A DNA stretch of 64,000 nt from Aliiroseovarius pelagivivens (GTDB taxonomy: Bacteria > Pseudomonadota > Alphaproteobacteria > Rhodobacterales > Rhodobacteraceae), in NCBI RefSeq assembly GCF_900302485.1, contig NZ_OMOI01000001.1, positions 682,001 through 746,000 on the forward strand. Direction: 5' to 3'. Position numbers and translations under genes: made by a program. Below the pieces are notes generated by a model that saw nothing but the letters and a program-made list of their open reading frames with translations, had not been told where the DNA came from and did not search any database. This document shows positions 1 through 64,000 of this stretch, in pieces (within the stretch, counting starts at the first letter, position 1; each line of letters opens with the position of its first letter).

Positions 1-892
1 GCCCGACGGAACTGCCCACCAGTTTTGGAGTCAGGATGTTGCCTTCAAAGAACTGTCCCAGCGCAAAGATCACGGCAACCGCACCGAGGCTCCACCATTC
101 ACCCCAGAACTGGAACAGACCCAGCCCGATGGCCAAAGCGCCACCGACCAGCGCGCCGACATATGGGATGAAGGTGATCAGGCCGGCGATGAAGCCCACG
201 ACGAGGCCGAATTGCAGCCCGACAAGCATCAGAGCGACGGCATAGTAGGTACCCAGCACAATGCAGACCGACCCTTGCCCGCGAATGAAGCTGGCCAAGG
301 TGCGGTCGATTTCGCTGGCGATTTGGCGAATGGCAGGACGGTGATCCAACGGCAAAAAGCTGTCAACTTTCTCGACCATCCGGTCCCAGTCTAGCAGCAT
401 GTAGAAGGCCACAACGGGCGTAACCACCAACAGGATCACAACGTTGATGACGCTCATCGCCGAGGACAGCAGCGTGCCGACCAGCTCGCCGCCACGTTCC
501 TGAATTTTCTGGCCCAGACTTTCCAGCGACTGTCGCATGGTCGAGCTTTCGTCCATCAGCGCGGGGAAGCGTTCGGTTAGAAAAGCTTGCAGTTCACGCA
601 GCAGGTCCGGGGCGGAATTAGCCAGCGCGACAGCTTGCGACACAAGTGTTGGAATCACCAGAAGGAAACCCAAGATCACGACCAGAACCGCAACAAGCGA
701 GATCACCACCGTTGAAACCACACGCGACAATCCAGCTTTTTCAAGCCGGTCTGCGACAGGGTCCAGAAAATAGGCAATCGCCCCCCCGAGAATGAAAGGC
801 ATGATCACATCACCCAGAAACCACAGGGCAAGGGCGAAAATGGCGATGACAATCGACCAGTACTTGGCCTGTGTCTGAACGGGAAGCGGCAT
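1..892 (-). CDS. AI-2E/PerM family transporter, N-terminal part (runs off window)
   Basis: The reverse strand reads open from an ATG at 892 to the window edge, giving about 297 residues without a stop. The translation begins MPLPVQTQAKYWSIV and has an early hydrophobic pair, a long amphipathic stretch around residues 95-140, and then clustered membrane segments containing a PYVGALVGG-like turn and GQFFEGNILTPKLVG. The last motif is typical of the AI-2E/PerM/YdiK family of inner-membrane permeases, which have seven or eight membrane segments and about 350-380 residues, so roughly the last 60-80 residues lie outside the window. Members are variously linked to autoinducer-2 export or ion antiport. 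The substrate here cannot be told from sequence. The gene is divergent from the small lipoprotein to its right. Confidence 0.85.
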   Translation of the reverse strand, partial: MPLPVQTQAKYWSIVIAIFALALWFLGDVIMPFILGGAIAYFLDPVADRLEKAGLSRVVSTVVISLVAVLVVILGFLLVIPTLVSQAVALANSAPDLLRELQAFLTERFPALMDESSTMRQSLESLGQKIQERGGELVGTLLSSAMSVINVVILLVVTPVVAFYMLLDWDRMVEKVDSFLPLDHRPAIRQIASEIDRTLASFIRGQGSVCIVLGTYYAVALMLVGLQFGLVVGFIAGLITFIPYVGALVGGALAIGLGLFQFWGEWWSLGAVAVIFALGQFFEGNILTPKLVGSSVG

Positions 893-1071
893 ATGGGCTC
901 CGGTAAATGAACTTTCTTCTATGTCGCCCAAGCCAACGGGGTTTTCAAGGGTACGGCGAAATATGGCTACTGAAGCCATCGGCCGGTTCTTGCGCCAGTT
1001 TTCTAATTCCGCTTGCGCTTGACCAGCTTGTCAGGGTCAATATGGCCCGTCAGACCCTGAAAGGACGATCC

Positions 1072-1263
1072 ATGAACAAGGTTGCAGTTTCTGCCATCGC
1101 CATGTCCCTGCTGCTTGCCGCCTGCGAGGGGCACCAGTACGAGCGTAGTACGCCGGGGGTGACCGTGTCGGGTGAAGCAGGGTTCGGTGTTGTCTATGAA
1201 GATGGCAAGACCAAGCCGCACACCACAACCACGGTGAGTGTCAGCATGGGCGGATCACTCTGA
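1072..1263 (+). CDS. Small predicted lipoprotein (63 aa)
   Basis: A short protein starting MNKVAVSAIAMSLLLAACEG. It has a Lys after the start, a hydrophobic core and an L-A-A-C lipobox, so it should be exported, lipidated on the Cys and anchored in a membrane, leaving about 45 mature residues. The longer frame opening at 907 is not favoured, because AGGA lies about 7 bases before the ATG at 1072 and the signal peptide starts there. The mature part is rich in Thr, Gly and Val (VTVSGEAGFG, TTTTVSVSMGG) and may form short beta structure. I do not recognise the family. It stands alone between a divergent permease and a convergent pseudogene. Confidence 0.6.
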   Translation: MNKVAVSAIAMSLLLAACEGHQYERSTPGVTVSGEAGFGVVYEDGKTKPHTTTTVSVSMGGSL

Positions 1264-1787
1264 TCAGAGGATCCGTACCCCTTGCCGAGTCAATTCAGTC
1301 TGAACTGAAGACATATCCACCTGATCCAGCGATACATTTGATTTGATCGACAGGGCAGCGGCCACTCCGGCGCCTTGTCCTGCTACGGCGCAGCAGGCCA
1401 TGTTGCGAGTGGCAGCATGGGATGCACGCCGGCCTCTTCGACTAGACGGTCAGCCACCAGTTTGAAGCCTTCGCTGTCCAGCTCATAGCTCAGTGATTGG
1501 CTTTCTGGAACGGCGGCACCCATGTCCTTTGCGCGGTCTTCAAACTCGCGTCCGATGCCGCCTGCCTCGACGGTCTCTTCGTGGCGATACCAGGCAAAGC
1601 CTTCGACCCCGACCGTGGTGATGTTTCCACCGAAACAGCCGAACCGATCCAAGAGCGTCACCTCTACCCCGGCGCGCGCCGCCGCCAAGGCTGCGGCCAA
1701 CCCGCCGGGGCCAGACCCCACCACCAGTACATCGGTACGGTGGATGACAGGCGTCCTGCGCGCGGGTTCCATGATGGTGTTTGTCAT
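1264..1787 (-). pseudogene. FAD-dependent oxidoreductase, internally deleted and frameshifted
   Basis: The start MTNTIMEPARR at 1787 has a good AGGAGAC site just upstream. The N-terminal FAD-binding fold is intact (VLVVGSGPGGLAAALAAARAG, then CFGGNIT, typical of the PF12831-like oxidoreductases of about 430-450 aa). After EEAGVHPML, near 1420, the frame runs into a premature stop at 1383. In another frame of the same strand the sequence continues with ATRNMACCAVAGQGAGVAAA and ends ELTRQGVRIL at 1264, which is the normal C-terminus of this family. About 130 N-terminal and 50 C-terminal residues are therefore joined by a deletion of roughly 250 codons plus a frame change. The gene cannot make a working enzyme. 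I judge it a recent decay because both ends remain recognisable. Confidence 0.8.
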
Positions 1788-1948
1788 GCGGGTCTCCTGT
1801 TGGTCCGGGCAGAGTGACCGGGCGCACGCGTAAAGCCAAGCAGGATTGCGACGCTTCAGGTCACGTTCAAACAAGTCATATTGGGCGATTGCCCCAGCTC
1901 GCGCGATGGCGTAGACCGCTTGGGATGAATGAATGAACAGAGGTCACT

Positions 1949-3301
1949 ATGCGCCTGTCCCGCTATTTCCTGCCCGTGTTGAAAGAAACCCCGTCTGACG
2001 CCCAAATCGTCAGTCACCGTTACATGCTGCGGGCCGGCATGATCAAACAGCAAGCCGCCGGGATTTACACCTGGTTGCCGCTGGGCTTCAAAGTCCTGCG
2101 CAAGATCGAGAACATCGTGCACGAGGAGCAGATCCGCGCGGGTCACATCCCGATGCAGATGGCGACGATCCAGCCCGCCGACCTGTGGCGCGAAAGCGGT
2201 CGCTATGACGACTATGGCGAAGAGATGCTGCGCATCGAAGACCGCCACGGCCGCGACATGCTGTATGGCCCCACGAACGAAGAGGTCATCACCGACGTCT
2301 TCCGCTCGAACGTGTCGAGCTATAAGGATCTGCCGCTGACCCTGTACCAAATCCAGTGGAAATTCCGCGACGAGATCCGTCCGCGTTTCGGCGTGATGCG
2401 TGGGCGCGAGTTCTACATGAAGGACGGCTATAACTTCGATCTGACCAAGGAAGATGCGCTGCACGCCTATAACCGTCATCTGGTCAGCTACCTGCGCACC
2501 TACGAGCGTATGGGCCTGCAAGCTATCCCGATGCGCGCCGATGGTGGCCCGATTGGTGGTGACTATACGCACGAGTTCCTGGTGCTGGCCGAAACCGGCG
2601 AAAGCGAAGTGTTCTATGACAGCGCCGTCACCGATCTGACCTTCGGCGATCGCGCGATCGACTATGACAGTGTCGAGCAGTGTCAGGGTGTGCTGGAAGA
2701 GTTCACCTCGAAATATGCGCGCACCGATGAAACCCATGACGAAGCCATCTTCAACGAGGTGCCAGAAGAGCGCCGCCGCGTCGCGCGCGGGATCGAAGTG
2801 GGGCAGATTTTCTATTTCGGCACCAAGTATTCCGAAAGCATGGGCGCCAAGGTGATCGACAGCGAACAGAAACAGGTGCCAGTCCATATGGGCTCGCACG
2901 GGATCGGTGTCAGCCGTCTGCTGGGCGCGATCATCGAAGCGTCGCATGACGATAACGGCATCATCTGGCCCGAAGGTGTGACCCCGTTCCACTGCGGTAT
3001 CGTGAACCTGAAGCAAGGCGACGAGGCTGCCGATGAGGCCTGTGAAGCGTTGTACAAAGCGCTGACCAATGCAGGGCTTGAGCCGCTTTACGACGACCGC
3101 AAGGAACGTGCAGGCGGCAAGTTCGCCACCATGGATCTGATCGGACTGCCGTGGCGCATCACCGTGGGGCCGCGTGGTCTGAAAAATGGTGTGGTCGAAG
3201 TGACCAGCCGTCGCACCGGCGAAAGCGAAGAGATGACGCCGGAAGCGGCCGTTGCCAAGATCATCGAGATCTACGAGCCACATCGCGTCTCGGGCCTGTA
3301 A
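1949..3301 (+). CDS. proS: Prolyl-tRNA synthetase, short type without editing insert
   Basis: Charges tRNA-Pro with proline in the cytoplasm. The 450-residue protein begins [18 protein letters not shown] and shows class II synthetase motifs: the motif 2 region [21 protein letters not shown] near residue 135-155 and motif 3 [11 protein letters not shown] near residue 317, followed by the anticodon-binding domain with [13 protein letters not shown]. Bacterial ProS is usually about 570 residues because of an editing insertion. This protein lacks that insertion, as is usual in Rhizobiales/Rhodobacterales (type 3), which often have a free-standing ProX editor. The start is preceded by an AGAGGT site. 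The gene appears monocistronic, with its own terminator. Confidence 0.97.
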
Positions 3302-3322
3302 GAAAGACCTGAAAGATTGAGA

Positions 3323-3349
3323 AGCCCTCGGATCTCCGGGGGCTTTTTT
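3323..3349 (+). terminator. Intrinsic terminator of proS
   Basis: A stem AGCCCTCGG / CCGGGGGCT with a 4-base loop (one G-T wobble) is followed by six T residues, 20 bases after the proS stop. This is a classical rho-independent terminator. Confidence 0.85.
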
Positions 3350-3448
3350 CTTGGGGGCGGGGACCAAGTTGAAAAATGGCCCCTTTGACGGGGGAAGCTG
3401 CACTGCGCTAGTGTTCGGGAAAACACAACACACAAGTGAGAGCAGACC

Positions 3449-3934
3449 ATGATCCGAACATTGGCCATGATGGGTGGTTTGGCAGGCGCCGTGGCGCTCA
3501 GCCAATTCCCCGAGTTCACGCAGCAATACATGCAGCGCCTGTCTGGCGCACGGACGGAGCTGAAAGTGATCACCACCGGGTTCGATCTGACCGCAAAGGC
3601 GGCGGGCTACACCCGTGACGAAGCGCTGGGAAAGATGAGCGGATCGGACTTCCAGAATGATCTACGTGATCAAATGCAGGACAACTTCAATCGTTTTGAC
3701 CGGCTGGATGCGTCCTATGCGGCGCTCCAAGGCACCGAGCCCCTGCTGCGTCTGACCAAGCTTTGGCACTTCCGTGATGTGGATCTGGTCGAACGCACGT
3801 GGAACGAATACCGCCCGGCCGTTCCGGTGACGGCCGATGGCATTCTATGTGCAGGGATCGGGTATGTGGGCGGTTGGCTGATCGTGTCGCTGCTTCTGGG
3901 CGCGTTTTTACGCCCCTTCCGCAGAATGGCCTGA
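3449..3934 (+). CDS. DUF2937 family membrane protein
   Basis: A 161-residue protein of unknown function. An N-terminal hydrophobic stretch (MIRTLAMMGGLAGAVALSQF) is followed by a soluble, probably periplasmic, middle of about 100 residues with SGARTELKV and a Gln/Asp-rich helix. The C-terminal membrane segment is GIGYVGGWLIVSLLLGAF, followed by a basic tail (RPFRRMA). This matches the DUF2937 layout seen across Rhodobacterales. No catalytic motif is visible. It is transcribed alone, with a G+C-rich hairpin after it and the beta-barrel gene converging from the right. Confidence 0.7.
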   Translation: MIRTLAMMGGLAGAVALSQFPEFTQQYMQRLSGARTELKVITTGFDLTAKAAGYTRDEALGKMSGSDFQNDLRDQMQDNFNRFDRLDASYAALQGTEPLLRLTKLWHFRDVDLVERTWNEYRPAVPVTADGILCAGIGYVGGWLIVSLLLGAFLRPFRRMA

Positions 3935-3947
3935 TACCGCCCAAGTG

Positions 3948-3969
3948 GCCCAAGCAAGCTGCCTTGGGC
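3948..3969. terminator. Hairpin between convergent genes
   Basis: GCCCAAG and CTTGGGC pair around an 8-base loop in the 43-bp gap between the DUF2937 gene and the oppositely oriented beta-barrel gene. There is no T-run on either side, so it is a weak or rho-assisted terminator candidate only. Confidence 0.35.
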
Positions 3970-3977
3970 TGGCGGGC

Positions 3978-4694
3978 TTAGAAGTTGTAGTTCACACCCA
4001 GTTTCACCGTATGGAACAACGGGGTCGCCAAGGTGCTGTTCCCATTCCCGCCGGTCAGTTTGTCTGTTCCAAAATTTGTGTATTCATACTCGCCGGTCAG
4101 CGTCCAGCGGTCCGAAATCGGGCGCTCGAAACCAAGGCCAAGAATATAACCGTTGGTGGAATAGGTTTCATCGATGGCGAGTGGGCGGATCGGATTGTTG
4201 CTGGTGACGTTGTAGTCAAATTCGGCACGCGTCACACCAACAGTTCCATAGACGAACGAGTCCCAAACCCTCCAAACAGAACCGGCTTTCACGCGAAACG
4301 AAAGCGCGTGGTTCAACTTGGTTGATCCACGGACATCGCCATTCCTAAAGGCGTCTTCGACCGGGCCACCCTCAACTGCAAGCTCACCGCCGATGACGAA
4401 ACTTGAGAACTGCCAGCGATAGCCTGCGCGCAAGGATCCGGTCCAGCCGCTGATATCAAAATCTCCGACGTCAAACGAACTACCTGAAGTGGGATCGATA
4501 CCCACTTGGTCACCGCCACTGAAGTGATGCCCGATGGTTCCCCCAATATAGGCGCCATGCCAAGGTTTGAGGTCCTCTACGGCAAAGGCCGTGACAGGCG
4601 TTTCGATCACTGGATCATGCAGGGAACCCGCATGCGCGTGTCCGGTTGCGATAAGTACGGTCAGGCAGGTTACCAGGCTGGCAGATTTCATCAT
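3978..4694 (-). CDS. Outer-membrane beta-barrel protein (OmpW/Opa-like porin family)
   Basis: A 238-residue protein with a cleavable signal peptide (MMKSASLVTCLTVLIATGHAHA, cleavage after AHA). The mature part shows alternating hydrophobic strands ending in aromatics: WHGAYIGGTIGHHF near the N-terminus, GSLRAGYRWQF, VYGTVGVTRAEFDYN, and the C-terminal strand HTVKLGVNYNF. The terminal Phe is the signal for BAM-dependent assembly. Length and pattern fit the eight-stranded surface-antigen/opacity family common in Rhodobacterales and Rhizobiales. Function is probably envelope structure. A second Met one codon downstream is an equally possible start. It sits alone, with a 231-bp A+T-rich upstream gap that probably holds its promoter. 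Confidence 0.8.
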   Translation of the reverse strand: MMKSASLVTCLTVLIATGHAHAGSLHDPVIETPVTAFAVEDLKPWHGAYIGGTIGHHFSGGDQVGIDPTSGSSFDVGDFDISGWTGSLRAGYRWQFSSFVIGGELAVEGGPVEDAFRNGDVRGSTKLNHALSFRVKAGSVWRVWDSFVYGTVGVTRAEFDYNVTSNNPIRPLAIDETYSTNGYILGLGFERPISDRWTLTGEYEYTNFGTDKLTGGNGNSTLATPLFHTVKLGVNYNF

Positions 4695-4871
4695 CGGTAA
4701 AACTCGTATTTAATCGTAGAAAAAGATTGACCCTTTCTATCCACAAAATGTGGGAGTGAATACAACTTTTTTTCCAGATCTAGTGTGGCATGGCGTGGCG
4801 TCCTTTTGGGACGCGTGCGCCAAACTTATTGGTTGAAAGTAAAGAATAGATTGAAATCATAGGTGAAGACG

Positions 4872-4900
4872 AAAATCGCCCGCAGGGGTCCTGCGGGCGA
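4872..4900 (-). terminator. Intrinsic terminator of the purE-purK operon
   Basis: A G+C-rich stem TCGCCCGCAGG / CCTGCGGGCGA with a 3-base loop lies 26 bases past the purK stop. Read on the minus strand it is followed by TTTTC, a good rho-independent terminator. Confidence 0.8.
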
Positions 4901-4925
4901 TGTGTCTGTTGGGTGGAAAAGTGGA

Positions 4926-6002
4926 TCAGTTCTGGCGCGGTGTGATGCGGTTCACGTGACCCATCTTGCGACCCGGTTTGGTGTCGGCTTTGCCATACAG
5001 GTGAAGCGAGGCATTGCCTTCGCGCGTGATCTCGGGAACGCGGTCCATATCATCGCCGATCAGGTTTTCCATCACCACGTCGGCATAGCGCGATCCGTCG
5101 CCCAGGGGCCAACCTGCAACAGCGCGGATGTGCTGTTCGAACTGGTCAATGGTGCAGCCCTGCTGGGTCCAGTGACCGGAATTGTGCACGCGAGGAGCGA
5201 TCTCGTTCACGATCAGCCCTTGCTGTGTGACAAACAGCTCAACCCCCATGACGCCCACATAATCCAGTGCGTTCAATATGTTGGCGGCCAGAAGCACCGC
5301 GTCCATCCGCTGCGAGGCGGTCAGGTTTGCGGGCACTGTTGTCGTATCCAGAATGCCGTCTTTGTGCACATTCTGGCCGGGATCAAAACAGGCGACGTCG
5401 CCGCCGATGCCACGCGCAGCGATCACGCTGACCTCGTGAGTGAAGGTCACGAAGCCCTCCAGCACGGCAGGTGCGCCTTGCATGTCCACCAGTGCGGCAT
5501 CTGCATCTGCGCCCGACTTTAGCCGCGCCTGTCCCTTGCCGTCATAGCCGAAGCGCCGGGTTTTCAGAATCGAGGGCGCACCAATCTGGGCAACCGCCGA
5601 AGCCATATCATCGGGGCTTTCCACATTCGCATAGGGCGCAACCTTCAGGCCCAGACCGGACAGAAAGTCCTTTTCGGTCAGGCGATCTTGGCTGACGCGC
5701 AGCGCCTCGCGTCCGGGGCGAATGGGCTTGTGCGCTTCCAGTGCGTCCAGTGCTGTGGTCGGGATGTTCTCGAATTCATAGGTGATGACGTCGACCGAAT
5801 CCGCGAAAGCTTCCAAAGCCGCAATGTCGTCATATCCTGCAGTGGTCACGCGGTCGGCAACTTGGCCGGCAGGCGGGTTCGCGCCCGGTTCAAAGATATG
5901 GGTCTTGAAGCCCAGGCGGGACGCCGCGACCGACAACATACGGCCCAGTTGTCCGCCGCCAAGAATGCCGATGGTGGCACCGGTAGGAAGCATATCAGTC
6001 AT
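4926..6002 (-). CDS. purK: N5-carboxyaminoimidazole ribonucleotide synthase
   Basis: Uses ATP and bicarbonate to carboxylate aminoimidazole ribonucleotide in purine synthesis, feeding PurE. The ATP-grasp protein opens with [18 protein letters not shown], then has TYEFENIP, the ATP-binding [12 protein letters not shown] and the C-terminal [14 protein letters not shown], all hallmarks of PurK. I take the ATG at 6002 (MTDMLPTG, 358 aa), which overlaps the purE stop by 8 bases, rather than 6014 or 6065, because PurK is normally about 350-360 residues and the glycine-rich loop lies near residue 15. It is the second gene of a purE-purK operon. Confidence 0.95.
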
Positions 6003-6483
6003 CGCTTGGTTCATCCGGGATCGAGGCCGACAACGCATCGCGCCACGCGTCCAGCCGGGTTGCAAGATCAGCGTCCGACACGGCCAGAATGCCCGCGGCC
6101 ATCAAGCCTGCATTGGCCGCGCCAGCAGCGCCGATGGCCATCGTTGCGACCGGGAAGCCCTTGGGCATCTGAACGATGGAGTACAGGCTGTCGACGCCTG
6201 ACAGCGCGCGCGTTTGCACGGGGACGCCAACGACAGGCACACGGGTTTTCGAAGCCATCATGCCGGGCAGGTGGGCCGCCCCACCAGCGCCTGCGATGAT
6301 CACATGAAGTCCTCGATCCGCGGCGGTCTTGCCATAATCCCACAAACGGTCCGGGGTGCGGTGCGCCGAGACGATCTTGGTCTCATAAGCAATGCCCAGC
6401 TCGTCCAAAATGTTGGCGGCTTCTTTCATCGTTGGCCAGTCCGACTGGCTGCCCATGATGATCCCGACTTTCACGTCCGTCAT
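5995..6483 (-). CDS. purE: N5-carboxyaminoimidazole ribonucleotide mutase
   Basis: Rearranges N5-CAIR to CAIR in purine synthesis. The protein is 162 residues, the normal class I length. It contains the substrate loop GSQSDW at residues 11-16, SAHRTPDR with the catalytic His at 41, and the [11 protein letters not shown] loop. It is first in the purEK operon, with its stop overlapping the purK start. Several T's follow an otherwise ordinary upstream region shared with the DUF465 gene. Confidence 0.96.
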
Positions 6484-6558
6484 GCTGTCCTCGCATCCCT
6501 TGCGTCAGTTGGCGTTTCCATACAGGCTTCACGCCCCTTGATGCAATGCTGCGTTGCG

Positions 6559-6777
6559 TCAGGCGATGATATCGGGGGTCAATTTGTCCTCGATCCGGGC
6601 GATTTTGTCTTTCAAGGCCAGTTTCTGCTTTTTCAGGCGACGCAGGCGCAACTGATCTGCCCGCCCGCTTTCTTCAAGCGCATGGATGGCTTCGTCCAGA
6701 TCGCGGTGTTCGGCGCGGAAGACCTCGAGCTCCACGCGGAGCACGTCGTCGGTCTTCATTTCTTTGGCATTGCTCAT
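6559..6777 (-). CDS. DUF465 (YdcH/SlyX-like) small coiled-coil protein
   Basis: A protein of about 72 residues starting MSNAKEMKTDDVLRVEL and continuing as an almost unbroken charged helix (DEAIHALEESG, RLRRLKKQKLALKDKIARIED). This is the DUF465 pattern, which ends in the conserved LKKxKLxLKDxI block. The open frame extends upstream to 6873, but those 32 residues are not family-like, so I start at 6777; MKTDD at 6759 is an alternative. The role is unknown; these proteins are cytosolic and possibly regulatory. It lies upstream of purE on the same strand, 75 bp away, and diverges from hsp20. Confidence 0.75.
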   Translation of the reverse strand: MSNAKEMKTDDVLRVELEVFRAEHRDLDEAIHALEESGRADQLRLRRLKKQKLALKDKIARIEDKLTPDIIA

Positions 6778-6939
6778 TTTTTGAGTCGTTCTCGTCGAGT
6801 GGTTGCCCGACCATAACGTCAGCCGGGACCAATCGCCAAGTAAAAGCCGCCTTGCAACCAGTTGGAGGGACAACCATATTCATGATGTGGTCGCCTGCGG
6901 GGGCCATATGTTACGTGTCGCTTCTTCAAGGACGTGTCT

Positions 6940-7353
6940 ATGACTAAGGTAAGCTTGGGAACGCATCCCTTTTTGTTGGGCTTTGAGCAGCTGGAACGCA
7001 TGGTCGAACAGGCCGCGAAATCCGGAAAAGATGGCTATCCCCCTTTCAATATCGAACAGGTCTCGGACCGGGCCTATCGGATCACGCTGGCCGTGGCTGG
7101 ATTTGCGGATGAGGATCTGTCGATCACGGTGGAAAACGCCAAACTTGTGATCCGCGGATCTCAGGGCGACACGGGTGACGGCCGGGTATTTTTACATCGG
7201 GGTATTGCCGCCCGCCAGTTCATGAAAAGCTTCGTGCTGGCTGATGGGGTCGAGGTGATGGGTGCCAAGACCGAAAACGGGCTGCTGCACATTGACCTTG
7301 AACGCGCCGAGCCGGAAACGGTGGTGCAGACGATCACGATCAACAAAGCGTAA
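6940..7353 (+). CDS. Hsp20/alpha-crystallin small heat-shock protein
   Basis: An ATP-independent holdase chaperone in the IbpA class. The 137 residues contain a short N-terminal arm with the PPFNIEQ entry to the alpha-crystallin domain (about residues 38-125), with YRITLAVAGF, LVIRGSQ and the FxLxxxVEVxxAxxxNGLLxIxL consensus (FVLADGVEVMGAKTENGLL). The start at 6940 has AAGGA about 7 bases upstream; a GTG two codons earlier is less likely. Beyond the domain the tail ends TITINKA, carrying an I-x-I motif for oligomer contacts. A monocistronic unit divergent from DUF465. Confidence 0.9.
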   Translation: MTKVSLGTHPFLLGFEQLERMVEQAAKSGKDGYPPFNIEQVSDRAYRITLAVAGFADEDLSITVENAKLVIRGSQGDTGDGRVFLHRGIAARQFMKSFVLADGVEVMGAKTENGLLHIDLERAEPETVVQTITINKA

Positions 7354-7443
7354 AGCCCGCGTTCGGGCGAAATCGGCCCACTGTCACGCGACATCGCAGA
7401 ATCATGCTATTCTTCCAAAAGTTGATTTCAGGAGGAATTTGCC

Positions 7444-8550
7444 ATGGCCCGTGCGAATATGCGTGATCTAAGCTTTGCGACAATCAATCTTTTCAACCTG
7501 CAGGTCCCCGGCGGGATCACCTATTCCAACCGTCCCCACATCGAAGACGATGCGGAAGGCCGCGCTTACTATCAGCGCAAAATCAAGTGGACTGCCGCAC
7601 GCCTGAAAGAGGTCGATGCCGAGATTATCGCCTTTCAAGAGCTCTGGTCCGTTCTGGCCCTGCGCGAATGCTTCGCCGAGGCAGGATTGACCAATGACTA
7701 TGACCTTGTGGCGCGCGATGCACCGGGCCGGGGGCGGCCTCAGGTCGCGTTGGCAGTGCGCAAGGATCGGCACGGTGGGACACAACTGGTCGAGGGTGGC
7801 TGGCACGCCGACTTCCCACCTCAGTTCCGGTTCGACAAAGTGCGCGAGACCGCAGGCGCCGAAGAAGAGATCACCATCACCATCAACAAATTCTCTCGCC
7901 CGCTGTTAATCGCCAAGATCCAGCCGGAAGGGGACGGTCCGACCCCGCCGGAAATCACCGTCGTCGTGGCCCATCTGAAATCCAAAGGCCCGGCCCGCGT
8001 GTCCTTTGCCCAGCCGCAACCGATCATCCTGCAACACCACGCCAAACACGCGAAATCCACGCTGTCTCATATGCGTCGGGTGATGGAGGCTGGCGCACTT
8101 CGGGTGCTTCTGGATGGCTGGATGAAGTCCGAGGACGAAGACGACATTTCACCCACTATCGTCATGGGCGACCTGAATGATGACACGATGTCGGTAACGA
8201 ACGAGCTGATTTCCGATCAGCCCACATATCGCGTTATCCAGAAAAGCCGGGCCGGGTTGTCGGCCGACAAGGGGCTCTATTCCGTCGAGCGCCTACAACA
8301 GTACCGGTCGATGCGGCATGTCTATTACACCCATGTCTATAAGCATAAGCGCGAGAGCCTCGACCACATTTTGGTCAGTGAAGAGTTCTATGACCACTCG
8401 CGCAAACGCCTGTGGTCCTTCCGCGAGATGGAAGTGATCAACGACCACCTGAACCGCGAAAGCTTTGAAGAAGCGCTGGGTGCGTCCGACCACGGGATCG
8501 TCAAAGCCTATTTCGACTGGAACCCGATGCCGGATGGGCTGAGCAGCTAA
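7444..8550 (+). CDS. Endonuclease/exonuclease/phosphatase-fold protein
   Basis: A 368-residue cytosolic protein of the EEP superfamily (Mg-dependent phosphodiesterases acting on nucleic acids, inositol phosphates or sphingolipids). Visible landmarks are the N-terminal LSFATINLFNLQ (Asn metal-site strand), IIAFQELWS (catalytic Glu), VVVAHLKSKG, IVMGDLNDD (D-x-N motif) and the C-terminal GASDHGIV (catalytic Asp-His). All EEP active-site positions are present, so it should be active. Substrate is unknown. Strong AGGAGG-like site (AGGAGGAATTTGCC) before the ATG. Ends in its own terminator. Confidence 0.85.
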   Translation: MARANMRDLSFATINLFNLQVPGGITYSNRPHIEDDAEGRAYYQRKIKWTAARLKEVDAEIIAFQELWSVLALRECFAEAGLTNDYDLVARDAPGRGRPQVALAVRKDRHGGTQLVEGGWHADFPPQFRFDKVRETAGAEEEITITINKFSRPLLIAKIQPEGDGPTPPEITVVVAHLKSKGPARVSFAQPQPIILQHHAKHAKSTLSHMRRVMEAGALRVLLDGWMKSEDEDDISPTIVMGDLNDDTMSVTNELISDQPTYRVIQKSRAGLSADKGLYSVERLQQYRSMRHVYYTHVYKHKRESLDHILVSEEFYDHSRKRLWSFREMEVINDHLNRESFEEALGASDHGIVKAYFDWNPMPDGLSS

Positions 8551-8563
8551 CACCCAACTAACG

Positions 8564-8594
8564 AAAAAGCCCGGCGCGATGGCCGGGCTTTTCC
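8564..8594. terminator. Bidirectional intrinsic terminator
   Basis: AAGCCCGGC pairs with GCCGGGCTT around a short loop, with an A-run on the left and a T-run on the right. It can therefore stop both the rightward phosphatase-fold gene and the leftward sulfate adenylyltransferase gene. Confidence 0.85.
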
Positions 8595-8610
8595 TTGGAT
8601 TTCAAAGCGA

Positions 8611-10686
8611 TCAGGCTTTCACCAGACCCATGCTTTCCAGTTTCAGCAGAACCTGGTGGGCGCAGTTGTCGACGTCGACGTTTTCAGTCTCGACCGACAG
8701 CTCCGGGCTTACGGGCACGTCATATGGGTCCGAGATGCCGGTGAACTCTTTGATCTTGCCTTCGCGGGCCAGTTTATACAGGCCCTTGCGGTCGCGGCGC
8801 TCGCATTCCTCGATCGAGGTTGCGACGTGCACTTCCACGAAAGCACCGAAGGCTTCGATGTCTTCACGTACGGCGCGACGGGTGGTTGCATAAGGCGCAA
8901 TAGGCGCACAGATCGCGATGCCACCGTTCTTGGTGATCTCAGACGCGACATAGCCGATGCGGCGGATGTTCAGGTCGCGGTGCTCTTTCGAGAAGCCAAG
9001 CTCGCTCGACAGGTTCTTACGAACAATATCACCGTCCAGCAGCGTCACGGGGCGACCGCCCTGTTCCATCAGCTTCACCATCAGCGCGTTGGCGATGGTC
9101 GACTTGCCCGAACCCGAGAAGCCCGTGAAGAACACGGTGAAGCCTTGCTTGGCGCGTGGCGGCTTGGTCTTGCGCAGTTCGGTGACGACTTCGGGGAACG
9201 AGAACCACTCGGGGATCTCCAGCCCTTCGGACAGGCGGCGGCGCAGTTCGGTACCCGAGATGTTCAGGATCGTGACGTCGTCTTTGTCTTTGATCTCGTC
9301 ATTGGGTTCGTACTGGGCGCGTTCCTGCACATAGACCATGTGCTTGAAGTCGACCATTTCACAGCCGATTTCCGACTGGTTTGCGCGGAAAAGATCTTGC
9401 GCGTCATAAGGGCCGTAGAAGTCATCACCGGCCGAGTTCTTGCCGGGGCCAGCGTGGTCGCGGCCAACGATGAAGTGGGTGCAACCATGGTTGGCGCGGA
9501 TCAGACCGTGCCAAACAGCTTCACGCGGACCAGCCATGCGCATGGCGAGGTTCAGAAGGCTCATCGAGGTGGTCGATGCCGGGTATTTATCCAGCACGGC
9601 CTCATAGCAGCGCACGCGGGTGAAGTGGTCAACGTCGCCCGGCTTGGTCATGCCGACAACCGGGTGGATCAGCAGGTTGGCCTGAGCCTCTTTCGCGGCG
9701 CGGAAGGTCAGTTCCTGGTGTGCGCGGTGCAGCGGGTTACGGGTCTGGAAGGCTACAACCTTGCGCCAGCCCAGCTTGCGGAAATAGGCGCGCAGCTCGT
9801 TCGGGGTGTCGCGGCGACCGCGGAAGTCATAGTGAACAGGCTGTTGGATGCCAACAACCGGACCACCCAGATAGATTTTGCCAGCTTGGTTGTGCAGATA
9901 GTTCACAGCCGGGTGGGCGTCGTCGTCAGCGCCGAAGACCTTTTCAGCTTCGCGGGCCTTGTTGGGCTCCCAGCGGTCGGTCACGGTCATGGTGGCCAGA
10001 ATGACGCCTTCCTGATCGCGCAGGGCGATGTCCTGACCCAGCTCGATCGACTGGGCGAAGTCTTCAGACACGTCCAGTGTGATCGGCATCGGCCACAGAG
10101 ACCCGTCTGCCAAGCGCATATTCTCGACAACACCGTCATAGTCTTCCTCGGTCAGGAAGCCTTTCAGCGGGTTGAAGCCGCCGTTCATCAGCAGCTCGAG
10201 GTCACAAATCTGGCGCGGGCTAAGGTCGTGGCTGGTCAGATCGGCAGCTTCAACTTTCAGCTTCTGCGCACTTTCGTGGCTGACATAGAGCTCTGGGATC
10301 GGAGCGAGGTTTTGTTCCATAAGATTGGTCCTGTGTTTAAGCGGAACCATGCCGCTGGTTGTACCGGTTAGTTCCGCGTGCAATGCATTATATTCAGCAA
10401 GCTTGCGGTTCAAAAATATGTCTGTGAGTCGCACCTTTTCCGAGGCACCCCGCGCGGTCAGCGAATAGGCAAACCGTTGGCGTTTGTCCGGGCCGCTGCG
10501 TTCGCTGATCGTGATCAGCCCGGCATCGACCGCTGCGCGCAACAGGGCGTTCAACCGACCCAATGAAATCCCGATGGCCGAAGCAGTCGCGCGTTGCGAT
10601 GCTCCCGGCGCCGTGTCTAGCTGGCGCAGGAGGCGAAAGAGTTGATCCTCTTCCTCGGGGCTGGGTTTTGTTTCGGTTGACGACAT
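8611..10686 (-). CDS. sat: Winged-helix regulator fused to sulfate adenylyltransferase/APS kinase
   Basis: One open frame of 691 residues. Residues 1-110 are a MarR-type winged helix like the EPS-associated regulators (EEEDQLFRLLRQLD, ASAIGISLGRLNALLRAA, AGLITI). From about residue 123 (MEQNLAPIPELYVS) it is a complete bifunctional sulfate-activation enzyme. The ATP sulfurylase part has QTRNPLHRAHQ near residue 312 and VGRDHAGPG near 408; the APS kinase part has the P-loop GFSGSGKST near 527 and LLDGDIVRKNLS. Together they turn sulfate and ATP into PAPS. The enzyme alone from the internal ATG at 10320 would be 569 aa, the usual length, and that ATG has its own Shine-Dalgarno. The cell may thus make the fusion, the enzyme alone, or both. 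PAPS fits sulfated polysaccharide synthesis. Confidence 0.9.
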   Translation of the reverse strand: MSSTETKPSPEEEDQLFRLLRQLDTAPGASQRATASAIGISLGRLNALLRAAVDAGLITISERSGPDKRQRFAYSLTARGASEKVRLTDIFLNRKLAEYNALHAELTGTTSGMVPLKHRTNLMEQNLAPIPELYVSHESAQKLKVEAADLTSHDLSPRQICDLELLMNGGFNPLKGFLTEEDYDGVVENMRLADGSLWPMPITLDVSEDFAQSIELGQDIALRDQEGVILATMTVTDRWEPNKAREAEKVFGADDDAHPAVNYLHNQAGKIYLGGPVVGIQQPVHYDFRGRRDTPNELRAYFRKLGWRKVVAFQTRNPLHRAHQELTFRAAKEAQANLLIHPVVGMTKPGDVDHFTRVRCYEAVLDKYPASTTSMSLLNLAMRMAGPREAVWHGLIRANHGCTHFIVGRDHAGPGKNSAGDDFYGPYDAQDLFRANQSEIGCEMVDFKHMVYVQERAQYEPNDEIKDKDDVTILNISGTELRRRLSEGLEIPEWFSFPEVVTELRKTKPPRAKQGFTVFFTGFSGSGKSTIANALMVKLMEQGGRPVTLLDGDIVRKNLSSELGFSKEHRDLNIRRIGYVASEITKNGGIAICAPIAPYATTRRAVREDIEAFGAFVEVHVATSIEECERRDRKGLYKLAREGKIKEFTGISDPYDVPVSPELSVETENVDVDNCAHQVLLKLESMGLVKA
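10318..10333 (-). promoter_or_regulatory. Internal ribosome-binding site and start for the enzyme part of sat
   Basis: On the minus strand AGGA lies 8 bases before an in-frame ATG (MEQNLAPI) inside the regulator-enzyme fusion. The spacing is ideal, so separate translation of a normal-length Sat/APS kinase is likely even though no stop codon separates it from the regulator. Confidence 0.6.
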
Positions 10687-10863
10687 GTCATACGACTCAA
10701 AGTGTGTTCACGCGTGAACGCTTCGCATAAAATGGTCGCTGGGCAAAGAGGGTATTTGGGGTGAATTCTAATTTGGGGGGAAAGTCGCCGGGACTGTGTG
10801 GATTGGGGAACAGTGTTTCGCAATGGAGAGTGAAGGCAGGACATTCGCGCCCAGTAGTGCATG

Positions 10864-10890
10864 AAAAAAGGCGGCCAAAAAGGCCGCCTT
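10864..10890 (-). terminator. Intrinsic terminator of trxB
   Basis: GGCGGCC and GGCCGCC pair around a T-rich loop, and on the minus strand the stem is followed by TTTTTT. It lies 29 bases past the trxB stop. Confidence 0.85.
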
Positions 10891-10918
10891 CACGAATTGG
10901 TGGGGATATGCTCGCCGC

Positions 10919-11860
10919 TTATTCGTTCTCAGACAGGAAATGCTCGGCTTCCAGCGCAGCCATGCAGCCCATCCCGGCCGATGTGACGGCTTGGCGATAC
11001 TTGTGGTCTGTCAGGTCGCCTGCCGCAAAGACACCGGGGACGGACGTGGCGGTCGAATCCGGCTTGGTGACCACATAGCCCCCCATATGGGTTTCCAGCG
11101 TGTCCTTCACCAGCTCGTTGGCCGGCGCGTGACCGATGGCGATGAAGACCCCCTTGGCCGGGATCTCGGTGATCTCGCCAGTTTCCACGTGTTTGGCGCG
11201 TACGCCGGTCACGCCCAGTGGGTTTTCGTCGCCGACGACCTCTTCCAGCTGATGATCCCACAGTGGGACGATCTTTTCGTTTTTCATCAAGCGGTCGATC
11301 AGGATCTTTTCCGCGCGCAGCGTGTCGCGGCGGTGGATCAGCGTTACTTTCGAGGCGAACTTGGTCAGGAACAGTGCTTCTTCCACAGCGGTGTTGCCGC
11401 CGCCGACGACGACGATTTCGTCGCCGCGATAGAAGAACCCGTCACAGGTCGCACAAGCCGAGACGCCGAAGCCCTTGAACTTTTCTTCGCTTTCCAGACC
11501 CAGCCATTTGGCGCGTGCGCCGGTGGCCAGAATGACCGCATCGGCGGTATAGGTCGTGCCGCTGTCACCCTTCGCAGTGAAGGGACGCTTGGAAATGTCC
11601 AGATCCACGATCAGATCGCCAATCACTTCGGTCCCCATCGCACGGGCGTGCTCTTCCATCTTCATCATCAGCTCGGGGCCTTGGATGTCGATGAAGCTGG
11701 GATAGTTTTCGACCTCGGTCGTGGTGGTCAGCTGGCCACCCGGCTCCATGCCTTGCACAAGGATCGGGTCCAACAGCGCGCGCGAGGCATAAACGCCGGC
11801 CGTGTAGCCTGCGGGGCCGGAACCGATGATCAGAACTTTGGTGTGGCGAGTCTCGGACAT
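10919..11860 (-). CDS. trxB: Thioredoxin reductase
   Basis: NADPH-dependent flavoprotein that reduces thioredoxin in the cytosol. The start MSETRHTKVLIIG at 11860 has AAGGA upstream, giving 313 residues. The FAD loop is GSGPAGYTAGVYASR (13-27), the redox pair is CATC with Cys 136 and Cys 139, the NADPH loop is VVGGGNTAVEEA, and the C-terminal FAD contact is VFAAGDLTDHKYRQAVTSAG. All functional residues are present. The open frame extends to 11944, but those residues lie before the beta strand that starts the FAD fold. Divergent from an Lrp regulator, a common Rhodobacterales arrangement. Confidence 0.96.
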   Translation of the reverse strand: MSETRHTKVLIIGSGPAGYTAGVYASRALLDPILVQGMEPGGQLTTTTEVENYPSFIDIQGPELMMKMEEHARAMGTEVIGDLIVDLDISKRPFTAKGDSGTTYTADAVILATGARAKWLGLESEEKFKGFGVSACATCDGFFYRGDEIVVVGGGNTAVEEALFLTKFASKVTLIHRRDTLRAEKILIDRLMKNEKIVPLWDHQLEEVVGDENPLGVTGVRAKHVETGEITEIPAKGVFIAIGHAPANELVKDTLETHMGGYVVTKPDSTATSVPGVFAAGDLTDHKYRQAVTSAGMGCMAALEAEHFLSENE

Positions 11861-11987
11861 AGAGAATTCCTTGAGCAATCTTGTTTCGTGACGCATATAA
11901 GCGAGCCGGACCTGTATTGAAAGGCCCGAGCCGGAACACATCACCGTGCCGTGACAGCTTGGTTGGCGAAATCATCGAGAAATGATG

Positions 11988-12045
11988 TTGCGCAAGTGCG
12001 AAAGATTGTTGCGCAATGCTTCATGTAGATGTAATCTCTGCGCAA
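11988..12045. promoter_or_regulatory. Three TTGCGCAA-type palindromes upstream of the Lrp gene
   Basis: TTGCGCAA occurs at 11988-11995 and 12009-12016, exactly 21 bp apart (two helical turns), with a near copy CTGCGCAA at 12038-12045. They lie in the trxB/lrp divergent gap just before the lrp start and are candidate autoregulatory sites for the adjacent Lrp/AsnC protein. Confidence 0.45.
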
Positions 12046-12103
12046 TTTCCGAACAGATGTCGCCCATTGGCGCGCGACCGGATGCTCATCAGAAGGCAAC
12101 TCA

Positions 12104-12604
12104 ATGTCCGCAAGCAAACTTGACCCTATCGACCGTATGATTCTGGCCGAACTTCAGGCCGACGGTCGCATGACCAACGTGGAACTCGCCAAGCGTGTCG
12201 GGATCTCGGCACCCCCCTGTTTGCGACGTGTGCGCACGCTGGAAGAACATGGGTTGATCCGGGGCTATCATGCGGATGTTGACGCCCGCGCGCTGGGCTT
12301 CGAGGTTCAGGTCTTCGCCATGGTCGGACTGCTCAGCCAGGCCGAGGTCGACCTGTCTGCATTCGAGGAACAATGCCGCGACTGGCCGCTGGTCCGCGAA
12401 TGTCACATGCTGAACGGAGAGGTGGACTTCATCCTGAAATGTGTGGCGCCCGATCTGTCGACCTTCCAGAGCTTCCTGACCGAACAGCTGACATCAGCCG
12501 AAAACGTCGCGTCTGTGAAAACCTCGCTGGTCATTCGCGGGGCCAAAGATGAACCGGGCGTGCCGTTCGACGTGCTGGAAGCCCGGATGGAAGACACGCC
12601 GTAA
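12104..12604 (+). CDS. Lrp/AsnC family transcriptional regulator
   Basis: A 166-residue DNA-binding protein. An N-terminal helix-turn-helix (LDPIDRMILAELQADGRMTNVELAKRVG, then SAPPCLRRVRTLEEHG) spans about residues 6-60. It is followed by a RAM/AsnC ligand domain (FAMVGLLSQ, VRECHMLNGEVDFILKCV) that forms octamers and binds amino acids. The PPCLRR recognition helix with Cys is the common alphaproteobacterial form. It is divergent from trxB with palindromic sites between, and ends with its own terminator. Regulated genes cannot be stated beyond likely autoregulation. Confidence 0.9.
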   Translation: MSASKLDPIDRMILAELQADGRMTNVELAKRVGISAPPCLRRVRTLEEHGLIRGYHADVDARALGFEVQVFAMVGLLSQAEVDLSAFEEQCRDWPLVRECHMLNGEVDFILKCVAPDLSTFQSFLTEQLTSAENVASVKTSLVIRGAKDEPGVPFDVLEARMEDTP

Positions 12605-12631
12605 GATTTTCGATTTTGACGAGATTTGGAA

Positions 12632-12665
12632 TGCCGCCCGCACTGTTGCTGGCGGCGTTTTCTTT
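12632..12665 (+). terminator. Intrinsic terminator of the Lrp gene
   Basis: GCCGCC and GGCGGC pair around a 12-base loop and are followed by GTTTTCTTTT, 28 bases past the stop codon. Confidence 0.75.
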
Positions 12666-12673
12666 TGAATCGG

Positions 12674-13432
12674 TTATAGCCGGATGGCCGAAATCAGTCT
12701 TCCGTAATCCGGTTCGCTGCGATGGCAGGTGCGGCGATAGGAATAGAACCGATCGGGGTCGGAATAGGTGCAATGCCCGGTCCATTCCGCACGCCCGACA
12801 CCTGCGGCCTCGAGCCGATGCAGGCCAAAGCTGGGCAGATCGAACATGGCGCGGTCACCCTTTCCATCGGTGAAGAAGCGGTCATAGCTGCTGTCGTGCC
12901 CGGTGAACTCTTCGCGGAACTCGGGGCCAACTTCGTAGGCTCCAAGACTGATGGTCGGGCCGATCACTGCTGTGATGTTGGCGCGGGTCGCGCCAAGGCT
13001 TTCCATAGCTTCTAACGTCGCCTCCAGTACGCCTCCAATAGCGCCTTTCCAACCCGCGTGCGCCGCACCAATCACCTTGGCCTCGGGATCCGAGAACAGA
13101 ACCGGTTGGCAGTCTGCGGTCAGGATCGACAGGGCAAGCCCCGGCGTGGCGGTCACAACCGCATCCGCGTGGGGTTTGTCGCCGATGATCGGGCCGTCCG
13201 CGATGACCACATCAGGGGAATGCACCTGATAGACGCCGCATAGATGGCTTGGGGCCACATCCAGCGCCTGTGCCACGCGGTCCTTGTTGATCTGCACCAG
13301 CTCGGCCTGATCCTTGCTGCCGCTGCCGCAGTTCAGCCCGGCATAGACACCCGAAGACGCGCCACCCTTGCGGGTGAAGAACCCATGCCGTGTCTGGCCA
13401 AGGGCGTCAGAGGTCAGGATCTCAAGTGCCAT
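12674..13432 (-). CDS. pgeF: Peptidoglycan editing factor (YfiH/laccase-domain family)
   Basis: A 252-residue cytosolic enzyme of the DUF152/PgeF family, which hydrolyses mis-incorporated L-Ser muropeptide precursors and shows purine nucleoside activities in some members. The zinc-site residues of the family are all present: His 71 (HSPDVV), Cys 108 (TADCQPV) and His 125 (GAAHAGWKG). The start overlaps the end of the upstream midA gene by 11 bases, so lgt, midA and pgeF form one operon read leftwards. Confidence 0.92.
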   Translation of the reverse strand: MALEILTSDALGQTRHGFFTRKGGASSGVYAGLNCGSGSKDQAELVQINKDRVAQALDVAPSHLCGVYQVHSPDVVIADGPIIGDKPHADAVVTATPGLALSILTADCQPVLFSDPEAKVIGAAHAGWKGAIGGVLEATLEAMESLGATRANITAVIGPTISLGAYEVGPEFREEFTGHDSSYDRFFTDGKGDRAMFDLPSFGLHRLEAAGVGRAEWTGHCTYSDPDRFYSYRRTCHRSEPDYGRLISAIRL

Positions 13433-14516
13433 CCGGGTGGGCCTGTGTTTGGTTGCGGTGCAGGCCGGGAAGATCAGGCGCGTCTGCGCGAGTCAGTCCC
13501 AGCACTTTAAAGAGCGTCCCCATTTCATCGGGATGCGTCAAGCGTCGGTGTGCAGCGATGTGGCTGTCCAGCGCGTCGCCGCTGAGTTTTCCAGCCAAAG
13601 TCTGCGCACGGGCGGTGATGCCCAGCCGCTCTAGAAACATGCCTTGCGGGGTCAATAGGTGGGGGGTCAGCGGGGCGGCCGCGCGGCTTAGCGCCTCGAA
13701 ATCCACATGGGCGGTCAGGTCCGCCTCGCCGGGTGTTTCCAGTGGCGACACCGGTGCGTGATCCTTCAGCGCCTGAAATGTATCCCCGACGGAACACCAA
13801 TCGCCGTAGTCGATGATTAGGGCTGCGCCGCCATATGCGTCGATTATACCGCCAAGTTTTGACATGACGCCTTGGGCCGGGGCGCAGATCTCGACCACGT
13901 CGCCGTCCTGCGTGTCACCCAGTCGGTGATCCAGCGCTGGGACGGGCAGGGGGGCGGTCAGGCCCATGGCAAGCGTATCGCCTTCAAGACCCACCTGACA
14001 TTCCCGCCAACCGTCGCCATCGCGCTGGTATTGCCTGATGGGCAGGGCGTCGAAGAACTCGTTTGCGACCAGAAACAGTGGGGCATCGGGCAGGCTGCCA
14101 ATGCTGTCGTGATGAGTGACAGGGGTCGGGGCAAGGCGATCGATCTGACGGGCACGCAACACGGGCGAGGCCTCGACCAGATGCACCTGTGCGGCGGCAT
14201 GAAACCCCGGCACACTCTTGGTGGCGCGTAGAATGTCGGCCATCAGCGTGCCGCGTCCTGGCCCAAGCTCGGCCAGAGTAAAGGGTGACGGCGCGCCTTG
14301 ATCCAGCCACGTCTGCGCCAAGGCAAGCCCCAGCATTTCGCCAAACATCTGACTTATCTCGGGGGCTGTGGTGAAGTCACCTTGTGCGCCGAACGGATCG
14401 CGCGTGGCGTAGTATCCGTGCTCGGGATGCAGCAGGCACTCGGCCATATAGTCGGCCACCGAAATGGGGCCAATTTTGGCGATCCGGCGGATCAGGACCT
14501 GCTTAAGCGCGTTCAT
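13422..14516 (-). CDS. MidA/NDUFAF7-like protein arginine methyltransferase
   Basis: A 364-residue SAM-dependent methyltransferase of the COG1565 family; the mitochondrial relative NDUFAF7 dimethylates a complex I subunit. Motifs seen: GPISVADYMAECLLHPEHGYY at the N-terminus, AELGPGRGTLMADILRA (SAM loop, near residue 80) and VANEFFDALPI (family signature). The start at 14516 overlaps the lgt stop in an ATGA; the longer frame to 14633 just reads through the lgt end. Middle gene of lgt-midA-pgeF. The bacterial substrate is not established from sequence. Confidence 0.88.
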   Translation of the reverse strand: MNALKQVLIRRIAKIGPISVADYMAECLLHPEHGYYATRDPFGAQGDFTTAPEISQMFGEMLGLALAQTWLDQGAPSPFTLAELGPGRGTLMADILRATKSVPGFHAAAQVHLVEASPVLRARQIDRLAPTPVTHHDSIGSLPDAPLFLVANEFFDALPIRQYQRDGDGWRECQVGLEGDTLAMGLTAPLPVPALDHRLGDTQDGDVVEICAPAQGVMSKLGGIIDAYGGAALIIDYGDWCSVGDTFQALKDHAPVSPLETPGEADLTAHVDFEALSRAAAPLTPHLLTPQGMFLERLGITARAQTLAGKLSGDALDSHIAAHRRLTHPDEMGTLFKVLGLTRADAPDLPGLHRNQTQAHPDGT

Positions 14517-15409
14517 TCCGGTTTGCGCCGGTTGGCCCAGATCAGCGTGGCGATGCCAATAGCGATCATGGGAAGCGTCAAGGTCTGGCCCATCGTGATG
14601 CCCCAATCGCCCACGCGGATCACGTGGCCCCATGGGTTATCTGGGGTGATGAATTGCGCGTCGGCTTGACGGAAGAACTCGACCACAAAGCGGGACAGGC
14701 CATAGCCTAGGAAAAATAGTCCGGTCAGGCGGCCCGGCGTTTTCAACCAGCCGCGGCGATAGGCCAGATACAGAAGGGCAATCGCCAAGACAGCACCTTC
14801 AAGCACCGCTTCATAAAGCTGGCTGGGGTGGCGGGCACAGGCGCCAAGCGTGGCGTCCCAGCCGGGGCAATGCTGTGCGTATTCGCCGGGAAAGATGACG
14901 CCCCAAGGTGCGGTGGTCGGGCGGCCCCAAAGTTCTGCATTGATGAAGTTCGCGACGCGTACAAGGCCGATGCCAATGGGTGCTGCGATGGCCAGAAGAT
15001 CCGCGATAGACGCTGTGGGCAATCCTTTGCGGCGGCTAAACAGCCAGACTGCCACGATCACACCCACAAACCCGCCATGGAAGGACATGCCGCCCTGCCA
15101 GATCTTTGGAATGTCCAGTGGGTTCGCAAGATAGTATTCCGGTTGGTAGAAGGCGACAAAACCCAGACGGCCACCAGCGATGATGCCGACGATGATCCAT
15201 GTGGCCAAGTCCTCGAGCTGTGCACGCGTCATGGGTGGCTCGCCCCGCCACAGCGCTGGCCGGGCCAGTGCGCGGGCGATGATCCACCACCCCAATGCGA
15301 TGCCCACAAGATAGCCCATTGCGTACCAGCGCAGGGCGAAGGTGAAGCTGCCCAGTTCGATCGAAAAGATCTCGGGCCCGATATTGGGGAAGGGGATAGC
15401 CATAAACAT
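14513..15409 (-). CDS. lgt: Prolipoprotein diacylglyceryl transferase
   Basis: Integral inner-membrane enzyme that moves diacylglycerol from phosphatidylglycerol to the lipobox Cys of prolipoproteins, the first step of lipoprotein maturation. The 298 residues contain seven predicted membrane segments and the signatures MSFHGGFVGV, VRVANFINAELWGRPT (the Lgt signature with catalytic/binding Arg) and HPSQLYEA. I use the ATG at 15409 (MFMAIPFPNIG); MAIPFP at 15403 is also possible. The frame to 15784 crosses the divergent ubiK gene and is rejected. Confidence 0.95.
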   Translation of the reverse strand: MFMAIPFPNIGPEIFSIELGSFTFALRWYAMGYLVGIALGWWIIARALARPALWRGEPPMTRAQLEDLATWIIVGIIAGGRLGFVAFYQPEYYLANPLDIPKIWQGGMSFHGGFVGVIVAVWLFSRRKGLPTASIADLLAIAAPIGIGLVRVANFINAELWGRPTTAPWGVIFPGEYAQHCPGWDATLGACARHPSQLYEAVLEGAVLAIALLYLAYRRGWLKTPGRLTGLFFLGYGLSRFVVEFFRQADAQFITPDNPWGHVIRVGDWGITMGQTLTLPMIAIGIATLIWANRRKPE

Positions 15410-15503
15410 ATTGCGTTGTTGAACCTCTTCTTTGGGGCAAGTCAACCTTGTCTCTGTCTGCGCAAAGCCCCATATAGGGGGCAGCTCAAGCGAGGAGAAG
15501 CAG

Positions 15504-15746
15504 ATGCAGACGCGCAACAAGGTTTTTGACGACATTTCCCAGATGATGACCAATGCCATGGGCGTGGCGCAGGGCGCAAAAGATGAAGCCGAGACTGCGA
15601 TGAAAAGCTGGATGGATCGCTGGCTGGCAGATCGTGATTTCGTCACCCGCGAAGAATTCGACGCTGTGCGCGCGATGGCCCAGAAAGCGCGCGAGGAAAA
15701 CGAAGCGCTGAAGGTACGTCTGGACGCGTTGGAAGCCAAGAAGTGA
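15504..15746 (+). CDS. ubiK: UbiK-like accessory factor (BMFP domain)
   Basis: A short, highly charged helical protein of 80 residues: MQTRNKVFDDISQMMTNAMG, then an amphipathic region, then a C-terminal coiled coil (REEFDAVRAMAQKAREENEALKVRLDALEAK). This is the YqiC/UbiK family, which forms trimers, binds membranes and assists aerobic ubiquinone synthesis. A GAGGAG site lies 7 bases before the ATG at 15504; the in-frame ATG at 15432 would place the start within the divergent promoter area. Divergent from lgt. Confidence 0.82.
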   Translation: MQTRNKVFDDISQMMTNAMGVAQGAKDEAETAMKSWMDRWLADRDFVTREEFDAVRAMAQKAREENEALKVRLDALEAKK

Positions 15747-15905
15747 ACTAAGACTTGGCGGGCGCCGTTTGGGCGCCGCGCCACGGTACGTCATGCGGCG
15801 GGATGGATGCCACTTAGTGGTGTCATCAGATTGCCACTTTTTCCCAATATTGGACAGAATACGAATCTGGAAACACGGCTATGCCGGGGGCGTTTCTGGT
15901 GAGGG

Positions 15906-15936
15906 AAGGGCGCGGGTTACCTGCGCCCTTTTCTTT
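15906..15936 (+). terminator. Intrinsic terminator 160 bp past ubiK
   Basis: A strong stem AAGGGCGC(GG) / (CT)GCGCCCTT is followed by TTCTTTT. It is oddly far (160 bp) from the ubiK stop and could end a small transcript encoded between. The intervening DNA also holds a dyad GCCACTTAGTGGTGTC near 15811-15826 and no reading frame. Confidence 0.7.
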
Positions 15937-15973
15937 TGAATAGACGCATCCAAAAGGCGCGATTGTCTGTCGG

Positions 15974-16762
15974 TCACTTCAAAATTGGCGGCTTCTCAGG
16001 GTCCGAGCCGGGCGCGACAGGGGCAAGCGTTTGGGGGGCTTCAGGGGCCGGTAAGTCAAAGCGCAAACCGATTGCCGTGAGCTTCTGTGCGATTTCGTCC
16101 GCTTCGGCAAAGAACCCCACATCCAACTCTCCAACATCGATGCCCGAGAAGGTAAGCGCTTCGTTCGCTGCACCGGCCAATGCGCGTTCGGCGCCCTCGG
16201 CGGGATTGATGAACGCCAGAAGATGCCCGCGCCGACCGTCCGCATGGCCTACGCCTGCCAGACAGGCATATTGGGCCAACCCACCGGCCGATCCCAGCTT
16301 TTCTGCCAAAGCGGTCAGCAACACTTCGGGGGCCGAGGGGGGCAGGATCTCAGTGATCTGTGCTTCGACCTCGTCGGGGGCACTGCTGAGGGTCTGGGCC
16401 AGCCAGTCCATCGCCTCGGCCGGGATCAGGATGGATGATGGTGCGACCCCCAGATTGACGCCAAGACCAATGCCTTGACCCGACAGCATTCCAGCGATGA
16501 TGCGTCCCGGAAGGGCGGCGTAGGGGGCAGGGACGCCAACAAATTCGGCAAGTCGATCCTCGCGGTCAAAGACCAGTACATATTTTTCGGTCTCAAGCTC
16601 GAACAGTTCCGGTTCGATATCCTCGCCCTGCGGTTCACTGGATAGAAGCAGAAACAGTTCGCGATCTGCTAGGCGTTCGTAGAACCGCATCCGGGCTGCG
16701 TCATCGTTCAGGTCTGCCTGCATGGCAGCGTGGGCTTGGTCCAGTTGCGTCAGCTCGCTCAT
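15974..16762 (-). CDS. SseB-family protein
   Basis: A 262-residue acidic cytosolic protein. The N-terminal half has the SseB-domain features (DRELFLLLSSE, YVLVFDREDRLAEFVG, PYAALPGRIIAGMLSGQGIGLGVNLG). The C-terminal half resembles the second SseB/enhanced-sensitivity domain and ends in a Pro/Ala-rich tail. Despite the name, chromosomal SseB-like proteins are not tied to type III secretion and their role is unknown. It is followed on the same strand by nothing obvious; upstream lies the UDG-family gene, 12 bp away, so the two are probably co-transcribed. Confidence 0.75.
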   Translation of the reverse strand: MSELTQLDQAHAAMQADLNDDAARMRFYERLADRELFLLLSSEPQGEDIEPELFELETEKYVLVFDREDRLAEFVGVPAPYAALPGRIIAGMLSGQGIGLGVNLGVAPSSILIPAEAMDWLAQTLSSAPDEVEAQITEILPPSAPEVLLTALAEKLGSAGGLAQYACLAGVGHADGRRGHLLAFINPAEGAERALAGAANEALTFSGIDVGELDVGFFAEADEIAQKLTAIGLRFDLPAPEAPQTLAPVAPGSDPEKPPILK

Positions 16763-16774
16763 GGAAATCTCCGA

Positions 16775-17362
16775 CTATGGGGTCAGCGCAATGGCGACCT
16801 GCTTTTGCAGTTCGGGTAGAAGCTCGGCCTCGAACCACGGATTTTTCTTCAGCCAACCCGTATTGCGCCAAGACGGATGAGGCAAGGGGAAGAGCCGCGG
16901 CGCATGGGCGCGCCAGCCCTTCACCGTGGCCGTGACGCCATTGCCACGACCCAAATGACGGGCCTGCGCGTAGCCTCCGACCACCAAAGTCAGGGGAATG
17001 TCGCCCAATGCCTGATCTACTTGATCGGCCCATGTGTCTGCACAAATCTTGGGGGGCGGCAGGTCTGATCCCTTGGCGTCATACCCGGGAAAGCAAAACC
17101 CCATAGGTGTGATGGCGACGCGTGTGCGGTCATAGAAAGCATCCCGATCCACGCCCATCCATTGCCGCAGTCGGTCGCCTGACGGATCGTCAAAGGGCAC
17201 GCCCGATTTATGCACCCGCATCCCCGGCGCCTGGCCGATGATCCTGATCCGTGTGCTGGGCTGGAACCAAACCACTGGGCGTGGGGCGTGTGCGGTTTCG
17301 GTCTGCGCGAAACGCGCGGCGCACAGGGTGCAGGAACTGATGGCGTCGTGCAGGGCTTTCAT
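16775..17362 (-). CDS. Uracil-DNA glycosylase superfamily protein
   Basis: A 195-residue protein of the UDG fold (COG1573-like, as in YqfB/SMUG-related groups). It shows the N-terminal CTLCAARF pair of cysteines, the nucleotide-binding strand IIGQAPGMRVHKSGVPF, DDPSGDRLRQWMG and the C-terminal catalytic-loop element LPHPSWRN. Such proteins excise uracil or related bases, though for this subfamily activity is often unproven. The start at 17362 (MKALHDAISS) gives the normal length; the open frame to 17476 overlaps the ArsR operators. Divergent from arsR. Confidence 0.8.
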   Translation of the reverse strand: MKALHDAISSCTLCAARFAQTETAHAPRPVVWFQPSTRIRIIGQAPGMRVHKSGVPFDDPSGDRLRQWMGVDRDAFYDRTRVAITPMGFCFPGYDAKGSDLPPPKICADTWADQVDQALGDIPLTLVVGGYAQARHLGRGNGVTATVKGWRAHAPRLFPLPHPSWRNTGWLKKNPWFEAELLPELQKQVAIALTP

Positions 17363-17397
17363 GTGGGGAGCGTAGAGTGGTCGTGTAGAGACTTCAA

Positions 17398-17460
17398 TAT
17401 TTCGAGTTTTGTCGAAATAAGGCTTGCGCCATGCAGATATTTCGATATTTCTAGAAATAT
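17398..17460 (+). promoter_or_regulatory. ArsR-type operators overlapping the arsR start codon
   Basis: Two A+T-rich dyads flank the predicted promoter. TATTTCGA / TCGAAATA around a 6-base spacer lies at 17398-17419. The perfect 16-bp palindrome ATATTTCTAGAAATAT lies at 17445-17460, its last bases forming the start of the arsR ATG. The half-site ATATTTCGA recurs at 17437-17445. This is the usual layout for ArsR/SmtB autorepression. Confidence 0.6.
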
Positions 17461-17800
17461 GAAACACGAATCTCATTCCCCCGAAGACGTTGATGTCTTT
17501 GCTTCGCAGTTTGCGGCCCTTGGGTCAGAACATCGTCTAAGTGTGCTGCGTACCTTGGTGCGGGCAGGTCCCGAGGGGCTGTCCATCGGCGCGCTGGGCG
17601 AACGCTGTGGGATCACCGGGTCAACCCTGACCCACCACATGAAGATCCTTGCTGCTGCAGGCTTGGTCACACAGGAAAAGCAAGGGCGCTCGATTATCTG
17701 TGTGGCGGCTGAAATGGATGTGATGCGGGCGCTGTCGGACTATCTTCTATCCGAGTGCTGCGCCGATTGCCCGACAGAAAAGGACGCCGATCATGGCTGA
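17459..17800 (+). CDS. ArsR/SmtB-family metalloregulator
   Basis: A 113-residue winged-helix repressor: FASQFAALGSEHRLSVLRTLVRAGPEGLS, IGALGERCGITGSTLTHHMKILAAAGLV (recognition helix near residues 50-70) and GRSIICVAAEM (wing). The C-terminus carries the cysteine cluster SECCADCPTEKD, a likely metal or arsenite/thiol sensing site, since it lies after the final helix as in some ArsR variants. Its last 8 bases overlap the permease start, so repressor and transporter are one operon, probably released by a metal or organoarsenic ligand. Confidence 0.88.
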   Translation: MKHESHSPEDVDVFASQFAALGSEHRLSVLRTLVRAGPEGLSIGALGERCGITGSTLTHHMKILAAAGLVTQEKQGRSIICVAAEMDVMRALSDYLLSECCADCPTEKDADHG

Positions 17801-18833
17801 CATATCCGGGGTCCAGCCCCCTTCGAAACGTTGGAAAATTGACAAAGCCGTGGCCGTAATCGTGCTGATCCCAATCGTGTTGGCCGTCTTTGATCCGGGC
17901 CAGATCGAGCCGACTATTCGTTTCGCCACTGCAGCGTTTCTGAACACGTTGCCTTTCATTCTGTTTGCCATTCTCGCCGTCGCCTACATGAAAGCGACCG
18001 GGGCCGAGAACCTGTTGTCGGGCGCGTTTCAAGGGCGCGAGGTACGGATGATCGTTCTGGCAGCACTGGTGGGCGGGCTGTCCCCCTTCTGCTCGTGCCA
18101 AGTTATTCCCTTTATCGCGGCGCTTCTGGCGATGGGCGCACCGTTGTCGGCGGTTATGGCATTCTGGCTGTCTTCGCCGCTGATGGATCCGGCGATGTTT
18201 TCGATCACCGCAGGCACGCTTGGGATTGGCTTTGCGACCGCCAAACTGGGGTTCGCCGTAGCAATCGGGCTGTTGGGTGGATTTACCGTGCGGGCATTCG
18301 CGTCCAGTGCGCTGTTTTCCAACCCGCTGAAAAAGGCGCAGGTGAAATCCTGCTGCTCGTCCAGCTGTGGCGAGGATGAAGATAGCTTCTCGGGCGCCGT
18401 GAAATGGAAATTCTGGGGCGAGGCACATCGTCGCGCTTCGTTCCGCGAGGCCGCGCTCGAGAACCTGTTCTTCCTCGGTAAATGGCTGGCCCTGGCCTAT
18501 ATGATCGAGGCGCTAATGCTGCGCTATATCCCTGCCGAACTAATTGCTCAGGTGCTTGGTGGAACCGGATTGGGCCCGATCCTGTTGGGGGCCATCGTTG
18601 GGGCTCCGGCTTACTTGAATGGGTACGCCGCTGTCCCGTTGGTGGATGCATTGTTAGAGCAAGGCATGTCGAACGGAGCAGCCATGGCCTTTGTCATAGC
18701 AGGGGGCATCAGCTCAATCCCTGCGGCGGTCGCGGTTTGGGCGCTGGTCAAGCCGCGGGTCTTCGCGGCCTATCTGGGTATCGCGGTTGTCGGCGCAGTT
18801 CTGGCGGGTATCAGCTGGAACGCCATCGCGTGA
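17793..18833 (+). CDS. Metal/organoarsenical efflux permease (ArsP/DUF318 family)
   Basis: A 346-residue inner-membrane protein with two sets of about four membrane helices. Motifs: GGLSPFCSCQVIPFIAALLAMGAP (the Cys-containing CSCQ signature of the permease family, near residue 102), SSPLMDPAMF, and in the second half GAIVGAPAYLNGYAAVP and AGGISSIPA. The central cytosolic loop has SCCSSSCGEDEDS, a likely thiolate metal-binding patch. Family members include ArsP, which exports trivalent organoarsenicals. Overlap with arsR predicts metal/arsenic-inducible expression. The exact substrate cannot be read from sequence. Confidence 0.82.
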   Translation: MADISGVQPPSKRWKIDKAVAVIVLIPIVLAVFDPGQIEPTIRFATAAFLNTLPFILFAILAVAYMKATGAENLLSGAFQGREVRMIVLAALVGGLSPFCSCQVIPFIAALLAMGAPLSAVMAFWLSSPLMDPAMFSITAGTLGIGFATAKLGFAVAIGLLGGFTVRAFASSALFSNPLKKAQVKSCCSSSCGEDEDSFSGAVKWKFWGEAHRRASFREAALENLFFLGKWLALAYMIEALMLRYIPAELIAQVLGGTGLGPILLGAIVGAPAYLNGYAAVPLVDALLEQGMSNGAAMAFVIAGGISSIPAAVAVWALVKPRVFAAYLGIAVVGAVLAGISWNAIA

Positions 18834-18925
18834 ACGTGAACATCGGGGTCAGCAGATAAGCAGAGATTTGCTGGCCTCCTGTTGTTGTTTGACACGGATT
18901 GCATTATTTCCAATTGTAACAAGAA

Positions 18926-18992
18926 ACGATCGCGTTCTGGTCTCATCGCCGGGACGCGATCTGTTTACAAGAACAGAACTACGGGGATAGCC
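18926..18992 (+). promoter_or_regulatory. Structured leader of nhaA, candidate nhaA-type Li+/Na+ riboswitch
   Basis: Immediately upstream of nhaA, GATCGCGT (18928-18935) pairs perfectly with ACGCGATC (18954-18961). Inside it CTGG pairs with CCGG around the loop TCTCATCG. A second hairpin, CTGTT / AACAG (18961-18965 with 18972-18976), abuts it, and TTCTG in the first loop can also pair with the later CAGAA. The ribosome-binding region CGGGGAT follows directly. A compact, possibly pseudoknotted RNA ending at the nhaA ribosome site fits the nhaA-I class described as a lithium-responsive riboswitch. I recognise the context, not a verified consensus. Confidence 0.5.
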
Positions 18993-20291
18993 ATGTATCG
19001 TGTGTGGAATTTCATCACCACTTATTCGATTCTTCTGATTAGCGGTGCTTTGATTGCGTTGGTTTGGGCAAATGTTGATCCCCACTCCTATCACCATTTT
19101 GTCGAGTATCCGCTTTGGTTTAACGGTTGGATCGGCATTGATATCGGGTACTGGGAAAAGGCGTATGGCGAGGCGTCGCACCATTTTGAGTATGGTGATG
19201 TCGAAAAAGTACTTACATTCCATTACCTCATCAATGATGTGCTGATGGCCTTGTTCTTTGCCATTGCAGGCAAAGAGGTCTGGGAAGCTGTCATCCTGAA
19301 AAACGGAAGCCTGCGCGGAAAGAAGGCTGCGACGCCTCTGGTCGCCACCGCTGGTGGTATGCTGGGTCCGATCGCGGTCTATCTGGGAATTGCCTATTTC
19401 TTGGGCTCCAGCACCTTCGATGCCGTGTCGCGCGGTTGGGCCATTCCAACGGCCACCGACATTGCTTTCAGCTATTTGGTCGGGCGTCTGGTCTTTGGTG
19501 CCGGCCACCCCGCCGTGCGCTTCTTGCTGCTTTTGGCCATTGCCGACGATGCAGCGGGCCTGATTATTCTGGCGATTTTCTATCCCTCGGGCGAGCTCGC
19601 ACCGGAATGGTTGCTTCTTTCTGTCGCGGCCTCGGTCATGGTGTTCGTGTTGTTCAACTGGCTGCCGCGCCGCAAGGACCGTGGCGACCAGCTGCGTCGG
19701 TATTCGACTTTCGTGCGCAAAAGACTGGGTTGGATCCCCTATGCCATCGCGGGCTGCCTCAGCTGGTATGGTTTTGCGCAGGCGGGCATTCACCCGGCGC
19801 TGGGCCTACTTCCGGTGATCCCGGCCATTCCGCACGCAGACCGTGCCTTCGGCATCTTCGCAGAGGCCGAGAAATACTTGACCGATACACTGAACCAGAT
19901 GGAGCACTCGCTGGCCATCCCGGTAGACATCGTACTGTTCTTCTTTGGCCTGCTGAATGCGGGCGTCGAGTTCGGGGCGATTGGTGAAGCGACTTGGCTG
20001 GTGCTTGCCGGTCTGATCATCGGCAAACCTATTGGGGTCTTCATCATGGGATGGATCGCGGTTGGGCCAATGCGCTTAGGCCTTCCTGCGGGCATGCGAT
20101 TGGTTGATCTGATCGTAATCGGCTTTGTGGCCGCCATCGGCTTTACCGTTTCGTTGTTCGTGGCCTCGGTCGCTTTCCCGGCGGGTCCGGTTCAGGACGC
20201 CGCCAAGATGGGCGCGCTGTTCAGCTTCGGGGCCGTGGCTCTGTCCTTCATCGCAGGCAAGCTTTTGCGCGTGGAAAAACAGCACGGCTGA
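18993..20291 (+). CDS. nhaA: Na+/H+ antiporter NhaA
   Basis: Inner-membrane antiporter exporting Na+ or Li+ in exchange for protons. The ATG at 18993 (MYRVWNFITTYS) gives 432 residues. Diagnostic parts are AIPTATDIAFSYLVGRLVFG (the Thr-Asp unwound helix 4) and LLAIADDAAGLIILAIFY with the paired aspartates 185 and 186 that bind the cation. An insert of extra-loop residues follows the first helix (DPHSYHHFVEYPLWFNGWIGIDIGY), a feature of the longer roseobacter NhaA forms. The frame to 18882 crosses the structured leader and is rejected. Terminator follows. Confidence 0.95.
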   Translation: MYRVWNFITTYSILLISGALIALVWANVDPHSYHHFVEYPLWFNGWIGIDIGYWEKAYGEASHHFEYGDVEKVLTFHYLINDVLMALFFAIAGKEVWEAVILKNGSLRGKKAATPLVATAGGMLGPIAVYLGIAYFLGSSTFDAVSRGWAIPTATDIAFSYLVGRLVFGAGHPAVRFLLLLAIADDAAGLIILAIFYPSGELAPEWLLLSVAASVMVFVLFNWLPRRKDRGDQLRRYSTFVRKRLGWIPYAIAGCLSWYGFAQAGIHPALGLLPVIPAIPHADRAFGIFAEAEKYLTDTLNQMEHSLAIPVDIVLFFFGLLNAGVEFGAIGEATWLVLAGLIIGKPIGVFIMGWIAVGPMRLGLPAGMRLVDLIVIGFVAAIGFTVSLFVASVAFPAGPVQDAAKMGALFSFGAVALSFIAGKLLRVEKQHG

Positions 20292-20338
20292 CCCAAAACC
20301 AAGATATGCGGCCGCAAGTCTAGTCGGTCGATACCCAA

Positions 20339-20377
20339 AGAAAGCGTCAGATTTTCTGGCGCTTTCCCCTTTTTTCC
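20339..20377 (+). terminator. Intrinsic terminator of nhaA
   Basis: AAAGCG(T)CAG pairs with CTG(G)CGCTTT and is followed by a run of C and then six T. It lies about 50 bases after the nhaA stop. Confidence 0.75.
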
Positions 20378-20440
20378 TTAGCGATACGCGCTAGATCTTA
20401 CGGGAAACCGACATATTTTCGCCGAAATGGCGACCTATAG

Positions 20441-20468
20441 CTCTTAGTTAAGAAAGTCGGCCTAAGAG
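20441..20468. promoter_or_regulatory. Inverted repeat upstream of the capsule operon
   Basis: CTCTTAG and CTAAGAG flank a 14-base spacer, 31 bp before kpsT and just after a -10-like CTATAG. Possible operator or leader hairpin; no regulator gene is adjacent. Confidence 0.35.
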
Positions 20469-20499
20469 TAGTGGGACCACTTCAGATACCGGAGCGCGA

Positions 20500-21159
20500 A
20501 TGCTCGAATTCAGGAATGTCAGCAAGTCCTTCTGGACCGGGAAACAGCGCAAGGTCATTTTGGACCAGGCGTCGTTTCGGGTCGAGCTTGGCAACTCGCT
20601 TGGCATCCTTGCTCCGAATGGCACAGGAAAGACCACGCTGATCAACATGATGGCTGGGCTGGAAAAGCCGGACGAAGGTGAGATTGTACGCGGCTGCAGG
20701 ATCTCGTTTCCACTGGGATTTATGGGCGGTGTTGTGAACAAGCTGTCTGCCCGTGACAATGCCCGGCACATTGCGCGGCTCTATGGACTTGATCCGGATT
20801 ACCTTGAAGCGTTCACCCGTTGGCTTTGTAATCTCGAAGAATACTATGACTTTCCGATCGCCACCTACAGTGCTGGTATGCGAGCGCGGTTCACCTTCTC
20901 GCTTTTACTGGCGATGGAATTTGATATCTATCTGATCGACGAGGGCATGCCGCACACAACCGATGCCGAGTTCAACCGCCGAGCGGGGACGGTGTTGCAG
21001 GATCGTCTGAAAAACGCCACGGTGATCGTGGTATCTCATCAAGCGAAGACATTGGAAAAATTATGCAGTTCGGCCGCCGTCCTGACCAATGGCCAGTTTT
21101 ACCAGTTCGAGACTTTGGAAGAAGCGAAACAGCTCTATGACTATCAAACCCAAGGCTAA
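20500..21159 (+). CDS. kpsT: Capsular polysaccharide ABC exporter ATPase (KpsT-like)
   Basis: A 219-residue nucleotide-binding subunit driving export of a lipid-linked capsular polysaccharide across the inner membrane. Walker A is GILAPNGTGKTTLINMM (near residue 36-52), the signature is YSAGMRARFTFSLLLAME, Walker B is FDIYLIDEG and the switch His is VVSHQAK. Length and the SAGMRAR signature place it with KpsT/CtrD rather than the longer Wzt. Its membrane partner KpsM is not in this window. It overlaps the next gene by 23 bases. The opening gene of a kpsT-kpsE-kdsA-pmm operon. Confidence 0.9.
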   Translation: MLEFRNVSKSFWTGKQRKVILDQASFRVELGNSLGILAPNGTGKTTLINMMAGLEKPDEGEIVRGCRISFPLGFMGGVVNKLSARDNARHIARLYGLDPDYLEAFTRWLCNLEEYYDFPIATYSAGMRARFTFSLLLAMEFDIYLIDEGMPHTTDAEFNRRAGTVLQDRLKNATVIVVSHQAKTLEKLCSSAAVLTNGQFYQFETLEEAKQLYDYQTQG

Positions 21160-22849
21160 CCGATATCGCATCCGCCGTGGCTCCGGGTCTGTATCGGAGA
21201 CAGGGCAGGCTCGCGCGGGGCAGGTACCGCAAGATCGGGATGATAATGTGCCGGACCAGACCGAGCAGGCTGTGACACGCAAAGCAAAGACTGATGAGAA
21301 CGCCGCCAGTGCGCAGAAGCCTGCCATGAACCCGTTAGAGGAAATGGCTGCCGAACCGCAAGAGGATGGTCTGCCTTCTGCTGGGGGTCGGCCAAAGGTC
21401 AGGGTTCAACGCAACGCCAATCCGCCGGCAGCCGACGAAACCGCCGAGGTTGATAAGGTGCGCAAGGAAGGGCTGACTGGGCGACAGCTGCGCATGGCAC
21501 GGCGCGTCGCACAAAAACACGGCATTCATGCAGAGAGCGATCAGGAAGCGGTCTATCGCTTGCGGCGGGCTGGGATTGACCCGTTCAAGCGGGCAAATAT
21601 GCTTGAGCTGGTGGAAGCAGAGGGCGATCGAAGGGCTGCCAATCTGCCACAACCGGCTGTGCCGCCTGAAGGCCCCGGACCCGGCGTTATTGACGCGGCC
21701 CAGCGTGCGCGCTCGGTCATGGACATTCAGCGTGACATCGCACGCCGTCGCCGCCGCAATTTGCGGATGCTGCTTCTGCGTCTGGCTTTTTTCGTTGTGT
21801 TGCCGTCCATCGTGGCTGGTTACTACTATTTCAACGTTGCCACCCCGATGTACGCGACCAAGTCCGAATTTGTGATCCAGCAGGCCGACGGGGCCGGAGG
21901 CAGCGCTGCAGCTGGACTGTTTGCGGGGACAGGCCTTGCTTCAAGTCAGGACAGCATCGGCGTGCAGGGCTATCTGACCTCTCGCGAGGCAATGTTGCGG
22001 CTGGACGGCGATGTGGGTTTCAAGGCGCATTTCAATGACCCCTCGATTGATGTCGTTCAAAGGCTTGATCCGGATGCGAGCAATGAGGCCGCCTATAAGG
22101 TCTACCGGAAACGGGTGAAGATCGGCTTCGATCCGACCGAAGGCATCATCAAGATGGAGGTGATCGCAGCTTCGCCGGAGGTGAGCGAACAGTACTCGAA
22201 ATCGCTGATTGCTTACGCGGAAGAGCGTGTGGACAAGCTGACCCAGCGCAAGCGCGAAGACCAGATGCAAGGCGCTCTGGACAGCTATGAAGATGCTGAG
22301 CTTGAGATGTTGGCCGCACAGGACCGCGTTTTGAAGCTGCAGGAAGATGTGGGCGTGTTCGATGCGACCTCGGATGCTTCGTCCCTGATGTCGCAGATCA
22401 ACACGTTTGAACTTCAACTGCAGGACAAACGGTTGCGGCTGGATCAGCTGCTGGATAACGCGTCCCCGAACCAGGCCCGCGTGGATGGTGTGCAGGGCGA
22501 CATCACACGGCTTGAAACTCTGATTGCTGAACTGCGCGGGAAGCTGACCGATACAGGCGGTGAAAACGGCTCTTTGGCATCGATCAGCGGGCAGCTACGG
22601 ATCGCGCAGACCAACCTCGAAACGCGGACGCTTTTGATGCAGCAAGCTCTGCAACAGCTCGAAGTTGCCCGTATCGAGGCCAACAAGCAGACCCGCTATT
22701 TATCGACCAATGTTAGCCCCGTGGCGCCGGATCAGCCAACCTATCCAAAGGCGTTTGAAAACACGCTTCTGGCGTTCCTGATCTTCTCGGGTATCTATTT
22801 GATGCTGTCACTGACCGCGACAATCCTGCGTGAACAGATCTCGTCCTGA
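21137..22849 (+). CDS. Capsule export inner-membrane protein (KpsE/chain-length family) with long N-terminal extension
   Basis: 570 residues. The first 200 are cytosolic, rich in Arg, Lys, Pro, Gln and Glu, with a short helical block (GLTGRQLRMARRVAQKHG, YRLRRAGIDPF). A membrane segment near residues 209-232 (LLRLAFFVVLPSIVAGYYY) leads into the periplasmic Wzz-like domain (PMYATKSEFVIQQ), long coiled coils around 385-520, and a second membrane segment near the C-terminus (LLAFLIFSGIYLMLSLTA). Ordinary KpsE is about 380 residues, so the N-terminal 180-200 residues are an addition, seen in roseobacter homologues. It works with KpsT/KpsM and an outer-membrane KpsD. Start at 21137 overlaps kpsT. 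Confidence 0.85.
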   Translation: MTIKPKANRYRIRRGSGSVSETGQARAGQVPQDRDDNVPDQTEQAVTRKAKTDENAASAQKPAMNPLEEMAAEPQEDGLPSAGGRPKVRVQRNANPPAADETAEVDKVRKEGLTGRQLRMARRVAQKHGIHAESDQEAVYRLRRAGIDPFKRANMLELVEAEGDRRAANLPQPAVPPEGPGPGVIDAAQRARSVMDIQRDIARRRRRNLRMLLLRLAFFVVLPSIVAGYYYFNVATPMYATKSEFVIQQADGAGGSAAAGLFAGTGLASSQDSIGVQGYLTSREAMLRLDGDVGFKAHFNDPSIDVVQRLDPDASNEAAYKVYRKRVKIGFDPTEGIIKMEVIAASPEVSEQYSKSLIAYAEERVDKLTQRKREDQMQGALDSYEDAELEMLAAQDRVLKLQEDVGVFDATSDASSLMSQINTFELQLQDKRLRLDQLLDNASPNQARVDGVQGDITRLETLIAELRGKLTDTGGENGSLASISGQLRIAQTNLETRTLLMQQALQQLEVARIEANKQTRYLSTNVSPVAPDQPTYPKAFENTLLAFLIFSGIYLMLSLTATILREQISS

Positions 22850-22850
22850 T

Positions 22851-23693
22851 ATGAACGACGTAGCTATTGGCCCAGTACGATTTGGCAATCACCTTCCCTT
22901 GTCGGTGATCGCTGGTCCCTGCCAGCTGGAAACACGTGAACATGCGTTGTTTCTGGCTGACCGTCTGAAACAAGCTTGCGCTGACGCTGGGGTGGGCTTT
23001 GTCTTTAAAGCCTCCTTCGACAAGGCAAATCGAACGTCTGCAGGTGGCAAGCGCGGCCCGGGGCTTGAAGCCGGGCTTGATATGTTGGCGGCGGTAAAGT
23101 CTGAAATTGGTGTGCCGGTCATCACAGATGTGCATTCACCAGACCAGTGTGCCACGGTGGCTGGGGTCGTCGATGCGCTGCAGATCCCCGCTTTTCTGTG
23201 CCGCCAGACGGATTTGCTGACGGCTGCTGCAGAAACTGGAAAGCCTGTGAACGTTAAGAAGGGTCAGTTTCTGGCGCCGTGGGATATGGCTCACGTGGCG
23301 GACAAACTGATTTCAGCTGGCAGTTCGCAGATCTTGCTGACGGAACGGGGCACCAGCTTTGGCTACAACACACTCATCACCGATATGCGGGGATTGCCGC
23401 AGATGGCCGAACTTGGGCACCCGGTGATCATGGATGCGACCCATGCCGTGCAAATGCCGGGGGGGCAAGGTGCGTCCTCGGGGGGGCAGCGGGTCTATGC
23501 TCCGGTGCTGGCGCGGGCGGCGGTGGCGGTCGGAGTGGCAGGCGTCTTCATTGAAACCCATCAGGATCCTGACAACGCGCCTTCGGACGGCCCAAACATG
23601 ATCCTGATCGACCAGATGCCCGCATTGCTGGCGGACTTGGCGGCGCTAGATGCCGTAGCCAAGGCGCGGCCCTTGGGGGATCGGGCGACCTGA
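22851..23693 (+). CDS. kdsA: 3-deoxy-8-phosphooctulonate (Kdo-8-P) synthase
   Basis: Condenses phosphoenolpyruvate with arabinose-5-phosphate to give Kdo-8-phosphate, precursor of lipid A core and of the Kdo linker of group 2-like capsules. The 280 residues show SVIAGPCQLETREHA, FKASFDKANRTS (PEP/Kdo8P loop), VKKGQFLAPWDM, TERGTSFGYN and PVIMDATHAVQMPGG. It begins one base after the kpsE stop and lies inside the capsule operon, so a dedicated role in capsule linker supply is likely. The frame starting at 22830 is rejected because it overlaps kpsE without a ribosome site. Confidence 0.96.
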   Translation: MNDVAIGPVRFGNHLPLSVIAGPCQLETREHALFLADRLKQACADAGVGFVFKASFDKANRTSAGGKRGPGLEAGLDMLAAVKSEIGVPVITDVHSPDQCATVAGVVDALQIPAFLCRQTDLLTAAAETGKPVNVKKGQFLAPWDMAHVADKLISAGSSQILLTERGTSFGYNTLITDMRGLPQMAELGHPVIMDATHAVQMPGGQGASSGGQRVYAPVLARAAVAVGVAGVFIETHQDPDNAPSDGPNMILIDQMPALLADLAALDAVAKARPLGDRAT

Positions 23694-23695
23694 CC

Positions 23696-25138
23696 ATGCG
23701 CATCTGTCCTTCAGGTTTTCGCGAATACGATGTGCGCTGGCGCTATCCGGATCAGATCGACCTAGAAGGGGTGAGTGCTCTTGGATTGGCGCTTGGCACG
23801 CAGCTTCTACGCCGTGACTTAGGCCGCCGGATCGTCGTTGGGCATGACTACAGAAGCTATGCGCCCCGGGTGAAGGACGCGCTGGTGTCGGGGTTGGTTA
23901 CCTCGGGCGCGCATGTGCTGGACATCGGCTTGTGCCTGTCGCCTACAGCCTATTTCGCCCAGTTTCATCTGGATTCTCCTGCGGTTGCCATGGTGACCGC
24001 CAGCCACAATCCCAATGGCTGGACTGGCGTGAAAATGGGATTTGATCGCCCATGCACCCATGGTCCCGAAGATATTCGGGAGCTGCAGGAACTTGTGGAG
24101 CAAGGTGGCGGGGAAACGCGTCCGCATGGGCGTGCGGAACAGGTGCTTGGCGTTCAAGAAGCCTATCTGGATGATCTGTCACAGGCCGGTCCGCTGCCAC
24201 GCCCGCTGCGTGCAGTGGTGGCCACAGGGAATGGAACTGCAGGGGTATTTGCGCCTGATCTTCTTCGGCGGATCGGCGTTGATGTGATCGAACTCCATTG
24301 TGATCTGGATCATAGCTTTCCCAACTACAATCCAAATCCCGAGGCCATGGAAATGCAGCGCGACATGGCGCGAGCGGTTCAGGAAACCGGTGCCGATCTG
24401 GCGTTTGGCTTCGATGGTGACGGGGATCGCTGTGGTGTCGTCGATGGACAAGGGCAGGCGATTTCGTCCGACAAGCTTGGGCTGTTTCTAGCCCGTGCGC
24501 TGGCGAAAAAGCATCGCGGCGCCCGTTTTCTGGCCGATGTTAAATCTACGGCGTTATTTGCCACGGATCCGGTGCTGAAGGCGGCAGGGGCTCAGGTCGA
24601 ATATTGGATAACCGGACACAGCCACATGAAACGCCGCCTGCGTGATACTGGCGGATTGGCCGCGTTCGAAAAATCCGGGCATCACTTTCTCGCGCCTCCC
24701 ATAGGGCGTGGTTATGATTGTGGTTTGCGCGTCGCCGTCGAACTGTGTCGTGCGTTGACCCTGCCTGACGCGCGCCCCTTGAAGGGCGAAATTGCCGGGC
24801 TGGGACAAAGCTGGATCTCGCCCACTATGTCTCCACACTGCGATGACGTGGTGAAGTATCAGGTGGTGGACAGGCTGACAGGCGTATTCCTCGCGATGAA
24901 AACGGCAGGGCAGAGCATGGCTGGGCGTAGGGTCATGGATGTTCTGACAGTGAACGGAGCGCGGGTGCAACTGGAGGACGGAAGCTGGGCGTTGGTGCGC
25001 GCGTCTTCAAACACTCCAAATCTGGTTGTGGTCTGCGAGAGCCTGGTCAGTGAAGCTGATTTGAAGCGGATATTTAAGGATTTCGACAAGATTATACGCA
25101 GTGCGCCTGAGATCGGTCCCTATGATCAACGCCTCTAA
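23696..25138 (+). CDS. Phosphomannomutase/phosphoglucomutase
   Basis: A 480-residue alpha-D-phosphohexomutase interconverting hexose 6- and 1-phosphates, supplying nucleotide sugars for polysaccharide. Active phosphoserine Ser 103 is in TASHNPNGW; the Mg loop is FDGDGDRCG with Asp 240, 242 and 244; the sugar-specificity loop is near GHHFLAPP; the phosphate-binding C-terminal loop is RASSNTPNLVV. All four domains are present. Two bases separate it from kdsA. The last gene of the capsule operon. Whether it acts on mannose or glucose is not decided by these motifs; AlgC-type dual activity is likely. Confidence 0.92.
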   Translation: MRICPSGFREYDVRWRYPDQIDLEGVSALGLALGTQLLRRDLGRRIVVGHDYRSYAPRVKDALVSGLVTSGAHVLDIGLCLSPTAYFAQFHLDSPAVAMVTASHNPNGWTGVKMGFDRPCTHGPEDIRELQELVEQGGGETRPHGRAEQVLGVQEAYLDDLSQAGPLPRPLRAVVATGNGTAGVFAPDLLRRIGVDVIELHCDLDHSFPNYNPNPEAMEMQRDMARAVQETGADLAFGFDGDGDRCGVVDGQGQAISSDKLGLFLARALAKKHRGARFLADVKSTALFATDPVLKAAGAQVEYWITGHSHMKRRLRDTGGLAAFEKSGHHFLAPPIGRGYDCGLRVAVELCRALTLPDARPLKGEIAGLGQSWISPTMSPHCDDVVKYQVVDRLTGVFLAMKTAGQSMAGRRVMDVLTVNGARVQLEDGSWALVRASSNTPNLVVVCESLVSEADLKRIFKDFDKIIRSAPEIGPYDQRL

Positions 25139-25238
25139 AGCAGCGCTGTTCATCCGCTCATAAGATAGGGGTGGTTCCAGAGTGTTTGCGCAAGTTGTTG
25201 GCCCACCGAAATTCCTGCAAGAACCGAAATTTTTGGGG

Positions 25239-25267
25239 TTGCACCCCGTATCGGCTTTGTCTAATTA
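25239..25267 (+). promoter_or_regulatory. Sigma-70-type promoter of tRNA-Gln
   Basis: TTGCAC and TAATTA are separated by exactly 17 bp, and the tRNA begins 13 bases after the -10 box. Confidence 0.6.
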
Positions 25268-25279
25268 ATCGCGCACGGT

Positions 25280-25354
25280 TGGGGTGTAGCCAAGTGGTAA
25301 GGCAACTGTTTTTGGTACAGTGTACCGTAGGTTCGAATCCTACCACCCCAGCCA
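25280..25354 (+). tRNA. tRNA-Gln (anticodon TTG)
   Basis: A 75-base cloverleaf. The acceptor TGGGGTG pairs with CACCCCA, followed by discriminator G and an encoded CCA. The D-loop contains AGTGGTAAGGC. The anticodon stem ACTGT/ACAGT encloses TTTTGGT, so the anticodon is TTG (Gln). The T-arm is GTAGG TTCGAAT CCTAC. It is intact and marks the left side of the mobile island; no duplicated 3' end was seen within the island to prove it as an attachment site. Confidence 0.95.
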
Positions 25355-25520
25355 ATCATTCCCGTCTCAAATCCCGTCACGCGTTTCTTGCGAATTCATC
25401 GCGCGATTTCCGTGCGTTGCGGCGTTGGGTTTTTCCCTGAGACGCATTTCCCGGACGAACTTCCTCGACATTCCCCTAAAGTCTCAGGCGCGCAATTGCG
25501 GCGGTGCGGATTGCTGTGAT

Positions 25521-25711
25521 TTCCCTGATAACAGGGAATTTACAGGGAATTTTTGCGTTTTCGACCGGATTTGGCTGATTAAGTGCCGTTATTCCCGCAT
25601 TAAAACAGGCGCTTAGAGAGCGTTTTCCCTACTCAATGGAACAGGGAAATTAATCGCGATAACAGGGAAACCGTTTCAGAAAACAGGGAACGATTAGAGG
25701 GGATCAGGGAA
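25521..25711. repeat. CAGGGAA iteron array with 21-bp phasing
   Basis: This lies in a 360-bp stretch without genes between tRNA-Gln and the recombinase. Direct copies of CAGGGAA start at 25532, 25543, 25642, 25663, 25684 and 25705. The last four are exactly 21 bp apart with unrelated 14-base spacers, and the first pair is 11 bp apart. An inverted copy TTCCCTG lies at 25521-25527, another at 25433-25439, and a partial one at 25625. Spacing of one or two helical turns places all sites on one DNA face, as for a cooperative binding protein (excision factor, replication initiator or arm-site binding). Confidence 0.8.
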
Positions 25712-25714
25712 CGG

Positions 25715-27400
25715 CTACTTTGCAAACCCGAGCAGTTTTTCCTGCGCGCTCCAATCAAGGGGTAGGGACGTTCTGACCAGAATCTCCAAGGTCAGTTCCA
25801 CAGGTTGGATGCCTTCCATAATGGCGGTTTGAATGCGGGGCGAGAGAAAGGCTAGCGGTGTGATCCGCCGAATATAGCTCTCCGTCTTTCCGACATGTGC
25901 CGCGACTTGTTTTAGTGTCTCGCCTGCCTTGAGCTGATCTGTCCAGATGTGGGCATTGTGCAGCGCACGCTTGAGCGTTGGGTCAGGGACTGGTTCGCGC
26001 TCCCCGGCGATGATCTTCATCTCGACCCCGCGCCGACGGCAGACGAAGGGCACCGTGATCTGACGCAAAGAGGGCTGAATGTCCTTTGGAGAAACGTCCA
26101 GCACTTCGGATAATGCTTCCAAGCAAAGTTCGATCTGCAGCTGCTCATGGGAAACTGTCCCTTCCTTGATGATGTGAGCGCTGCTGCCCAGCCCCTCAGA
26201 CTGCACCTTGGCAATAAACGCTTCCGCAGCAGATTGCGCCCGGCCTGATGCAATGACATCGGGAACGACTAGCAGCTCATGGCGTTGTGCCGCCTGGGAG
26301 AGATGCTGGCAGATGGCCTGAACCACCGCGTTCTCGAAGGGTTTTGCGGGCAAGCGCCATCCGGCCGGATCGGTGCCCTTAGAGAGCAACCTGTTTGAGA
26401 GGTAGTACCGATGGATCCTGCCCTGCTTTGTTGTGTGGGAGGGCGTCAGGATATCTCCTGTCTTGTCTCGGAACGTGCCAAGCAGCGGGGCACTCATATG
26501 TGAGTCGCCCAATCGTGTTTTGGCGGTGTGCACGCCACGCCGTTTGGCGGCCGCGGACTGTAGTCCTTCTTGCACCCGCTCCCATTGTTCCCGCTCAATA
26601 ATGGCCTCATGAAGCCCGGGCCAAATCTTCTGTTTGTGCCGGATCATGCCATTATAAATCGGGTTGCAGAGGATGTGATGGATCTGCCCGCGACTGAGTG
26701 GGCAACTGCCCTGTTCTCTTCCGCTCGCGAAGACATGGTGCTTTGAGCGCAATCCCTCCTGTTCGGCCTGACGTGTCACAGCACTAAGACAGCCAAGCTC
26801 TTCATAGAGGACAAATAGGCGCTGCACGGTGACGGCCTCACCTTCGTTTAACACCAGCTCTCGACGCATCTTGTCTGGATGCGGATCATAGCCAAGTGGC
26901 GGGACACCTCCCATCCACAGCCCTTTCTTCTTCGAGGCGGCAATCTTGTCGCGAATGCGCTCGGCTGTGACCTCGCGTTCAAACTGGGCAAAAGAGAGGA
27001 GTACGTTCAGGGTGAGCCGCCCCATGGAGGATGAGGTGTTGAAGGCCTGCGTGACCGAGACAAAGGAACAGTTCACCTCTTCTAGCCGCTCTACCAGCTT
27101 GGCGAAGTCTGCAAGTGACCGGGTAAGCCTGTCGATCTTATAGACCACCACCATGGCGATGCGGCCTGCATCGATATCATGCAATAGCTGTTGTAGGGCA
27201 GGGCGCTCCAATGTGCCGCCAGACTTGCCGCCATCGTCGTAACGGGTCTTAAGGAGCTTCCAACCCTCATGCTTCTGGCTAGCAATATAGGCCGCACAGG
27301 CTTCATGTTGTGCATCAAGAGAATTGAACTCCTGCTCCAACCCGTCTTCCGAGGATTTGCGCGTGTAGATGGCGCAGCGGGTCTTGCGGGATGAGTTCAT
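25715..27400 (-). CDS. Large serine recombinase
   Basis: A 561-residue site-specific recombinase. The catalytic resolvase domain spans about residues 8-150: AIYTRKSSEDG with nucleophile Ser 16, YDDGGKSGGTLERPALQQLL, VVYKIDRLTRSLADF and the tail QFEREVTAERIRDK. A recombinase domain follows (GLWMGGVPPLGYD, CNPIYNGMIRHK), then a region where the usual Cys zinc-ribbon residues are missing (APLLGTFRDKTGDIL). The C-terminal part has a HTH-like segment (LKQVAAHVGKTESYIRRI). It would move the island or invert DNA. The start at 27400 overlaps the DUF2924 stop as ATGA; the frame to 27553 merely enters that gene. Confidence 0.92.
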   Translation of the reverse strand: MNSSRKTRCAIYTRKSSEDGLEQEFNSLDAQHEACAAYIASQKHEGWKLLKTRYDDGGKSGGTLERPALQQLLHDIDAGRIAMVVVYKIDRLTRSLADFAKLVERLEEVNCSFVSVTQAFNTSSSMGRLTLNVLLSFAQFEREVTAERIRDKIAASKKKGLWMGGVPPLGYDPHPDKMRRELVLNEGEAVTVQRLFVLYEELGCLSAVTRQAEQEGLRSKHHVFASGREQGSCPLSRGQIHHILCNPIYNGMIRHKQKIWPGLHEAIIEREQWERVQEGLQSAAAKRRGVHTAKTRLGDSHMSAPLLGTFRDKTGDILTPSHTTKQGRIHRYYLSNRLLSKGTDPAGWRLPAKPFENAVVQAICQHLSQAAQRHELLVVPDVIASGRAQSAAEAFIAKVQSEGLGSSAHIIKEGTVSHEQLQIELCLEALSEVLDVSPKDIQPSLRQITVPFVCRRRGVEMKIIAGEREPVPDPTLKRALHNAHIWTDQLKAGETLKQVAAHVGKTESYIRRITPLAFLSPRIQTAIMEGIQPVELTLEILVRTSLPLDWSAQEKLLGFAK

Positions 27401-27807
27401 TTGCCCAGCCCCTTGGTGAACCCAAAGAAGCGAGGCCCGGACCAATGTGCTCCGGTAATGGCGCGCGCGATGGCCGAGAGGGAACGATATGTCTGGCCGT
27501 TCCAGATGAACCCACCCTCTACCACATCCACCACATGGGTTGTGCCATTCCATTCGCGCAGCAAACGCCCGCCCGGTTTAACGCGAGGCGTGGGCTTAGA
27601 GGCTGGCGTGGCCGCTGCTGTGACCGACTTGAGCAGCGATTTAGACAAGCCGCCCTGTGCGAGGGCCTGAATCTCAAAGGCGATGACGCGCCGCATGAGG
27701 TTCTGGCTCATGCGGGTGGGAGCGGGTGTTCCCACCACCTCCCGCCAGACTTGTTCCAAACGACGTCGATCAAGCGCGGGCAGCGTGTCGATCTTGGGAA
27801 GGGGCAT
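27397..27807 (-). CDS. DUF2924 domain protein
   Basis: A 136-residue basic protein of unknown function that is a constant partner of serine recombinases in alphaproteobacterial islands. Features: RRRLEQVWREVVGTPAPTRMSQNLMRRVIAFEIQAL and the C-terminal VVEGGFIWNGQTYRSLSAIARAITGAHWSGPRFFGF, which is the DUF2924 signature (also similar to DUF4357-like folds). It is coupled to the recombinase by an ATGA overlap, so it is probably an accessory DNA-binding or directionality factor, which is inference from context. Confidence 0.85.
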   Translation of the reverse strand: MPLPKIDTLPALDRRRLEQVWREVVGTPAPTRMSQNLMRRVIAFEIQALAQGGLSKSLLKSVTAAATPASKPTPRVKPGGRLLREWNGTTHVVDVVEGGFIWNGQTYRSLSAIARAITGAHWSGPRFFGFTKGLGK

Positions 27808-28368
27808 GATGGATCTCCTTGGGTCTGATTGCGGCTGTCAGCCGCTACCGAGGAGCGCCCGATCTTGTCGGGCGTGAGACCAGTGATGCGTGGTTGGGGC
27901 GCACAGTCCAGTGGAATATCCGGATTGCGAACAGCGGTGGCGCGGAAAGGTGCGACACAACATATGGTAGTGCGATGGGGGTGGTGGGGGATATCTGCCA
28001 AGAAATCGCTTTGCACTCGCCGACAGATGTGAGATTGTGTGCGCATGGGAATAACACCTGTTGAGGCTAGGCTAGCAGGTGTTGGTGCGAGATGCACACC
28101 CTGCCCCTAGCAAAAGTCCCCGACCGGGAGGGTTGTGGCAGAAGGGCCTCGGATGAGGAGATGTCCATCACCATTATGGGTGGATGGTCGCACGGCCGGG
28201 ATGGCAAGTCCGGATGAGATGTCCGAGGCGAACTGACGAAGACGAGATGTCTAAGCCAGTAAGACGAGGCAGCGGATGCTGCCTGTCTACAATCTTTCAA
28301 ATCTAGTCAAACGCTTCGGGGCGCATGTCATTCACGTGCTCTGAATGTCCAGAATAAGGAACTCCGAT
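27808..28368. other. 560-bp non-coding spacer of the island
   Basis: No convincing reading frame on either strand. It separates the leftward DUF2924-recombinase pair from the rightward methyltransferase-terminase set, so it should hold both promoters. Around 28140-28260 it has three direct GAGATGTC repeats (28159, 28217, 28245) and an inverted CCTCGG / CCGAGG pair (28148 and 28224), suggesting protein binding or a structured transcript. Nothing further is identifiable. Confidence 0.5.
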
Positions 28369-29685
28369 ATGGAGCATGTTCACCATTACGCTGTCGTTGA
28401 CATCGACACCCTCATACCCTCCCCGCGCAATGCGCGTACGCATGACCAGAGGCAAATCCAGCAGATCGTCGATAGCATTCAGGCCTTCGGTTTTACCAAT
28501 CCGCTACTGATCGATGAAGCCGGTGGCATCATCGCTGGACACGGTCGACTGGAGGCCGCCAAAAAGCTGGGGCTGGCGGAGTTGCCAGCGATCAGAGTTG
28601 CCCATCTCAGCGATCCCGAGAAACGCGCCTTGATGCTGGCGGACAATAAGATCGCGCTCAATGCCGGTTGGAACATGGAGCTGTTGGCCTCGGAACTGGC
28701 AGACCTCTCGGAGATGGACCTAGCCTTCGACTTGGAAATCACCGGCTTTGAAGTTCCGGAAATCGATCTGATCATCGAGGGTGCGAATGATGAGACGCCG
28801 CCAGAGGAAGTTGCGCCTGAACCCGACGCCGCAGCCCCATCCATCTGCCAGCACGGGGATCTGTGGCTGCTCGGGCAACATCGCGTCCTATGCGGCGATG
28901 CGCGCAATGGGGATGACTATGACAGATTGATGGGTAGGGCACAGGCGCATGTCGGTTTTACCGACCCACCTTACAATGTCCCGATCTCGGGCCATGTATG
29001 TGGCAGTGGCAAGGTCCAGCATCGTGAGTTCGTGGAAGCGTCAGGCGAAATGAGCGAAGACGCCTTTGAAACCTTTCTAAGAGACACACTCACATATTGC
29101 GCCGTTCACAGCCAGGAGGGGGCTGTCTGGTTTGCCTGCATGGATTGGCGTCATATTGGCGAGATCAGATCAGCCGGATTGTCAGCTTTTGATGACTGGC
29201 TGAACATGTGTGTCTGGGCCAAGACCAATGGGGGCATGGGATCCCTCTATCGGTCGCAGCACGAGTTGGTCTTCGTCTTTCGAAAAGGCAGGGCGTCTCA
29301 TCGCAACAATGTGCAGTTGGGCCGGTTCGGTCGCAATCGCACCAATCTCTGGACCTATGCCGGTGTGAACACCTTCCGAAATGGCCGGATGGAGGAGCTA
29401 CAGGCGCATCCGACGGCAAAGCCCGTGGAGATGGTGAAAGACGCCATCCTTGATGTCTCCAAACGCGGTGAGATTGTGTTGGACCCCTTCCTGGGATCCG
29501 GCTCCACTCTCATTGCGGCAGAGCGATGCGGACGCATCGCCTATGGGCTCGAGATTGATCCAGCTTATGTGGATGTGATCCTACGCCGCTGGCGTGATGA
29601 GACTGGGCAGCAGCCGCTTCGCGCGACTGACAAGGCCACGCTCTATTCGCTCGAACAGTCGAATGACGCGGAGGTGGCCCAATGA
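28369..29685 (+). CDS. ParB-domain DNA methyltransferase (phage type)
   Basis: A 438-residue fusion. The N-terminal ParB/sulfiredoxin-like domain (residues 1-120: IPSPRNARTHDQRQIQQI, GHGRLEAAKKLGL, ADNKIALNAGW) is joined to a beta-class amino-methyltransferase. Motif IV is FTDPPYNVPI with Asp 199 and SAM motif I is FLGSGSTLIA near residue 374. Order IV-before-I is the beta class (N6-adenine or N4-cytosine). Such proteins lie upstream of terminase genes in prophages and may protect or mark packaged DNA. AAGGA lies about 9 bases before the ATG at 28369. It overlaps the next gene as ATGA. Confidence 0.9.
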   Translation: MEHVHHYAVVDIDTLIPSPRNARTHDQRQIQQIVDSIQAFGFTNPLLIDEAGGIIAGHGRLEAAKKLGLAELPAIRVAHLSDPEKRALMLADNKIALNAGWNMELLASELADLSEMDLAFDLEITGFEVPEIDLIIEGANDETPPEEVAPEPDAAAPSICQHGDLWLLGQHRVLCGDARNGDDYDRLMGRAQAHVGFTDPPYNVPISGHVCGSGKVQHREFVEASGEMSEDAFETFLRDTLTYCAVHSQEGAVWFACMDWRHIGEIRSAGLSAFDDWLNMCVWAKTNGGMGSLYRSQHELVFVFRKGRASHRNNVQLGRFGRNRTNLWTYAGVNTFRNGRMEELQAHPTAKPVEMVKDAILDVSKRGEIVLDPFLGSGSTLIAAERCGRIAYGLEIDPAYVDVILRRWRDETGQQPLRATDKATLYSLEQSNDAEVAQ

Positions 29686-30089
29686 GTAAGGATCGCGACG
29701 ATTACGAGATCGGCTACGGTAAGCCCCCCAAATCCACCCGTTTCAAGAAAGGGCAATCCGGCAATGCGAAGGGGCGCCCCAAGGGAAGCCGGAACTTCGC
29801 CACTGACCTCGATGAGGTTCTGAAGGCGAAGATGACGGTGAATGAGAACGGGAAGCCCAGAAAGGTCTCGGCACAGCAGGCGGCTCTAATGCGCCTGCGT
29901 GAGAAAGCCCTGAATGGAGAGATCCGTGCTCTGGATCGGTTGCTGTCGATGGCGGACGAACGATCTGCGGATAAAGAGGCGCAAAACAAGGAGCGCCACC
30001 TGTCTAGCGATGAAGTGGATATTCTGGAGCGCTTTGTGAATGTGCACGCCGTTGCCTCAAGCGCGGAGGGTCAGAGCGATGGCGAATGA
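29682..30089 (+). CDS. DUF5681 protein (phage terminase-associated)
   Basis: A 135-residue, very basic N-terminus (EIGYGKPPKSTRFKKGQSGNAKGRPKGSRN, characteristic of DUF5681), then a helical part (LMRLREKALNGEIRALDRLLSMADE). It sits between a phage methyltransferase and TerL, overlapping both, which is the place of a small terminase subunit. It may recognise DNA for packaging, though no such activity is proven for the family. Confidence 0.82.
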   Translation: MSKDRDDYEIGYGKPPKSTRFKKGQSGNAKGRPKGSRNFATDLDEVLKAKMTVNENGKPRKVSAQQAALMRLREKALNGEIRALDRLLSMADERSADKEAQNKERHLSSDEVDILERFVNVHAVASSAEGQSDGE

Positions 30090-31497
30090 TCTGGACCTCA
30101 TCCGTGTGTTCAATGCGCTGATGCGCGATGACCTCTCGAGCTTTATTCAACGTGTCTTTGCTACAGTGGATCCGGGCAGCACCTACCATCACAATTGGCA
30201 TATCGACGCGATTGCGCATCAGCTTGAGCGGGTGGAGCGGGGAGAGATCACCCGGCTCATCATCACGATGCCGCCCAGATCCCTGAAGTCGATTGCGGCC
30301 TCGGTGGCGTTCCCAGCCTGGCTCTTGGGGCGAGATCCGCAAAAACGGATCCTTGCGGTGTCCTATGCGGAAGGTCTGTCCGACAAGCTAGCACTGGATT
30401 GTCTTAAGGTACTGGACGCGCCCTGGTACAAGTCCTGCTTTCCGGCGACACGGATTGCCCGCAGTCGAACTGCGCGCAGCGACTTTGAGACCTCGCGAGG
30501 GGGTGGTCGCTTCTCGACCTCGGTCGGGGGGACGATCACCGGGCGCGGTGGGGATATCATTCTGATCGACGATCCCCACAAGCCTGAGGATATGGGGTCG
30601 GAGGCAAAGCGCACGACGGTTCTGGACTGGTATCGCTCGACGCTGTTGAGCCGATTGAATGATCCAAAGAACGGGCCGATCGTTTTGATCCAGCAACGTG
30701 TTCATGAGGCAGATCTGGCGGGAATGCTGCTGGAACAGGGCGGATGGGAGCATCTCGATCTGCAGGCGATCGCGGAGGACCCTGTTGAGATCGCTCTGAC
30801 CCAAGGGCGCTGCATTCAACGTGAGCTGGGGGATCTTCTCCACGCGGAGCGGTTGCCACGTGACCTGTTGGATCGCCGTCGCGACGAGTTGGGCTCCTAT
30901 GTCTTCGCGGCGCAATACCAACAACGTCCTGCGCCGCTGGGCGGCGGCTTGGTAAAGTGGGATTGGTTCAAGACCTATGACACGCCGCCCGATAGGGTGC
31001 CCGGGGATCAGATCGTGCAGAGCTGGGATACGGCCAGCAAGGCTGCTGAGGCCAATGACTACTCGGTCTGTACGACCTGGCAGGTCAGAGGTAACGACGC
31101 TTGGCTTCTGCATGTCTATCGCGCGAAGCTCGAGTTTCCGGCGCTACGACGGCGCATCGAAGAAGATGGGCGCAGAGTGCGTGCTAACCTGATCCTGATT
31201 GAAGAAGCGGGATCCGGCATTCATCTGATCCAGGATCTCAAGCAAAACACCGGTCTAAAGGTCAAAGGCATCATTCCCAAAGATGACAAAGCAACCCGTC
31301 TTTTGGCGGTGACCCCGATGATCGAAGGGGGACGTATTGCGATCCCCCAAGATGCCCCTTGGTTGGCCGACTTCCGACGCGAGCTTCTCCTGTTTCCAAA
31401 TGGAAAGCACGACGATCAGGTCGACAGCCTCTCGCAGTTCCTCAACTGGCATGACAGACCGAAGCATAAATCGGGATACGTCAGGTTTAAGTTGTGA
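30079..31497 (+). CDS. terL: Phage terminase large subunit
   Basis: A 472-residue packaging ATPase-nuclease. Walker A-like MPPRSLKS at residues 65-71, adenine motif area SYAEGLSDKLA, Walker B GGDIILIDDPHKPED, then a nuclease domain with SWDTASKA and the C-terminal acidic site HDDQVDSLSQFL. All motor and nuclease residues seem intact. It starts at 30079 within the DUF5681 end. No portal, capsid, protease or tail gene follows; the next gene is rhaA on the other strand, so the prophage is truncated right after packaging. Confidence 0.92.
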   Translation: MANDLDLIRVFNALMRDDLSSFIQRVFATVDPGSTYHHNWHIDAIAHQLERVERGEITRLIITMPPRSLKSIAASVAFPAWLLGRDPQKRILAVSYAEGLSDKLALDCLKVLDAPWYKSCFPATRIARSRTARSDFETSRGGGRFSTSVGGTITGRGGDIILIDDPHKPEDMGSEAKRTTVLDWYRSTLLSRLNDPKNGPIVLIQQRVHEADLAGMLLEQGGWEHLDLQAIAEDPVEIALTQGRCIQRELGDLLHAERLPRDLLDRRRDELGSYVFAAQYQQRPAPLGGGLVKWDWFKTYDTPPDRVPGDQIVQSWDTASKAAEANDYSVCTTWQVRGNDAWLLHVYRAKLEFPALRRRIEEDGRRVRANLILIEEAGSGIHLIQDLKQNTGLKVKGIIPKDDKATRLLAVTPMIEGGRIAIPQDAPWLADFRRELLLFPNGKHDDQVDSLSQFLNWHDRPKHKSGYVRFKL

Positions 31498-31661
31498 AGG
31501 AGGGGGCTGGTTGGTTAGGGCGGGAAGCGGACCTTCGCTGCAAATTGTGCCGAGGACCGCTATGCGGGACAAAGCTGCCGAAGTACGATTTGTCTCGATT
31601 GTCGGCTCTCCGACCCAAAGCCGCCTCTCGAAATCGCCAAACATTTTGTGTTTCAGCATAC

Positions 31662-32900
31662 TCAGCCGCGACCGGAGACACCCGCTTGGTATTGGTGAAG
31701 GTCCGAGATAAGAGATTGGCCGGAAGGGACGCCCATCCGGTCGCAGAACTCCGCCCAGACCGTTGCGTAGGGCAAATCCTTGATCTCTTCGGTGACAACC
31801 AGACGAGACGTGTAGTCGAGGTTGTTTTCCGCTGACTTCAGCCTATCCCAAGGGGCCAGCAACGCGCGCAATAGTGCCTTTTGCATGTTACGAGTCCCGA
31901 TTACCCAGGCCGCTGTCCGGCTGATTGTGGCATCGAAGAAATCAAGCCCGATATGAGTGCGATCAAGCAGGCCAGCGCTCACCAATTCTTGCGCCATCTG
32001 CAAGATCGCGTCGTCCAGAAGGATCACATGATCGCTGTCCCATCGCATGGGGCGGCTGACGTGGAGCAGGATTTCATCGACGGACAAGGCTACCGAGCTT
32101 AGTTTGTCGGCGACGTTCTCGGTCGGGTGGAAATGCCCCATGTCGAGGCACAGCAAGGTGCCTTTGCGGGTCGCGTAACCCATGTAGAATTCGTGGCTGC
32201 CGACAGTGCAGGCTTCCACGCCGATCCCGAATAACTTGCTTTCGACTGCATCAAGCATCTGCGCCTTGTCGTGTTTCGTGGCCATCATGGTGTCGAGCGA
32301 GTTTTCCAAACGCTGGCGTGGTTCCATGCGATCAACGGGCGTGTCCTTATAGCCATCGGGAACCCAAATATTATTCACGACAGGTGAGCCTAGAGCCGCG
32401 CCCATCTGGGCGGCGATATCGCGTGACCGTTTGCCGTGTTCAATCCAGAACTCACGGATACCCTGATCGGGGTGGCTGAGCGTCAGGTTGTCGTCCGCCT
32501 TTTCGTGGGCAAAGAAGGTCGGGTTGAAATCGAGGCCAAGACCTTGGTCCGTCGCCCAATCGACCCAGGGTGCGAAGTGGCTGTATTCAATCTCGTCCCT
32601 GTCAGGATTCTGGTCGGTATCAAGGTAACATGCATGCAGGTTGAGCCGGTGCTTGCCGGGAATCATCGAGTAGGAAAACTCAAGATCGGCGCGCAGCTCA
32701 TCTGGCGTGCGCGCACGACCCGGATGGTTGCCCGTGGCCTGAATGCCGCCGCCAGAGTTGCCGGTTTTGGCCTCGAAACCCACCACGTCATCCCCTTGCC
32801 AGCAATGCATGGAAATCGGGATCTCCGCCAGTTTGCTCAAGGCTGTTTCAGTATCGACGCCCCAATCGGCGAAGGCGGCTTTCGCGCTGTCATAGCTCAT
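31662..32900 (-). CDS. rhaA: L-rhamnose isomerase
   Basis: Converts L-rhamnose to L-rhamnulose. The 412-residue protein is close in motif content to the enterobacterial RhaA type: PISMHCWQGDDVVGFE, GGIQATGNHPGRAR, LNLHACYLDTD, SLDFNP-like GLDFNPTFFAHEK, IWVPDGYKDTPVDR, AVESKLFGIG, YMGYATRKGTLLCLDMGHFHP and LLHVSRPMRWDSDHV (metal-binding His/Asp). The start at 32900 has a near-perfect GGGGAGGA site 6 bases upstream. It is downstream of rhaD in a leftward unit, facing the terminase. Confidence 0.96.
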   Translation of the reverse strand: MSYDSAKAAFADWGVDTETALSKLAEIPISMHCWQGDDVVGFEAKTGNSGGGIQATGNHPGRARTPDELRADLEFSYSMIPGKHRLNLHACYLDTDQNPDRDEIEYSHFAPWVDWATDQGLGLDFNPTFFAHEKADDNLTLSHPDQGIREFWIEHGKRSRDIAAQMGAALGSPVVNNIWVPDGYKDTPVDRMEPRQRLENSLDTMMATKHDKAQMLDAVESKLFGIGVEACTVGSHEFYMGYATRKGTLLCLDMGHFHPTENVADKLSSVALSVDEILLHVSRPMRWDSDHVILLDDAILQMAQELVSAGLLDRTHIGLDFFDATISRTAAWVIGTRNMQKALLRALLAPWDRLKSAENNLDYTSRLVVTEEIKDLPYATVWAEFCDRMGVPSGQSLISDLHQYQAGVSGRG

Positions 32901-32922
32901 GTCGTGTCCTCCCCTGGACGCC

Positions 32923-35025
32923 TTAACGCGTGAACGCTTCTTTGTTGCCGGCATCGACGTTGATGATGTTGCCCGTGGATTTGGCCGACAGATCGGACGC
33001 AAGGAAATAGGCGGCTTCGGCGATGTCTTCGGGCAGCACAGAGCGCTTCAGCATGGAGCGATCGCGATACATCTCTTCCAGCCCGTCTTTGTCGGTTCCG
33101 TAGGTGCCCGCACGCTGGTCGAGCCATTCACCCTGCCAGATCTTGGAGCCTTTCAGCACGGCATCAGGGTTCACCACGTTCACCCGAACGCCCATCGGGG
33201 CACCTTCGAGGGCAAGACAACGTGCGAGGTGCAATTCTGAGGCCTTTGCAGTGCAATAAGCAGACGCATTCGGCGAAGCGGCGAGGCCATTTTTGGAGGC
33301 CACAAACACCACAGCGCCGCCCATGTCCTGAACCTTGAACAGCTTGAACGCTTCGCGGCTGACAAGGAAGTAGCCTGTAGAGAGGATCGACATGTTCTTG
33401 TTCCACAGATCAAGGGTTGTGTCCTCGATCGGGGCTGAGCTGGCGATGCCAGCATTGGACACAAGGATATCGACACCACCGAACTCGGCCGCTATCTCGT
33501 CGAAGGCGGAGGCCACGGCGGCCTCATCGGTGACATTCATGTTGACCGTGCGCACGACATCTGAGGAGTACTTCGCGCTGAGGCCTTCTAACGTCTCAGC
33601 AAGTGCAGCATCGTCGATATCTGCAAGCATCACACAGGAGCCCTCGCGCAGGTATCTGTCTGCGGTCGCGGCACCGATCCCGCCTGCGCCGCCTGTGACC
33701 AAAGCCACGCGGCCGGCCATAGATTTCGGCGCGGGCATCCGCTGCAGTTTGGCCTCTTCAAGAAGCCAGTATTCGATGTCGAACGCTTCTTGTTCCGGCA
33801 GGCCTTGATACTCCGACACCGCATCGGCGCCGCGCATCACGTTGATGGCGTTGACATAGAACTCACCCGAAATACGTGCCGTTGCCTTATCCTTGGCAAA
33901 GGTAATCATACCGACACCGGGGATCAGGTAGACGACCGCGTTGGGGTCGCGGATGGCGGGGCTGTCGTCGTGTTTGCAGCGATCATAATAGGCCTGATAG
34001 CCGACGCGATATTCAGCGATAGCCTCATCGAGGCCAGCGATAGTGGCATCTACGTCCGGCTTTGCAGGATCAAAATCGACTACCAATGGGCAGATTTTCG
34101 TGCGTAGGAAGTGATCGGGGCAGGATGTGCCCAAGGCGGCAAGCCGCTCCATGTCTTTGGCGTTGACGAACTCCAGAACAGCGTCGCTGTCTGTGAAGTG
34201 GCCCAACATATGCTGCTGGCCGGACACATATCCACGGATGGCTGGCATCAGGCGCGCGGCTGTTGCGCGGCGTGTGTCCGCATCAAGACTGGTGTGAACC
34301 GCCCCGCCGAACGCATCCTTGCCAGCGGTTTCCTTGGCAAACCAATCCATCGCCGTCTGAATGACGTCCAGCGTCAGCTCATAGCAGTCCTTCGCGTCAT
34401 CCGCCCACGTGAACAGCCCGTGGCTTTCCAGAACGACGCCCTTCGCATCTGGGTTCTTCTCGCAGAAATCCGACAACCAAAGGCCCAACTCGTAGCCCGG
34501 TTTCTTCCAAGGCAACCAGCCGATGCTATCGCCAAAGATCTTTTGCGTCAGCGCCTTACTGTCCTTGGCTGCAGCGATTGCGATGATCGCGTCGGGGTGC
34601 ATGTGGTCGACGTGTTTGGCTGGCACGTAAGCGTGCAACGGGGTGTCGATGGACGCCGCGCGCGGGTTAAGGTTAAACGTGCAATGCGGCAGGTAGGCCA
34701 CCATCTCGTCTTCGAATTCGACCCCGCGATAAAGCCCGCGCAGCGCATTCAGCTTGTCCATATAGAGTGTCGAGAACCCGTCCATCCTGATCGACCCAAC
34801 GTCCCCGCCTGAACCTTTGACCCACAGCACTTCTGTCAAGTCACCCGTCAACGGATCATCTTGCATCACTTTCGCGGACGTATTGCCGCCGCCGTAGTTC
34901 GTGATTCTTTTATCAGACCCCAAAAGATTTGACCGATAGAGCAGTTTCTCCGGCTCGCTCATCTTACTGGCTTGGGCTTCATCCCATTTATTTTCAAGGC
35001 GTTGGCTATTCTGGGAAGATGTCAT
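32923..35025 (-). CDS. rhaD: Bifunctional rhamnulose-1-phosphate aldolase/short-chain dehydrogenase
   Basis: 700 residues. The N-terminal class II aldolase half (about 1-440: YRSNLLGSDKRITNYGGGNTSAKV, HMHPDAIIAIAAAKD, GVVLESHGLFTW with zinc His residues) cleaves rhamnulose-1-phosphate to dihydroxyacetone phosphate and L-lactaldehyde. The C-terminal SDR half (about 445-700: GRVALVTGGAGGIGAATA, DILVSNAGIASS, AYCTAKASELHLAR) oxidises or reduces lactaldehyde. This fusion is the standard rhizobial/roseobacter form. GGAGACACAC precedes the ATG at 35025. Leads a rhaD-rhaA unit, divergent from rhaR. Confidence 0.95.
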   Translation of the reverse strand: MTSSQNSQRLENKWDEAQASKMSEPEKLLYRSNLLGSDKRITNYGGGNTSAKVMQDDPLTGDLTEVLWVKGSGGDVGSIRMDGFSTLYMDKLNALRGLYRGVEFEDEMVAYLPHCTFNLNPRAASIDTPLHAYVPAKHVDHMHPDAIIAIAAAKDSKALTQKIFGDSIGWLPWKKPGYELGLWLSDFCEKNPDAKGVVLESHGLFTWADDAKDCYELTLDVIQTAMDWFAKETAGKDAFGGAVHTSLDADTRRATAARLMPAIRGYVSGQQHMLGHFTDSDAVLEFVNAKDMERLAALGTSCPDHFLRTKICPLVVDFDPAKPDVDATIAGLDEAIAEYRVGYQAYYDRCKHDDSPAIRDPNAVVYLIPGVGMITFAKDKATARISGEFYVNAINVMRGADAVSEYQGLPEQEAFDIEYWLLEEAKLQRMPAPKSMAGRVALVTGGAGGIGAATADRYLREGSCVMLADIDDAALAETLEGLSAKYSSDVVRTVNMNVTDEAAVASAFDEIAAEFGGVDILVSNAGIASSAPIEDTTLDLWNKNMSILSTGYFLVSREAFKLFKVQDMGGAVVFVASKNGLAASPNASAYCTAKASELHLARCLALEGAPMGVRVNVVNPDAVLKGSKIWQGEWLDQRAGTYGTDKDGLEEMYRDRSMLKRSVLPEDIAEAAYFLASDLSAKSTGNIINVDAGNKEAFTR

Positions 35026-35093
35026 GTGTGTCTCCGTGGGCGACAGGTTAAGACTAACTATTGGATTTCAACGTGACGACACAGCACAGGTAA

Positions 35094-35164
35094 GTCAATC
35101 ACTTTCGATCAAAAGCAATCATGCTGCGCTGCAGTATGATTGCTTTTGACAAATAATGATTGAC
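35094..35164. promoter_or_regulatory. Nested palindromic operator between rhaD and rhaR
   Basis: A perfect 13-bp inverted repeat, CAAAAGCAATCAT (35110-35122) and ATGATTGCTTTTG (35136-35148), is nested in a second one, GTCAATCA (35094-35101) and TGATTGAC (35157-35164). CAATCA is the common half-site. It lies centrally between divergent rhaD and rhaR, as expected for a DeoR-type repressor. Confidence 0.7.
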
Positions 35165-35211
35165 AAACTGTCGCGACTCGCTCCACGTTCAGAGCAACAA
35201 AGGGACATTCC

Positions 35212-36024
35212 ATGCACGAAAAAGATCGCCACAGAGTCATCCTATCCGCCGTTCAAGATCGGTCTCTTGTGACCGTTATTGACCTGTGTGTATTGACTGG
35301 TGCGTCCGAAGCGACGGTTCGCCGTGACATCAACACACTGGATGAAAAGAAACAGCTTCGCCGTGTTCGCGGAGGTGCTGAGGCCTTGACCTCAACTCCT
35401 TTCGTCGGCCTTGCCGGGCGACCGTTCTCTGTCAATGAAACGCTAAACAGTGCAGAAAAGCAGGCAATTGCTGCAGCTGCTGTAGATCTTTGCGAAGACG
35501 GCGAGCCGATTATCATCAATGGCGGGACAACGACTTTCCAGATGGTACACCCGCTCGCATCACGTCGAATGCAGGTCTTCACCAATTCGTTCCCGATCGC
35601 GGAACACCTGCTGAAAAACACAAGCAACACCGTCATGGTTTCGGGAGGCATCCTTTACCGAGAACAGAATATCATCCTCTCGCCTTTCGAGAATGATGTG
35701 ACTCGGAATTTCTATGCCAAACGCATGTTCATGGGCGCGCAAGGCATTGGACCATTGGGTCTGATGGAAGGCGATCCGTTGCTAATTCAGGCTGAACAAA
35801 AGCTTATCGGGCAAACCGAAGAATTGATTGTCCTAGTGGACAGCACCAAGTTTGAACAACGCTCCAGCCTTGTGCTGTGCCCACTTGAGCGGATCGACAC
35901 AATCATCACCGATGACAAGATCGATGACCGCACTGCGGCCATGCTGGAATCGGCGGATGTGACACTGATCGTAGTGCCTTCTGGCACAGCGCAGAAAGAG
36001 GGGGTGGCGAACCTGCCAGCCTGA
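35212..36024 (+). CDS. rhaR: DeoR-family regulator of rhamnose catabolism
   Basis: A 270-residue repressor. The N-terminal HTH (RHRVILSAVQDRSLVTVIDLCVLTGASEATVRRDINTLDEKKQLRRVRGGAEAL, residues 6-60) is the DeoR signature, and the C-terminal sugar-phosphate-isomerase-like sensor contains INGGTTTFQM and VDSTKFEQRSSLVLCPLERIDTIITD. It should bind the nested palindrome beside it and respond to a rhamnose intermediate such as rhamnulose-1-phosphate (inference by family). First gene of rhaRSTPQMK. Confidence 0.88.
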   Translation: MHEKDRHRVILSAVQDRSLVTVIDLCVLTGASEATVRRDINTLDEKKQLRRVRGGAEALTSTPFVGLAGRPFSVNETLNSAEKQAIAAAAVDLCEDGEPIIINGGTTTFQMVHPLASRRMQVFTNSFPIAEHLLKNTSNTVMVSGGILYREQNIILSPFENDVTRNFYAKRMFMGAQGIGPLGLMEGDPLLIQAEQKLIGQTEELIVLVDSTKFEQRSSLVLCPLERIDTIITDDKIDDRTAAMLESADVTLIVVPSGTAQKEGVANLPA

Positions 36025-36049
36025 CCACTACCACTCCAGGGAGGAAACC

Positions 36050-37045
36050 ATGAGTGTACTGAAGAAACTGGCAGCATCAGCTGCAATGACCGCGGCTATG
36101 GTCGCCACGCCAGCATTTGCCGAAGATGATGTCCGCATCGCGCTGGTCGTCAAAGCACTTGGCATCGGCTTCTTTGAAGCCGCCGCCGAAGGTGCCAAAG
36201 AAGCCGCAGAAGAGCTCGGCAACGTCGAGATCATTTATACCGGCCCAACCGATACAACTGCCGAAGGCCAGATCGAAGTGATCAACGCACTTATCGCACA
36301 GCAAGTCGATGCGATTGCGATTTCTGCAAACGACACGGACGCCTTGGTTCCGGCCCTTCAGCGCGCCATGCAGCGCGGCATCACCGTTATCAGCTGGGAT
36401 TCCGGCGTGGCTCCCGAAGGCCGTCAATTGCATCTCAACCCGTCGTCCAACCCGCTGATCGGTAACATGATCATCAAGCTGGCAGCTGACCATCTCCCAG
36501 ATGGAGGAGACGTGGCATTGCTCTCCGCGACAACCACTTCCACCAACCAGAACATCTGGATGGAAGAGATGAACAAAGTAATGGGCAACTATCCAGGCAT
36601 CGAAGTTGTGGCTACGGTTTACGGTGATGATCTTGCCGATAAATCCTACCGCGAAGCTACTGGCCTGATGCAATCCTATCCCGATCTGGACGCAATCATT
36701 GCTCCAACTTCCGTTGGCATTGTGGCAGCCGCACAGGCTGTTGTGGATGCAGGCAAAGTTGGCGAAGTGAATGTCACGGGCCTTGGCCTGCCGTCCGAGA
36801 TGGCCGGTGCCATTGAATCCGGTGCTTCGAAGTCTTTCGCAATCTGGAACCCGATCGATCTGGGCTATTCTGCGACGATGCTCGCCTATGAACTGAGCCA
36901 GAACGGCGTCGAAGCCACCGCAGGTGCCGAAGTGCCAATGGGCCGCATGGGTAGCCTGACGTTGGATGAGAACAGCGAAGGGGCGATGGCGGACCCGTTC
37001 GTCTATGACGCAAGCAACATCGACCAGTTCAAGTCGATCTTCTAA
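36050..37045 (+). CDS. rhaS: Rhamnose ABC transporter substrate-binding protein
   Basis: A 331-residue periplasmic binding protein of the CUT2/ribose-binding type. The signal peptide is MSVLKKLAASAAMTAAMVATPAFA, cleaved before EDDVRIALV. The mature part has GFFEAAAEGAKEAAEEL, QVDAIAISANDTDAL and VISWDSGVAPEGRQ, all standard for RhaS. GGAGG lies before the ATG at 36050. It is followed by a stable hairpin and a tandem repeat before rhaT, which commonly keeps binding-protein mRNA abundant relative to downstream genes. Confidence 0.93.
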   Translation: MSVLKKLAASAAMTAAMVATPAFAEDDVRIALVVKALGIGFFEAAAEGAKEAAEELGNVEIIYTGPTDTTAEGQIEVINALIAQQVDAIAISANDTDALVPALQRAMQRGITVISWDSGVAPEGRQLHLNPSSNPLIGNMIIKLAADHLPDGGDVALLSATTTSTNQNIWMEEMNKVMGNYPGIEVVATVYGDDLADKSYREATGLMQSYPDLDAIIAPTSVGIVAAAQAVVDAGKVGEVNVTGLGLPSEMAGAIESGASKSFAIWNPIDLGYSATMLAYELSQNGVEATAGAEVPMGRMGSLTLDENSEGAMADPFVYDASNIDQFKSIF

Positions 37046-37055
37046 AGCTTCTCCC

Positions 37056-37115
37056 TAGCTCGGTCCGGCGCACCACTCGCGTCGGGCCGAACTACCCCAA
37101 TCCCCAATCCCCAAT
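37056..37115 (+). other. Post-rhaS hairpin and triple CCCCAAT repeat
   Basis: A 16-bp RNA hairpin (arms 37056-37071 and 37079-37094; 13 Watson-Crick pairs and 3 G-U) with loop ACCACTC follows the rhaS stop. It is followed by three exact tandem CCCCAAT units at 37095-37115. It lacks a T-run, so it is more likely an mRNA-stabilising element than a terminator. The repeat lies 17 bases before rhaT. Confidence 0.65.
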
Positions 37116-37132
37116 CCTGAGAGAGTGTTCGG

Positions 37133-38674
37133 ATGTCGACTCGCCCCGCGCCCCCCATATCGCCTGACGTGTCCCCCATGGTCTCTATGGACATGATCAC
37201 CAAGACATTTCCTGGGGTGAAAGCCCTGGATGAAGTCAAACTGGACCTTTACCCCGGTCAAGTGACCGCCCTTGTCGGTGAGAACGGCGCCGGTAAATCC
37301 ACGACCGTCAAAATCCTGACAGGCATCTACCAACCGAACGGTGGTACGATCCGTATTGACGGTGATCCGATTTCCTTTGCCACCCCAAATGACGCGGCAA
37401 AAGCGGGCATCACCGCCATCCACCAAGAGACCGTTCTATTCGATGAGCTTTCCGTGGCAGAGAATATCTATATCGGCCATGCCCCCCGCACGCGGTTTGG
37501 TCTCATTGATACCGTGCAAATGCACCGCTCTGCCGCCAAGCTGCTGGCCGACATTGGCGCGCCTTTCAGTTCACACACCCAATTGCGCGACCTAGGCATT
37601 GCCAACAAACACCTCGTGGCGATTGCCCGCGCCTTGTCTGTCGACGCCCGCGTGGTCATCATGGACGAGCCGACTGCGGCCCTGTCCCATAAAGAAATCG
37701 AAGAGCTGTATGAGTTAGTCGAAGCCCTGAAATCGCAGGGCAAGGCGATCCTGTTCATCAGCCACAAGTTTGACGAGATTTTCCGCATCGCCGACCGTTA
37801 TGCCGTCTTTCGCGACGGCGCGTTCGTTGGCGATGGCCGGATCGATGACATCTCCGAAGGGGAGTTGGTAACGATGATGGTCGGTCGATCCGTCGATCAA
37901 ATCTTCCCACAGAGCGATCATGAGATCGGTGAGGAAGTTCTCAAAGTCGTGGGATACGAACACCCGACTGAATTTGCTGACATCAATTTTACTCTTAATC
38001 GCGGTGAAATCCTTGGGTTCTATGGTCTTGTGGGCGCTGGTCGTTCCGAGTTTATGCAAGCACTGTTTGGGATCACGAGACCATCCAAAGGCGTGTGTCG
38101 GGTCAATGGCGACATCAAGGTAATCCGCTCTCCGGCGGATGCGGTGTCTAACGGGATCGTCTATGTCCCCGAGGATCGTGGCAAACAGGGCGCGATCATT
38201 GGTCTGCCGATCTTCCAGAACATCACTTTACCATCCTTGGGTAAGACGTCCCGAAGTGGTTTTTTGAAGCTCGCCGAAGAATTCAAGCTGGCGCGCGAGT
38301 ATTCGCAGCGATTGGACCTTCGCGCAGCGGCTCTCGATCAAGATGTGGGCAATCTGTCAGGCGGCAATCAGCAAAAGGTCGTCATCGCCAAATGGCTGGC
38401 GACCCAGCCTCAGGTGATTATCTTGGACGAACCCACCAAGGGGATCGACATCGGATCCAAGGCGGCCGTGCATGAATTCATGTCTGAATTGGCCGCGCAG
38501 GGCCTGTCCGTCATCATGGTCAGCTCGGAAATACCGGAGATTATCGGCATGTCAGACCGAGTGATCGTCATGCGAGACGGTCGCATTGCCGCCGAACTGG
38601 CGAAAGACGATTTGTCCCCTGAAACCCTTGTGCGCCACGCAGCGGGCATCACTACTGACGGAGCGGCAGCATGA
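37133..38674 (+). CDS. rhaT: Rhamnose ABC transporter ATP-binding protein
   Basis: A 513-residue double ATPase energising rhamnose import. First half: Walker A ALVGENGAGKSTTVKI, AGITAIHQETVLFDELSVAENI, Walker B VVIMDEPTAALS. Second half: degenerate Walker A GLVGAGRSEFMQALFG, signature LSGGNQQKVVIAKWLA and VIILDEPTKGIDIG. This is the usual CUT2 pattern with one canonical site. It starts at 37133 after a spacer with a repeat and overlaps rhaP as ATGA, beginning a chain of four such couplings to rhaK. Confidence 0.93.
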   Translation: MSTRPAPPISPDVSPMVSMDMITKTFPGVKALDEVKLDLYPGQVTALVGENGAGKSTTVKILTGIYQPNGGTIRIDGDPISFATPNDAAKAGITAIHQETVLFDELSVAENIYIGHAPRTRFGLIDTVQMHRSAAKLLADIGAPFSSHTQLRDLGIANKHLVAIARALSVDARVVIMDEPTAALSHKEIEELYELVEALKSQGKAILFISHKFDEIFRIADRYAVFRDGAFVGDGRIDDISEGELVTMMVGRSVDQIFPQSDHEIGEEVLKVVGYEHPTEFADINFTLNRGEILGFYGLVGAGRSEFMQALFGITRPSKGVCRVNGDIKVIRSPADAVSNGIVYVPEDRGKQGAIIGLPIFQNITLPSLGKTSRSGFLKLAEEFKLAREYSQRLDLRAAALDQDVGNLSGGNQQKVVIAKWLATQPQVIILDEPTKGIDIGSKAAVHEFMSELAAQGLSVIMVSSEIPEIIGMSDRVIVMRDGRIAAELAKDDLSPETLVRHAAGITTDGAAA

Positions 38675-39651
38675 CCCGATATATACCCGTACGCGAAACG
38701 ATTTTGGGCGGTGCCATCTTGGTGCTCCTCCTTTTGATCTCGTCGCGCTTTTCCGGCTTCGTTGCGCCGTCAAATCTGGCCAATGTGTTCAATGATACGG
38801 CCCCGCTGATCATCCTCGCACTTGGGCAAATGGTCGTGATCCTGACCCGCTGCATTGATCTATCTGTGGCCGCGAACCTTGCTTTAACGGGCATGGCGGT
38901 GGCAATGATCAACGTCGCTATGCCGGGCCTGCCGATCCCTGTGATCATCGCGATTGCGGTTCTGCTGGGTGCGATCATGGGTGCGATCAACGGCGTGCTG
39001 GTTTGGAAATTGGCGATCCCGCCGATCGTTGTGACCCTTGGCACCATGACCATCTTCCGCGGCATTATCTTTTTGATCTCTGACGGCAAATGGGTGAATT
39101 CCCACGAAATGTCTCCAGCCTTCACCGACTTCCCGCGCATGCTGCTCCTGGGCCTGCCTGTGTTGTCTTGGGCCGCGATCATCACGATCATCCTGTTCGG
39201 AATCATGATGGCGCGCACGCAGTTCGGGCGGTCGATTTTCGCGGTGGGTGGCAATCCACATGCTGCCGTTTACACCGGCATCGACGTTGGCAAAACCCAG
39301 TTCTGGGCCTTCGTTGTGTCTGGCGCATTGGCTGGCCTGACGGGATACCTTTGGGTGTCGCGATTTGCGGTGGCTTACGTAGATATCGCGGGCGGGTTCG
39401 AACTTGAGGTTGTCGCAGCCTGCGTCATCGGGGGTATCTCGATCGCTGGCGGCGTCGGCTCTGTCGGCGGCGCGGTGCTGGGCGCTATCTTCCTTGGCGT
39501 CGTCAAAAACGCGCTTCCGGTCGTTAATATCTCACCCTTCTGGCAGCTCGCCATCTCTGGCAGCGCGATCCTGATTGCCGTCGCCTTCAACGCCCGTGCA
39601 GGCCGCACCAAGGGCCGAATTATCCTCAAAGAGGCGGAGGCCGCACAATGA
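38671..39651 (+). CDS. rhaP: Rhamnose ABC transporter permease
   Basis: A 326-residue inner-membrane subunit of the BPD-transp-2 family with about ten membrane segments: TAPLIILALGQMVVILTRCIDLSVAANLALTG, PPIVVTLGTMTIFRGI, and the coupling region AVGGNPHAAVYTGIDVGKTQFWAFVVSGALAGL. With rhaQ it forms the channel. Overlaps both neighbours by four bases (ATGA). Confidence 0.93.
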   Translation: MTRYIPVRETILGGAILVLLLLISSRFSGFVAPSNLANVFNDTAPLIILALGQMVVILTRCIDLSVAANLALTGMAVAMINVAMPGLPIPVIIAIAVLLGAIMGAINGVLVWKLAIPPIVVTLGTMTIFRGIIFLISDGKWVNSHEMSPAFTDFPRMLLLGLPVLSWAAIITIILFGIMMARTQFGRSIFAVGGNPHAAVYTGIDVGKTQFWAFVVSGALAGLTGYLWVSRFAVAYVDIAGGFELEVVAACVIGGISIAGGVGSVGGAVLGAIFLGVVKNALPVVNISPFWQLAISGSAILIAVAFNARAGRTKGRIILKEAEAAQ

Positions 39652-40649
39652 CGGACGCAACCCAAACCCGCCACGTCCCTGATCGCTTGAACAGCCGTGC
39701 TGCACGTATCTTCAAAAGCTGGGAGGCCCTACTGCTTGCCGTGGCCATCGCAATCTTCGTGATCAACAGCTTCGCCTCGCCCTATTTCCTGAGCGCATGG
39801 AACCTCAGCGACGCGACATTCAATTTCACCGAAAAAGCGATGATCGCCTTCGCGATGGCGTTGCTGATCATCTCAGGTGAAATCGACCTGTCTGTTGCGT
39901 CGATCATCGCGCTGGCCAGCACGGCGATGGGTCTGGCCCTACAATACGGGGCTGGCACGCCGGAGCTTGTTATCATCGGCCTGACGGTTGGTGTGCTCTG
40001 CGGTGCCTTCAACGGGTTCTTCGTCACGGTGCTTGGTCTGCCGTCTATCGTGGTGACCATCGGCACCATGAGCCTGTTCCGCGGCATCAGTTTCATCATC
40101 CTCGGCGATGACGCCTTCCGTGGATATCCATCCAGCTTCTCGTGGTTCGGGCAGGGCTATATCTATTGGGTCTTCACAGTCGAGATGCTGCTCTTCGTGA
40201 TCATTGCGATCATCTACGGCGTGCTTCTACACAAGACCAACTTTGGCCGCGCTGTCTATGCTATCGGCAACAACCCGACGGGGGCATTGTTTAGCGGTAT
40301 TCGTGTACAACGCGTCAAGTTCATCCTATTCCTTTTGACGGGCCTGATGTCAGGCATCGCCGCTGTCTGTCTGACGTCCCGCCTTGGGTCAACCCGGCCC
40401 AGCATTGCAACTGGAATGGAACTGGAGGTGGTGACAATGGTTGTCCTTGGCGGCGTCAATATCCTGGGCGGGTCCGGCACCATCCCCGGTGTGGTGATAG
40501 CGGCTTTCGTGATGGGCTTGGTCACCTTTGGTCTCGGTCTGTTGAACGTGCCCGGCATCGTGATGTCGATTTTCATTGGCCTGCTTCTAATCGGGGTGAT
40601 TGCCCTGCCGCGCCTCTGGGCGATGGCTGCTGCGCGGCGCAAGTCATGA
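39648..40649 (+). CDS. rhaQ: Rhamnose ABC transporter permease
   Basis: A 333-residue second permease with the same fold as Rha[81 protein letters not shown] and [19 protein letters not shown]. An N-terminal cytosolic stretch of about 25 residues precedes the first helix. Translationally coupled to rhaP and rhaM. Confidence 0.93.
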
Positions 40650-40963
40650 GCGAGCGTTACGTCTTTCGCATGCGGCTAAACGACGGAATGGCCGAAGAAT
40701 ACAAACGACGTCACGACGCCATCTGGCCCGATTTGGTCGACTTGCTACACGACGCCGGCGTCAGCGACTATTCGATTCATCTGGACGAGGAGACGGGCCA
40801 CCTCATTGGCGTTCTTACGCGAACGGAAAATCACGGGATGGAGGCCTTGCCAGACCATCCTGTCATGCAGAAATGGTGGACCCATATGGGGGACATCATG
40901 GAAACGAACGAGGATCACTCGCCCGTCGCCGCGCCCCTCACTCCGCTGTTTCATATGCCATGA
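40646..40963 (+). CDS. rhaM: L-rhamnose mutarotase
   Basis: A 105-residue dimeric enzyme that interconverts alpha and beta L-rhamnose, speeding isomerase action. Diagnostic parts: [26 protein letters not shown] (with the active-site His), [17 protein letters not shown] and [12 protein letters not shown]. The full family length of about 104 residues is present. Overlaps rhaQ and rhaK as ATGA. Confidence 0.95.
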
Positions 40964-42339
40964 CCACGCCGCGCCACATTGCAGTCATCGACATCGGCAA
41001 GACCAACGCAAAACTCGCGCTGGTCGATTTGTCGACCCTGACAGAAATGGCCGTCGTCACGCGCCCGAACATCGTGAAATCCGCCCCTCCATATCCACAT
41101 TATGATGTCGATGAGCACTGGGCGTTTCTTCTGGATGCATTGGCGACGTTCCATCGAGATCACCGTGTCGACGCGATTTCCGTGACCACCCACGGGGCCT
41201 GTATCGCGCTGCTAGACTCGAATGGCGCCCTCGCTGCACCCATCCTTGACTACGAACACACCTATCCCGCCGAGACTGTTAATGCCTACGATGCGATCAA
41301 ACCCGATTTTTCAAAAACCGGATCGCCCAAACTTGCGGGCGGTCTGAACATTGGCGCACAGCTGCACTGGCTTTTTACAAGCAATCCGACCCTCAAAAGC
41401 CGCACCGCGCAAATCGTGACCTACCCGCAATACTGGGGGCACCGCCTGACAGGTGTGACCGCGACGGATGTAACATCCATCGGCTGCCATACTGACCTGT
41501 GGAACCCCTACGACGGGACGTTCTCCGATCTACCGGAGAAGCTCGGTATTCGCGACAAAATCGCGCCCGTGCGCCGCCCCAGCGACATCTTAGGGCCAAT
41601 TTTGCCAGAGATAGCAAAGGCCACCGGTCTTGCGCGCGATACGCCAGTTTGCGTCGGCATCCACGACTCTAACGCCTCGCTCTATCCGCACGTTGTGTCG
41701 CGGGACGGGCCAGTCTCAGTGGTCTCAACTGGGACGTGGGTGATCGTCATGTCAATGAAAACGGGTGGTGCGGCCACACTCGACCCGGCCCGCGATACCC
41801 TCGTCAACGTCAACGCGTACAAACATGCTGTGGCCAGCGCGCGCTTTATGGGTGGACGTGAATTCGAAGTGATCCAACAGGGCCAACGGGTCGAACCAAC
41901 TGAACAAGACGTGCTCGTTGTGCTGAACGGGCCTCGCATGCTATTGCCATCTGTCGAAATCGGTTCAGGCCCGTTTCAGGGGCGGCAGATGCAATGGCAC
42001 GGCGGTGAACCTGCGGTCGCAACGGGCCAACGCTCGGCCGCGCTTTCGTTTTATCTAGCCTTGATGACAGGCACCTGCCTGAACCTCGTCGAAGGTGCCG
42101 GACCCACGATCGTGGAAGGGCCTTTCGCTAGAAACCCCGAATACCTCGCAATGCTGCATGCCGTCACTGCACGCCCCGTTTTCACGAACTCAGCTGTAAC
42201 GGGTACGAGCATCGGCGCAGCCATGTTGCTCGGCGGTGATGAGTTTCGACCTGAGCTAGACCAATTTGAGACAGCTTTGCCTTTGGACGCGCTCAGGACT
42301 TATGCCGATCTGTGGACAGGGCAGGCCGGCGCCGAGTAG
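40960..42339 (+). CDS. rhaK: L-rhamnulokinase, rhizobial RhaK type (FGGY family)
   Basis: A 459-residue kinase phosphorylating the sugar before aldolase cleavage. The start at 40960 ([23 protein letters not shown]) overlaps rhaM as ATGA. The ATPase fold is marked by [16 protein letters not shown] (phosphate 1), the catalytic area [27 protein letters not shown] (adenosine region) and [38 protein letters not shown]. It differs from the enterobacterial RhaB and matches the RhaK of rhizobia/roseobacters. In rhizobia RhaK is also needed for rhamnose transport. The last gene of the rha operon. Confidence 0.92.
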
Positions 42340-43114
42340 CCACGTGAGGTACGGAGTGACAGTCACAGTCGGTTGGATGATGATTTCGCCACCACAGCGA
42401 ATGTCCGCTTCCCCACCGAAGCTGACATCTAGGCGCTACGCAGCATTCGACACTCTGGGCTCTCTGCAGACCTTAGCTGCGCGTCGCGCGAAAGGCCGTA
42501 GCGCGGGACAATCCCGACTTTTGCTCGCGCCGCTATTGCTTACGCAGAAAATGCTCGCATCCGCAGCGACGAAATTTCGGCGTTGCAGCGGATTTCCCGT
42601 TTGCGGACATTCCAAAGGGTAGAAATCGGCAAAATTTAGACCACCCTTTCGGGGCGCGCTGATTGGACGATCGAGACGCGGACTTTGCTGTCGTTGCCAT
42701 TCCGGGCGTTTGCTGACGCAGCATCTGTTCGCATCTCAGTATATCTATTGCATCTATATGGTGTATGTCGCCGAACCGGCCCTTCGCGAGCTTCGATCAG
42801 GGCCAACTTGAAACCATACATTCGCCGTAACAAGTACGGACCATCGAGGAGCGTGGTTTTTCGGCCGCTTCTGCAGATTTGCGAAGGTCTTAGAATGAAC
42901 AATTAGTTCGAAGCCAGCACCGACGGTTTCCTTCGCATGGCGATGGAAGACCGTTTCGCTTGGCTGTGCTCGACACCGATACGGCCTTGTCGCAGTAGAG
43001 GTCGGTATGGAAACTGCGATTCGCCGTACGGGTTACCTGCAAAGCTACTGAATGAAATGGCAGAGACTTCCGTTGTGAAGGATGTACGACACCCTACGTT
43101 CCTTTTATAAAGTA
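42340..43114. other. 775-bp non-coding region with repeated GCGGAC motifs
   Basis: No credible frame on either strand. It carries the 10-bp inverted pair GAATGTCCGC (42399-42408) and GCGGACATTC (42603-42612), and GCGGACTTTGCTG at 42678-42690, matching GCGGACCTTCGCTGC at 31527-31541 beyond the terminase in 10-11 of 13 positions. I associate these motifs with widespread degenerate intergenic DNA of roseobacters. Possibly remnants of mobile elements; nothing intact is visible. Confidence 0.45.
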
Positions 43115-44026
43115 TCATTCCAGTCTCATGTGCTTGGACAGAAATTTCGCAATCCTCGAGATTGATTGCCTCGCTTCCGGTATGCGGTCATCCCACTCGA
43201 AGACGTGCCACATACCTTCCCAAACATGCAGGTCTACGACCACGCCGCTGTCAATCAACGCGTTGGCCAGTTTGACAGACTGACTCAGCAGCAAGTCACG
43301 TGTCCCTGTGGTTATCTGGCAAGGCGGGAAATGGGCATCAAACGTGCCGAAGAGTGGGGAAATGAGTGGGTTTTTGACATCGTTGTCACCCGCATAATGT
43401 GGCGCAGACATTTCAAGATCGCTCAACCGAAGCGTTGGATCCCGTCCGTCATTGGATGCCAGGCTCTCACCCGAATTGCTTAGATCGCACCACGGCGACA
43501 ACAAGGCCAGCGCGCAGGGAAGTGGTAGGCCTTCAACTCTTGCTCGCAACATCAAGGAAAGCGCAAAATTCCCACCAGCAGACCCTCCGACCAAAGCAAA
43601 GGATTTGTCGGCCAACGCCCGATAGACAGCAAACCCATCATCAATGGCGGCAGGCCAAGGGTGTTCGGGTGCAAGGCGATAGTCAGGTATGATGAACCTT
43701 GCGCCTGTCAGCGCACACAGCGGTGCTGCGACGGCCAAATCCTCAAAAGGGCTGCCTTTGACGAAAGCACCACCGAACCCATACAGAACCGGACAACCGG
43801 TCAACAGTTCGGGAGGTTCCACCACCAAACAGGTCACGCCTGCAATGTCCGCGACATGCGTACGAACGCGGCTGCTTTGAAGCAACCGTTCGACTATGGG
43901 CGTCATATATTCCCTTATCTGCTGTCGCAGAACAGGAAGGTTTGCAGCGGATCGGTCGGTTCCCGAAAACGTGCTCTCTTTGAGAAACTGAAGAGCTTCG
44001 GCGCTGACACCGTATTGTGATTCCAT
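43115..44026 (-). CDS. Alpha/beta hydrolase of the hormone-sensitive-lipase type
   Basis: A 303-residue esterase. The catalytic serine is in LVGGSAGGNFAL, the acid in TTGTRDLLLSQ, and the His in MWHVFEW. The oxyanion region reads YGFGGAFVKGS instead of the usual HGGGFV motif, so the first two positions deviate. DYRLAPEHPWPAAIDD is the HSL hallmark. The ATG at 44026 has GGAG about 8 bases upstream; a TTG four codons earlier is not needed. It follows the enolase-superfamily gene on the same strand (104 bp), so a joint catabolic role is likely. Natural ester substrate unknown. Confidence 0.85.
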   Translation of the reverse strand: MESQYGVSAEALQFLKESTFSGTDRSAANLPVLRQQIREYMTPIVERLLQSSRVRTHVADIAGVTCLVVEPPELLTGCPVLYGFGGAFVKGSPFEDLAVAAPLCALTGARFIIPDYRLAPEHPWPAAIDDGFAVYRALADKSFALVGGSAGGNFALSLMLRARVEGLPLPCALALLSPWCDLSNSGESLASNDGRDPTLRLSDLEMSAPHYAGDNDVKNPLISPLFGTFDAHFPPCQITTGTRDLLLSQSVKLANALIDSGVVVDLHVWEGMWHVFEWDDRIPEARQSISRIAKFLSKHMRLE

Positions 44027-44130
44027 TGTTGTCTCCAAGCTTGGCCGCCTGAGGCCAAAGCCTTAATCCCCAACGACTCTGCGCAAGCTTCTGCAAACCT
44101 GAATCGCAAGTCACTTTGAATAGAGGCGTA

Positions 44131-45267
44131 TTAACGTCTGTATTGTTCGATTTTTTCCCAGTCAATTTCAAGACCGAGTCCATGACCCTCTGGTGGGCAA
44201 AGATATCCGTCATCATCAAACGGAATATTCTCTTTCGTCACTTGCCAGCGAAGCGGGGAGTTCGAGGTCGAAAACTCTGCAAGTTCCAGTGTATCTCTGC
44301 TGGCCAGTACATGCAGGTTTGCCCCCAAGGTCAAATTCGAATTCCAACCATGAGGAGCAATGCGCGAGCAACCAAACTTCGCTGCCATCTCGTCCAGTTT
44401 TACCAACCCAGATAGTCCACCCACGTGAGACAGATCCGGCTGAGCAATATCCACGATTCCGGTCTCAAAATAGGGCCGCCATTCAAGTGGCACTGTCAGT
44501 CCAAGGTCGCCGACACCCACTGGCAGGCCACAGCCTTTCAGCAGTGCATGTCCGTCTATATCATCAAGAGGCAAAGGCGCTTCCAGCCAATGAATGTTAC
44601 ATTCACGCAAAACGGGCAGCATACGATGGACGTCCTCGACAGTATCAAAAGCCGAGATTGCATCCACCATCAACGGATGATCCGGTCCCAGATGCTCTCG
44701 AACTGTCCTGATCAATGTTTCAGCAAGATCCGGATCCGTATGCCAGAAGCGATCAGCTGCAATCTTAACTCCGCGTGGGTTGTAGGTGTCTAACGCTTTG
44801 TCGATCTTGCGACGCGCATCATCAGGACATCGCCCCAAAGGATAAATGGTGACATACCCAGGGATGCGATTATGTTTCGGACCGCCCAGCATCTGAGTAA
44901 CTGACTGCCCCAGAGCCTTTCCTTTCAAATCCCAAAGGGCGATATCGATCCCGGAAATTGCGTGCATGACAACCCCCCTCCGACCGATGAGGCTGGTCTG
45001 CTCGATCATGTCATGCCAACGGTCACTTAACTCAAGGGGATCCGTCCCGATCAGTATTTCGCGCAAGCCGCATTGTTTGGAGGAACGAAACGGTGCTGAA
45101 ATGATGGCGTTCGCGATAGAGGGTATGGTGTCAATTTCAGCGATTCCCATCAGGCCAGAATCAGTGTTGACCCGTATCAAGCAGATGCTAAATGCAGTGT
45201 CGTGACCTCGGTCGCTCTCAGGACACGGAGCGTAGAGCTCAATGACACCAATATCGGTAATTTTCAT
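44131..45267 (-). CDS. Mandelate racemase-like enolase-superfamily enzyme (probable acid-sugar dehydratase)
   Basis: A 378-residue (beta/alpha)7-beta barrel enzyme with an N-terminal capping domain. Active-site elements: NPRGVKIAAD (a single lysine at the end of strand 2), LMVDAISAFD (first metal Asp), HWLEAPLPLDD (metal Glu) and RIAPHGWNSNLTLG (general-base His). The third ligand position reads VGVGDLGLT, with Asp where the family usually has Glu (GE). The pattern fits an MR-group dehydratase/racemase rather than a MLE-type KxK enzyme. It lies between the esterase and the truncated BCCT gene, which suggests action on an imported zwitterionic or acidic compound (inference). Confidence 0.85.
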   Translation of the reverse strand: MKITDIGVIELYAPCPESDRGHDTAFSICLIRVNTDSGLMGIAEIDTIPSIANAIISAPFRSSKQCGLREILIGTDPLELSDRWHDMIEQTSLIGRRGVVMHAISGIDIALWDLKGKALGQSVTQMLGGPKHNRIPGYVTIYPLGRCPDDARRKIDKALDTYNPRGVKIAADRFWHTDPDLAETLIRTVREHLGPDHPLMVDAISAFDTVEDVHRMLPVLRECNIHWLEAPLPLDDIDGHALLKGCGLPVGVGDLGLTVPLEWRPYFETGIVDIAQPDLSHVGGLSGLVKLDEMAAKFGCSRIAPHGWNSNLTLGANLHVLASRDTLELAEFSTSNSPLRWQVTKENIPFDDDGYLCPPEGHGLGLEIDWEKIEQYRR

Positions 45268-45338
45268 ATTGACGATCTCGTACTCATAGCTGCAAATTCG
45301 GGGCCGCGCAGTGAGCGGTCCCGATCATTTACCTAGTC

Positions 45339-46038
45339 TTACTCTGCCGGGGATTCGGAAACCGAAGTTTCAATGCCGTTAGCTTCGCGCTTGCTATCCC
45401 GGTAAACTGCTTTCAGGATCGCGATCCCCATGAGCACCATTATGAAGCTGAATGGAAGCGCACCGATAACCATCGCAAAGCGGATTGCATTTAGGCCTCC
45501 CGCCAAGATAAGGCCGCCCACAACAAAAGCAAATGCACCACCCCAGAAAAGGATATGTGGCTTCGCTTTTGGACTTTCGTCGCCAGCTGCGTTGATTGTG
45601 TTGATGATAAGAACAGCCGAGTCTGCCGTCGTCACAAGATAAGTCATCAACAAAATGACTACGATTAGCGACATGACCCAAGCGAGATTGTCGCTTAGCA
45701 AGACAGAGAGGGTTGCAAACAACTGGTCAGCTTGGCCCGCCTCCAGAATGCTACCAGCGGCTCGACCGGTCAATTCAAGATCAATCGCCGTCCCGCCAAC
45801 AATAGCAAACCAGATAAAGCACATTGTACCTGGAACGATCATCGCGCCAATGACGTATTCGCGCACGGTCCGACCACGTGAAACGCGAGCGAGGAACACA
45901 CCGACTGCGGGCGCAAATGCGATCCACCAGGCCCAATAGAATATGGTCCAACCGCCTTGCCATCCAGCAAGTGCAGCGCCAACTTCTGTACCATCGTCGG
46001 TCCAAACGGTAAACATGCTCGATGGCAGCGACACAAGA
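45339..46038 (-). pseudogene. BCCT-family transporter truncated by an IS6 element
   Basis: Only the C-terminal 230-odd residues remain: WTIFYWAWWIAFAPAVGVFLARVSRGRTVREYVIG, the BCCT signature, then WFAIVGGTAIDLE, TYLVTTADSAVLIINTI and the last helices, ending VSESPAE. BCCT transporters have about 500-650 residues and 12 helices, so the first 300 or so are gone. The frame continues unbroken into the IS end at 46039 with no true start (only a GTG there). It once imported a betaine, carnitine or choline-like solute. Upstream of the enolase-family gene in the same direction, it would have been the operon's transporter. Confidence 0.85.
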
Positions 46039-46856
46039 GGCAGTGTCAGAAGAACTTAGGTTGAAGCGGGCAGGGCGCTGACATAGCGTCCCGCCATGAC
46101 AAAACGCGACCCCTTCAAGTATTTCAAAACCAGCCCAGAGATCATCAAGTTGGCAGTGATGATGTATGTGCGGTTTCCACTGTCGCTTCGGAATGTTGAA
46201 GATCTTTTGCACGAACGCGGGATAGAAATCAGCCACGAAACCGTTCGATTTTGGTGGAACAGATTCGGCCCATTGTTTGCCGCTGAGATCCGGAGAAACA
46301 GGGTAAGTCGGCTGCGTTCATATTCAAACTGGCAGTGGCACCTGGACGAGGTCTTCGTGAAGATCAACGGGGAACGACATTACTTATGGCGAGCTGTGGA
46401 TCACGAAGGTGAAGTCTTGGAAAGCTATGTTACCAAACGTCGGAACAAGCGTGCTGCCCTTAAATTCTTGAAGAAAGCAATGAAGCGATACGGCCAACCC
46501 GAGCTTGTCGTCACAGACCGATTGAGGTCCTACGCGGCCGCGATGCGAGAAATCGGAAACGGGGACAAACAAGCTACCGGCCGTTACTTGAACAACCGGA
46601 TCGAGAATTCTCATCTTCCTTTCCGACGACGAGAACGAGCCATGTCCCGCTTCCGCCGAATGCGAAGTTTGCAGAAATTCGTTGCCGTCCACGCCTCAGT
46701 TTATAACCATTTCAACCAGGATCGTAGTCTTTCGAACAGAGATCAATTCAAGCTCAATCGCACCGCTGCTCTGACCGAGTGGCGCAGTCTCTGCGCGGCA
46801 TGAGGGACAGCTATGCTGGCCTAGTAGAGACTGGTTGGAATTTGTCTGACAGCACA
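46039..46856. mobile_element. IS6-family insertion sequence
   Basis: About 818 bp carrying one intact transposase. The ends are imperfect inverted repeats sharing TGTCAGA: 46044-46050 on the left and, as TCTGACA, 46845-46851 on the right, so exact borders are uncertain by a few bases. No 8-bp target duplication flanks it: ACACAAGA on the left versus ACACCAAG on the right, which are similar in places but not equal. It cuts the BCCT gene on the left and forms the last codons of the NTF2-like gene on the right, as expected if IS6-type recombination deleted DNA between two copies. Confidence 0.8.
46096..46803 (+). CDS. IS6-family transposase
   Basis: A 235-residue DDE transposase. The catalytic residues appear at Asp 84 (WHLDEVFVKI), Asp 141 (VVTDRLRSYA) and Glu 170 (NNRIENSHLPFRRRERAM). 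The N-terminal zinc/HTH part (KYFKTSPEIIKLAVMMYVRFPLSLRNVEDLLHERGIEIS) is typical of IS26/IS6. All residues needed for replicative cointegrate formation are present, so it is probably active. Confidence 0.95.
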   Translation: MTKRDPFKYFKTSPEIIKLAVMMYVRFPLSLRNVEDLLHERGIEISHETVRFWWNRFGPLFAAEIRRNRVSRLRSYSNWQWHLDEVFVKINGERHYLWRAVDHEGEVLESYVTKRRNKRAALKFLKKAMKRYGQPELVVTDRLRSYAAAMREIGNGDKQATGRYLNNRIENSHLPFRRRERAMSRFRRMRSLQKFVAVHASVYNHFNQDRSLSNRDQFKLNRTAALTEWRSLCAA

Positions 46857-47890
46857 CCAAGTACACCTGTTTCTCGTCCCGCAGAAATGCCGGTCGTCCG
46901 AGCCAAAACATCAATACCTTGCATGTTCCAGAAATGCAGAAGGTCGATGAAAATCCAGTTCTCGGTCAGTTTACTTCCGTCGCGCCGATAGATGTCGATC
47001 ACGCGCATATCGCCGGGCGTGTTGGTGGCAGGCATCCCCATAAATCCGCCCGAGGGTGTGAGCGTCAGGTTGGGCCAGCCAAAGAATCCGCCGAAGTGCC
47101 CCTCGGCAATGCGGCAAACATGACCATTAAAAGTGCGATCCGTTAGTCCTGCGCGGAATGGGCCAGAGTGCTGCTTTGCGTACCGCTCGATGGTATAACT
47201 CGCCCCGATCCCGGCGGGTCCCCACCAGACCATATCCTCGTTCCAACTGCGCCTAAGCTCGTCAACCAAAGGCTCTTCGGCGCCGCCACGCCACGTCTTG
47301 ATATCATTCACCATGTGGTCGATGGCAGCCAGCGTCTGGCGCCCTTCGTCGGGGTCCTGAGCGTCGAACATCAAACCCTCGTGTGTCATTGGTCCCGGTT
47401 GCACCAGATGGGCTGCGGTTTGTGGCGGAAAGGGCTGAAGGCCCGCCTGCATCATGAGATGAGGAATGTCGAAATACATCGCCGTCTCGGTGATCTTGTC
47501 TCCGTCGACCCGATGGAACTCGCAGTATCGTAGCATGGCGATTTTGCCCGTTGGGGGGATGCCCAGCCAGGGCTGATCAAACAGCCCCATCAGATGCCCC
47601 ATCGACACCACCCAAACGCCACCGTGATCCTCAATCGTATTCCGACCTGCCATGAACACATCCATGCGGCGTTGCATATGGGTAAGGGCCGTTCTGAGCG
47701 GGGTCCAGAACTGATCTGCCACCTCGCCTCTGTCGCGCAATTCGTGGAACGGATGAAAGCCACGCCACAGGTATTCTGACGAGATAAAACGGTCCTGCAC
47801 GGATATCAAATCATCAGATGAAGCGGCGTCAAGTTGGGTATAGTAGTCCCTAACCAATTGTTTAGCCGCCTGAAAATCGTTGTCTTTCAT
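46811..47890 (-). CDS. NTF2/SnoaL-like protein 1, tandem-domain, C-terminus rewritten by the IS
   Basis: A 359-residue protein made of two NTF2-fold repeats. Repeat 1 (about residues 1-165) ends with VSMGHLMGLFDQPWLGIPPTGKIAMLRYCEFHRVDGD and YFDIPHLMMQAG; repeat 2 (about 190-340) has MVWWGPAGIGASYTIERYAK and GSKLTENWIFIDLLHFW. It strongly resembles the proteins at 52538 and 56887. NTF2-fold members with such motifs act as cyclases, dehydratases, isomerases or hydrolases. Its last 14 or so residues (SDKFQPVSTRPA) come from the IS end, so the native tail is lost, but both folds look complete. It starts at 47890, divergent from the ABC operon, behind the LacI operators. Confidence 0.75.
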   Translation of the reverse strand: MKDNDFQAAKQLVRDYYTQLDAASSDDLISVQDRFISSEYLWRGFHPFHELRDRGEVADQFWTPLRTALTHMQRRMDVFMAGRNTIEDHGGVWVVSMGHLMGLFDQPWLGIPPTGKIAMLRYCEFHRVDGDKITETAMYFDIPHLMMQAGLQPFPPQTAAHLVQPGPMTHEGLMFDAQDPDEGRQTLAAIDHMVNDIKTWRGGAEEPLVDELRRSWNEDMVWWGPAGIGASYTIERYAKQHSGPFRAGLTDRTFNGHVCRIAEGHFGGFFGWPNLTLTPSGGFMGMPATNTPGDMRVIDIYRRDGSKLTENWIFIDLLHFWNMQGIDVLARTTGISAGRETGVLGVLSDKFQPVSTRPA

Positions 47891-47918
47891 TTTCAATTTT
47901 GCCTTGCTTGAGTCGCTT

Positions 47919-47988
47919 TTGCATACGTTTGCAAAAATACATTGCCAAGACGCCGCACCCGAGTCTAGCATATTGCAAACGTATGCAA
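47919..47988. promoter_or_regulatory. Two identical 16-bp LacI-type operators in opposite orientation
   Basis: TTGCATACGTTTGCAA at 47919-47934 and TTGCAAACGTATGCAA at 47973-47988 are exact reverse complements, with consensus TTGCAnACGTnTGCAA. Their centres are 54 bp apart (about five helical turns). They lie between the divergent NTF2 gene and the ABC ATPase gene, which fits looping or dual repression by the LacI protein encoded at 58691. Confidence 0.75.
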
Positions 47989-48012
47989 GCGATTCCACCC
48001 GGGGGAACATCC

Positions 48013-49062
48013 ATGGCCGAAATTCAATTGCGCAATCTGTCCAAGCGCTGGGGAGCCTTCGTCGGAGTCGACAATTTTGACCTGACAATTGCCGATAAGG
48101 AATTCTTGGTTCTGCTGGGTCCGTCGGGTTGCGGCAAAACCACGACCATGCGGATGATCGCCGGCCTTGAAGACGCCACCGAAGGCGACATTCTTGTCGA
48201 TGGCAAACGGGTGAATGACCTGGAACCCAAAGACCGCGACGTGGCGATGGTGTTCCAAAGCTATGCGCTTTACCCAAACATGAATGTCTACGACAACATC
48301 CGCTTTCCGTTGAAAGTCCGGGGCATTGATCCCAGTACCCATGACGAGAAAGTCCGACGCGCAAGCGCCATGGTGGAGTTGGATGAGTTCCTGCATCGCA
48401 AACCCGCCGAGCTGTCAGGTGGGCAGCGTCAGCGAGTGGCTTTGGCACGCGCGATTGTACGCGAACCGAATGTCTTCTTGATGGATGAACCTCTGTCAAA
48501 CCTTGATGCGAAACTGCGTGTCTCGACCCGTGCGCAGATCAAGAACCTGAGCCACGAACTGGCTGTGACCACGATCTATGTGACCCATGACCAAATCGAA
48601 GCGATGACATTGGCCGACCGCGTTGTCGTGATGAAACAAGGCGTGGTCCAACAGGTCGGCAGCCCGACCGATATTTATGACGCGCCCGCAAATGCCTTTG
48701 TCGCCAGCTTCATTGGTAGCCCGGCGATGAACCTTGTGGATGGCGAGCTGAAAGATGGCGTGTTTCGTGCAAAAAACACCGAAATTACTGGCCTAAGCGG
48801 CCCTGATGGAAAGGTCACGCTTGGGTTCCGAGCCGAAGACGCGAACGTTGTAGAAAGTGACGGCGAGATCAACGCCCCCATCTACACGATGGAGCTGTTG
48901 GGCGATGCAACAATGGTGTCCGTTCGCATCAGCGGCGCCTTGGTCAGTGTAAAGGCCGACAAGCTTTTCCGCGCCGAGATCGACGACGCCGTATCCATCC
49001 AAGTTCACAAAGATCACTGCCACTTGTTCGACGCCGAAACAGGTGAGCGTATCGGGGGCTAA
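48013..49062 (+). CDS. Sugar/polyol ABC transporter ATP-binding protein (MalK/UgpC type)
   Basis: A 349-residue ATPase of the CUT1 class. Walker A VLLGPSGCGKTTTMRM, Q-loop AMVFQSYALYPNMNVYDNI, signature LSGGQRQRVALARAIV, Walker B VFLMDEPLSNLDAKLR, and the switch His in TIYVTHDQ. A C-terminal OB/TOBE domain follows (from about 240: VTLGFRAEDANVV). The ATG at 48013 follows the LacI operators; the frame to 47899 overlaps them. GGGGGC / GCCCCC at 49053-49069 forms a hairpin over the stop codon. First gene of the transporter set. Confidence 0.92.
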   Translation: MAEIQLRNLSKRWGAFVGVDNFDLTIADKEFLVLLGPSGCGKTTTMRMIAGLEDATEGDILVDGKRVNDLEPKDRDVAMVFQSYALYPNMNVYDNIRFPLKVRGIDPSTHDEKVRRASAMVELDEFLHRKPAELSGGQRQRVALARAIVREPNVFLMDEPLSNLDAKLRVSTRAQIKNLSHELAVTTIYVTHDQIEAMTLADRVVVMKQGVVQQVGSPTDIYDAPANAFVASFIGSPAMNLVDGELKDGVFRAKNTEITGLSGPDGKVTLGFRAEDANVVESDGEINAPIYTMELLGDATMVSVRISGALVSVKADKLFRAEIDDAVSIQVHKDHCHLFDAETGERIGG

Positions 49063-49142
49063 GCCCCCGCAACTTCCCGCATGACGGGACAATAGGGTGC
49101 AGACTTCGAAGGTGCATCCATCCAAACAGGGAGAGAGACAAT

Positions 49143-50369
49143 ATGTTTCTGAAACACGCAGCACTGGCCAGTGGTTTGGCCTTGATGGCCGGCACAGCAT
49201 TGGCGGAATGTGAAATTCCCGGCAATGTCAGCATTGTTGGCAACGAATTCCCAGCCATTCATACCGTCGCCAAAGGCGCGGCTATGTGCACAGGTGGAGA
49301 GGTGAAAGCGAACCTCACAGCTGACCACCAGAAAATCAATGTCGCGGGTATGCAAGGCAATCCTGCGGAATACTCTACTGCCATCATCGCGAACTCGTCC
49401 GTGGTCGCCCTGATGAACGAAGATGTCATCCGGCCTCTGGACGATCTGGTCGCTGAATACGGTCAGGACATCCCCAAGAACCAGTTGATCACCATCGGTG
49501 GTAAGATCATGGCGGTGGCCTTTATGGCGAACGCCCAGACGCTGGCATATCGCAAGGATGTTCTTGAAGAGGTCGGTGTAGGCGTTCCAGCAACCTATGA
49601 AGACGTGCTGGCAGCCGCTGAGAAAATTCGTGCGGCAGGCATCAGTGAATACCCGGTCGGTGGCGCTTACAAGGCTGGCTGGAACCTCGCTGAAGAATTC
49701 GTGAATATGTATTCCGGATTTGGCGGTGAATTCTTCGTTCCCGGTTCGGCCGAAGTTGCGATCAACAACGAGCAAGGTGTCGCAGCACTTGAGATGATGA
49801 AGGCGCTGACCGCCTATATGAACCCCGATTTCCTGACCCATGATTCAAACGCTACTGGCGCTGAAATGGAAGCAGGCAACGTCATGCTGATGAATATGTG
49901 GGGCTCTCGCATGGGACCTCTGATGGATGACGAAGGCGCGGAAGAGCAGGTTTATTCCAACATCACCGTCGGACCCCCTCTGACAGTTGGAGGTGGAACA
50001 ACCCCGGCCTCGACACTGTGGTGGGATGGCTGGACCGTTGCCAAAAACATCTCGGACGAAGATGCGGTTGCGACATTCCTGGCGATGAAGCACGGCACTA
50101 GCCCAGCGATCCTGAACGACGAAACCATGGGTCAAGCCGTTTGGATTATCGATGGGTACAAACCGGCACCGGTGAATGATGGCGTCTTCGCAGCCATCGC
50201 TGCGGGGACCAAGTCGTACCCAATGCTGCCGTATGTAGGTCTGCTGCACACAGCAATTGGCGACAACCTGTCCGACTTCCTGTTGGGCAAAGAGAGTGCT
50301 GAACAAGCTTTGGCAGACTCTGAAGCCGCGTACACAGCTGCGGCGAAAGAAAAAGGGTTCCTTAAGTAA
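49143..50369 (+). CDS. ABC transporter substrate-binding protein
   Basis: A 408-residue periplasmic protein of the CUT1 solute-binding family 1. The signal peptide is MFLKHAALASGLALMAGTALA, with cleavage before ECEIP. The mature part has hinge motifs such as YGQDIPKNQL and YRKDVLEEVGVGVPATYEDVLAAAEKI and a middle Gly/Trp-rich strand (VGPPLTVGGG, LWWDGWTVAKN). GGGAGAGAG precedes the ATG. It defines what the importer takes up; family membership suggests a sugar, polyol or glycoside, not more. Confidence 0.92.
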   Translation: MFLKHAALASGLALMAGTALAECEIPGNVSIVGNEFPAIHTVAKGAAMCTGGEVKANLTADHQKINVAGMQGNPAEYSTAIIANSSVVALMNEDVIRPLDDLVAEYGQDIPKNQLITIGGKIMAVAFMANAQTLAYRKDVLEEVGVGVPATYEDVLAAAEKIRAAGISEYPVGGAYKAGWNLAEEFVNMYSGFGGEFFVPGSAEVAINNEQGVAALEMMKALTAYMNPDFLTHDSNATGAEMEAGNVMLMNMWGSRMGPLMDDEGAEEQVYSNITVGPPLTVGGGTTPASTLWWDGWTVAKNISDEDAVATFLAMKHGTSPAILNDETMGQAVWIIDGYKPAPVNDGVFAAIAAGTKSYPMLPYVGLLHTAIGDNLSDFLLGKESAEQALADSEAAYTAAAKEKGFLK

Positions 50370-50450
50370 GGAATGCGATCAGTCTGGGGCGACATTGATT
50401 GCCCCGGACGTCCCAAGCATCAACACCAAACGCCCGGGGGCAATTGGACA

Positions 50451-51473
50451 ATGAAACATAAATCGTTCTTCTGGTTTGTTCTGCCGTCAGCCTTGGCGAT
50501 GATGCTGTTTATCTTTTTTCCAATCATCTCGGTGATCGTTCAGTCGGTTCACGTCGAGCATGAACAGGTCATCAAAGTCGTCGAATCCTGTGACCTTTTT
50601 GGGTGCAAAGAATCCACGACTGTTGATCAGGAAGCCACCGCTGCTTTGAAAGAAGCAAAGCCTTTGGGTCAATTCTCGGGTTTCAAAACTTATCTAGACC
50701 GAAATCATCTGGCAACGACCGAGGTTAGCTCGACCTGGAACAGAACCAACAGTTGGCGCGAATTCGGGTCGCAGATGCTGAACCTGCCGTTCTATAAGGC
50801 GATAGGTTTCACGCTCACCTTTACCTTTGTCGTAACGCCTTTGGTGATCATTCTCGGCTTTATCGTCGCCGTCGCCGTCAATGGTGCAGCCAAACGGTTG
50901 CGCGGTGTGCTGATCTTCTTCTCGCTTTTGCCAATGATGATCACACCTTTGGTCGGTGCGCTGATTTTGTTCTGGATGGTGGACGCGCGCGGGATCGTTG
51001 GCACCACTCTGCAATATCTGGCAGGGGATCCAAGTTTGTCCGTCAAGGCATCGACGCCGATGATGTGGATCATGCTGATGGTCTATGGCGTGTGGCACGC
51101 TGTGCCCTTTGCCTTCATCGTCTATTACGCGGGTCTGCAATCTGTAAATCAGGACACACTAGAAGCCGCTCGGGTAGACGGGGCCAACCGGTGGCTACAG
51201 ATCCGCCATGTGATCATCCCACATCTTCTGCCCCTCACAACCTTCATCGCGCTGATGCAGCTGATGGACAATTTCAGAGTGTTTGAGCCGATCGTCAGTT
51301 TTGCCGCCAGCGCGCATGCGACGTCGCTTAGCTGGGCGATCTACAACGACCTTGGTGGGGAAACCCGACAGCTTTCGTCTGCGGCTGCGACCTCGGTTCT
51401 GACAATTCTTGGTGTGGCCATTCTGTTGTCACCAGTCCTCGTGCGCACATGGCGCGAATTCGATCGGAAGTAG
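50451..51473 (+). CDS. ABC transporter permease with an enlarged periplasmic loop
   Basis: A 340-residue CUT1 permease (MalF-like role). TM1 lies at about residues 6-26 (FFWFVLPSALAMMLFIFFPI), and is followed by an unusually long loop of about 70 residues with Cys-Asp-Leu-Phe-Gly-Cys, which could form a disulfide. The core helices and EAA loop (EAARVDGANRWLQIRHVIIP) come next. The ATG at 50451 has GGGGGC upstream; the frame to 50373 is in the intergenic gap. Partner of the 51481 permease. Confidence 0.9.
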   Translation: MKHKSFFWFVLPSALAMMLFIFFPIISVIVQSVHVEHEQVIKVVESCDLFGCKESTTVDQEATAALKEAKPLGQFSGFKTYLDRNHLATTEVSSTWNRTNSWREFGSQMLNLPFYKAIGFTLTFTFVVTPLVIILGFIVAVAVNGAAKRLRGVLIFFSLLPMMITPLVGALILFWMVDARGIVGTTLQYLAGDPSLSVKASTPMMWIMLMVYGVWHAVPFAFIVYYAGLQSVNQDTLEAARVDGANRWLQIRHVIIPHLLPLTTFIALMQLMDNFRVFEPIVSFAASAHATSLSWAIYNDLGGETRQLSSAAATSVLTILGVAILLSPVLVRTWREFDRK

Positions 51474-51480
51474 GTGAAAT

Positions 51481-52362
51481 ATGTCTAGCAAATTAAAACG
51501 CCAGCCCCCCGCCGTTACGTTGATGGTCGTTGCCGTTCTGGCGATCTGGATGATCTTAGCAGCCTTTCCGTTCCTTTGGACGCTATGGGGGTCTTTCAAG
51601 GTCGAGGGTGACTTCTTTTCCAAAGCCGATTGGTCTAACGCCATCAAGGGCACGCTAACGCAGGTCGAAACCGGAGGCCGGTTTACTGGCGACGGATATG
51701 AAGGGGCATGGGTTCAGGAAGAGTTCTGGCGCGCTGCACTGAATTCAGTGATCGTCTGCATTTTTGTGGTTTCGATTTCCCTGACGCTTGGCACACTTGG
51801 CGGATATGCCCTGGCCCGTTCAACCTATCGCTATGCATTCTGGTTCCTGCTTGCCGCCCTGATCTTTCGCGCGATGCCACCAATCACGCTGGTGTCGGGT
51901 TATCTGCCGGTATTTTTCCAGTGGAACCTTTGGGGGCACACCGCGACGACCATCGTCGTTTTGGTAGCGATCAATCAGCCCTTCACGCTTTGGATGCTGC
52001 ATTCGTTCTTCAAGAACATTCCGGCCGAGCTTGACGAAAGCGCGATGGTCGATGGATGCACCCGCTTTCAGGCCTTCCGCAACGTGATCATCCCGGTGAT
52101 GTGGCCAGGTGTGATCACCACGGGCCTCTTTTCGTTTTTGCTGGCCTACAACGACTTTGCAGTTACGACGATGCTGCTGTCGAAAGAAAACCAAACCATG
52201 ATCCCTAAGATCAACAGCTTCCTTGGCACGACACAGACCAAGGGCAACGTGATGTTTGCGGTGTCGGCTGTTGTCTCGGTGACAGCGCCGTTGTTCGTCA
52301 TGGTTCTGTTCTTCCAACGTCAGATCGTTGGTGGTCTGACCGCCGGCGCGGTTAAAGGGTGA
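51481..52362 (+). CDS. ABC transporter permease
   Basis: A 293-residue second permease (MalG-like role) with six membrane segments and the EAA-loop ELDESAMVDGCTRFQAFRNVIIPVMWPG. A periplasmic insertion between TM1 and TM2 contains DFFSKADWSNAIKGTLTQVET and GGRFTGDGYEGAW, somewhat longer than usual. It starts seven bases after the first permease. The 175 bp downstream contain G+C-rich inverted repeats and lead to the first downstream NTF2 gene. Confidence 0.92.
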   Translation: MSSKLKRQPPAVTLMVVAVLAIWMILAAFPFLWTLWGSFKVEGDFFSKADWSNAIKGTLTQVETGGRFTGDGYEGAWVQEEFWRAALNSVIVCIFVVSISLTLGTLGGYALARSTYRYAFWFLLAALIFRAMPPITLVSGYLPVFFQWNLWGHTATTIVVLVAINQPFTLWMLHSFFKNIPAELDESAMVDGCTRFQAFRNVIIPVMWPGVITTGLFSFLLAYNDFAVTTMLLSKENQTMIPKINSFLGTTQTKGNVMFAVSAVVSVTAPLFVMVLFFQRQIVGGLTAGAVKG

Positions 52363-52537
52363 CGCTGTGGGGCGCTGTAACCCTCAATCGGTCTATGCCC
52401 ACGTACGCAGCGCCAGCTTGAATGTCGCTGCGCGCCGGGCACGGAGACCGGGGCGGATTCCATTTGCATCGACGCGGGCCGGGCCAGCTGCCCGCACCGT
52501 CGACGTAAATAGAATTCCAGATTGAGAGGACAGCCCA

Positions 52538-53524
52538 ATGAGCTACCCCGACCGAACCCCTTACCTTGAATACGCTGCCGTGCAACGCCACCCCGGCGAC
52601 TTCACCCCGACAATCGAGCGTTTCTTTTCTTCCACGGCCCAAATCAACGTGGTGCACCCGTTCAACGAAACCGGCAACGGCAGCGGCTATCATGATGCGG
52701 TGATTGCACCGCTTCAGGCAGCCTTTACCGGACTGTATCGCCGCGACGATATCGTTATGGCAGGACAGTTTGAAAATGGCGACTGGATCACCGCCACCGG
52801 GTATTACTGCGGCTGTTTTGCCAATGACTGGATCGGTATTCGTGCCACAGGACGGTTGGCCTATCTGCGATACGGCGAGTTTCACCGGATGGAGAATGGT
52901 GCAGCAGTGGAAAGCTACATCTTTCTGGACCTCCCGGAATTGATGATCGCATCGGGTCAATGGCCCATCGCAACCGGCCCGGGCGACAAACGTGGGTATA
53001 CCGGTCTGATCCAAGGACCGGCCACACAAGATGGTGTCATGACCGCGCTGCAGGATCCGGCAGAGAGTGCGAAAAGCTACCAGATCACCTCGGACATGTT
53101 GCTTAAGCTGGCGACCAAAGACGAAGCCTGGCGACCTTATTGGCACGAGAACATGATGTGGTATGGCCCCGGCGCATTCGGGTCATTCATTGGCATCGAT
53201 GATTTCGCCTCTTTTCAGGTGCCTTTTGAAAGCCAGTTCGACGAATGGTCGGGTGGGTCGAAGAACAATGGTATGACCCGCCACTTCACCCGCATGGGTG
53301 AAGGCAACTACTCCTGCTCGGGGGGGTGGCCGTCGCTGACTGGCGTCAATGTCAAATCATTCCTTGAACAGGACCCGACCGGCGAGCGTGTCTTCATGCG
53401 TGTCTGCGACTGGTGGCGTCGCGAAGGCGATCTGCTGGTGGAAAACTGGGTCTTTGTAGATGTTCCTCACGTGCTCAAGCAGCTCGGTTTTGATCTGTTT
53501 GCTGACTTGGAGAACGCGGGATGA
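52538..53524 (+). CDS. NTF2/SnoaL-like protein 2, tandem-domain
   Basis: A 328-residue two-repeat NTF2-fold protein. Repeat 1: VVHPFNETGNGSGYHDAVIAPLQAAF, TGYYCGCFANDWIGIRATGRLAYLRYGEFHRME and FLDLPELMIASGQWP. Repeat 2: MMWYGPGAFGSFIGIDDFASF and LLVENWVFVDVPHVLKQLG. It is a paralogue of the proteins at 46811 and 56887. Substrate and reaction unknown. Overlaps the GMC oxidoreductase as ATGA, implying coupled expression and possibly successive steps. Confidence 0.75.
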   Translation: MSYPDRTPYLEYAAVQRHPGDFTPTIERFFSSTAQINVVHPFNETGNGSGYHDAVIAPLQAAFTGLYRRDDIVMAGQFENGDWITATGYYCGCFANDWIGIRATGRLAYLRYGEFHRMENGAAVESYIFLDLPELMIASGQWPIATGPGDKRGYTGLIQGPATQDGVMTALQDPAESAKSYQITSDMLLKLATKDEAWRPYWHENMMWYGPGAFGSFIGIDDFASFQVPFESQFDEWSGGSKNNGMTRHFTRMGEGNYSCSGGWPSLTGVNVKSFLEQDPTGERVFMRVCDWWRREGDLLVENWVFVDVPHVLKQLGFDLFADLENAG

Positions 53525-55038
53525 CATCACGGGCCGACTTCATCGTTGTAGGCGCAGGCTCGGCAGGTTGCATTGCAGCTGCTGAGCTGATCCGGCGTGA
53601 AGCCGGTTCGGTGCTGTTGCTTGAGGCCGGCCCCACAGACAATTCTCCAGTGGTGAAGATGCCCTTCGGTCTGGTCTGGATGATGGGCAAGCGCCACCGG
53701 GATTGGTGCTACAAATCGACCCCACAAACGCATCTTGGCGGGCGTCAGTTGAACGTCACACGCGGACGCATGGTTGGTGGATCGGGTTCAATAAACTCGA
53801 TGGTTTGGTTCCGGGGCCGCAAAGACGATTTTGACAATTGGCAGCTGCCTGGCTGGTCATGGGCTTATGTTGAACCCGCGTTTGAGTCCATTGAAGCCCG
53901 CCTTACACCCAATAGAATGCAAGGCGCGCATCCTGTGACGGAAGCCCTGCACAGCCTGTTTCCAGAACACGGAACAACGCCACCGTCGCCGGAGTACGAA
54001 AGCGCAGGTGTCTTTGCGTTCAACATGGTGAATGGGCGTCGTCGCTCGGCTGCAGACGGCTTCATAAAACCCAACCCGCCTGGTCTGACACTGGTCACCG
54101 GGCAAGAAGTGGATCGGGTTCTTTTCGATGGCGATACTGCCCGCGGCATACGTCTTGTGGATGGCACTGAACTGAACGCCAACAAGGGCGTGATACTGTC
54201 AGCGGGTTCGATTGGCTCGCCATCAATTTTGATGCGTTCAGGTGTCGGCCCTCGGGCGGATCTAGCGGCCCTCGGTATAGAAGTTCGCCACAACTCAGAA
54301 GAGGTTGGTAAAAACCTGCATGATCATCCGGCCGCCGGTCTACATTTTGCCGGACCCGGATCTGGATACGGCATCACACCTGCGCAGATGCCGGGGTGGG
54401 CTGCCGCGCCTTTCCAATACCTCATGACACGCAGGGGGCGCTTTGCCTCGCCCACAGTTGAAGGCGGCGGTTTTTTCAACGCACGCGGATTGGACGAAGC
54501 CCCAGATGTTCAAAGCCACTTCATCCCCTTCATGTTGGGGTGGGAAGGCAAACGGTACGTTTACGGCTCGGGCTATTTCGCAGATGTGTGTGTCTGTCGT
54601 CCCAAATCGCGCGGTGCGCTGAGGCTGACCAGCCGTGTTCCGAAAGCTGCACCAGAGATCGATCTGGGTGTGTTCAATGACAGCTCGGACATGGACACGC
54701 TGGTGGCGGGCCTGAAACGGCTGCGGATCCTCATGGATCAGGTCGATTTCGGCACGCGTCATGCCCCAGAAGCCTTCCCAGGTCCAACGGTCCAGTCCGA
54801 CGAGGCATTGCGTGATCATATTCGTGATCGCGGTGCGACGGCCTATCACCCTGTCGGCACCCTGCGGATGGGAGAGGGCGATGCGCCAGTGACCCCCCGC
54901 TTAACAGTGCGCGGTGTTCAGGGGCTTTGGGTGGCCGACGCGTCGGTCATGCCAGCCGTTACATCCGCGAACACCAACGCCCCATCAATGATGATCGGCC
55001 ATCGCGCCGGAGAATTTATAGCAGAGGATTGCGCATGA
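53521..55038 (+). CDS. GMC-family FAD oxidoreductase
   Basis: A 505-residue flavoenzyme of the glucose-methanol-choline class. The FAD loop is VVGAGSAGCIAAAEL (residues 6-20), followed by GRMVGGSGSINSMVWFRGRKDDFDNW, GVILSAGSIGSPSILMRSGVG (GMC signature 2) and the C-terminal YHPVGTLRMGEG and NTNAPSMMIGHRAGEFI, with the catalytic His in the former. It oxidises an alcohol or polyol, presumably the imported substrate or its first derivative. Lies between two NTF2-like genes and overlaps both. Confidence 0.93.
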   Translation: MTSRADFIVVGAGSAGCIAAAELIRREAGSVLLLEAGPTDNSPVVKMPFGLVWMMGKRHRDWCYKSTPQTHLGGRQLNVTRGRMVGGSGSINSMVWFRGRKDDFDNWQLPGWSWAYVEPAFESIEARLTPNRMQGAHPVTEALHSLFPEHGTTPPSPEYESAGVFAFNMVNGRRRSAADGFIKPNPPGLTLVTGQEVDRVLFDGDTARGIRLVDGTELNANKGVILSAGSIGSPSILMRSGVGPRADLAALGIEVRHNSEEVGKNLHDHPAAGLHFAGPGSGYGITPAQMPGWAAAPFQYLMTRRGRFASPTVEGGGFFNARGLDEAPDVQSHFIPFMLGWEGKRYVYGSGYFADVCVCRPKSRGALRLTSRVPKAAPEIDLGVFNDSSDMDTLVAGLKRLRILMDQVDFGTRHAPEAFPGPTVQSDEALRDHIRDRGATAYHPVGTLRMGEGDAPVTPRLTVRGVQGLWVADASVMPAVTSANTNAPSMMIGHRAGEFIAEDCA

Positions 55039-55562
55039 AGGGTTCTCGTCCAGAACAAGCGGTCTTAACCCGCGACACGGATATGTCGAAAACCGAAGAT
55101 ACTCGCCGGGTGATCGAAACCATGGTGGATGGTCTGAATGACCACCGCATCAACGATATCGGCGAGTTTTTCAGCCAAGGTTTTCGTTGGATGGGCAATC
55201 AGGGCTGCGGCACTAAAACTGGCCTAGAAGAGTTTCAGGACAACTGGCAGCGCCCCTTTCAGGCGGCGTTCTCCGACAAAACCTGCATCGACGAGGCCCG
55301 CCTTTATATGGGCGAATGGGCCGCCGCCTTTGGCCGTCAGGAAGCCACCCATTCAGGCGAATTTCTTGGCATCGCCCCCACCGGAAAACGGGTCGAAATC
55401 CGCTACATGGATTTTTGGAAAGTTGTGGACGGCAAAATCGTCGACAACTGGGTGAACGTGGACTTCGCCCATGTGGCCGCCCAGTTGGGCGTCGACCTGT
55501 TCAACGGAGAAGGTTGGGAAGCATATGACCGGGGCGAGCGCGAAACCCCACGACCGAACTAA
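55035..55562 (+). CDS. NTF2/SnoaL-like protein 3, single-domain
   Basis: A 175-residue single NTF2-fold protein of the polyketide-cyclase/ester-cyclase type: [90 protein letters not shown] and the DNWVNVD close are family marks. Half the size of its neighbours 2 and 4. It starts in an ATGA overlap with the GMC stop; MSKTED at 55083 is an alternative start without a ribosome site. Confidence 0.8.
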
Positions 55563-55576
55563 ACGAGGAAAAAGCA

Positions 55577-56887
55577 ATGACAATAGAATACCTCAAACGT
55601 GGCAAACCCGAAGCAGATCGCGCCGAGGATGATGCGAAAACCGCCGCCGTTGTGGCCGCGACGTTGAAGGACATCGAAACCCGTGGAGACACCGCCGTAC
55701 GCGAGTTGGCCAACAAGTTCGACGGGTATGATCGCGACAGCTATCGCCTGACCCAAGACGAGATCGACATCCTGATCGCCAAGGTCAGCCCCCGCGACCT
55801 TGAAGACATCAAGTTTGCACAGGCGCAGGTGGTTAACTTCGCCCAAGCCCAACGCGACAGCATGTTGGATATCGAGGTTGAGACCATGCCCGGCGTCATT
55901 CTGGGCCACAAAAACATCCCCGTGCAATCTGTCGGCTGCTACGTACCCGGCGGCAAGTTCCCAATGGTCGCCTCGGCCCATATGTCGGTCGCCACCGCCA
56001 AGGTGGCGGGCGTCCCGCGAATTATCGCCTGCACGCCACCTTTCAACGGTGAACCCAACCCAGCCGTGATTGCTGCGATGCATCTGGGCGGCGCACATGA
56101 GATTTACGTTTTGGGCGGCATTCAAGCCGTGGGCGCGATGGCCCTTGGCACTGAAAGCATCGACCCAGTTCACCTGCTGGTCGGACCCGGCAATGCCTTT
56201 GTGGCTGAAGCCAAGCGGCAGCTATTCGGTCGCGTCGGGATTGACCTGTTCGCAGGTCCAACCGAGACCATGGTGATCGCAGACGAGACCGTCGATGCCG
56301 AGATGTGCGCGACCGACCTGTTGGGCCAAGCCGAACACGGCTACAACTCCCCCGCGGTTTTGGTGACAAACTCACGCAAATTGGCCGAAGGTACGCTGAG
56401 CGAAATCGATCGCATCCTAAAAATTCTGCCCACCGCAGGCACGGCTGGCGTCAGCTGGCAAGACTACGGCGAGGTCATCCTGTGTGACACCTATGACGAG
56501 ATGCTTGAGGTCGCTGACGACATTGCGTCCGAGCATGTTCAAGTGATGACCGACCGGGACGATTGGTTCCTTGAAAGCATGACTTGCTATGGCGCTCTGT
56601 TCCTTGGGCCACGCACCAATGTCTCGAACGGGGACAAGGTGATCGGCACAAACCACACGTTGCCCACCAAAAAGGCAGGGCGCTACACCGGCGGACTTTG
56701 GGTTGGCAAGTATTTGAAAACGCACAGCTATCAAAAAATCACGACAGATGAGGCTGCCGCCAAGATTGGCGCATACGGTTCGCGTCTATGCCTACTGGAA
56801 GGGTTCGTGGGTCACGCCGAGCAATGCAACCTGCGTGTACGTCGTTACGGCGGACAAAACGTACCTTACGGTGAGGCCGCCGAGTAA
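55577..56887 (+). CDS. Histidinol dehydrogenase-family alcohol dehydrogenase (HpsN-like)
   Basis: A 436-residue Zn- and NAD-dependent enzyme of the HisD superfamily, which oxidises an alcohol to an acid in two steps. Motifs: [78 protein letters not shown] (metal His) and [12 protein letters not shown] [18 protein letters not shown]. From memory it is close to sulfopropanediol dehydrogenase HpsN and not to biosynthetic HisD; no other histidine genes are near. It probably oxidises a pathway intermediate. SD: GAGGAAAAAGCA before ATG. Confidence 0.88.
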
Positions 56888-57933
56888 TGAGCTTGCCCGC
56901 GCACCTCAAATCCCTGATCGCGCCCCTACGCGCAGCAATGGCGGAGTTCTCCGAGGTTGGGGTGCGCGCGGCGTTGAATAGTGTTCTGGCCGACGATGCA
57001 ACGGTGCGGCTCTCGCATCCCTTGGGCGAGATGTCCGGCGCAGAGTTTTACGACCGCGCCTATGCACCGCTGCTTGAGGCGATGCCAGACCTCGAGCGAC
57101 GCGACCTGATCGTCGTTGCCGGGAATGATGGGGATGGTGGCGGCTGGGTCGGCTGTATGGGGCACTATATGGGCACATTCGCAGCTCCGTTTCTCGATAT
57201 CCCGCCAACTGGTCACCTGGCACATATGCGGTATCATGAGTTTTACCGCATCGAAGGGGATCGCGTCGTCGAGATGCAGGCAATCTGGGACTTGCCGGAG
57301 CTGATGATGCAAGCCGGGGCTTGGCCGATGGTGCCAAGCCTAGGGCGCGAGTTTTGTGTGCCAGCGCCGATGACGCAAGATGGACTGTCAGAGCACGACC
57401 CCAATGTCAGTCAGGCGAGTCATGATCTGGTGATCGACATGCTAACCCACCTGTCGCGCCATCCGTCTGAAGGCGGGCCAGAGATTATGCAGGCGGAGCG
57501 CTTCTGGCATCCACGCATGAACTGGTACGGTCCTGCGGGCATCGGCACCGCGCGTGGCATTGCAGGCTTTCGCAACTGGCACCAGATCCCGTTTTTGAAA
57601 GCACTACCTGATCGCAAGGGTGGCACGACCGGCACCCTGAATTCGCACTTCTTTGCCGATGGAAATTTCGTCGCCGTGACCGGCTGGCCCAACATGCAAA
57701 TGTCTGTGACCGGAGACGGTTGGCTGGGCATCGCACCTGCGGACCAGAAGATCACAATGAAAAGCCTCGACTTCTGGCGCGTCGAAGGGGACCGCATCCG
57801 TGAAAACTGGGTTCTGGTCGATCTGCTGGACGTCTATGCCCAGCTGGGCGTAGATGTGTTTGCCCGACTGCGAGAGTTCAACAAAGCACGCGTTCCGGGC
57901 CGTATTCCATTCCCGATAGGAGCCGCCAGATGA
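56887..57933 (+). CDS. NTF2/SnoaL-like protein 4, tandem-domain
   Basis: A 348-residue two-repeat NTF2 protein. Repeat 1: GCMGHYMGTFAAPFLDIPPTGHLAHMRYHEFYRIEGDRVVEMQAIWDLPELMMQAG; repeat 2: RMNWYGPAGIGTARGIAGFRNWHQIPF and WLGIAPADQKITMKSLDFWRVEGDRIRENWVLVDLLDVYAQLG. It matches proteins 1 and 2 in the same positions (GH-Y/L-MG...IPPTG, WYGPAG). Its ATG overlaps the preceding TAA by one base and its stop overlaps the SDR. Confidence 0.78.
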   Translation: MSLPAHLKSLIAPLRAAMAEFSEVGVRAALNSVLADDATVRLSHPLGEMSGAEFYDRAYAPLLEAMPDLERRDLIVVAGNDGDGGGWVGCMGHYMGTFAAPFLDIPPTGHLAHMRYHEFYRIEGDRVVEMQAIWDLPELMMQAGAWPMVPSLGREFCVPAPMTQDGLSEHDPNVSQASHDLVIDMLTHLSRHPSEGGPEIMQAERFWHPRMNWYGPAGIGTARGIAGFRNWHQIPFLKALPDRKGGTTGTLNSHFFADGNFVAVTGWPNMQMSVTGDGWLGIAPADQKITMKSLDFWRVEGDRIRENWVLVDLLDVYAQLGVDVFARLREFNKARVPGRIPFPIGAAR

Positions 57934-58694
57934 CCCTGCCTAAGACCCCATCCTTCCGCCTTGATGGCAAACGCGCGCTGGTGGCTGGTGCCAGTTCTGG
58001 CATCGGTCTGGCCTGTGCCACAGCTTTGGGCGAGGCTGGGGCCGAGGTCACTTTGGCCGCACGCCGGGCCGATGTACTGGCCGGTTTGGTCGATGAAATG
58101 AAGGCAGCAGGAATGACGGCACGCGCGCTCCCTCTGGACGTTGCCGATGTGGCGGGCACGCGGGAAGCGATCGCCGACAATGGCCCGTTTGATATCCTCG
58201 TGAACTCTGCGGGACTAGCGCGCCACAGCCCGGCCAGTGAAACGACCGCGGACGATTTCGACGCGGTTTCGAACCTCAACATCAAAGGTGCATATTTTCT
58301 GACGCAGGCTGTCGCCAAAGGGCTTCTGGCCGCGGGCAAGCCCGGCAGCCTTATCAACATATCTTCGCAGATGGCCCATGTCGGCGGGCTTGATCGCGCG
58401 GTTTATTGCGCCACCAAACATGCTGTTGAGGGGTTCACGAAATCCATGGCAATCGAGTGGGGAAAGGCGGGCATTCGCGTCAACACGATCTGCCCCACCT
58501 TTATCCTGACGGACCTGACCCGCTCGACATTCGAACAGCCCGACAAACGCGCGTGGATCGAAGACAAGATCAAGCTGGGCCGTGTGGGCGAGGTCGAGGA
58601 CATCATGGGGGCCGTGGCCTATCTGGCCTCGGACGCATCGTCTTTGGTGACAGGTACGGCGTTGATGATTGATGGCGGGTGGACAGCAGAATGA
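57930..58694 (+). CDS. Short-chain dehydrogenase/reductase
   Basis: A 254-residue classical SDR. Cofactor loop ALVAGASSGIGLACA near residue 20, NAG-type NSAGLA near 95, catalytic Tyr 159 and Lys 163 (YCATK), with a Ser in NISSQMAH upstream, and PTFILTDLT after. The Arg-rich turn RRADVL after the second strand suggests NADP(H) preference. It acts on a carbonyl or alcohol of the pathway. Overlaps both neighbours. Confidence 0.9.
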   Translation: MTLPKTPSFRLDGKRALVAGASSGIGLACATALGEAGAEVTLAARRADVLAGLVDEMKAAGMTARALPLDVADVAGTREAIADNGPFDILVNSAGLARHSPASETTADDFDAVSNLNIKGAYFLTQAVAKGLLAAGKPGSLINISSQMAHVGGLDRAVYCATKHAVEGFTKSMAIEWGKAGIRVNTICPTFILTDLTRSTFEQPDKRAWIEDKIKLGRVGEVEDIMGAVAYLASDASSLVTGTALMIDGGWTAE

Positions 58695-59710
58695 GCACAG
58701 CCAAAGTCACATCCCAACAAGTTGCCGAGCGTGCTGGCGTCAGCCAATCCGCTGTCAGCCGGGTGTTCACTCCGGGCGCGTCGGCCTCGAAGAAGACGGT
58801 CGAGAAGGTTCGAAAAGCGGCAGCCGAACTGGGCTACCGCCCCAACGTTCTGGCGCGCGCAATGGTGTCTGGCAAAAGCCGGATCATCGGTTTGGTCGTC
58901 GCCTATCTTGAGAACCAATTCTATCCCGAAGCGCTGGAAAAACTGTCGAACGAGCTTCAGCAGCGCGGCTATCACGTGCTGATCTTTTTGGCTGAGCAAA
59001 CCGCTGGGAATATTGACGATGTCGTCGAGGAAATCCTTGATTATCAAGTGGATGGAATCATTGCGGCTTCGGTCGCTATGTCCTCGGATCTATCCGATCG
59101 GTGCCGGGCGGCAGGCGTACCGATGGTGCTATTCAATCGTAGCCAAGATGACCCAAATATGTCCGCTGTGACCTCGGACAATTATGCAGGTGGGCGTAAA
59201 ATCGCAGAATTTCTGCTGGCCGCCGGTCATCGTAAAATCGGGCATATCGCCGGGTGGGAAGGCGCCTCGACCCAGCGTGATCGCGAGGCTGGGTTTATCT
59301 CGGCATTAGCCGAAGCGGGTGTCGCCTTACACTCGCGCGCTCAGGGTGATTTCACTATGGAGAAGGCCGCAGAGGCCACCCGCAAAATGTTCACATCTGA
59401 CCCGCCCGAAGCCGTCTTTGTCGCCAACGATCATATGGCCGTGGCTGTCATGGACACGTTGCGATTTGAATTGGGGTTCAAGGTGCCCGAAGACGTATCG
59501 GTTGTGGGTTTTGATGATGTGCCAGCCGCCGGATGGCCCGCCTATAATCTGACCACTGTCCGCCAGCCGGCCAACCGAATGGTGGCCGACACGGTCGAAA
59601 TCCTGCTCGACCAGATTGAAAACAAAAGCGACGAACCGCGCCGCATCGCCATTGACGGGCCGCTGATCCTGCGCGGATCGGCCCGCATTCCAGAAGGATG
59701 GACCGCATGA
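58691..59710 (+). CDS. LacI-family transcriptional regulator
   Basis: A 339-residue repressor. HTH at residues 5-30 (VTSQQVAERAGVSQSAVSRVF), hinge NVLARAMVSGKSRIIGLVV, then a periplasmic-binding-like effector domain (VVGFDDVPAAGWPAYNLTTVRQP). It is embedded in the operon, overlapping genes on both sides as ATGA. Best candidate to bind the two TTGCAnACGTnTGCAA sites at 47919-47988; the inducer is probably the substrate or an intermediate (inference). Confidence 0.9.
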   Translation: MSTAKVTSQQVAERAGVSQSAVSRVFTPGASASKKTVEKVRKAAAELGYRPNVLARAMVSGKSRIIGLVVAYLENQFYPEALEKLSNELQQRGYHVLIFLAEQTAGNIDDVVEEILDYQVDGIIAASVAMSSDLSDRCRAAGVPMVLFNRSQDDPNMSAVTSDNYAGGRKIAEFLLAAGHRKIGHIAGWEGASTQRDREAGFISALAEAGVALHSRAQGDFTMEKAAEATRKMFTSDPPEAVFVANDHMAVAVMDTLRFELGFKVPEDVSVVGFDDVPAAGWPAYNLTTVRQPANRMVADTVEILLDQIENKSDEPRRIAIDGPLILRGSARIPEGWTA

Positions 59711-60681
59711 AGGGTTTTGCCCCGAAATTCACCGATTTCCCAGATTACATCCTGAAGATCACCCGCGAGATCTGGGAGGATCGCGGTATCGCCACGCTCA
59801 ACCACTACTACACCGAAGACATTCCGATGCGCTTTCCCGAGGGCGTCTCGATGGGCAATCAGAAGACCATGAACGGCACGCTGGCCACGTTGGCGGAGTT
59901 CCCGGATCGCGAGCTGACCGGTGAAGACGTGATCTGGTCTGGTAACGAGGAAGATGGGTTCCTGTCCTCGCACCGTCTGCTGACTATGGGCACACACACT
60001 GGCGGTGGCTTTTTCGGCCCAGCCACTGGCAAGCGGTTTGTGATCCGCGCCATTGCCGATTGCGCCGCGATCAATGATCAGATCAACGATGAATGGCTGA
60101 TCCGCGACACGGCAGGTATCGTTCTGCAACTTGGAATGAAGCCGAAGAAATTCGCGCGTAATCTGATTGCGCGAGAAGGCGGGCCAGCGCATTGCGTCAA
60201 GCCATTCTGCCCCGCTGTCGATGTCGAAGGCCCCTACAAAGGGCGGGGCAATGACAATGAATGGGGCGCTCGGATGTCAGACATTCTGACCCGGATGATG
60301 AACAAAGACTTCGCGGTGATCCGCGCGGAATATGACCGGGCGGTTCAGACCGAGCATCCAGCCTCGACCACCGTGCATTCTTGGGCAGATACTGAAAAGT
60401 TGTGGATGGGTCTGCGCGCATCGTTTCCGAACGCCGAGTTCAAGATTGAGCACCAGATCGGGCGAGAAGACCCGATGTTATCGCCCCGTGCCGCCGTTCG
60501 ATGGAGCCTACACGGCAAGCATGACGGCTGGGGCATGTTTGGCCAACCGACCGGCGCTGATGTCTATGTGATGGGCTTCACCCATGCTGAGTTTGGCCCC
60601 TATGGGTTGCGCCGCGAATGGACGCTGTTTGACCACGTTTCGATCTGGAAGCAGATCCTGATGCAGACGGGTGCGTGCTAA
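59707..60681 (+). CDS. NTF2/SnoaL-like protein 5, tandem-domain, divergent
   Basis: A 324-residue protein with two NTF2-like halves that are more distant from proteins 1, 2 and 4. N-terminal half: YYTEDIPMRFPEGVSMGNQKTMNGTLATLAEFPDREL, HTGGGFFGPATGKRFVIRAIADCAAINDQINDEWLIRDTAGIVLQLG, which resembles ester cyclases. C-terminal half: FPNAEFKIEHQIGREDPMLSPRAAVRWSLHGKHDGWGMFGQPTGADVYVMGFTHAEFG. Starts in ATGA with LacI. Fifth such protein in the cluster. Confidence 0.75.
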   Translation: MKGFAPKFTDFPDYILKITREIWEDRGIATLNHYYTEDIPMRFPEGVSMGNQKTMNGTLATLAEFPDRELTGEDVIWSGNEEDGFLSSHRLLTMGTHTGGGFFGPATGKRFVIRAIADCAAINDQINDEWLIRDTAGIVLQLGMKPKKFARNLIAREGGPAHCVKPFCPAVDVEGPYKGRGNDNEWGARMSDILTRMMNKDFAVIRAEYDRAVQTEHPASTTVHSWADTEKLWMGLRASFPNAEFKIEHQIGREDPMLSPRAAVRWSLHGKHDGWGMFGQPTGADVYVMGFTHAEFGPYGLRREWTLFDHVSIWKQILMQTGAC

Positions 60682-60790
60682 ATGGCAGTACGACAATCAT
60701 ATCTGGATTCCAGTCAGGCGGCGCAGCGGTTTCACACCCACCGCGCCAGTCTACGCGCGCGTCGGCTGAATAACCGCCCGCCCAGCGGTT

Positions 60791-60811
60791 GGGTTTGAAC
60801 CACTCAAACCC
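60791..60811 (+). other. Hairpin before the bicupin gene
   Basis: GGGTTTGA pairs exactly with TCAAACCC around a 5-base loop, 6 bases before the AAGGAG ribosome site. It is in the 150-bp gap that breaks the overlapping gene chain, so it may stabilise or restart the downstream message; there is no T-run. Confidence 0.5.
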
Positions 60812-60831
60812 AAACCAAAGGAGACATGAAA

Positions 60832-61791
60832 ATGAACAACATTGAAAACCGCATCGTTCGCTACGGCGACCTGAAACCCTGCAAAACTGCGTTTATCGAC
60901 GCGCACACGCCGGGGTCGGATCAGAAAGAAAACTTCACCATCATCGGTGGTGGCGTGTCTGAAAGCCCCGACCAGCATGTGCACATCGCCGACCAAATCG
61001 GGTTCAACATTGGGGCTGCTGGGCAACCTCCGCGCTGCCGTAACTCGCTGCACGACCACAACACAGCCGAGGTGTTCTTTGTCCTCAAAGGCAAGTGGCG
61101 GTTCTTCTGGGGCCGTTGGGGTGATGCAGGTGAGGTGACGCTGGAGGAAGGCGACATTTTCAACATCCCCACCGGCATCTTCCGTGGCTTTGAAAACATC
61201 GGCACTGACTATGGAATGATCATGGCCGTTCTTGGCGGCAATGATGCTGGCGGCGGCGTGCATTGGGCTCCTCAGGTGATCGAGGATGCTGCAGACCATG
61301 GCCTTGTGCTGGGTGAAAACGGCGTTCTTTATGACAGCAAGAAGGGCGATAAGTTGCCTCACAACGTCAACCCGATGCCCCTGATGTCAGAAGAAGAACT
61401 GGCCAAGCGCGCAGAGCCGACCACAGCGGACGTCCTGCCAAATCACGTTGCCCGCTATTGGGACCTGATGGCACTGTCGGACAACCAATCTGCCAAGGTG
61501 ATCGGGGCCGATGCAATTCTGCGCGACCGCCCCGGTTTCGAGGTCGATTTTCTGTCACGCAATTCCATCTCGGCCGATGTGCATACTCACGATCAGAATA
61601 CAGTTCTGATGCCTGTGCGCGGACATTGGAAGGTCAGCTTAGAAGGCGCGGAGACTGCGTTGAATCCGGGTGACACATGTCTGATCAAAGCGGGCGAGGC
61701 GCATTCCATCACGCCGTCCATGACGGGCGAGGCAAGCCTTTACCGTATCCGCGCCACCGACGATCCTGCTGGCCTGACCGGCGCAGTTTAA
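60832..61791 (+). CDS. Bicupin protein (gentisate dioxygenase-like fold)
   Basis: A 319-residue protein with two cupin domains. Cupin 1: LHDHNTAEVFFVLKGKWRFFWG, then EEGDIFNIPTGIFRGFENIG. Cupin 2: HTHDQNTVLMPVRGHWKVSL and NPGDTCLIKAGEAHSI. Metal His residues are present in both, so a mononuclear metal dioxygenase or isomerase is possible. AAGGAG lies 8 bases before the ATG at 60832 but only 2 before the ATG at 60826, so I choose the second. It starts the second half of the operon. Confidence 0.82.
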   Translation: MNNIENRIVRYGDLKPCKTAFIDAHTPGSDQKENFTIIGGGVSESPDQHVHIADQIGFNIGAAGQPPRCRNSLHDHNTAEVFFVLKGKWRFFWGRWGDAGEVTLEEGDIFNIPTGIFRGFENIGTDYGMIMAVLGGNDAGGGVHWAPQVIEDAADHGLVLGENGVLYDSKKGDKLPHNVNPMPLMSEEELAKRAEPTTADVLPNHVARYWDLMALSDNQSAKVIGADAILRDRPGFEVDFLSRNSISADVHTHDQNTVLMPVRGHWKVSLEGAETALNPGDTCLIKAGEAHSITPSMTGEASLYRIRATDDPAGLTGAV

Positions 61792-61811
61792 CACAAGGGA
61801 AAGGGCCCATT

Positions 61812-62936
61812 ATGACCAAGGTAAAAACAACTCATGTGGGCTCTTTGCCACGCACGCAGGATGTGGTGGATTTCATTTTTGCCCGTGAGAATGAGAAACC
61901 ATTTGATCAAGCCGAATTCGACACCTGTATGACGTCAGCGGTGTTAGAAACCGTGCGCAAGCAGGTCGAGGCAGGCATCGACATTGTGTCAGATGGTGAG
62001 ACCTCCAAGATTTCTTACGCCACCTACGTGAAAGACCGCTACACCGGATTTGGTGGAGACAGTCCGCGCAACGCGCCAGCGGATCTGAAGATGTTCCCGG
62101 GATTTCTTGAGCGTTTGGCCGATGATGGCGGCACTCCTAAATATGCGCGCCCAATGTGCGTGGGTGAGGTGCGGTCCAAGGGTCAGGGCGAGCTAGAGAA
62201 GGACATCGCGAACCTCAAGGCGGCGATGGCTGACCATGGCGCAGAACGAGGTTTTATGAACGCGGCCAGCCCCGGTGTGATCTCGCTGTTCCTGCAAAAT
62301 GATTACTACAAATCGCGCGAGGCCTATTTGGCCGCTTTGGCTGATGCAATGAAGGCGGAATACGAAACTATCGTGGCCGCAGGATTGGACCTCCAGCTGG
62401 ATTGCCCGGATCTGGCCCTGTCACGCCACATGCTCTTCACCGACTTGTCTGATGACGAGTTCATCAAGGTCGCAAATATGCATGTGGAGGCTCTGAACCA
62501 CGCTTTATCAGACGTGCCCGCCGATAAGGTCCGGGTGCACATCTGTTGGGGTAATTACGAAGGGCCGCATTGCTGTGACATCCCCATGTCGAAGATGTTC
62601 GATACGTTGATGGCCACGAAATCGCGCTATGTTCTGTTCGAAACCTCAAACCCACGCCACGGGCATGAATGGTCCACCTTCCGTGATCGCAAAGCTGACA
62701 TCCCGGACGACAAGGTGCTGGTGCCCGGTGTCGTCGACACCACCACCAATTTCGTTGAACACCCTGAACTGGTCGCCCAGCGGATCGAACGTTTTGTGGA
62801 TATCGTCGGCGCGGATCGCGTGATCGCCGGGTCCGATTGCGGCTTTGGTACCTTTGCGGGCTTCGGCGCGGTCGACCCTGACATTGCTTACGCCAAACTG
62901 TCAGCCCTGTCTGAAGGGGCGGCGCTGGTCAAATGA
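61812..62936 (+). CDS. MetE C-terminal-domain-like zinc enzyme
   Basis: A 374-residue barrel protein of the cobalamin-independent methionine synthase/UROD-like family, lacking MetE's N-terminal half. Zinc ligands seem conserved: His 243-x-Cys 245 (VHICWGNYEG), a Glu in LFETSNPRHGHEW, and Cys 343 (GSDCGFGTF). Family members transfer methyl or alkyl groups to or from thiols (methionine synthase, coenzyme M transferases). Here it lies between a bicupin and a hydrolase, so a demethylation or thiol-linked step is plausible but unproven. The frame from 61677 overlaps the cupin gene and is rejected. Confidence 0.85.
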   Translation: MTKVKTTHVGSLPRTQDVVDFIFARENEKPFDQAEFDTCMTSAVLETVRKQVEAGIDIVSDGETSKISYATYVKDRYTGFGGDSPRNAPADLKMFPGFLERLADDGGTPKYARPMCVGEVRSKGQGELEKDIANLKAAMADHGAERGFMNAASPGVISLFLQNDYYKSREAYLAALADAMKAEYETIVAAGLDLQLDCPDLALSRHMLFTDLSDDEFIKVANMHVEALNHALSDVPADKVRVHICWGNYEGPHCCDIPMSKMFDTLMATKSRYVLFETSNPRHGHEWSTFRDRKADIPDDKVLVPGVVDTTTNFVEHPELVAQRIERFVDIVGADRVIAGSDCGFGTFAGFGAVDPDIAYAKLSALSEGAALVK

Positions 62937-63625
62937 CACCACTGGTCCTGCTTCCTGGAATGATGTGCGACGCGCGGTTGTTCGCACCGCAAGTCGCTGC
63001 GTTATCTGGGTGCAGGACAGTGATTTGTGCTTCTTTGGCGGAACGCTCCAGCGTCGAGGAACTAGCTTTGGACATTCTTGCCGATGCGCCCCAGTGTTTC
63101 GCTTTGGCGGGCCTGTCAATGGGCGGGATCGTCGCGATGGAAATCCTGCGTCAAGCTCCTGAGCGGGTAGAACGGATTGCGCTTCTCGACACCAACCCAT
63201 TGGCAGAAACTGACGAGGTCAAAGCCCGCCGAATTCCCCAGATGATGGCCGTGAAAGTGGGGAAGCTCTCGGTGATCATGCGTGATGAAATGAAGCCGAA
63301 TTACCTAAGCGAGGGGCCACGGCGTGGCGAAGTGCTTGATCTGTGTATGGACATGGCACTTGATCTCGGCCCGCACGTGTTTTTGAACCAATCCCGTGCC
63401 TTGATGGATCGGTCTGACCAGACCGAAACCTTGCGCAATGCTACCGTTCCAGCGCTTATCCTGTGCGGGCGGGAAGACACGTTATGCCCGGTCGCTCGCC
63501 ACGAAATGATGGCCGGTCTGATCCCAGGCGCACGGCTGGAGATCATCGATGGTGCGGGACATTTGCCGACTTTGGAACAACCCGAAAAAACCAATGCAGC
63601 GCTTGCCCGCTGGCTGGAGGAATAA
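62933..63625 (+). CDS. Alpha/beta hydrolase
   Basis: A 230-residue hydrolase: LVLLPGMMCDARLFAPQV (oxyanion strand), nucleophile Ser 62 in AGLSMGGIVAME, acid in CGREDTLCPV, His in GAGHLPTLEQP. Complete triad. It resembles the ring-product/lactone hydrolases of aromatic and terpene catabolism. Couples to the MetE-like gene (ATGA) and to the next gene (TAATG). Confidence 0.87.
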   Translation: MTPLVLLPGMMCDARLFAPQVAALSGCRTVICASLAERSSVEELALDILADAPQCFALAGLSMGGIVAMEILRQAPERVERIALLDTNPLAETDEVKARRIPQMMAVKVGKLSVIMRDEMKPNYLSEGPRRGEVLDLCMDMALDLGPHVFLNQSRALMDRSDQTETLRNATVPALILCGREDTLCPVARHEMMAGLIPGARLEIIDGAGHLPTLEQPEKTNAALARWLEE

Positions 63626-64000
63626 TGGACGACACACTCCTAAACCTGCTCAAGCAGGTCGACACGCCGACAGTTTGCAACGCCATCGAAGTCGCGCAAG
63701 GAAAACGCGGTTTCAACGCTTTCACGCGTGGCACCATGTTGGCCTCGCATCCCGAAGCGTCCGCGATGGTCGGATACGCCCGTACCGCGAAGATTGCGGC
63801 TGTTATGCCACCAGATGAACCGCCCGAAATCATCAAGGCCCGCCGCATGGACTATTACCGCCACATGGCTGAAGGACCACGCCCCGCCATCACTGTGGTG
63901 GAAGATACCGATTTCCCACATTGCATCGGGGCCTACTGGGGCGAAATCAACACGACTGTTCACAAAGGCTTTGGCGTATCGGGGGCTCTGACAAACGGAG
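63625..64000 (+). CDS. RraA/HMG-aldolase-like protein, N-terminal part (runs off window)
   Basis: 125 residues visible, starting MDDTLLNLLKQVDTPTVCNAIEVAQG, continuing MVGYARTAKIA and ending in GAYWGEINTTVHKGFGVSGALTNG. This is the RraA/4-hydroxy-4-methyl-2-oxoglutarate aldolase/dimethylmenaquinone methyltransferase-like fold. The Gly-rich GxxWGE and GVSGALTNG segments match the active-site region of metal-dependent aldolases. It starts in TAATG overlap with the hydrolase. A final C-C cleavage or decarboxylation is the likely role. Confidence 0.85.
   Translation, partial: MDDTLLNLLKQVDTPTVCNAIEVAQGKRGFNAFTRGTMLASHPEASAMVGYARTAKIAAVMPPDEPPEIIKARRMDYYRHMAEGPRPAITVVEDTDFPHCIGAYWGEINTTVHKGFGVSGALTNG

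Follow-up and report, generated by a model that had tools for sequence, protein, structure and literature searches.

A LacI-linked gene cluster with several SnoaL/NTF2-type proteins in Aliiroseovarius pelagivivens that looks built for the import and breakdown of a small compound

The window analysed here, a 64,000-nucleotide stretch of Aliiroseovarius pelagivivens DNA, carries five SnoaL/NTF2 proteins, four of them two-domain and one single-domain by Pfam, co-located with a CUT1-type importer and with HisD-like, SDR, GMC, cupin, MetE-like, hydrolase and RraA-like enzymes. The initial annotation had described five NTF2-fold proteins, four with two repeats, within a catabolic-type gene set, and this is confirmed, by Pfam for all five and by a fold model for protein D. 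All seven PF07366 matches found across the genome fall inside the cluster, which, judged from its genes, looks built for the import and breakdown of a small compound:

46811..47890, minus strand: NTF2 protein A, with two SnoaL domains and transcribed away from the importer genes (Pfam; Met start)
47919..47934, no strand: operator-like palindrome copy 1, TTGCATACGTTTGCAA, intergenic, in the divergent promoter
47973..47988, no strand: operator-like palindrome copy 2, TTGCAAACGTATGCAA, with copy 1 at 54 bp
48013..49062, plus strand: ABC importer ATPase (59 of 61 loci; relatives annotated UgpC or ABC ATP-binding)
49143..50369, plus strand: extracellular solute-binding protein (Pfam SBP_bac_1)
50451..51473, plus strand: ABC permease A (60 of 61 loci)
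51481..52362, plus strand: ABC permease B (60 of 61 loci)
52538..53524, plus strand: NTF2 protein B, two domains, optional (Pfam; 12 of 61 loci)
53521..55038, plus strand: GMC oxidoreductase, optional (Pfam; 6 of 61 loci)
55035..55562, plus strand: NTF2 protein C, single SnoaL domain (Pfam; Met start; match to SnoaL, 1sjw, E 1.6e-10)
55577..56887, plus strand: HisD-family dehydrogenase, motif GKFPM (sequence match and residue conservation)
56887..57933, plus strand: NTF2 protein D, two domains (Pfam; structure model; fold match)
57930..58694, plus strand: SDR dehydrogenase (Pfam)
58691..59710, plus strand: LacI-family repressor (60 of 61 loci; relatives annotated LacI)
59698..60681, plus strand: NTF2 protein E, two domains, in a deep clade of its own (Pfam; tree)
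60826..61791, plus strand: bicupin, HxHxxxE in domain 1 (Pfam; conservation)
61812..62936, plus strand: short MetE-like protein (Pfam; H244, C246 and C344 conserved)
62933..63625, plus strand: alpha/beta hydrolase (Pfam)
63625..64000, plus strand: RraA-like aldolase-family protein, running past the window end (Pfam; residues)

Three proteins were analysed over slightly different spans, namely A (46811-47869), C (55062-55562, where 55062 is an internal codon and the start is 55035) and the MetE-like protein (61809-62936). The final ~15 codons of A lie within IS-related sequence, the IS match ending at 46856.

Conservation was assessed in 61 related loci, each of at least 20.9 kb and each containing NTF2 D by selection. 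Gene order is kept among them, and NTF2 proteins A, C, D and E, HisD, LacI and the cupin are each present in 58-61 of the 61; these four NTF2 proteins are core, while B and the GMC oxidoreductase are optional. A, B, D and E are each mostly single-copy. The reading as a catabolic-type operon in which several NTF2 proteins recur is upheld, with conservation in roseobacters and beyond; the NTF2 proteins may serve consecutive steps or form a heteromeric assembly, the two options of the initial annotation. Because 131 of the 292 Rhodobacterales genomes sampled (53 of 112 genera) match the A/B/D profile at E 1e-60 or better, the cluster appears to be a common trait of marine Rhodobacterales, one for which we found no assigned function; among the papers listed by searches of a single open-access library, none was on this operon, in line with the initial annotation, which knew of no described pathway with this gene set.

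The divergent promoter between NTF_A and the ABC genes contains two copies of a 16-bp palindrome at a spacing of 54 bp. The palindrome is imperfect and was spotted by reading, the intergenic stretches of the window holding no perfect 6+6 palindromes. The chance expectation for the window is 0.05 matches, and the rest of the genome contains no further exact match; with two mismatches allowed there are six sites in the genome, versus three for a reversed control pattern. Among relatives, the palindrome core with at most one mismatch is found between NTF_A and the ABC genes in 49 of 54 testable cases, compared with 10 sites in the remaining 1.09 Mb of these loci. Similar sites precede ABC, cupin, ester-cyclase or hydrolase genes in the Sinorhizobium, Martelella, Roseibium and Deinococcus versions, which suggests one dedicated LacI regulon with predicted repressor binding, and the palindrome marks related clusters in other groups. 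No palindrome passing the filter was found in the Vibrio, Halobellus, Klebsiella, Novosphingobium, Sulfitobacter or Antarctobacter loci. As an exclusive marker of the cluster the palindrome was rejected, since its perfect form, TTGCATACGTATGCAA, which does not occur in the genome studied here, is present once per genome in 2 of 149 family genomes and 2 of 299 phylum genomes; one of these four sites lies beside NTF_A and one beside a HisD of cluster type, and the other two have no query-gene match within 2-3 kb around.

The predicted structure of D, the one NTF2 protein modelled, matches the NTF2 fold. In a quick tree, A, B, D and E form separate groups (support for A is only 4), which, together with their mostly single-copy occurrence, argues for different roles; the Halobellus and Deinococcus sets arise there from separate expansions. 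Asp121, which we take to be the catalytic residue of SnoaL, aligns through 1sjw with V131 of C, a Val in 77 of 77 proteins. For A, B and D the equivalent position was located through a shared motif and read from the top three residues only; it is most commonly Met/Ile, Val/Cys and Ala/Val, respectively, so that across A-D it is mainly non-Asp. Against NCBIfam NF033407, C scores 43.7 with a cut-off of 200, and A, B, D and E give no match at E 0.01. The Asp121 replacement, this curated-model score and the gene context all disfavour a SnoaL-type polyketide cyclase. Where NTF2 and ABC genes occur together without HisD, as in the stretches examined of Vibrio, Phaeobacter and Halobellus, the arrangement ties the NTF2 proteins to early steps.

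The zinc ligands of cobalamin-independent methionine synthase are His, Cys and Cys, and the short MetE-like protein keeps H244, C246 and C344 in 70 of 70 sequences, its best score against curated methionine synthase models being 96.6 bits versus a cut-off of 406. A 52% identical homologue in Croceicoccus lies among genes for aminomethyltransferase, methylene-THF reductase, purU, folD, 4-oxalomesaconate tautomerase and ligK, which counts towards the main reading given below. The gene was not found in 8 of the 61 loci or in the stretches examined from Paracoccus, Ensifer, Sinorhizobium and Deinococcus, and demethylation would thus not be universal. Cupins bind metal through HxHxxxE and a third His; domain 1 of the bicupin (best PDB match E 0.028) has H76, H78 and E82 in 79 of 79, with Arg at the third-His place in all 79. 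A candidate 3-His site in the second domain was dropped, the His residues there varying among relatives, and these two features together make ring cleavage uncertain. The RraA-like protein matches PF03737 at 55.7 bits (cut-off 24.5), keeps E107, R128 and D129 in 67 of 67, and has a single PDB match, weak and uncharacterised. An "aldolase/citrate lyase" gene sits at the expected RraA place in Klebsiella, Novosphingobium and Deinococcus, an apparent swap to another aldolase family in some clusters.

The HisD-family protein scores 420.7 bits against TIGR00069 (histidinol dehydrogenase; cut-off 243.8). Excerpts of PMC11382572 give the HpsN motif as G-R-Y-A/S-H, in which His126 recognises the sulfonate, and the histidinol dehydrogenase class as G-S-A-P-L. 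The cluster proteins read GKFPM in 80 of 84 (GKYPM in one, GRYPL in two, one unread), with Met at the His126 position in 79 of 81 and Leu in two, and by sequence this motif is outside both published classes. The Zn ligands Gln248, His251, His411 and Asp352, together with Glu318 and His319 (HpsN numbering), are kept in 81 of 81. Together with the palindrome and the joint retention of several NTF2 proteins, this motif is what gives the cluster its interest.

We consider the chances evenly balanced that the cluster is a dedicated, LacI-controlled regulon through which a single class of small hydroxylated compound, probably O-methylated and with a C-N or ester-like bond, is imported and degraded. 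From its family, the importer would take the compound up; the NTF2 proteins, as a set, would act first, hydrolysing or isomerising it; the MetE-like protein would remove or pass on a methyl group; and the cupin might open or rearrange a ring. Family chemistry would have the HisD-type enzyme convert a CH2OH beside an OH to carboxylate, and the RraA-like protein, given its family, residues and the apparent aldolase swap, would cleave a 4-hydroxy-2-oxo acid to pyruvate and a second product. This scheme does not assign a firm role to the SDR or the GMC protein.

Mycosporines are sunscreens made by algae and corals, and we tentatively raise a mycosporine-like amino acid or gadusol as a possible substrate, the cluster then being the missing genetic basis of their bacterial consumption. 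The NTF2 set would strip amino-acid substituents from the ring by hydrolysing a vinylogous amide or imine, with the paralogues divided among substituents or steps, and the MetE-like enzyme would take off the C2 O-methyl. The cupin would split the reductone C1-C2 bond to give 4-hydroxy-4-(hydroxymethyl)-2-oxoadipate, HisD would turn CH2OH to COOH, yielding 4-carboxy-4-hydroxy-2-oxoadipate, and the RraA-like aldolase would release pyruvate and oxaloacetate; on paper, this accounts for every ring carbon. A review (PMC3083659) reports that bacteria convert shinorine and porphyra-334 into mycosporine-glycine and 4-deoxygadusol, a conversion for which the cluster would, if this assignment is true, supply genes. 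Searches of the open-access library aimed at mycosporines listed no paper on genes for their breakdown, and neither mycosporine nor gadusol occurs in the main text of a study of Ruegeria pomeroyi transporters (PMC10130141).

A plain sugar, sugar acid or (methylated) cyclitol, degraded with no ring-cleaving oxygenation, is an unlikely but serious alternative: alcohol groups would be oxidised by the dehydrogenases, dehydration or isomerisation would fall to the NTF2 proteins and cupin, and the aldolase would end the route. The LacI and CUT1-type families suit it, and as the distant relatives of the binding protein are mostly sugar-binding proteins, a plain carbohydrate fits equally on that count. 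The nearest curated models of the SDR are sugar-acid dehydrogenases, with scores below cut-offs, and an Amidohydro_2 gene, whose product in Ruegeria conchae resembles 4dlf, adjoins NTF_A in 38 of 83 loci. However, the core has no kinase or known sugar dehydratase, and the MetE-like protein and the amidase or C-N hydrolase genes of other cluster versions (co-occurrence 6/7) are left unexplained.

It is rather improbable that the NTF2 proteins instead form a non-enzymatic, hetero-oligomeric assembly for binding or carrying the imported compound and passing it to the dehydrogenases. Such a role would accord with the mainly non-Asp catalytic position in A-D and with the recurrence of two-domain proteins plus one single-domain partner in Rhodobacterales, Halobellus and Deinococcus QL22, a pattern absent from D. 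taeanensis, where three long NTF2 proteins are annotated; but A, C and D have conserved Arg and acidic positions that could form an active site.

Degradation of a methoxylated aromatic, by O-demethylation and ring fission with a CHA-type aldolase last, we regard as quite improbable. The Croceicoccus homologue of the MetE-like protein does have pobA, 4-oxalomesaconate tautomerase and ligK in its cluster, and VOC extradiol-like and GcvT-family genes lie near the Halobellus NTF2 set. Yet common methoxy-aromatics do not offer the CH2OH beside OH or NH2 that HisD chemistry needs, aromatics are not usually taken up by LacI/CUT1 systems, and the core has no mono-oxygenase.

A dihydroxypropanesulfonate (DHPS) pathway, suggested by HpsN being the nearest PDB match of the cluster HisD (E 7e-117) and by the Lys that also contacts sulfonate, kept in 81 of 81, is extremely improbable given the motif replacement, the presence in this genome of two other HisD paralogues that both carry the sulfonate-recognising His (a further homologue, at 37%, lies at C1:2074421), and the 47.5% identity of Cupriavidus HpsN as against cluster HisD homologues at 60% or more in 124 of 381 plasmid records.

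Among known systems, the SnoaL/AknH/IdmH ester cyclases and SnoaL2/AclR hydroxylases share the NTF2 fold and family with the cluster proteins, four of five of which are, in contrast, two-domain, and no polyketide synthase is among the cluster genes scanned. The Croceicoccus cluster resembles the present one in its MetE-like protein, small NTF2 protein, amidohydrolase and ligK, but in the 15 kb examined no annotated gene encodes a CUT1 importer, HisD, LacI or long NTF2 protein. The HMG/CHA aldolases (LigK/ProA type) share PF03737 with the RraA-like protein, which has Glu in place of the Asp of their x20-R-D motif. The invariant R128-D129 pair of the RraA-like protein may correspond, by motif, to Arg-123 and the metal ligand Asp-124 described in excerpts of PMC5065237. 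Finally, although the cluster HisD is without the sulfonate-recognising His126, it shares ~47% identity and the zinc and catalytic residues with HpsN, the DHPS 3-dehydrogenase.

The cluster at 46811..64000, which the initial annotation took for an unrecognised catabolic operon, is real and conserved. With D, one of its four two-domain SnoaL/NTF2 proteins (A, B, D and E; C has a single domain), as query against species genomes, 232 relatives were obtained, and among the loci of the best 80 of these the gene order is near-invariant: A on the minus strand, then the ATPase, binding protein and two permeases of a CUT1-type importer, (B, GMC), C, HisD, D, SDR, LacI, E, cupin, a short MetE-like protein, hydrolase, and an RraA-like protein of the aldolase family. 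Counted over the 61 loci that span 20.9 kb or more, the NTF2 genes are present in 58 (A), 59 (C), 61 (D, the selection criterion), 60 (E) and 12 (B), the dehydrogenase and regulator genes in 59 (HisD), 57 (SDR), 60 (LacI) and 6 (GMC), and the remaining enzymes in 59 (cupin), 53 (MetE), 54 (hydrolase) and 51 (RraA). An Amidohydro_2-type gene adjoins A in 38/83 loci (in one of the 38, the ATPase gene instead), and a SAM-methyltransferase-like gene precedes MetE in 18/83. Across the order, a profile of A, B and D proteins finds matches at E 1e-60 or better in 131 of the 292 genomes sampled, and in 53 of the 112 genera sampled.

The divergent promoter between A and the ATPase gene carries TTGCATACGTTTGCAA and its reverse complement at a spacing of 54 bp, and these two sites are the genome's sole exact matches to TTGCAWACGTWTGCAA. 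Such a promoter could be tested in 54 of the 80 loci; the core GCAWACGTWTGC is exact in 31 of the 54 and present with no more than one mismatch in 49, at least two such sites occurring in 28, as compared with 10 sites at one mismatch or fewer in the remaining 1.09 Mb of the same loci. Two exact cores lie 54 bp apart in 17 loci and 55 bp apart in two (own-genome copies excluded). Over all sequence examined, in which loci partly overlap, the palindrome had 126 matches and three control palindromes had 7, 1 and 0. Sites also precede the operons of Sinorhizobium, Martelella, Roseibium, Paracoccus, Ensifer and both Deinococcus loci; in Phaeobacter (L097) just the core is present, and no site passed the filter in the Vibrio, Halobellus, Klebsiella, Novosphingobium, Sulfitobacter or Antarctobacter loci. 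We infer that the LacI protein binds the palindrome, whose common occurrence suggests a common inducer.

Other versions of the cluster, judged within the stretches fetched, vary in content. The set lies on Paracoccus and Ruegeria plasmids (in Paracoccus without MetE), and in Ensifer, again without MetE, HisD, cupin and RraA accompany C, E and a D-like protein. The HisD/cupin core stands with an E-like ester cyclase and an amidase in Roseibium, Martelella, Sinorhizobium and Novosphingobium, and without either in Klebsiella. Two Deinococcus plasmids combine an importer with ester cyclases, of which QL22 has four (one short) and D. taeanensis three; both also carry two HisD genes and genes for C-N hydrolase, cupin, hydrolase, aldolase/citrate lyase, LacI and SDR. 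Seven bacterial loci have E-like proteins that the tree places outside the main E group (L006, L097, L103, L104, L106, L114 and L115). Six of them include a gene for an amidase or C-N hydrolase, and the 23 kb of Phaeobacter L097 show none. The archaeon Halobellus limi has an importer, four D-like proteins, a short protein and a MetE-like protein, with GcvT- and VOC-family genes farther off. In Vibrio pelagius, A, an A-like protein, D and E accompany the importer, with genes for sarcosine oxidase and purU next to them and no HisD. Because the NTF2 set thus remains with the importer where the HisD core is not seen, it most likely acts in the early step or steps. The sarcosine oxidase genes (L096:14818-20984 in Vibrio; L047:534-5188 in a Rhodobacteraceae MAG, where D likewise lies near them) fit no substrate considered. 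Sulfitobacter and Antarctobacter carry genes for LacI, TAXI-TRAP, HisD, SDR and aldolase, with no NTF2 gene in the stretches seen. HisD genes of the same clade occur in different settings in Rhizobium pRL8 and Shinella, so that the presence of HisD is not by itself diagnostic of the pathway.

A quick tree was built from 87 two-domain NTF2 proteins; the positions of some long branches in it are unsure. E and B each form a single group with full support, A forms one group with a support of just 4, and D requires two changes. The four Halobellus proteins cluster with one another, with support, and those of Deinococcus are an expansion within the E side. Multiple NTF2 copies thus seem to have evolved on more than one occasion. 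The pattern R-x2-D/E-x16-D, located in A, B, C and D, is present in 77/77 C proteins. Among 92 D proteins, the first-domain positions hold R (91), E (90) and D (92); those of the second domain hold R (76) or K (9), D (92) and D (92). In the first domain, Ala replaces the Glu in 22/76 A proteins and Gly the last Asp in 10/17 B proteins.

The cluster's HisD retains the zinc and catalytic residues in 81/81 proteins, with Met (79) or Leu (2) at the position of His126 of the DHPS 3-dehydrogenase HpsN. PMC11382572 distinguishes G-S-A-P-L for HisD from G-R-Y-A/S-H for HpsN, and describes HisD-type enzymes as oxidizing a CH2OH that adjoins an OH or NH2. Here the motif is G-K-F-P-M in 80/84; two paralogues elsewhere in the A. 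pelagivivens genome read GRYRH and GRYSH, and some copies in related clusters outside the main type GKYPL, GRFPL or GRYPL.

Invariant residues mark the MetE-like protein (H244, C246 and C344; 70/70), the RraA-like protein (E107, R128 and D129; 67/67) and the cupin (H76, H78, E82 and R120; 79/79), the His residues of the second cupin domain being variable. The zinc-type residues, together with a 52% identical homologue amid folate and aromatic-catabolism genes in Croceicoccus, tie the MetE-like protein to methyl groups, on which it would work. The Croceicoccus group (L100:1708-11924: the MetE-like gene with aminomethyltransferase, methylene-THF reductase, purU, folD, dihydroneopterin aldolase, a small NTF2 gene and ligK) is perhaps an undescribed part of O-demethylation. 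An aldolase/citrate lyase gene takes the place of RraA in Klebsiella, Novosphingobium and Deinococcus, which points to release of pyruvate from a 4-hydroxy-2-oxo acid at the RraA-like step.

A ring compound bearing a C-N substituent, an O-methyl group and C(OH)(CH2OH) would occupy most of the enzymes. Mycosporine-like amino acids carry all three on a ring, and would be a chemical fit to the enzymes predicted. Bacterial hydrolysis of such compounds is reported in PMC3083659. Against this fit, SDR and GMC lack a firm place, some versions have no MetE, it is uncertain what the cupin catalyses, and the binding protein resembles those for sugars.

Two transposase-bearing sequences (window 46025-46856; L002:7219-8049, L002 being the continuation past the window end), 90.6% identical over 832 bp and in the same orientation, enclose ~25 kb that holds the whole cluster and genes for LysR, TAXI-TRAP and a sulfatase; the cluster may have been mobilised in one piece. 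Inside this block, 3' of RraA (L002:1597-7156), lie a LysR-like regulator, a TAXI-type binding protein, a fused TRAP permease (Pfam DctM) and a sulfatase (Pfam), which might handle a related substrate that is anionic or sulfated. By eye, the open frame adjoining the first transposase (window 45339-46034) resembles the C-terminal end of a BCCT-type transporter that the insertion disrupted, and frames just past the second (L002:8093-11551) resemble malonyl-CoA synthetase, malonyl-CoA decarboxylase and a GntR-type regulator.

As far as our searches of the open-access literature show, the cluster has no published description. Its protein families are ordinary ones; it is set apart by the group of NTF2 proteins that it retains, by its HisD motif and by the palindrome common to many loci.
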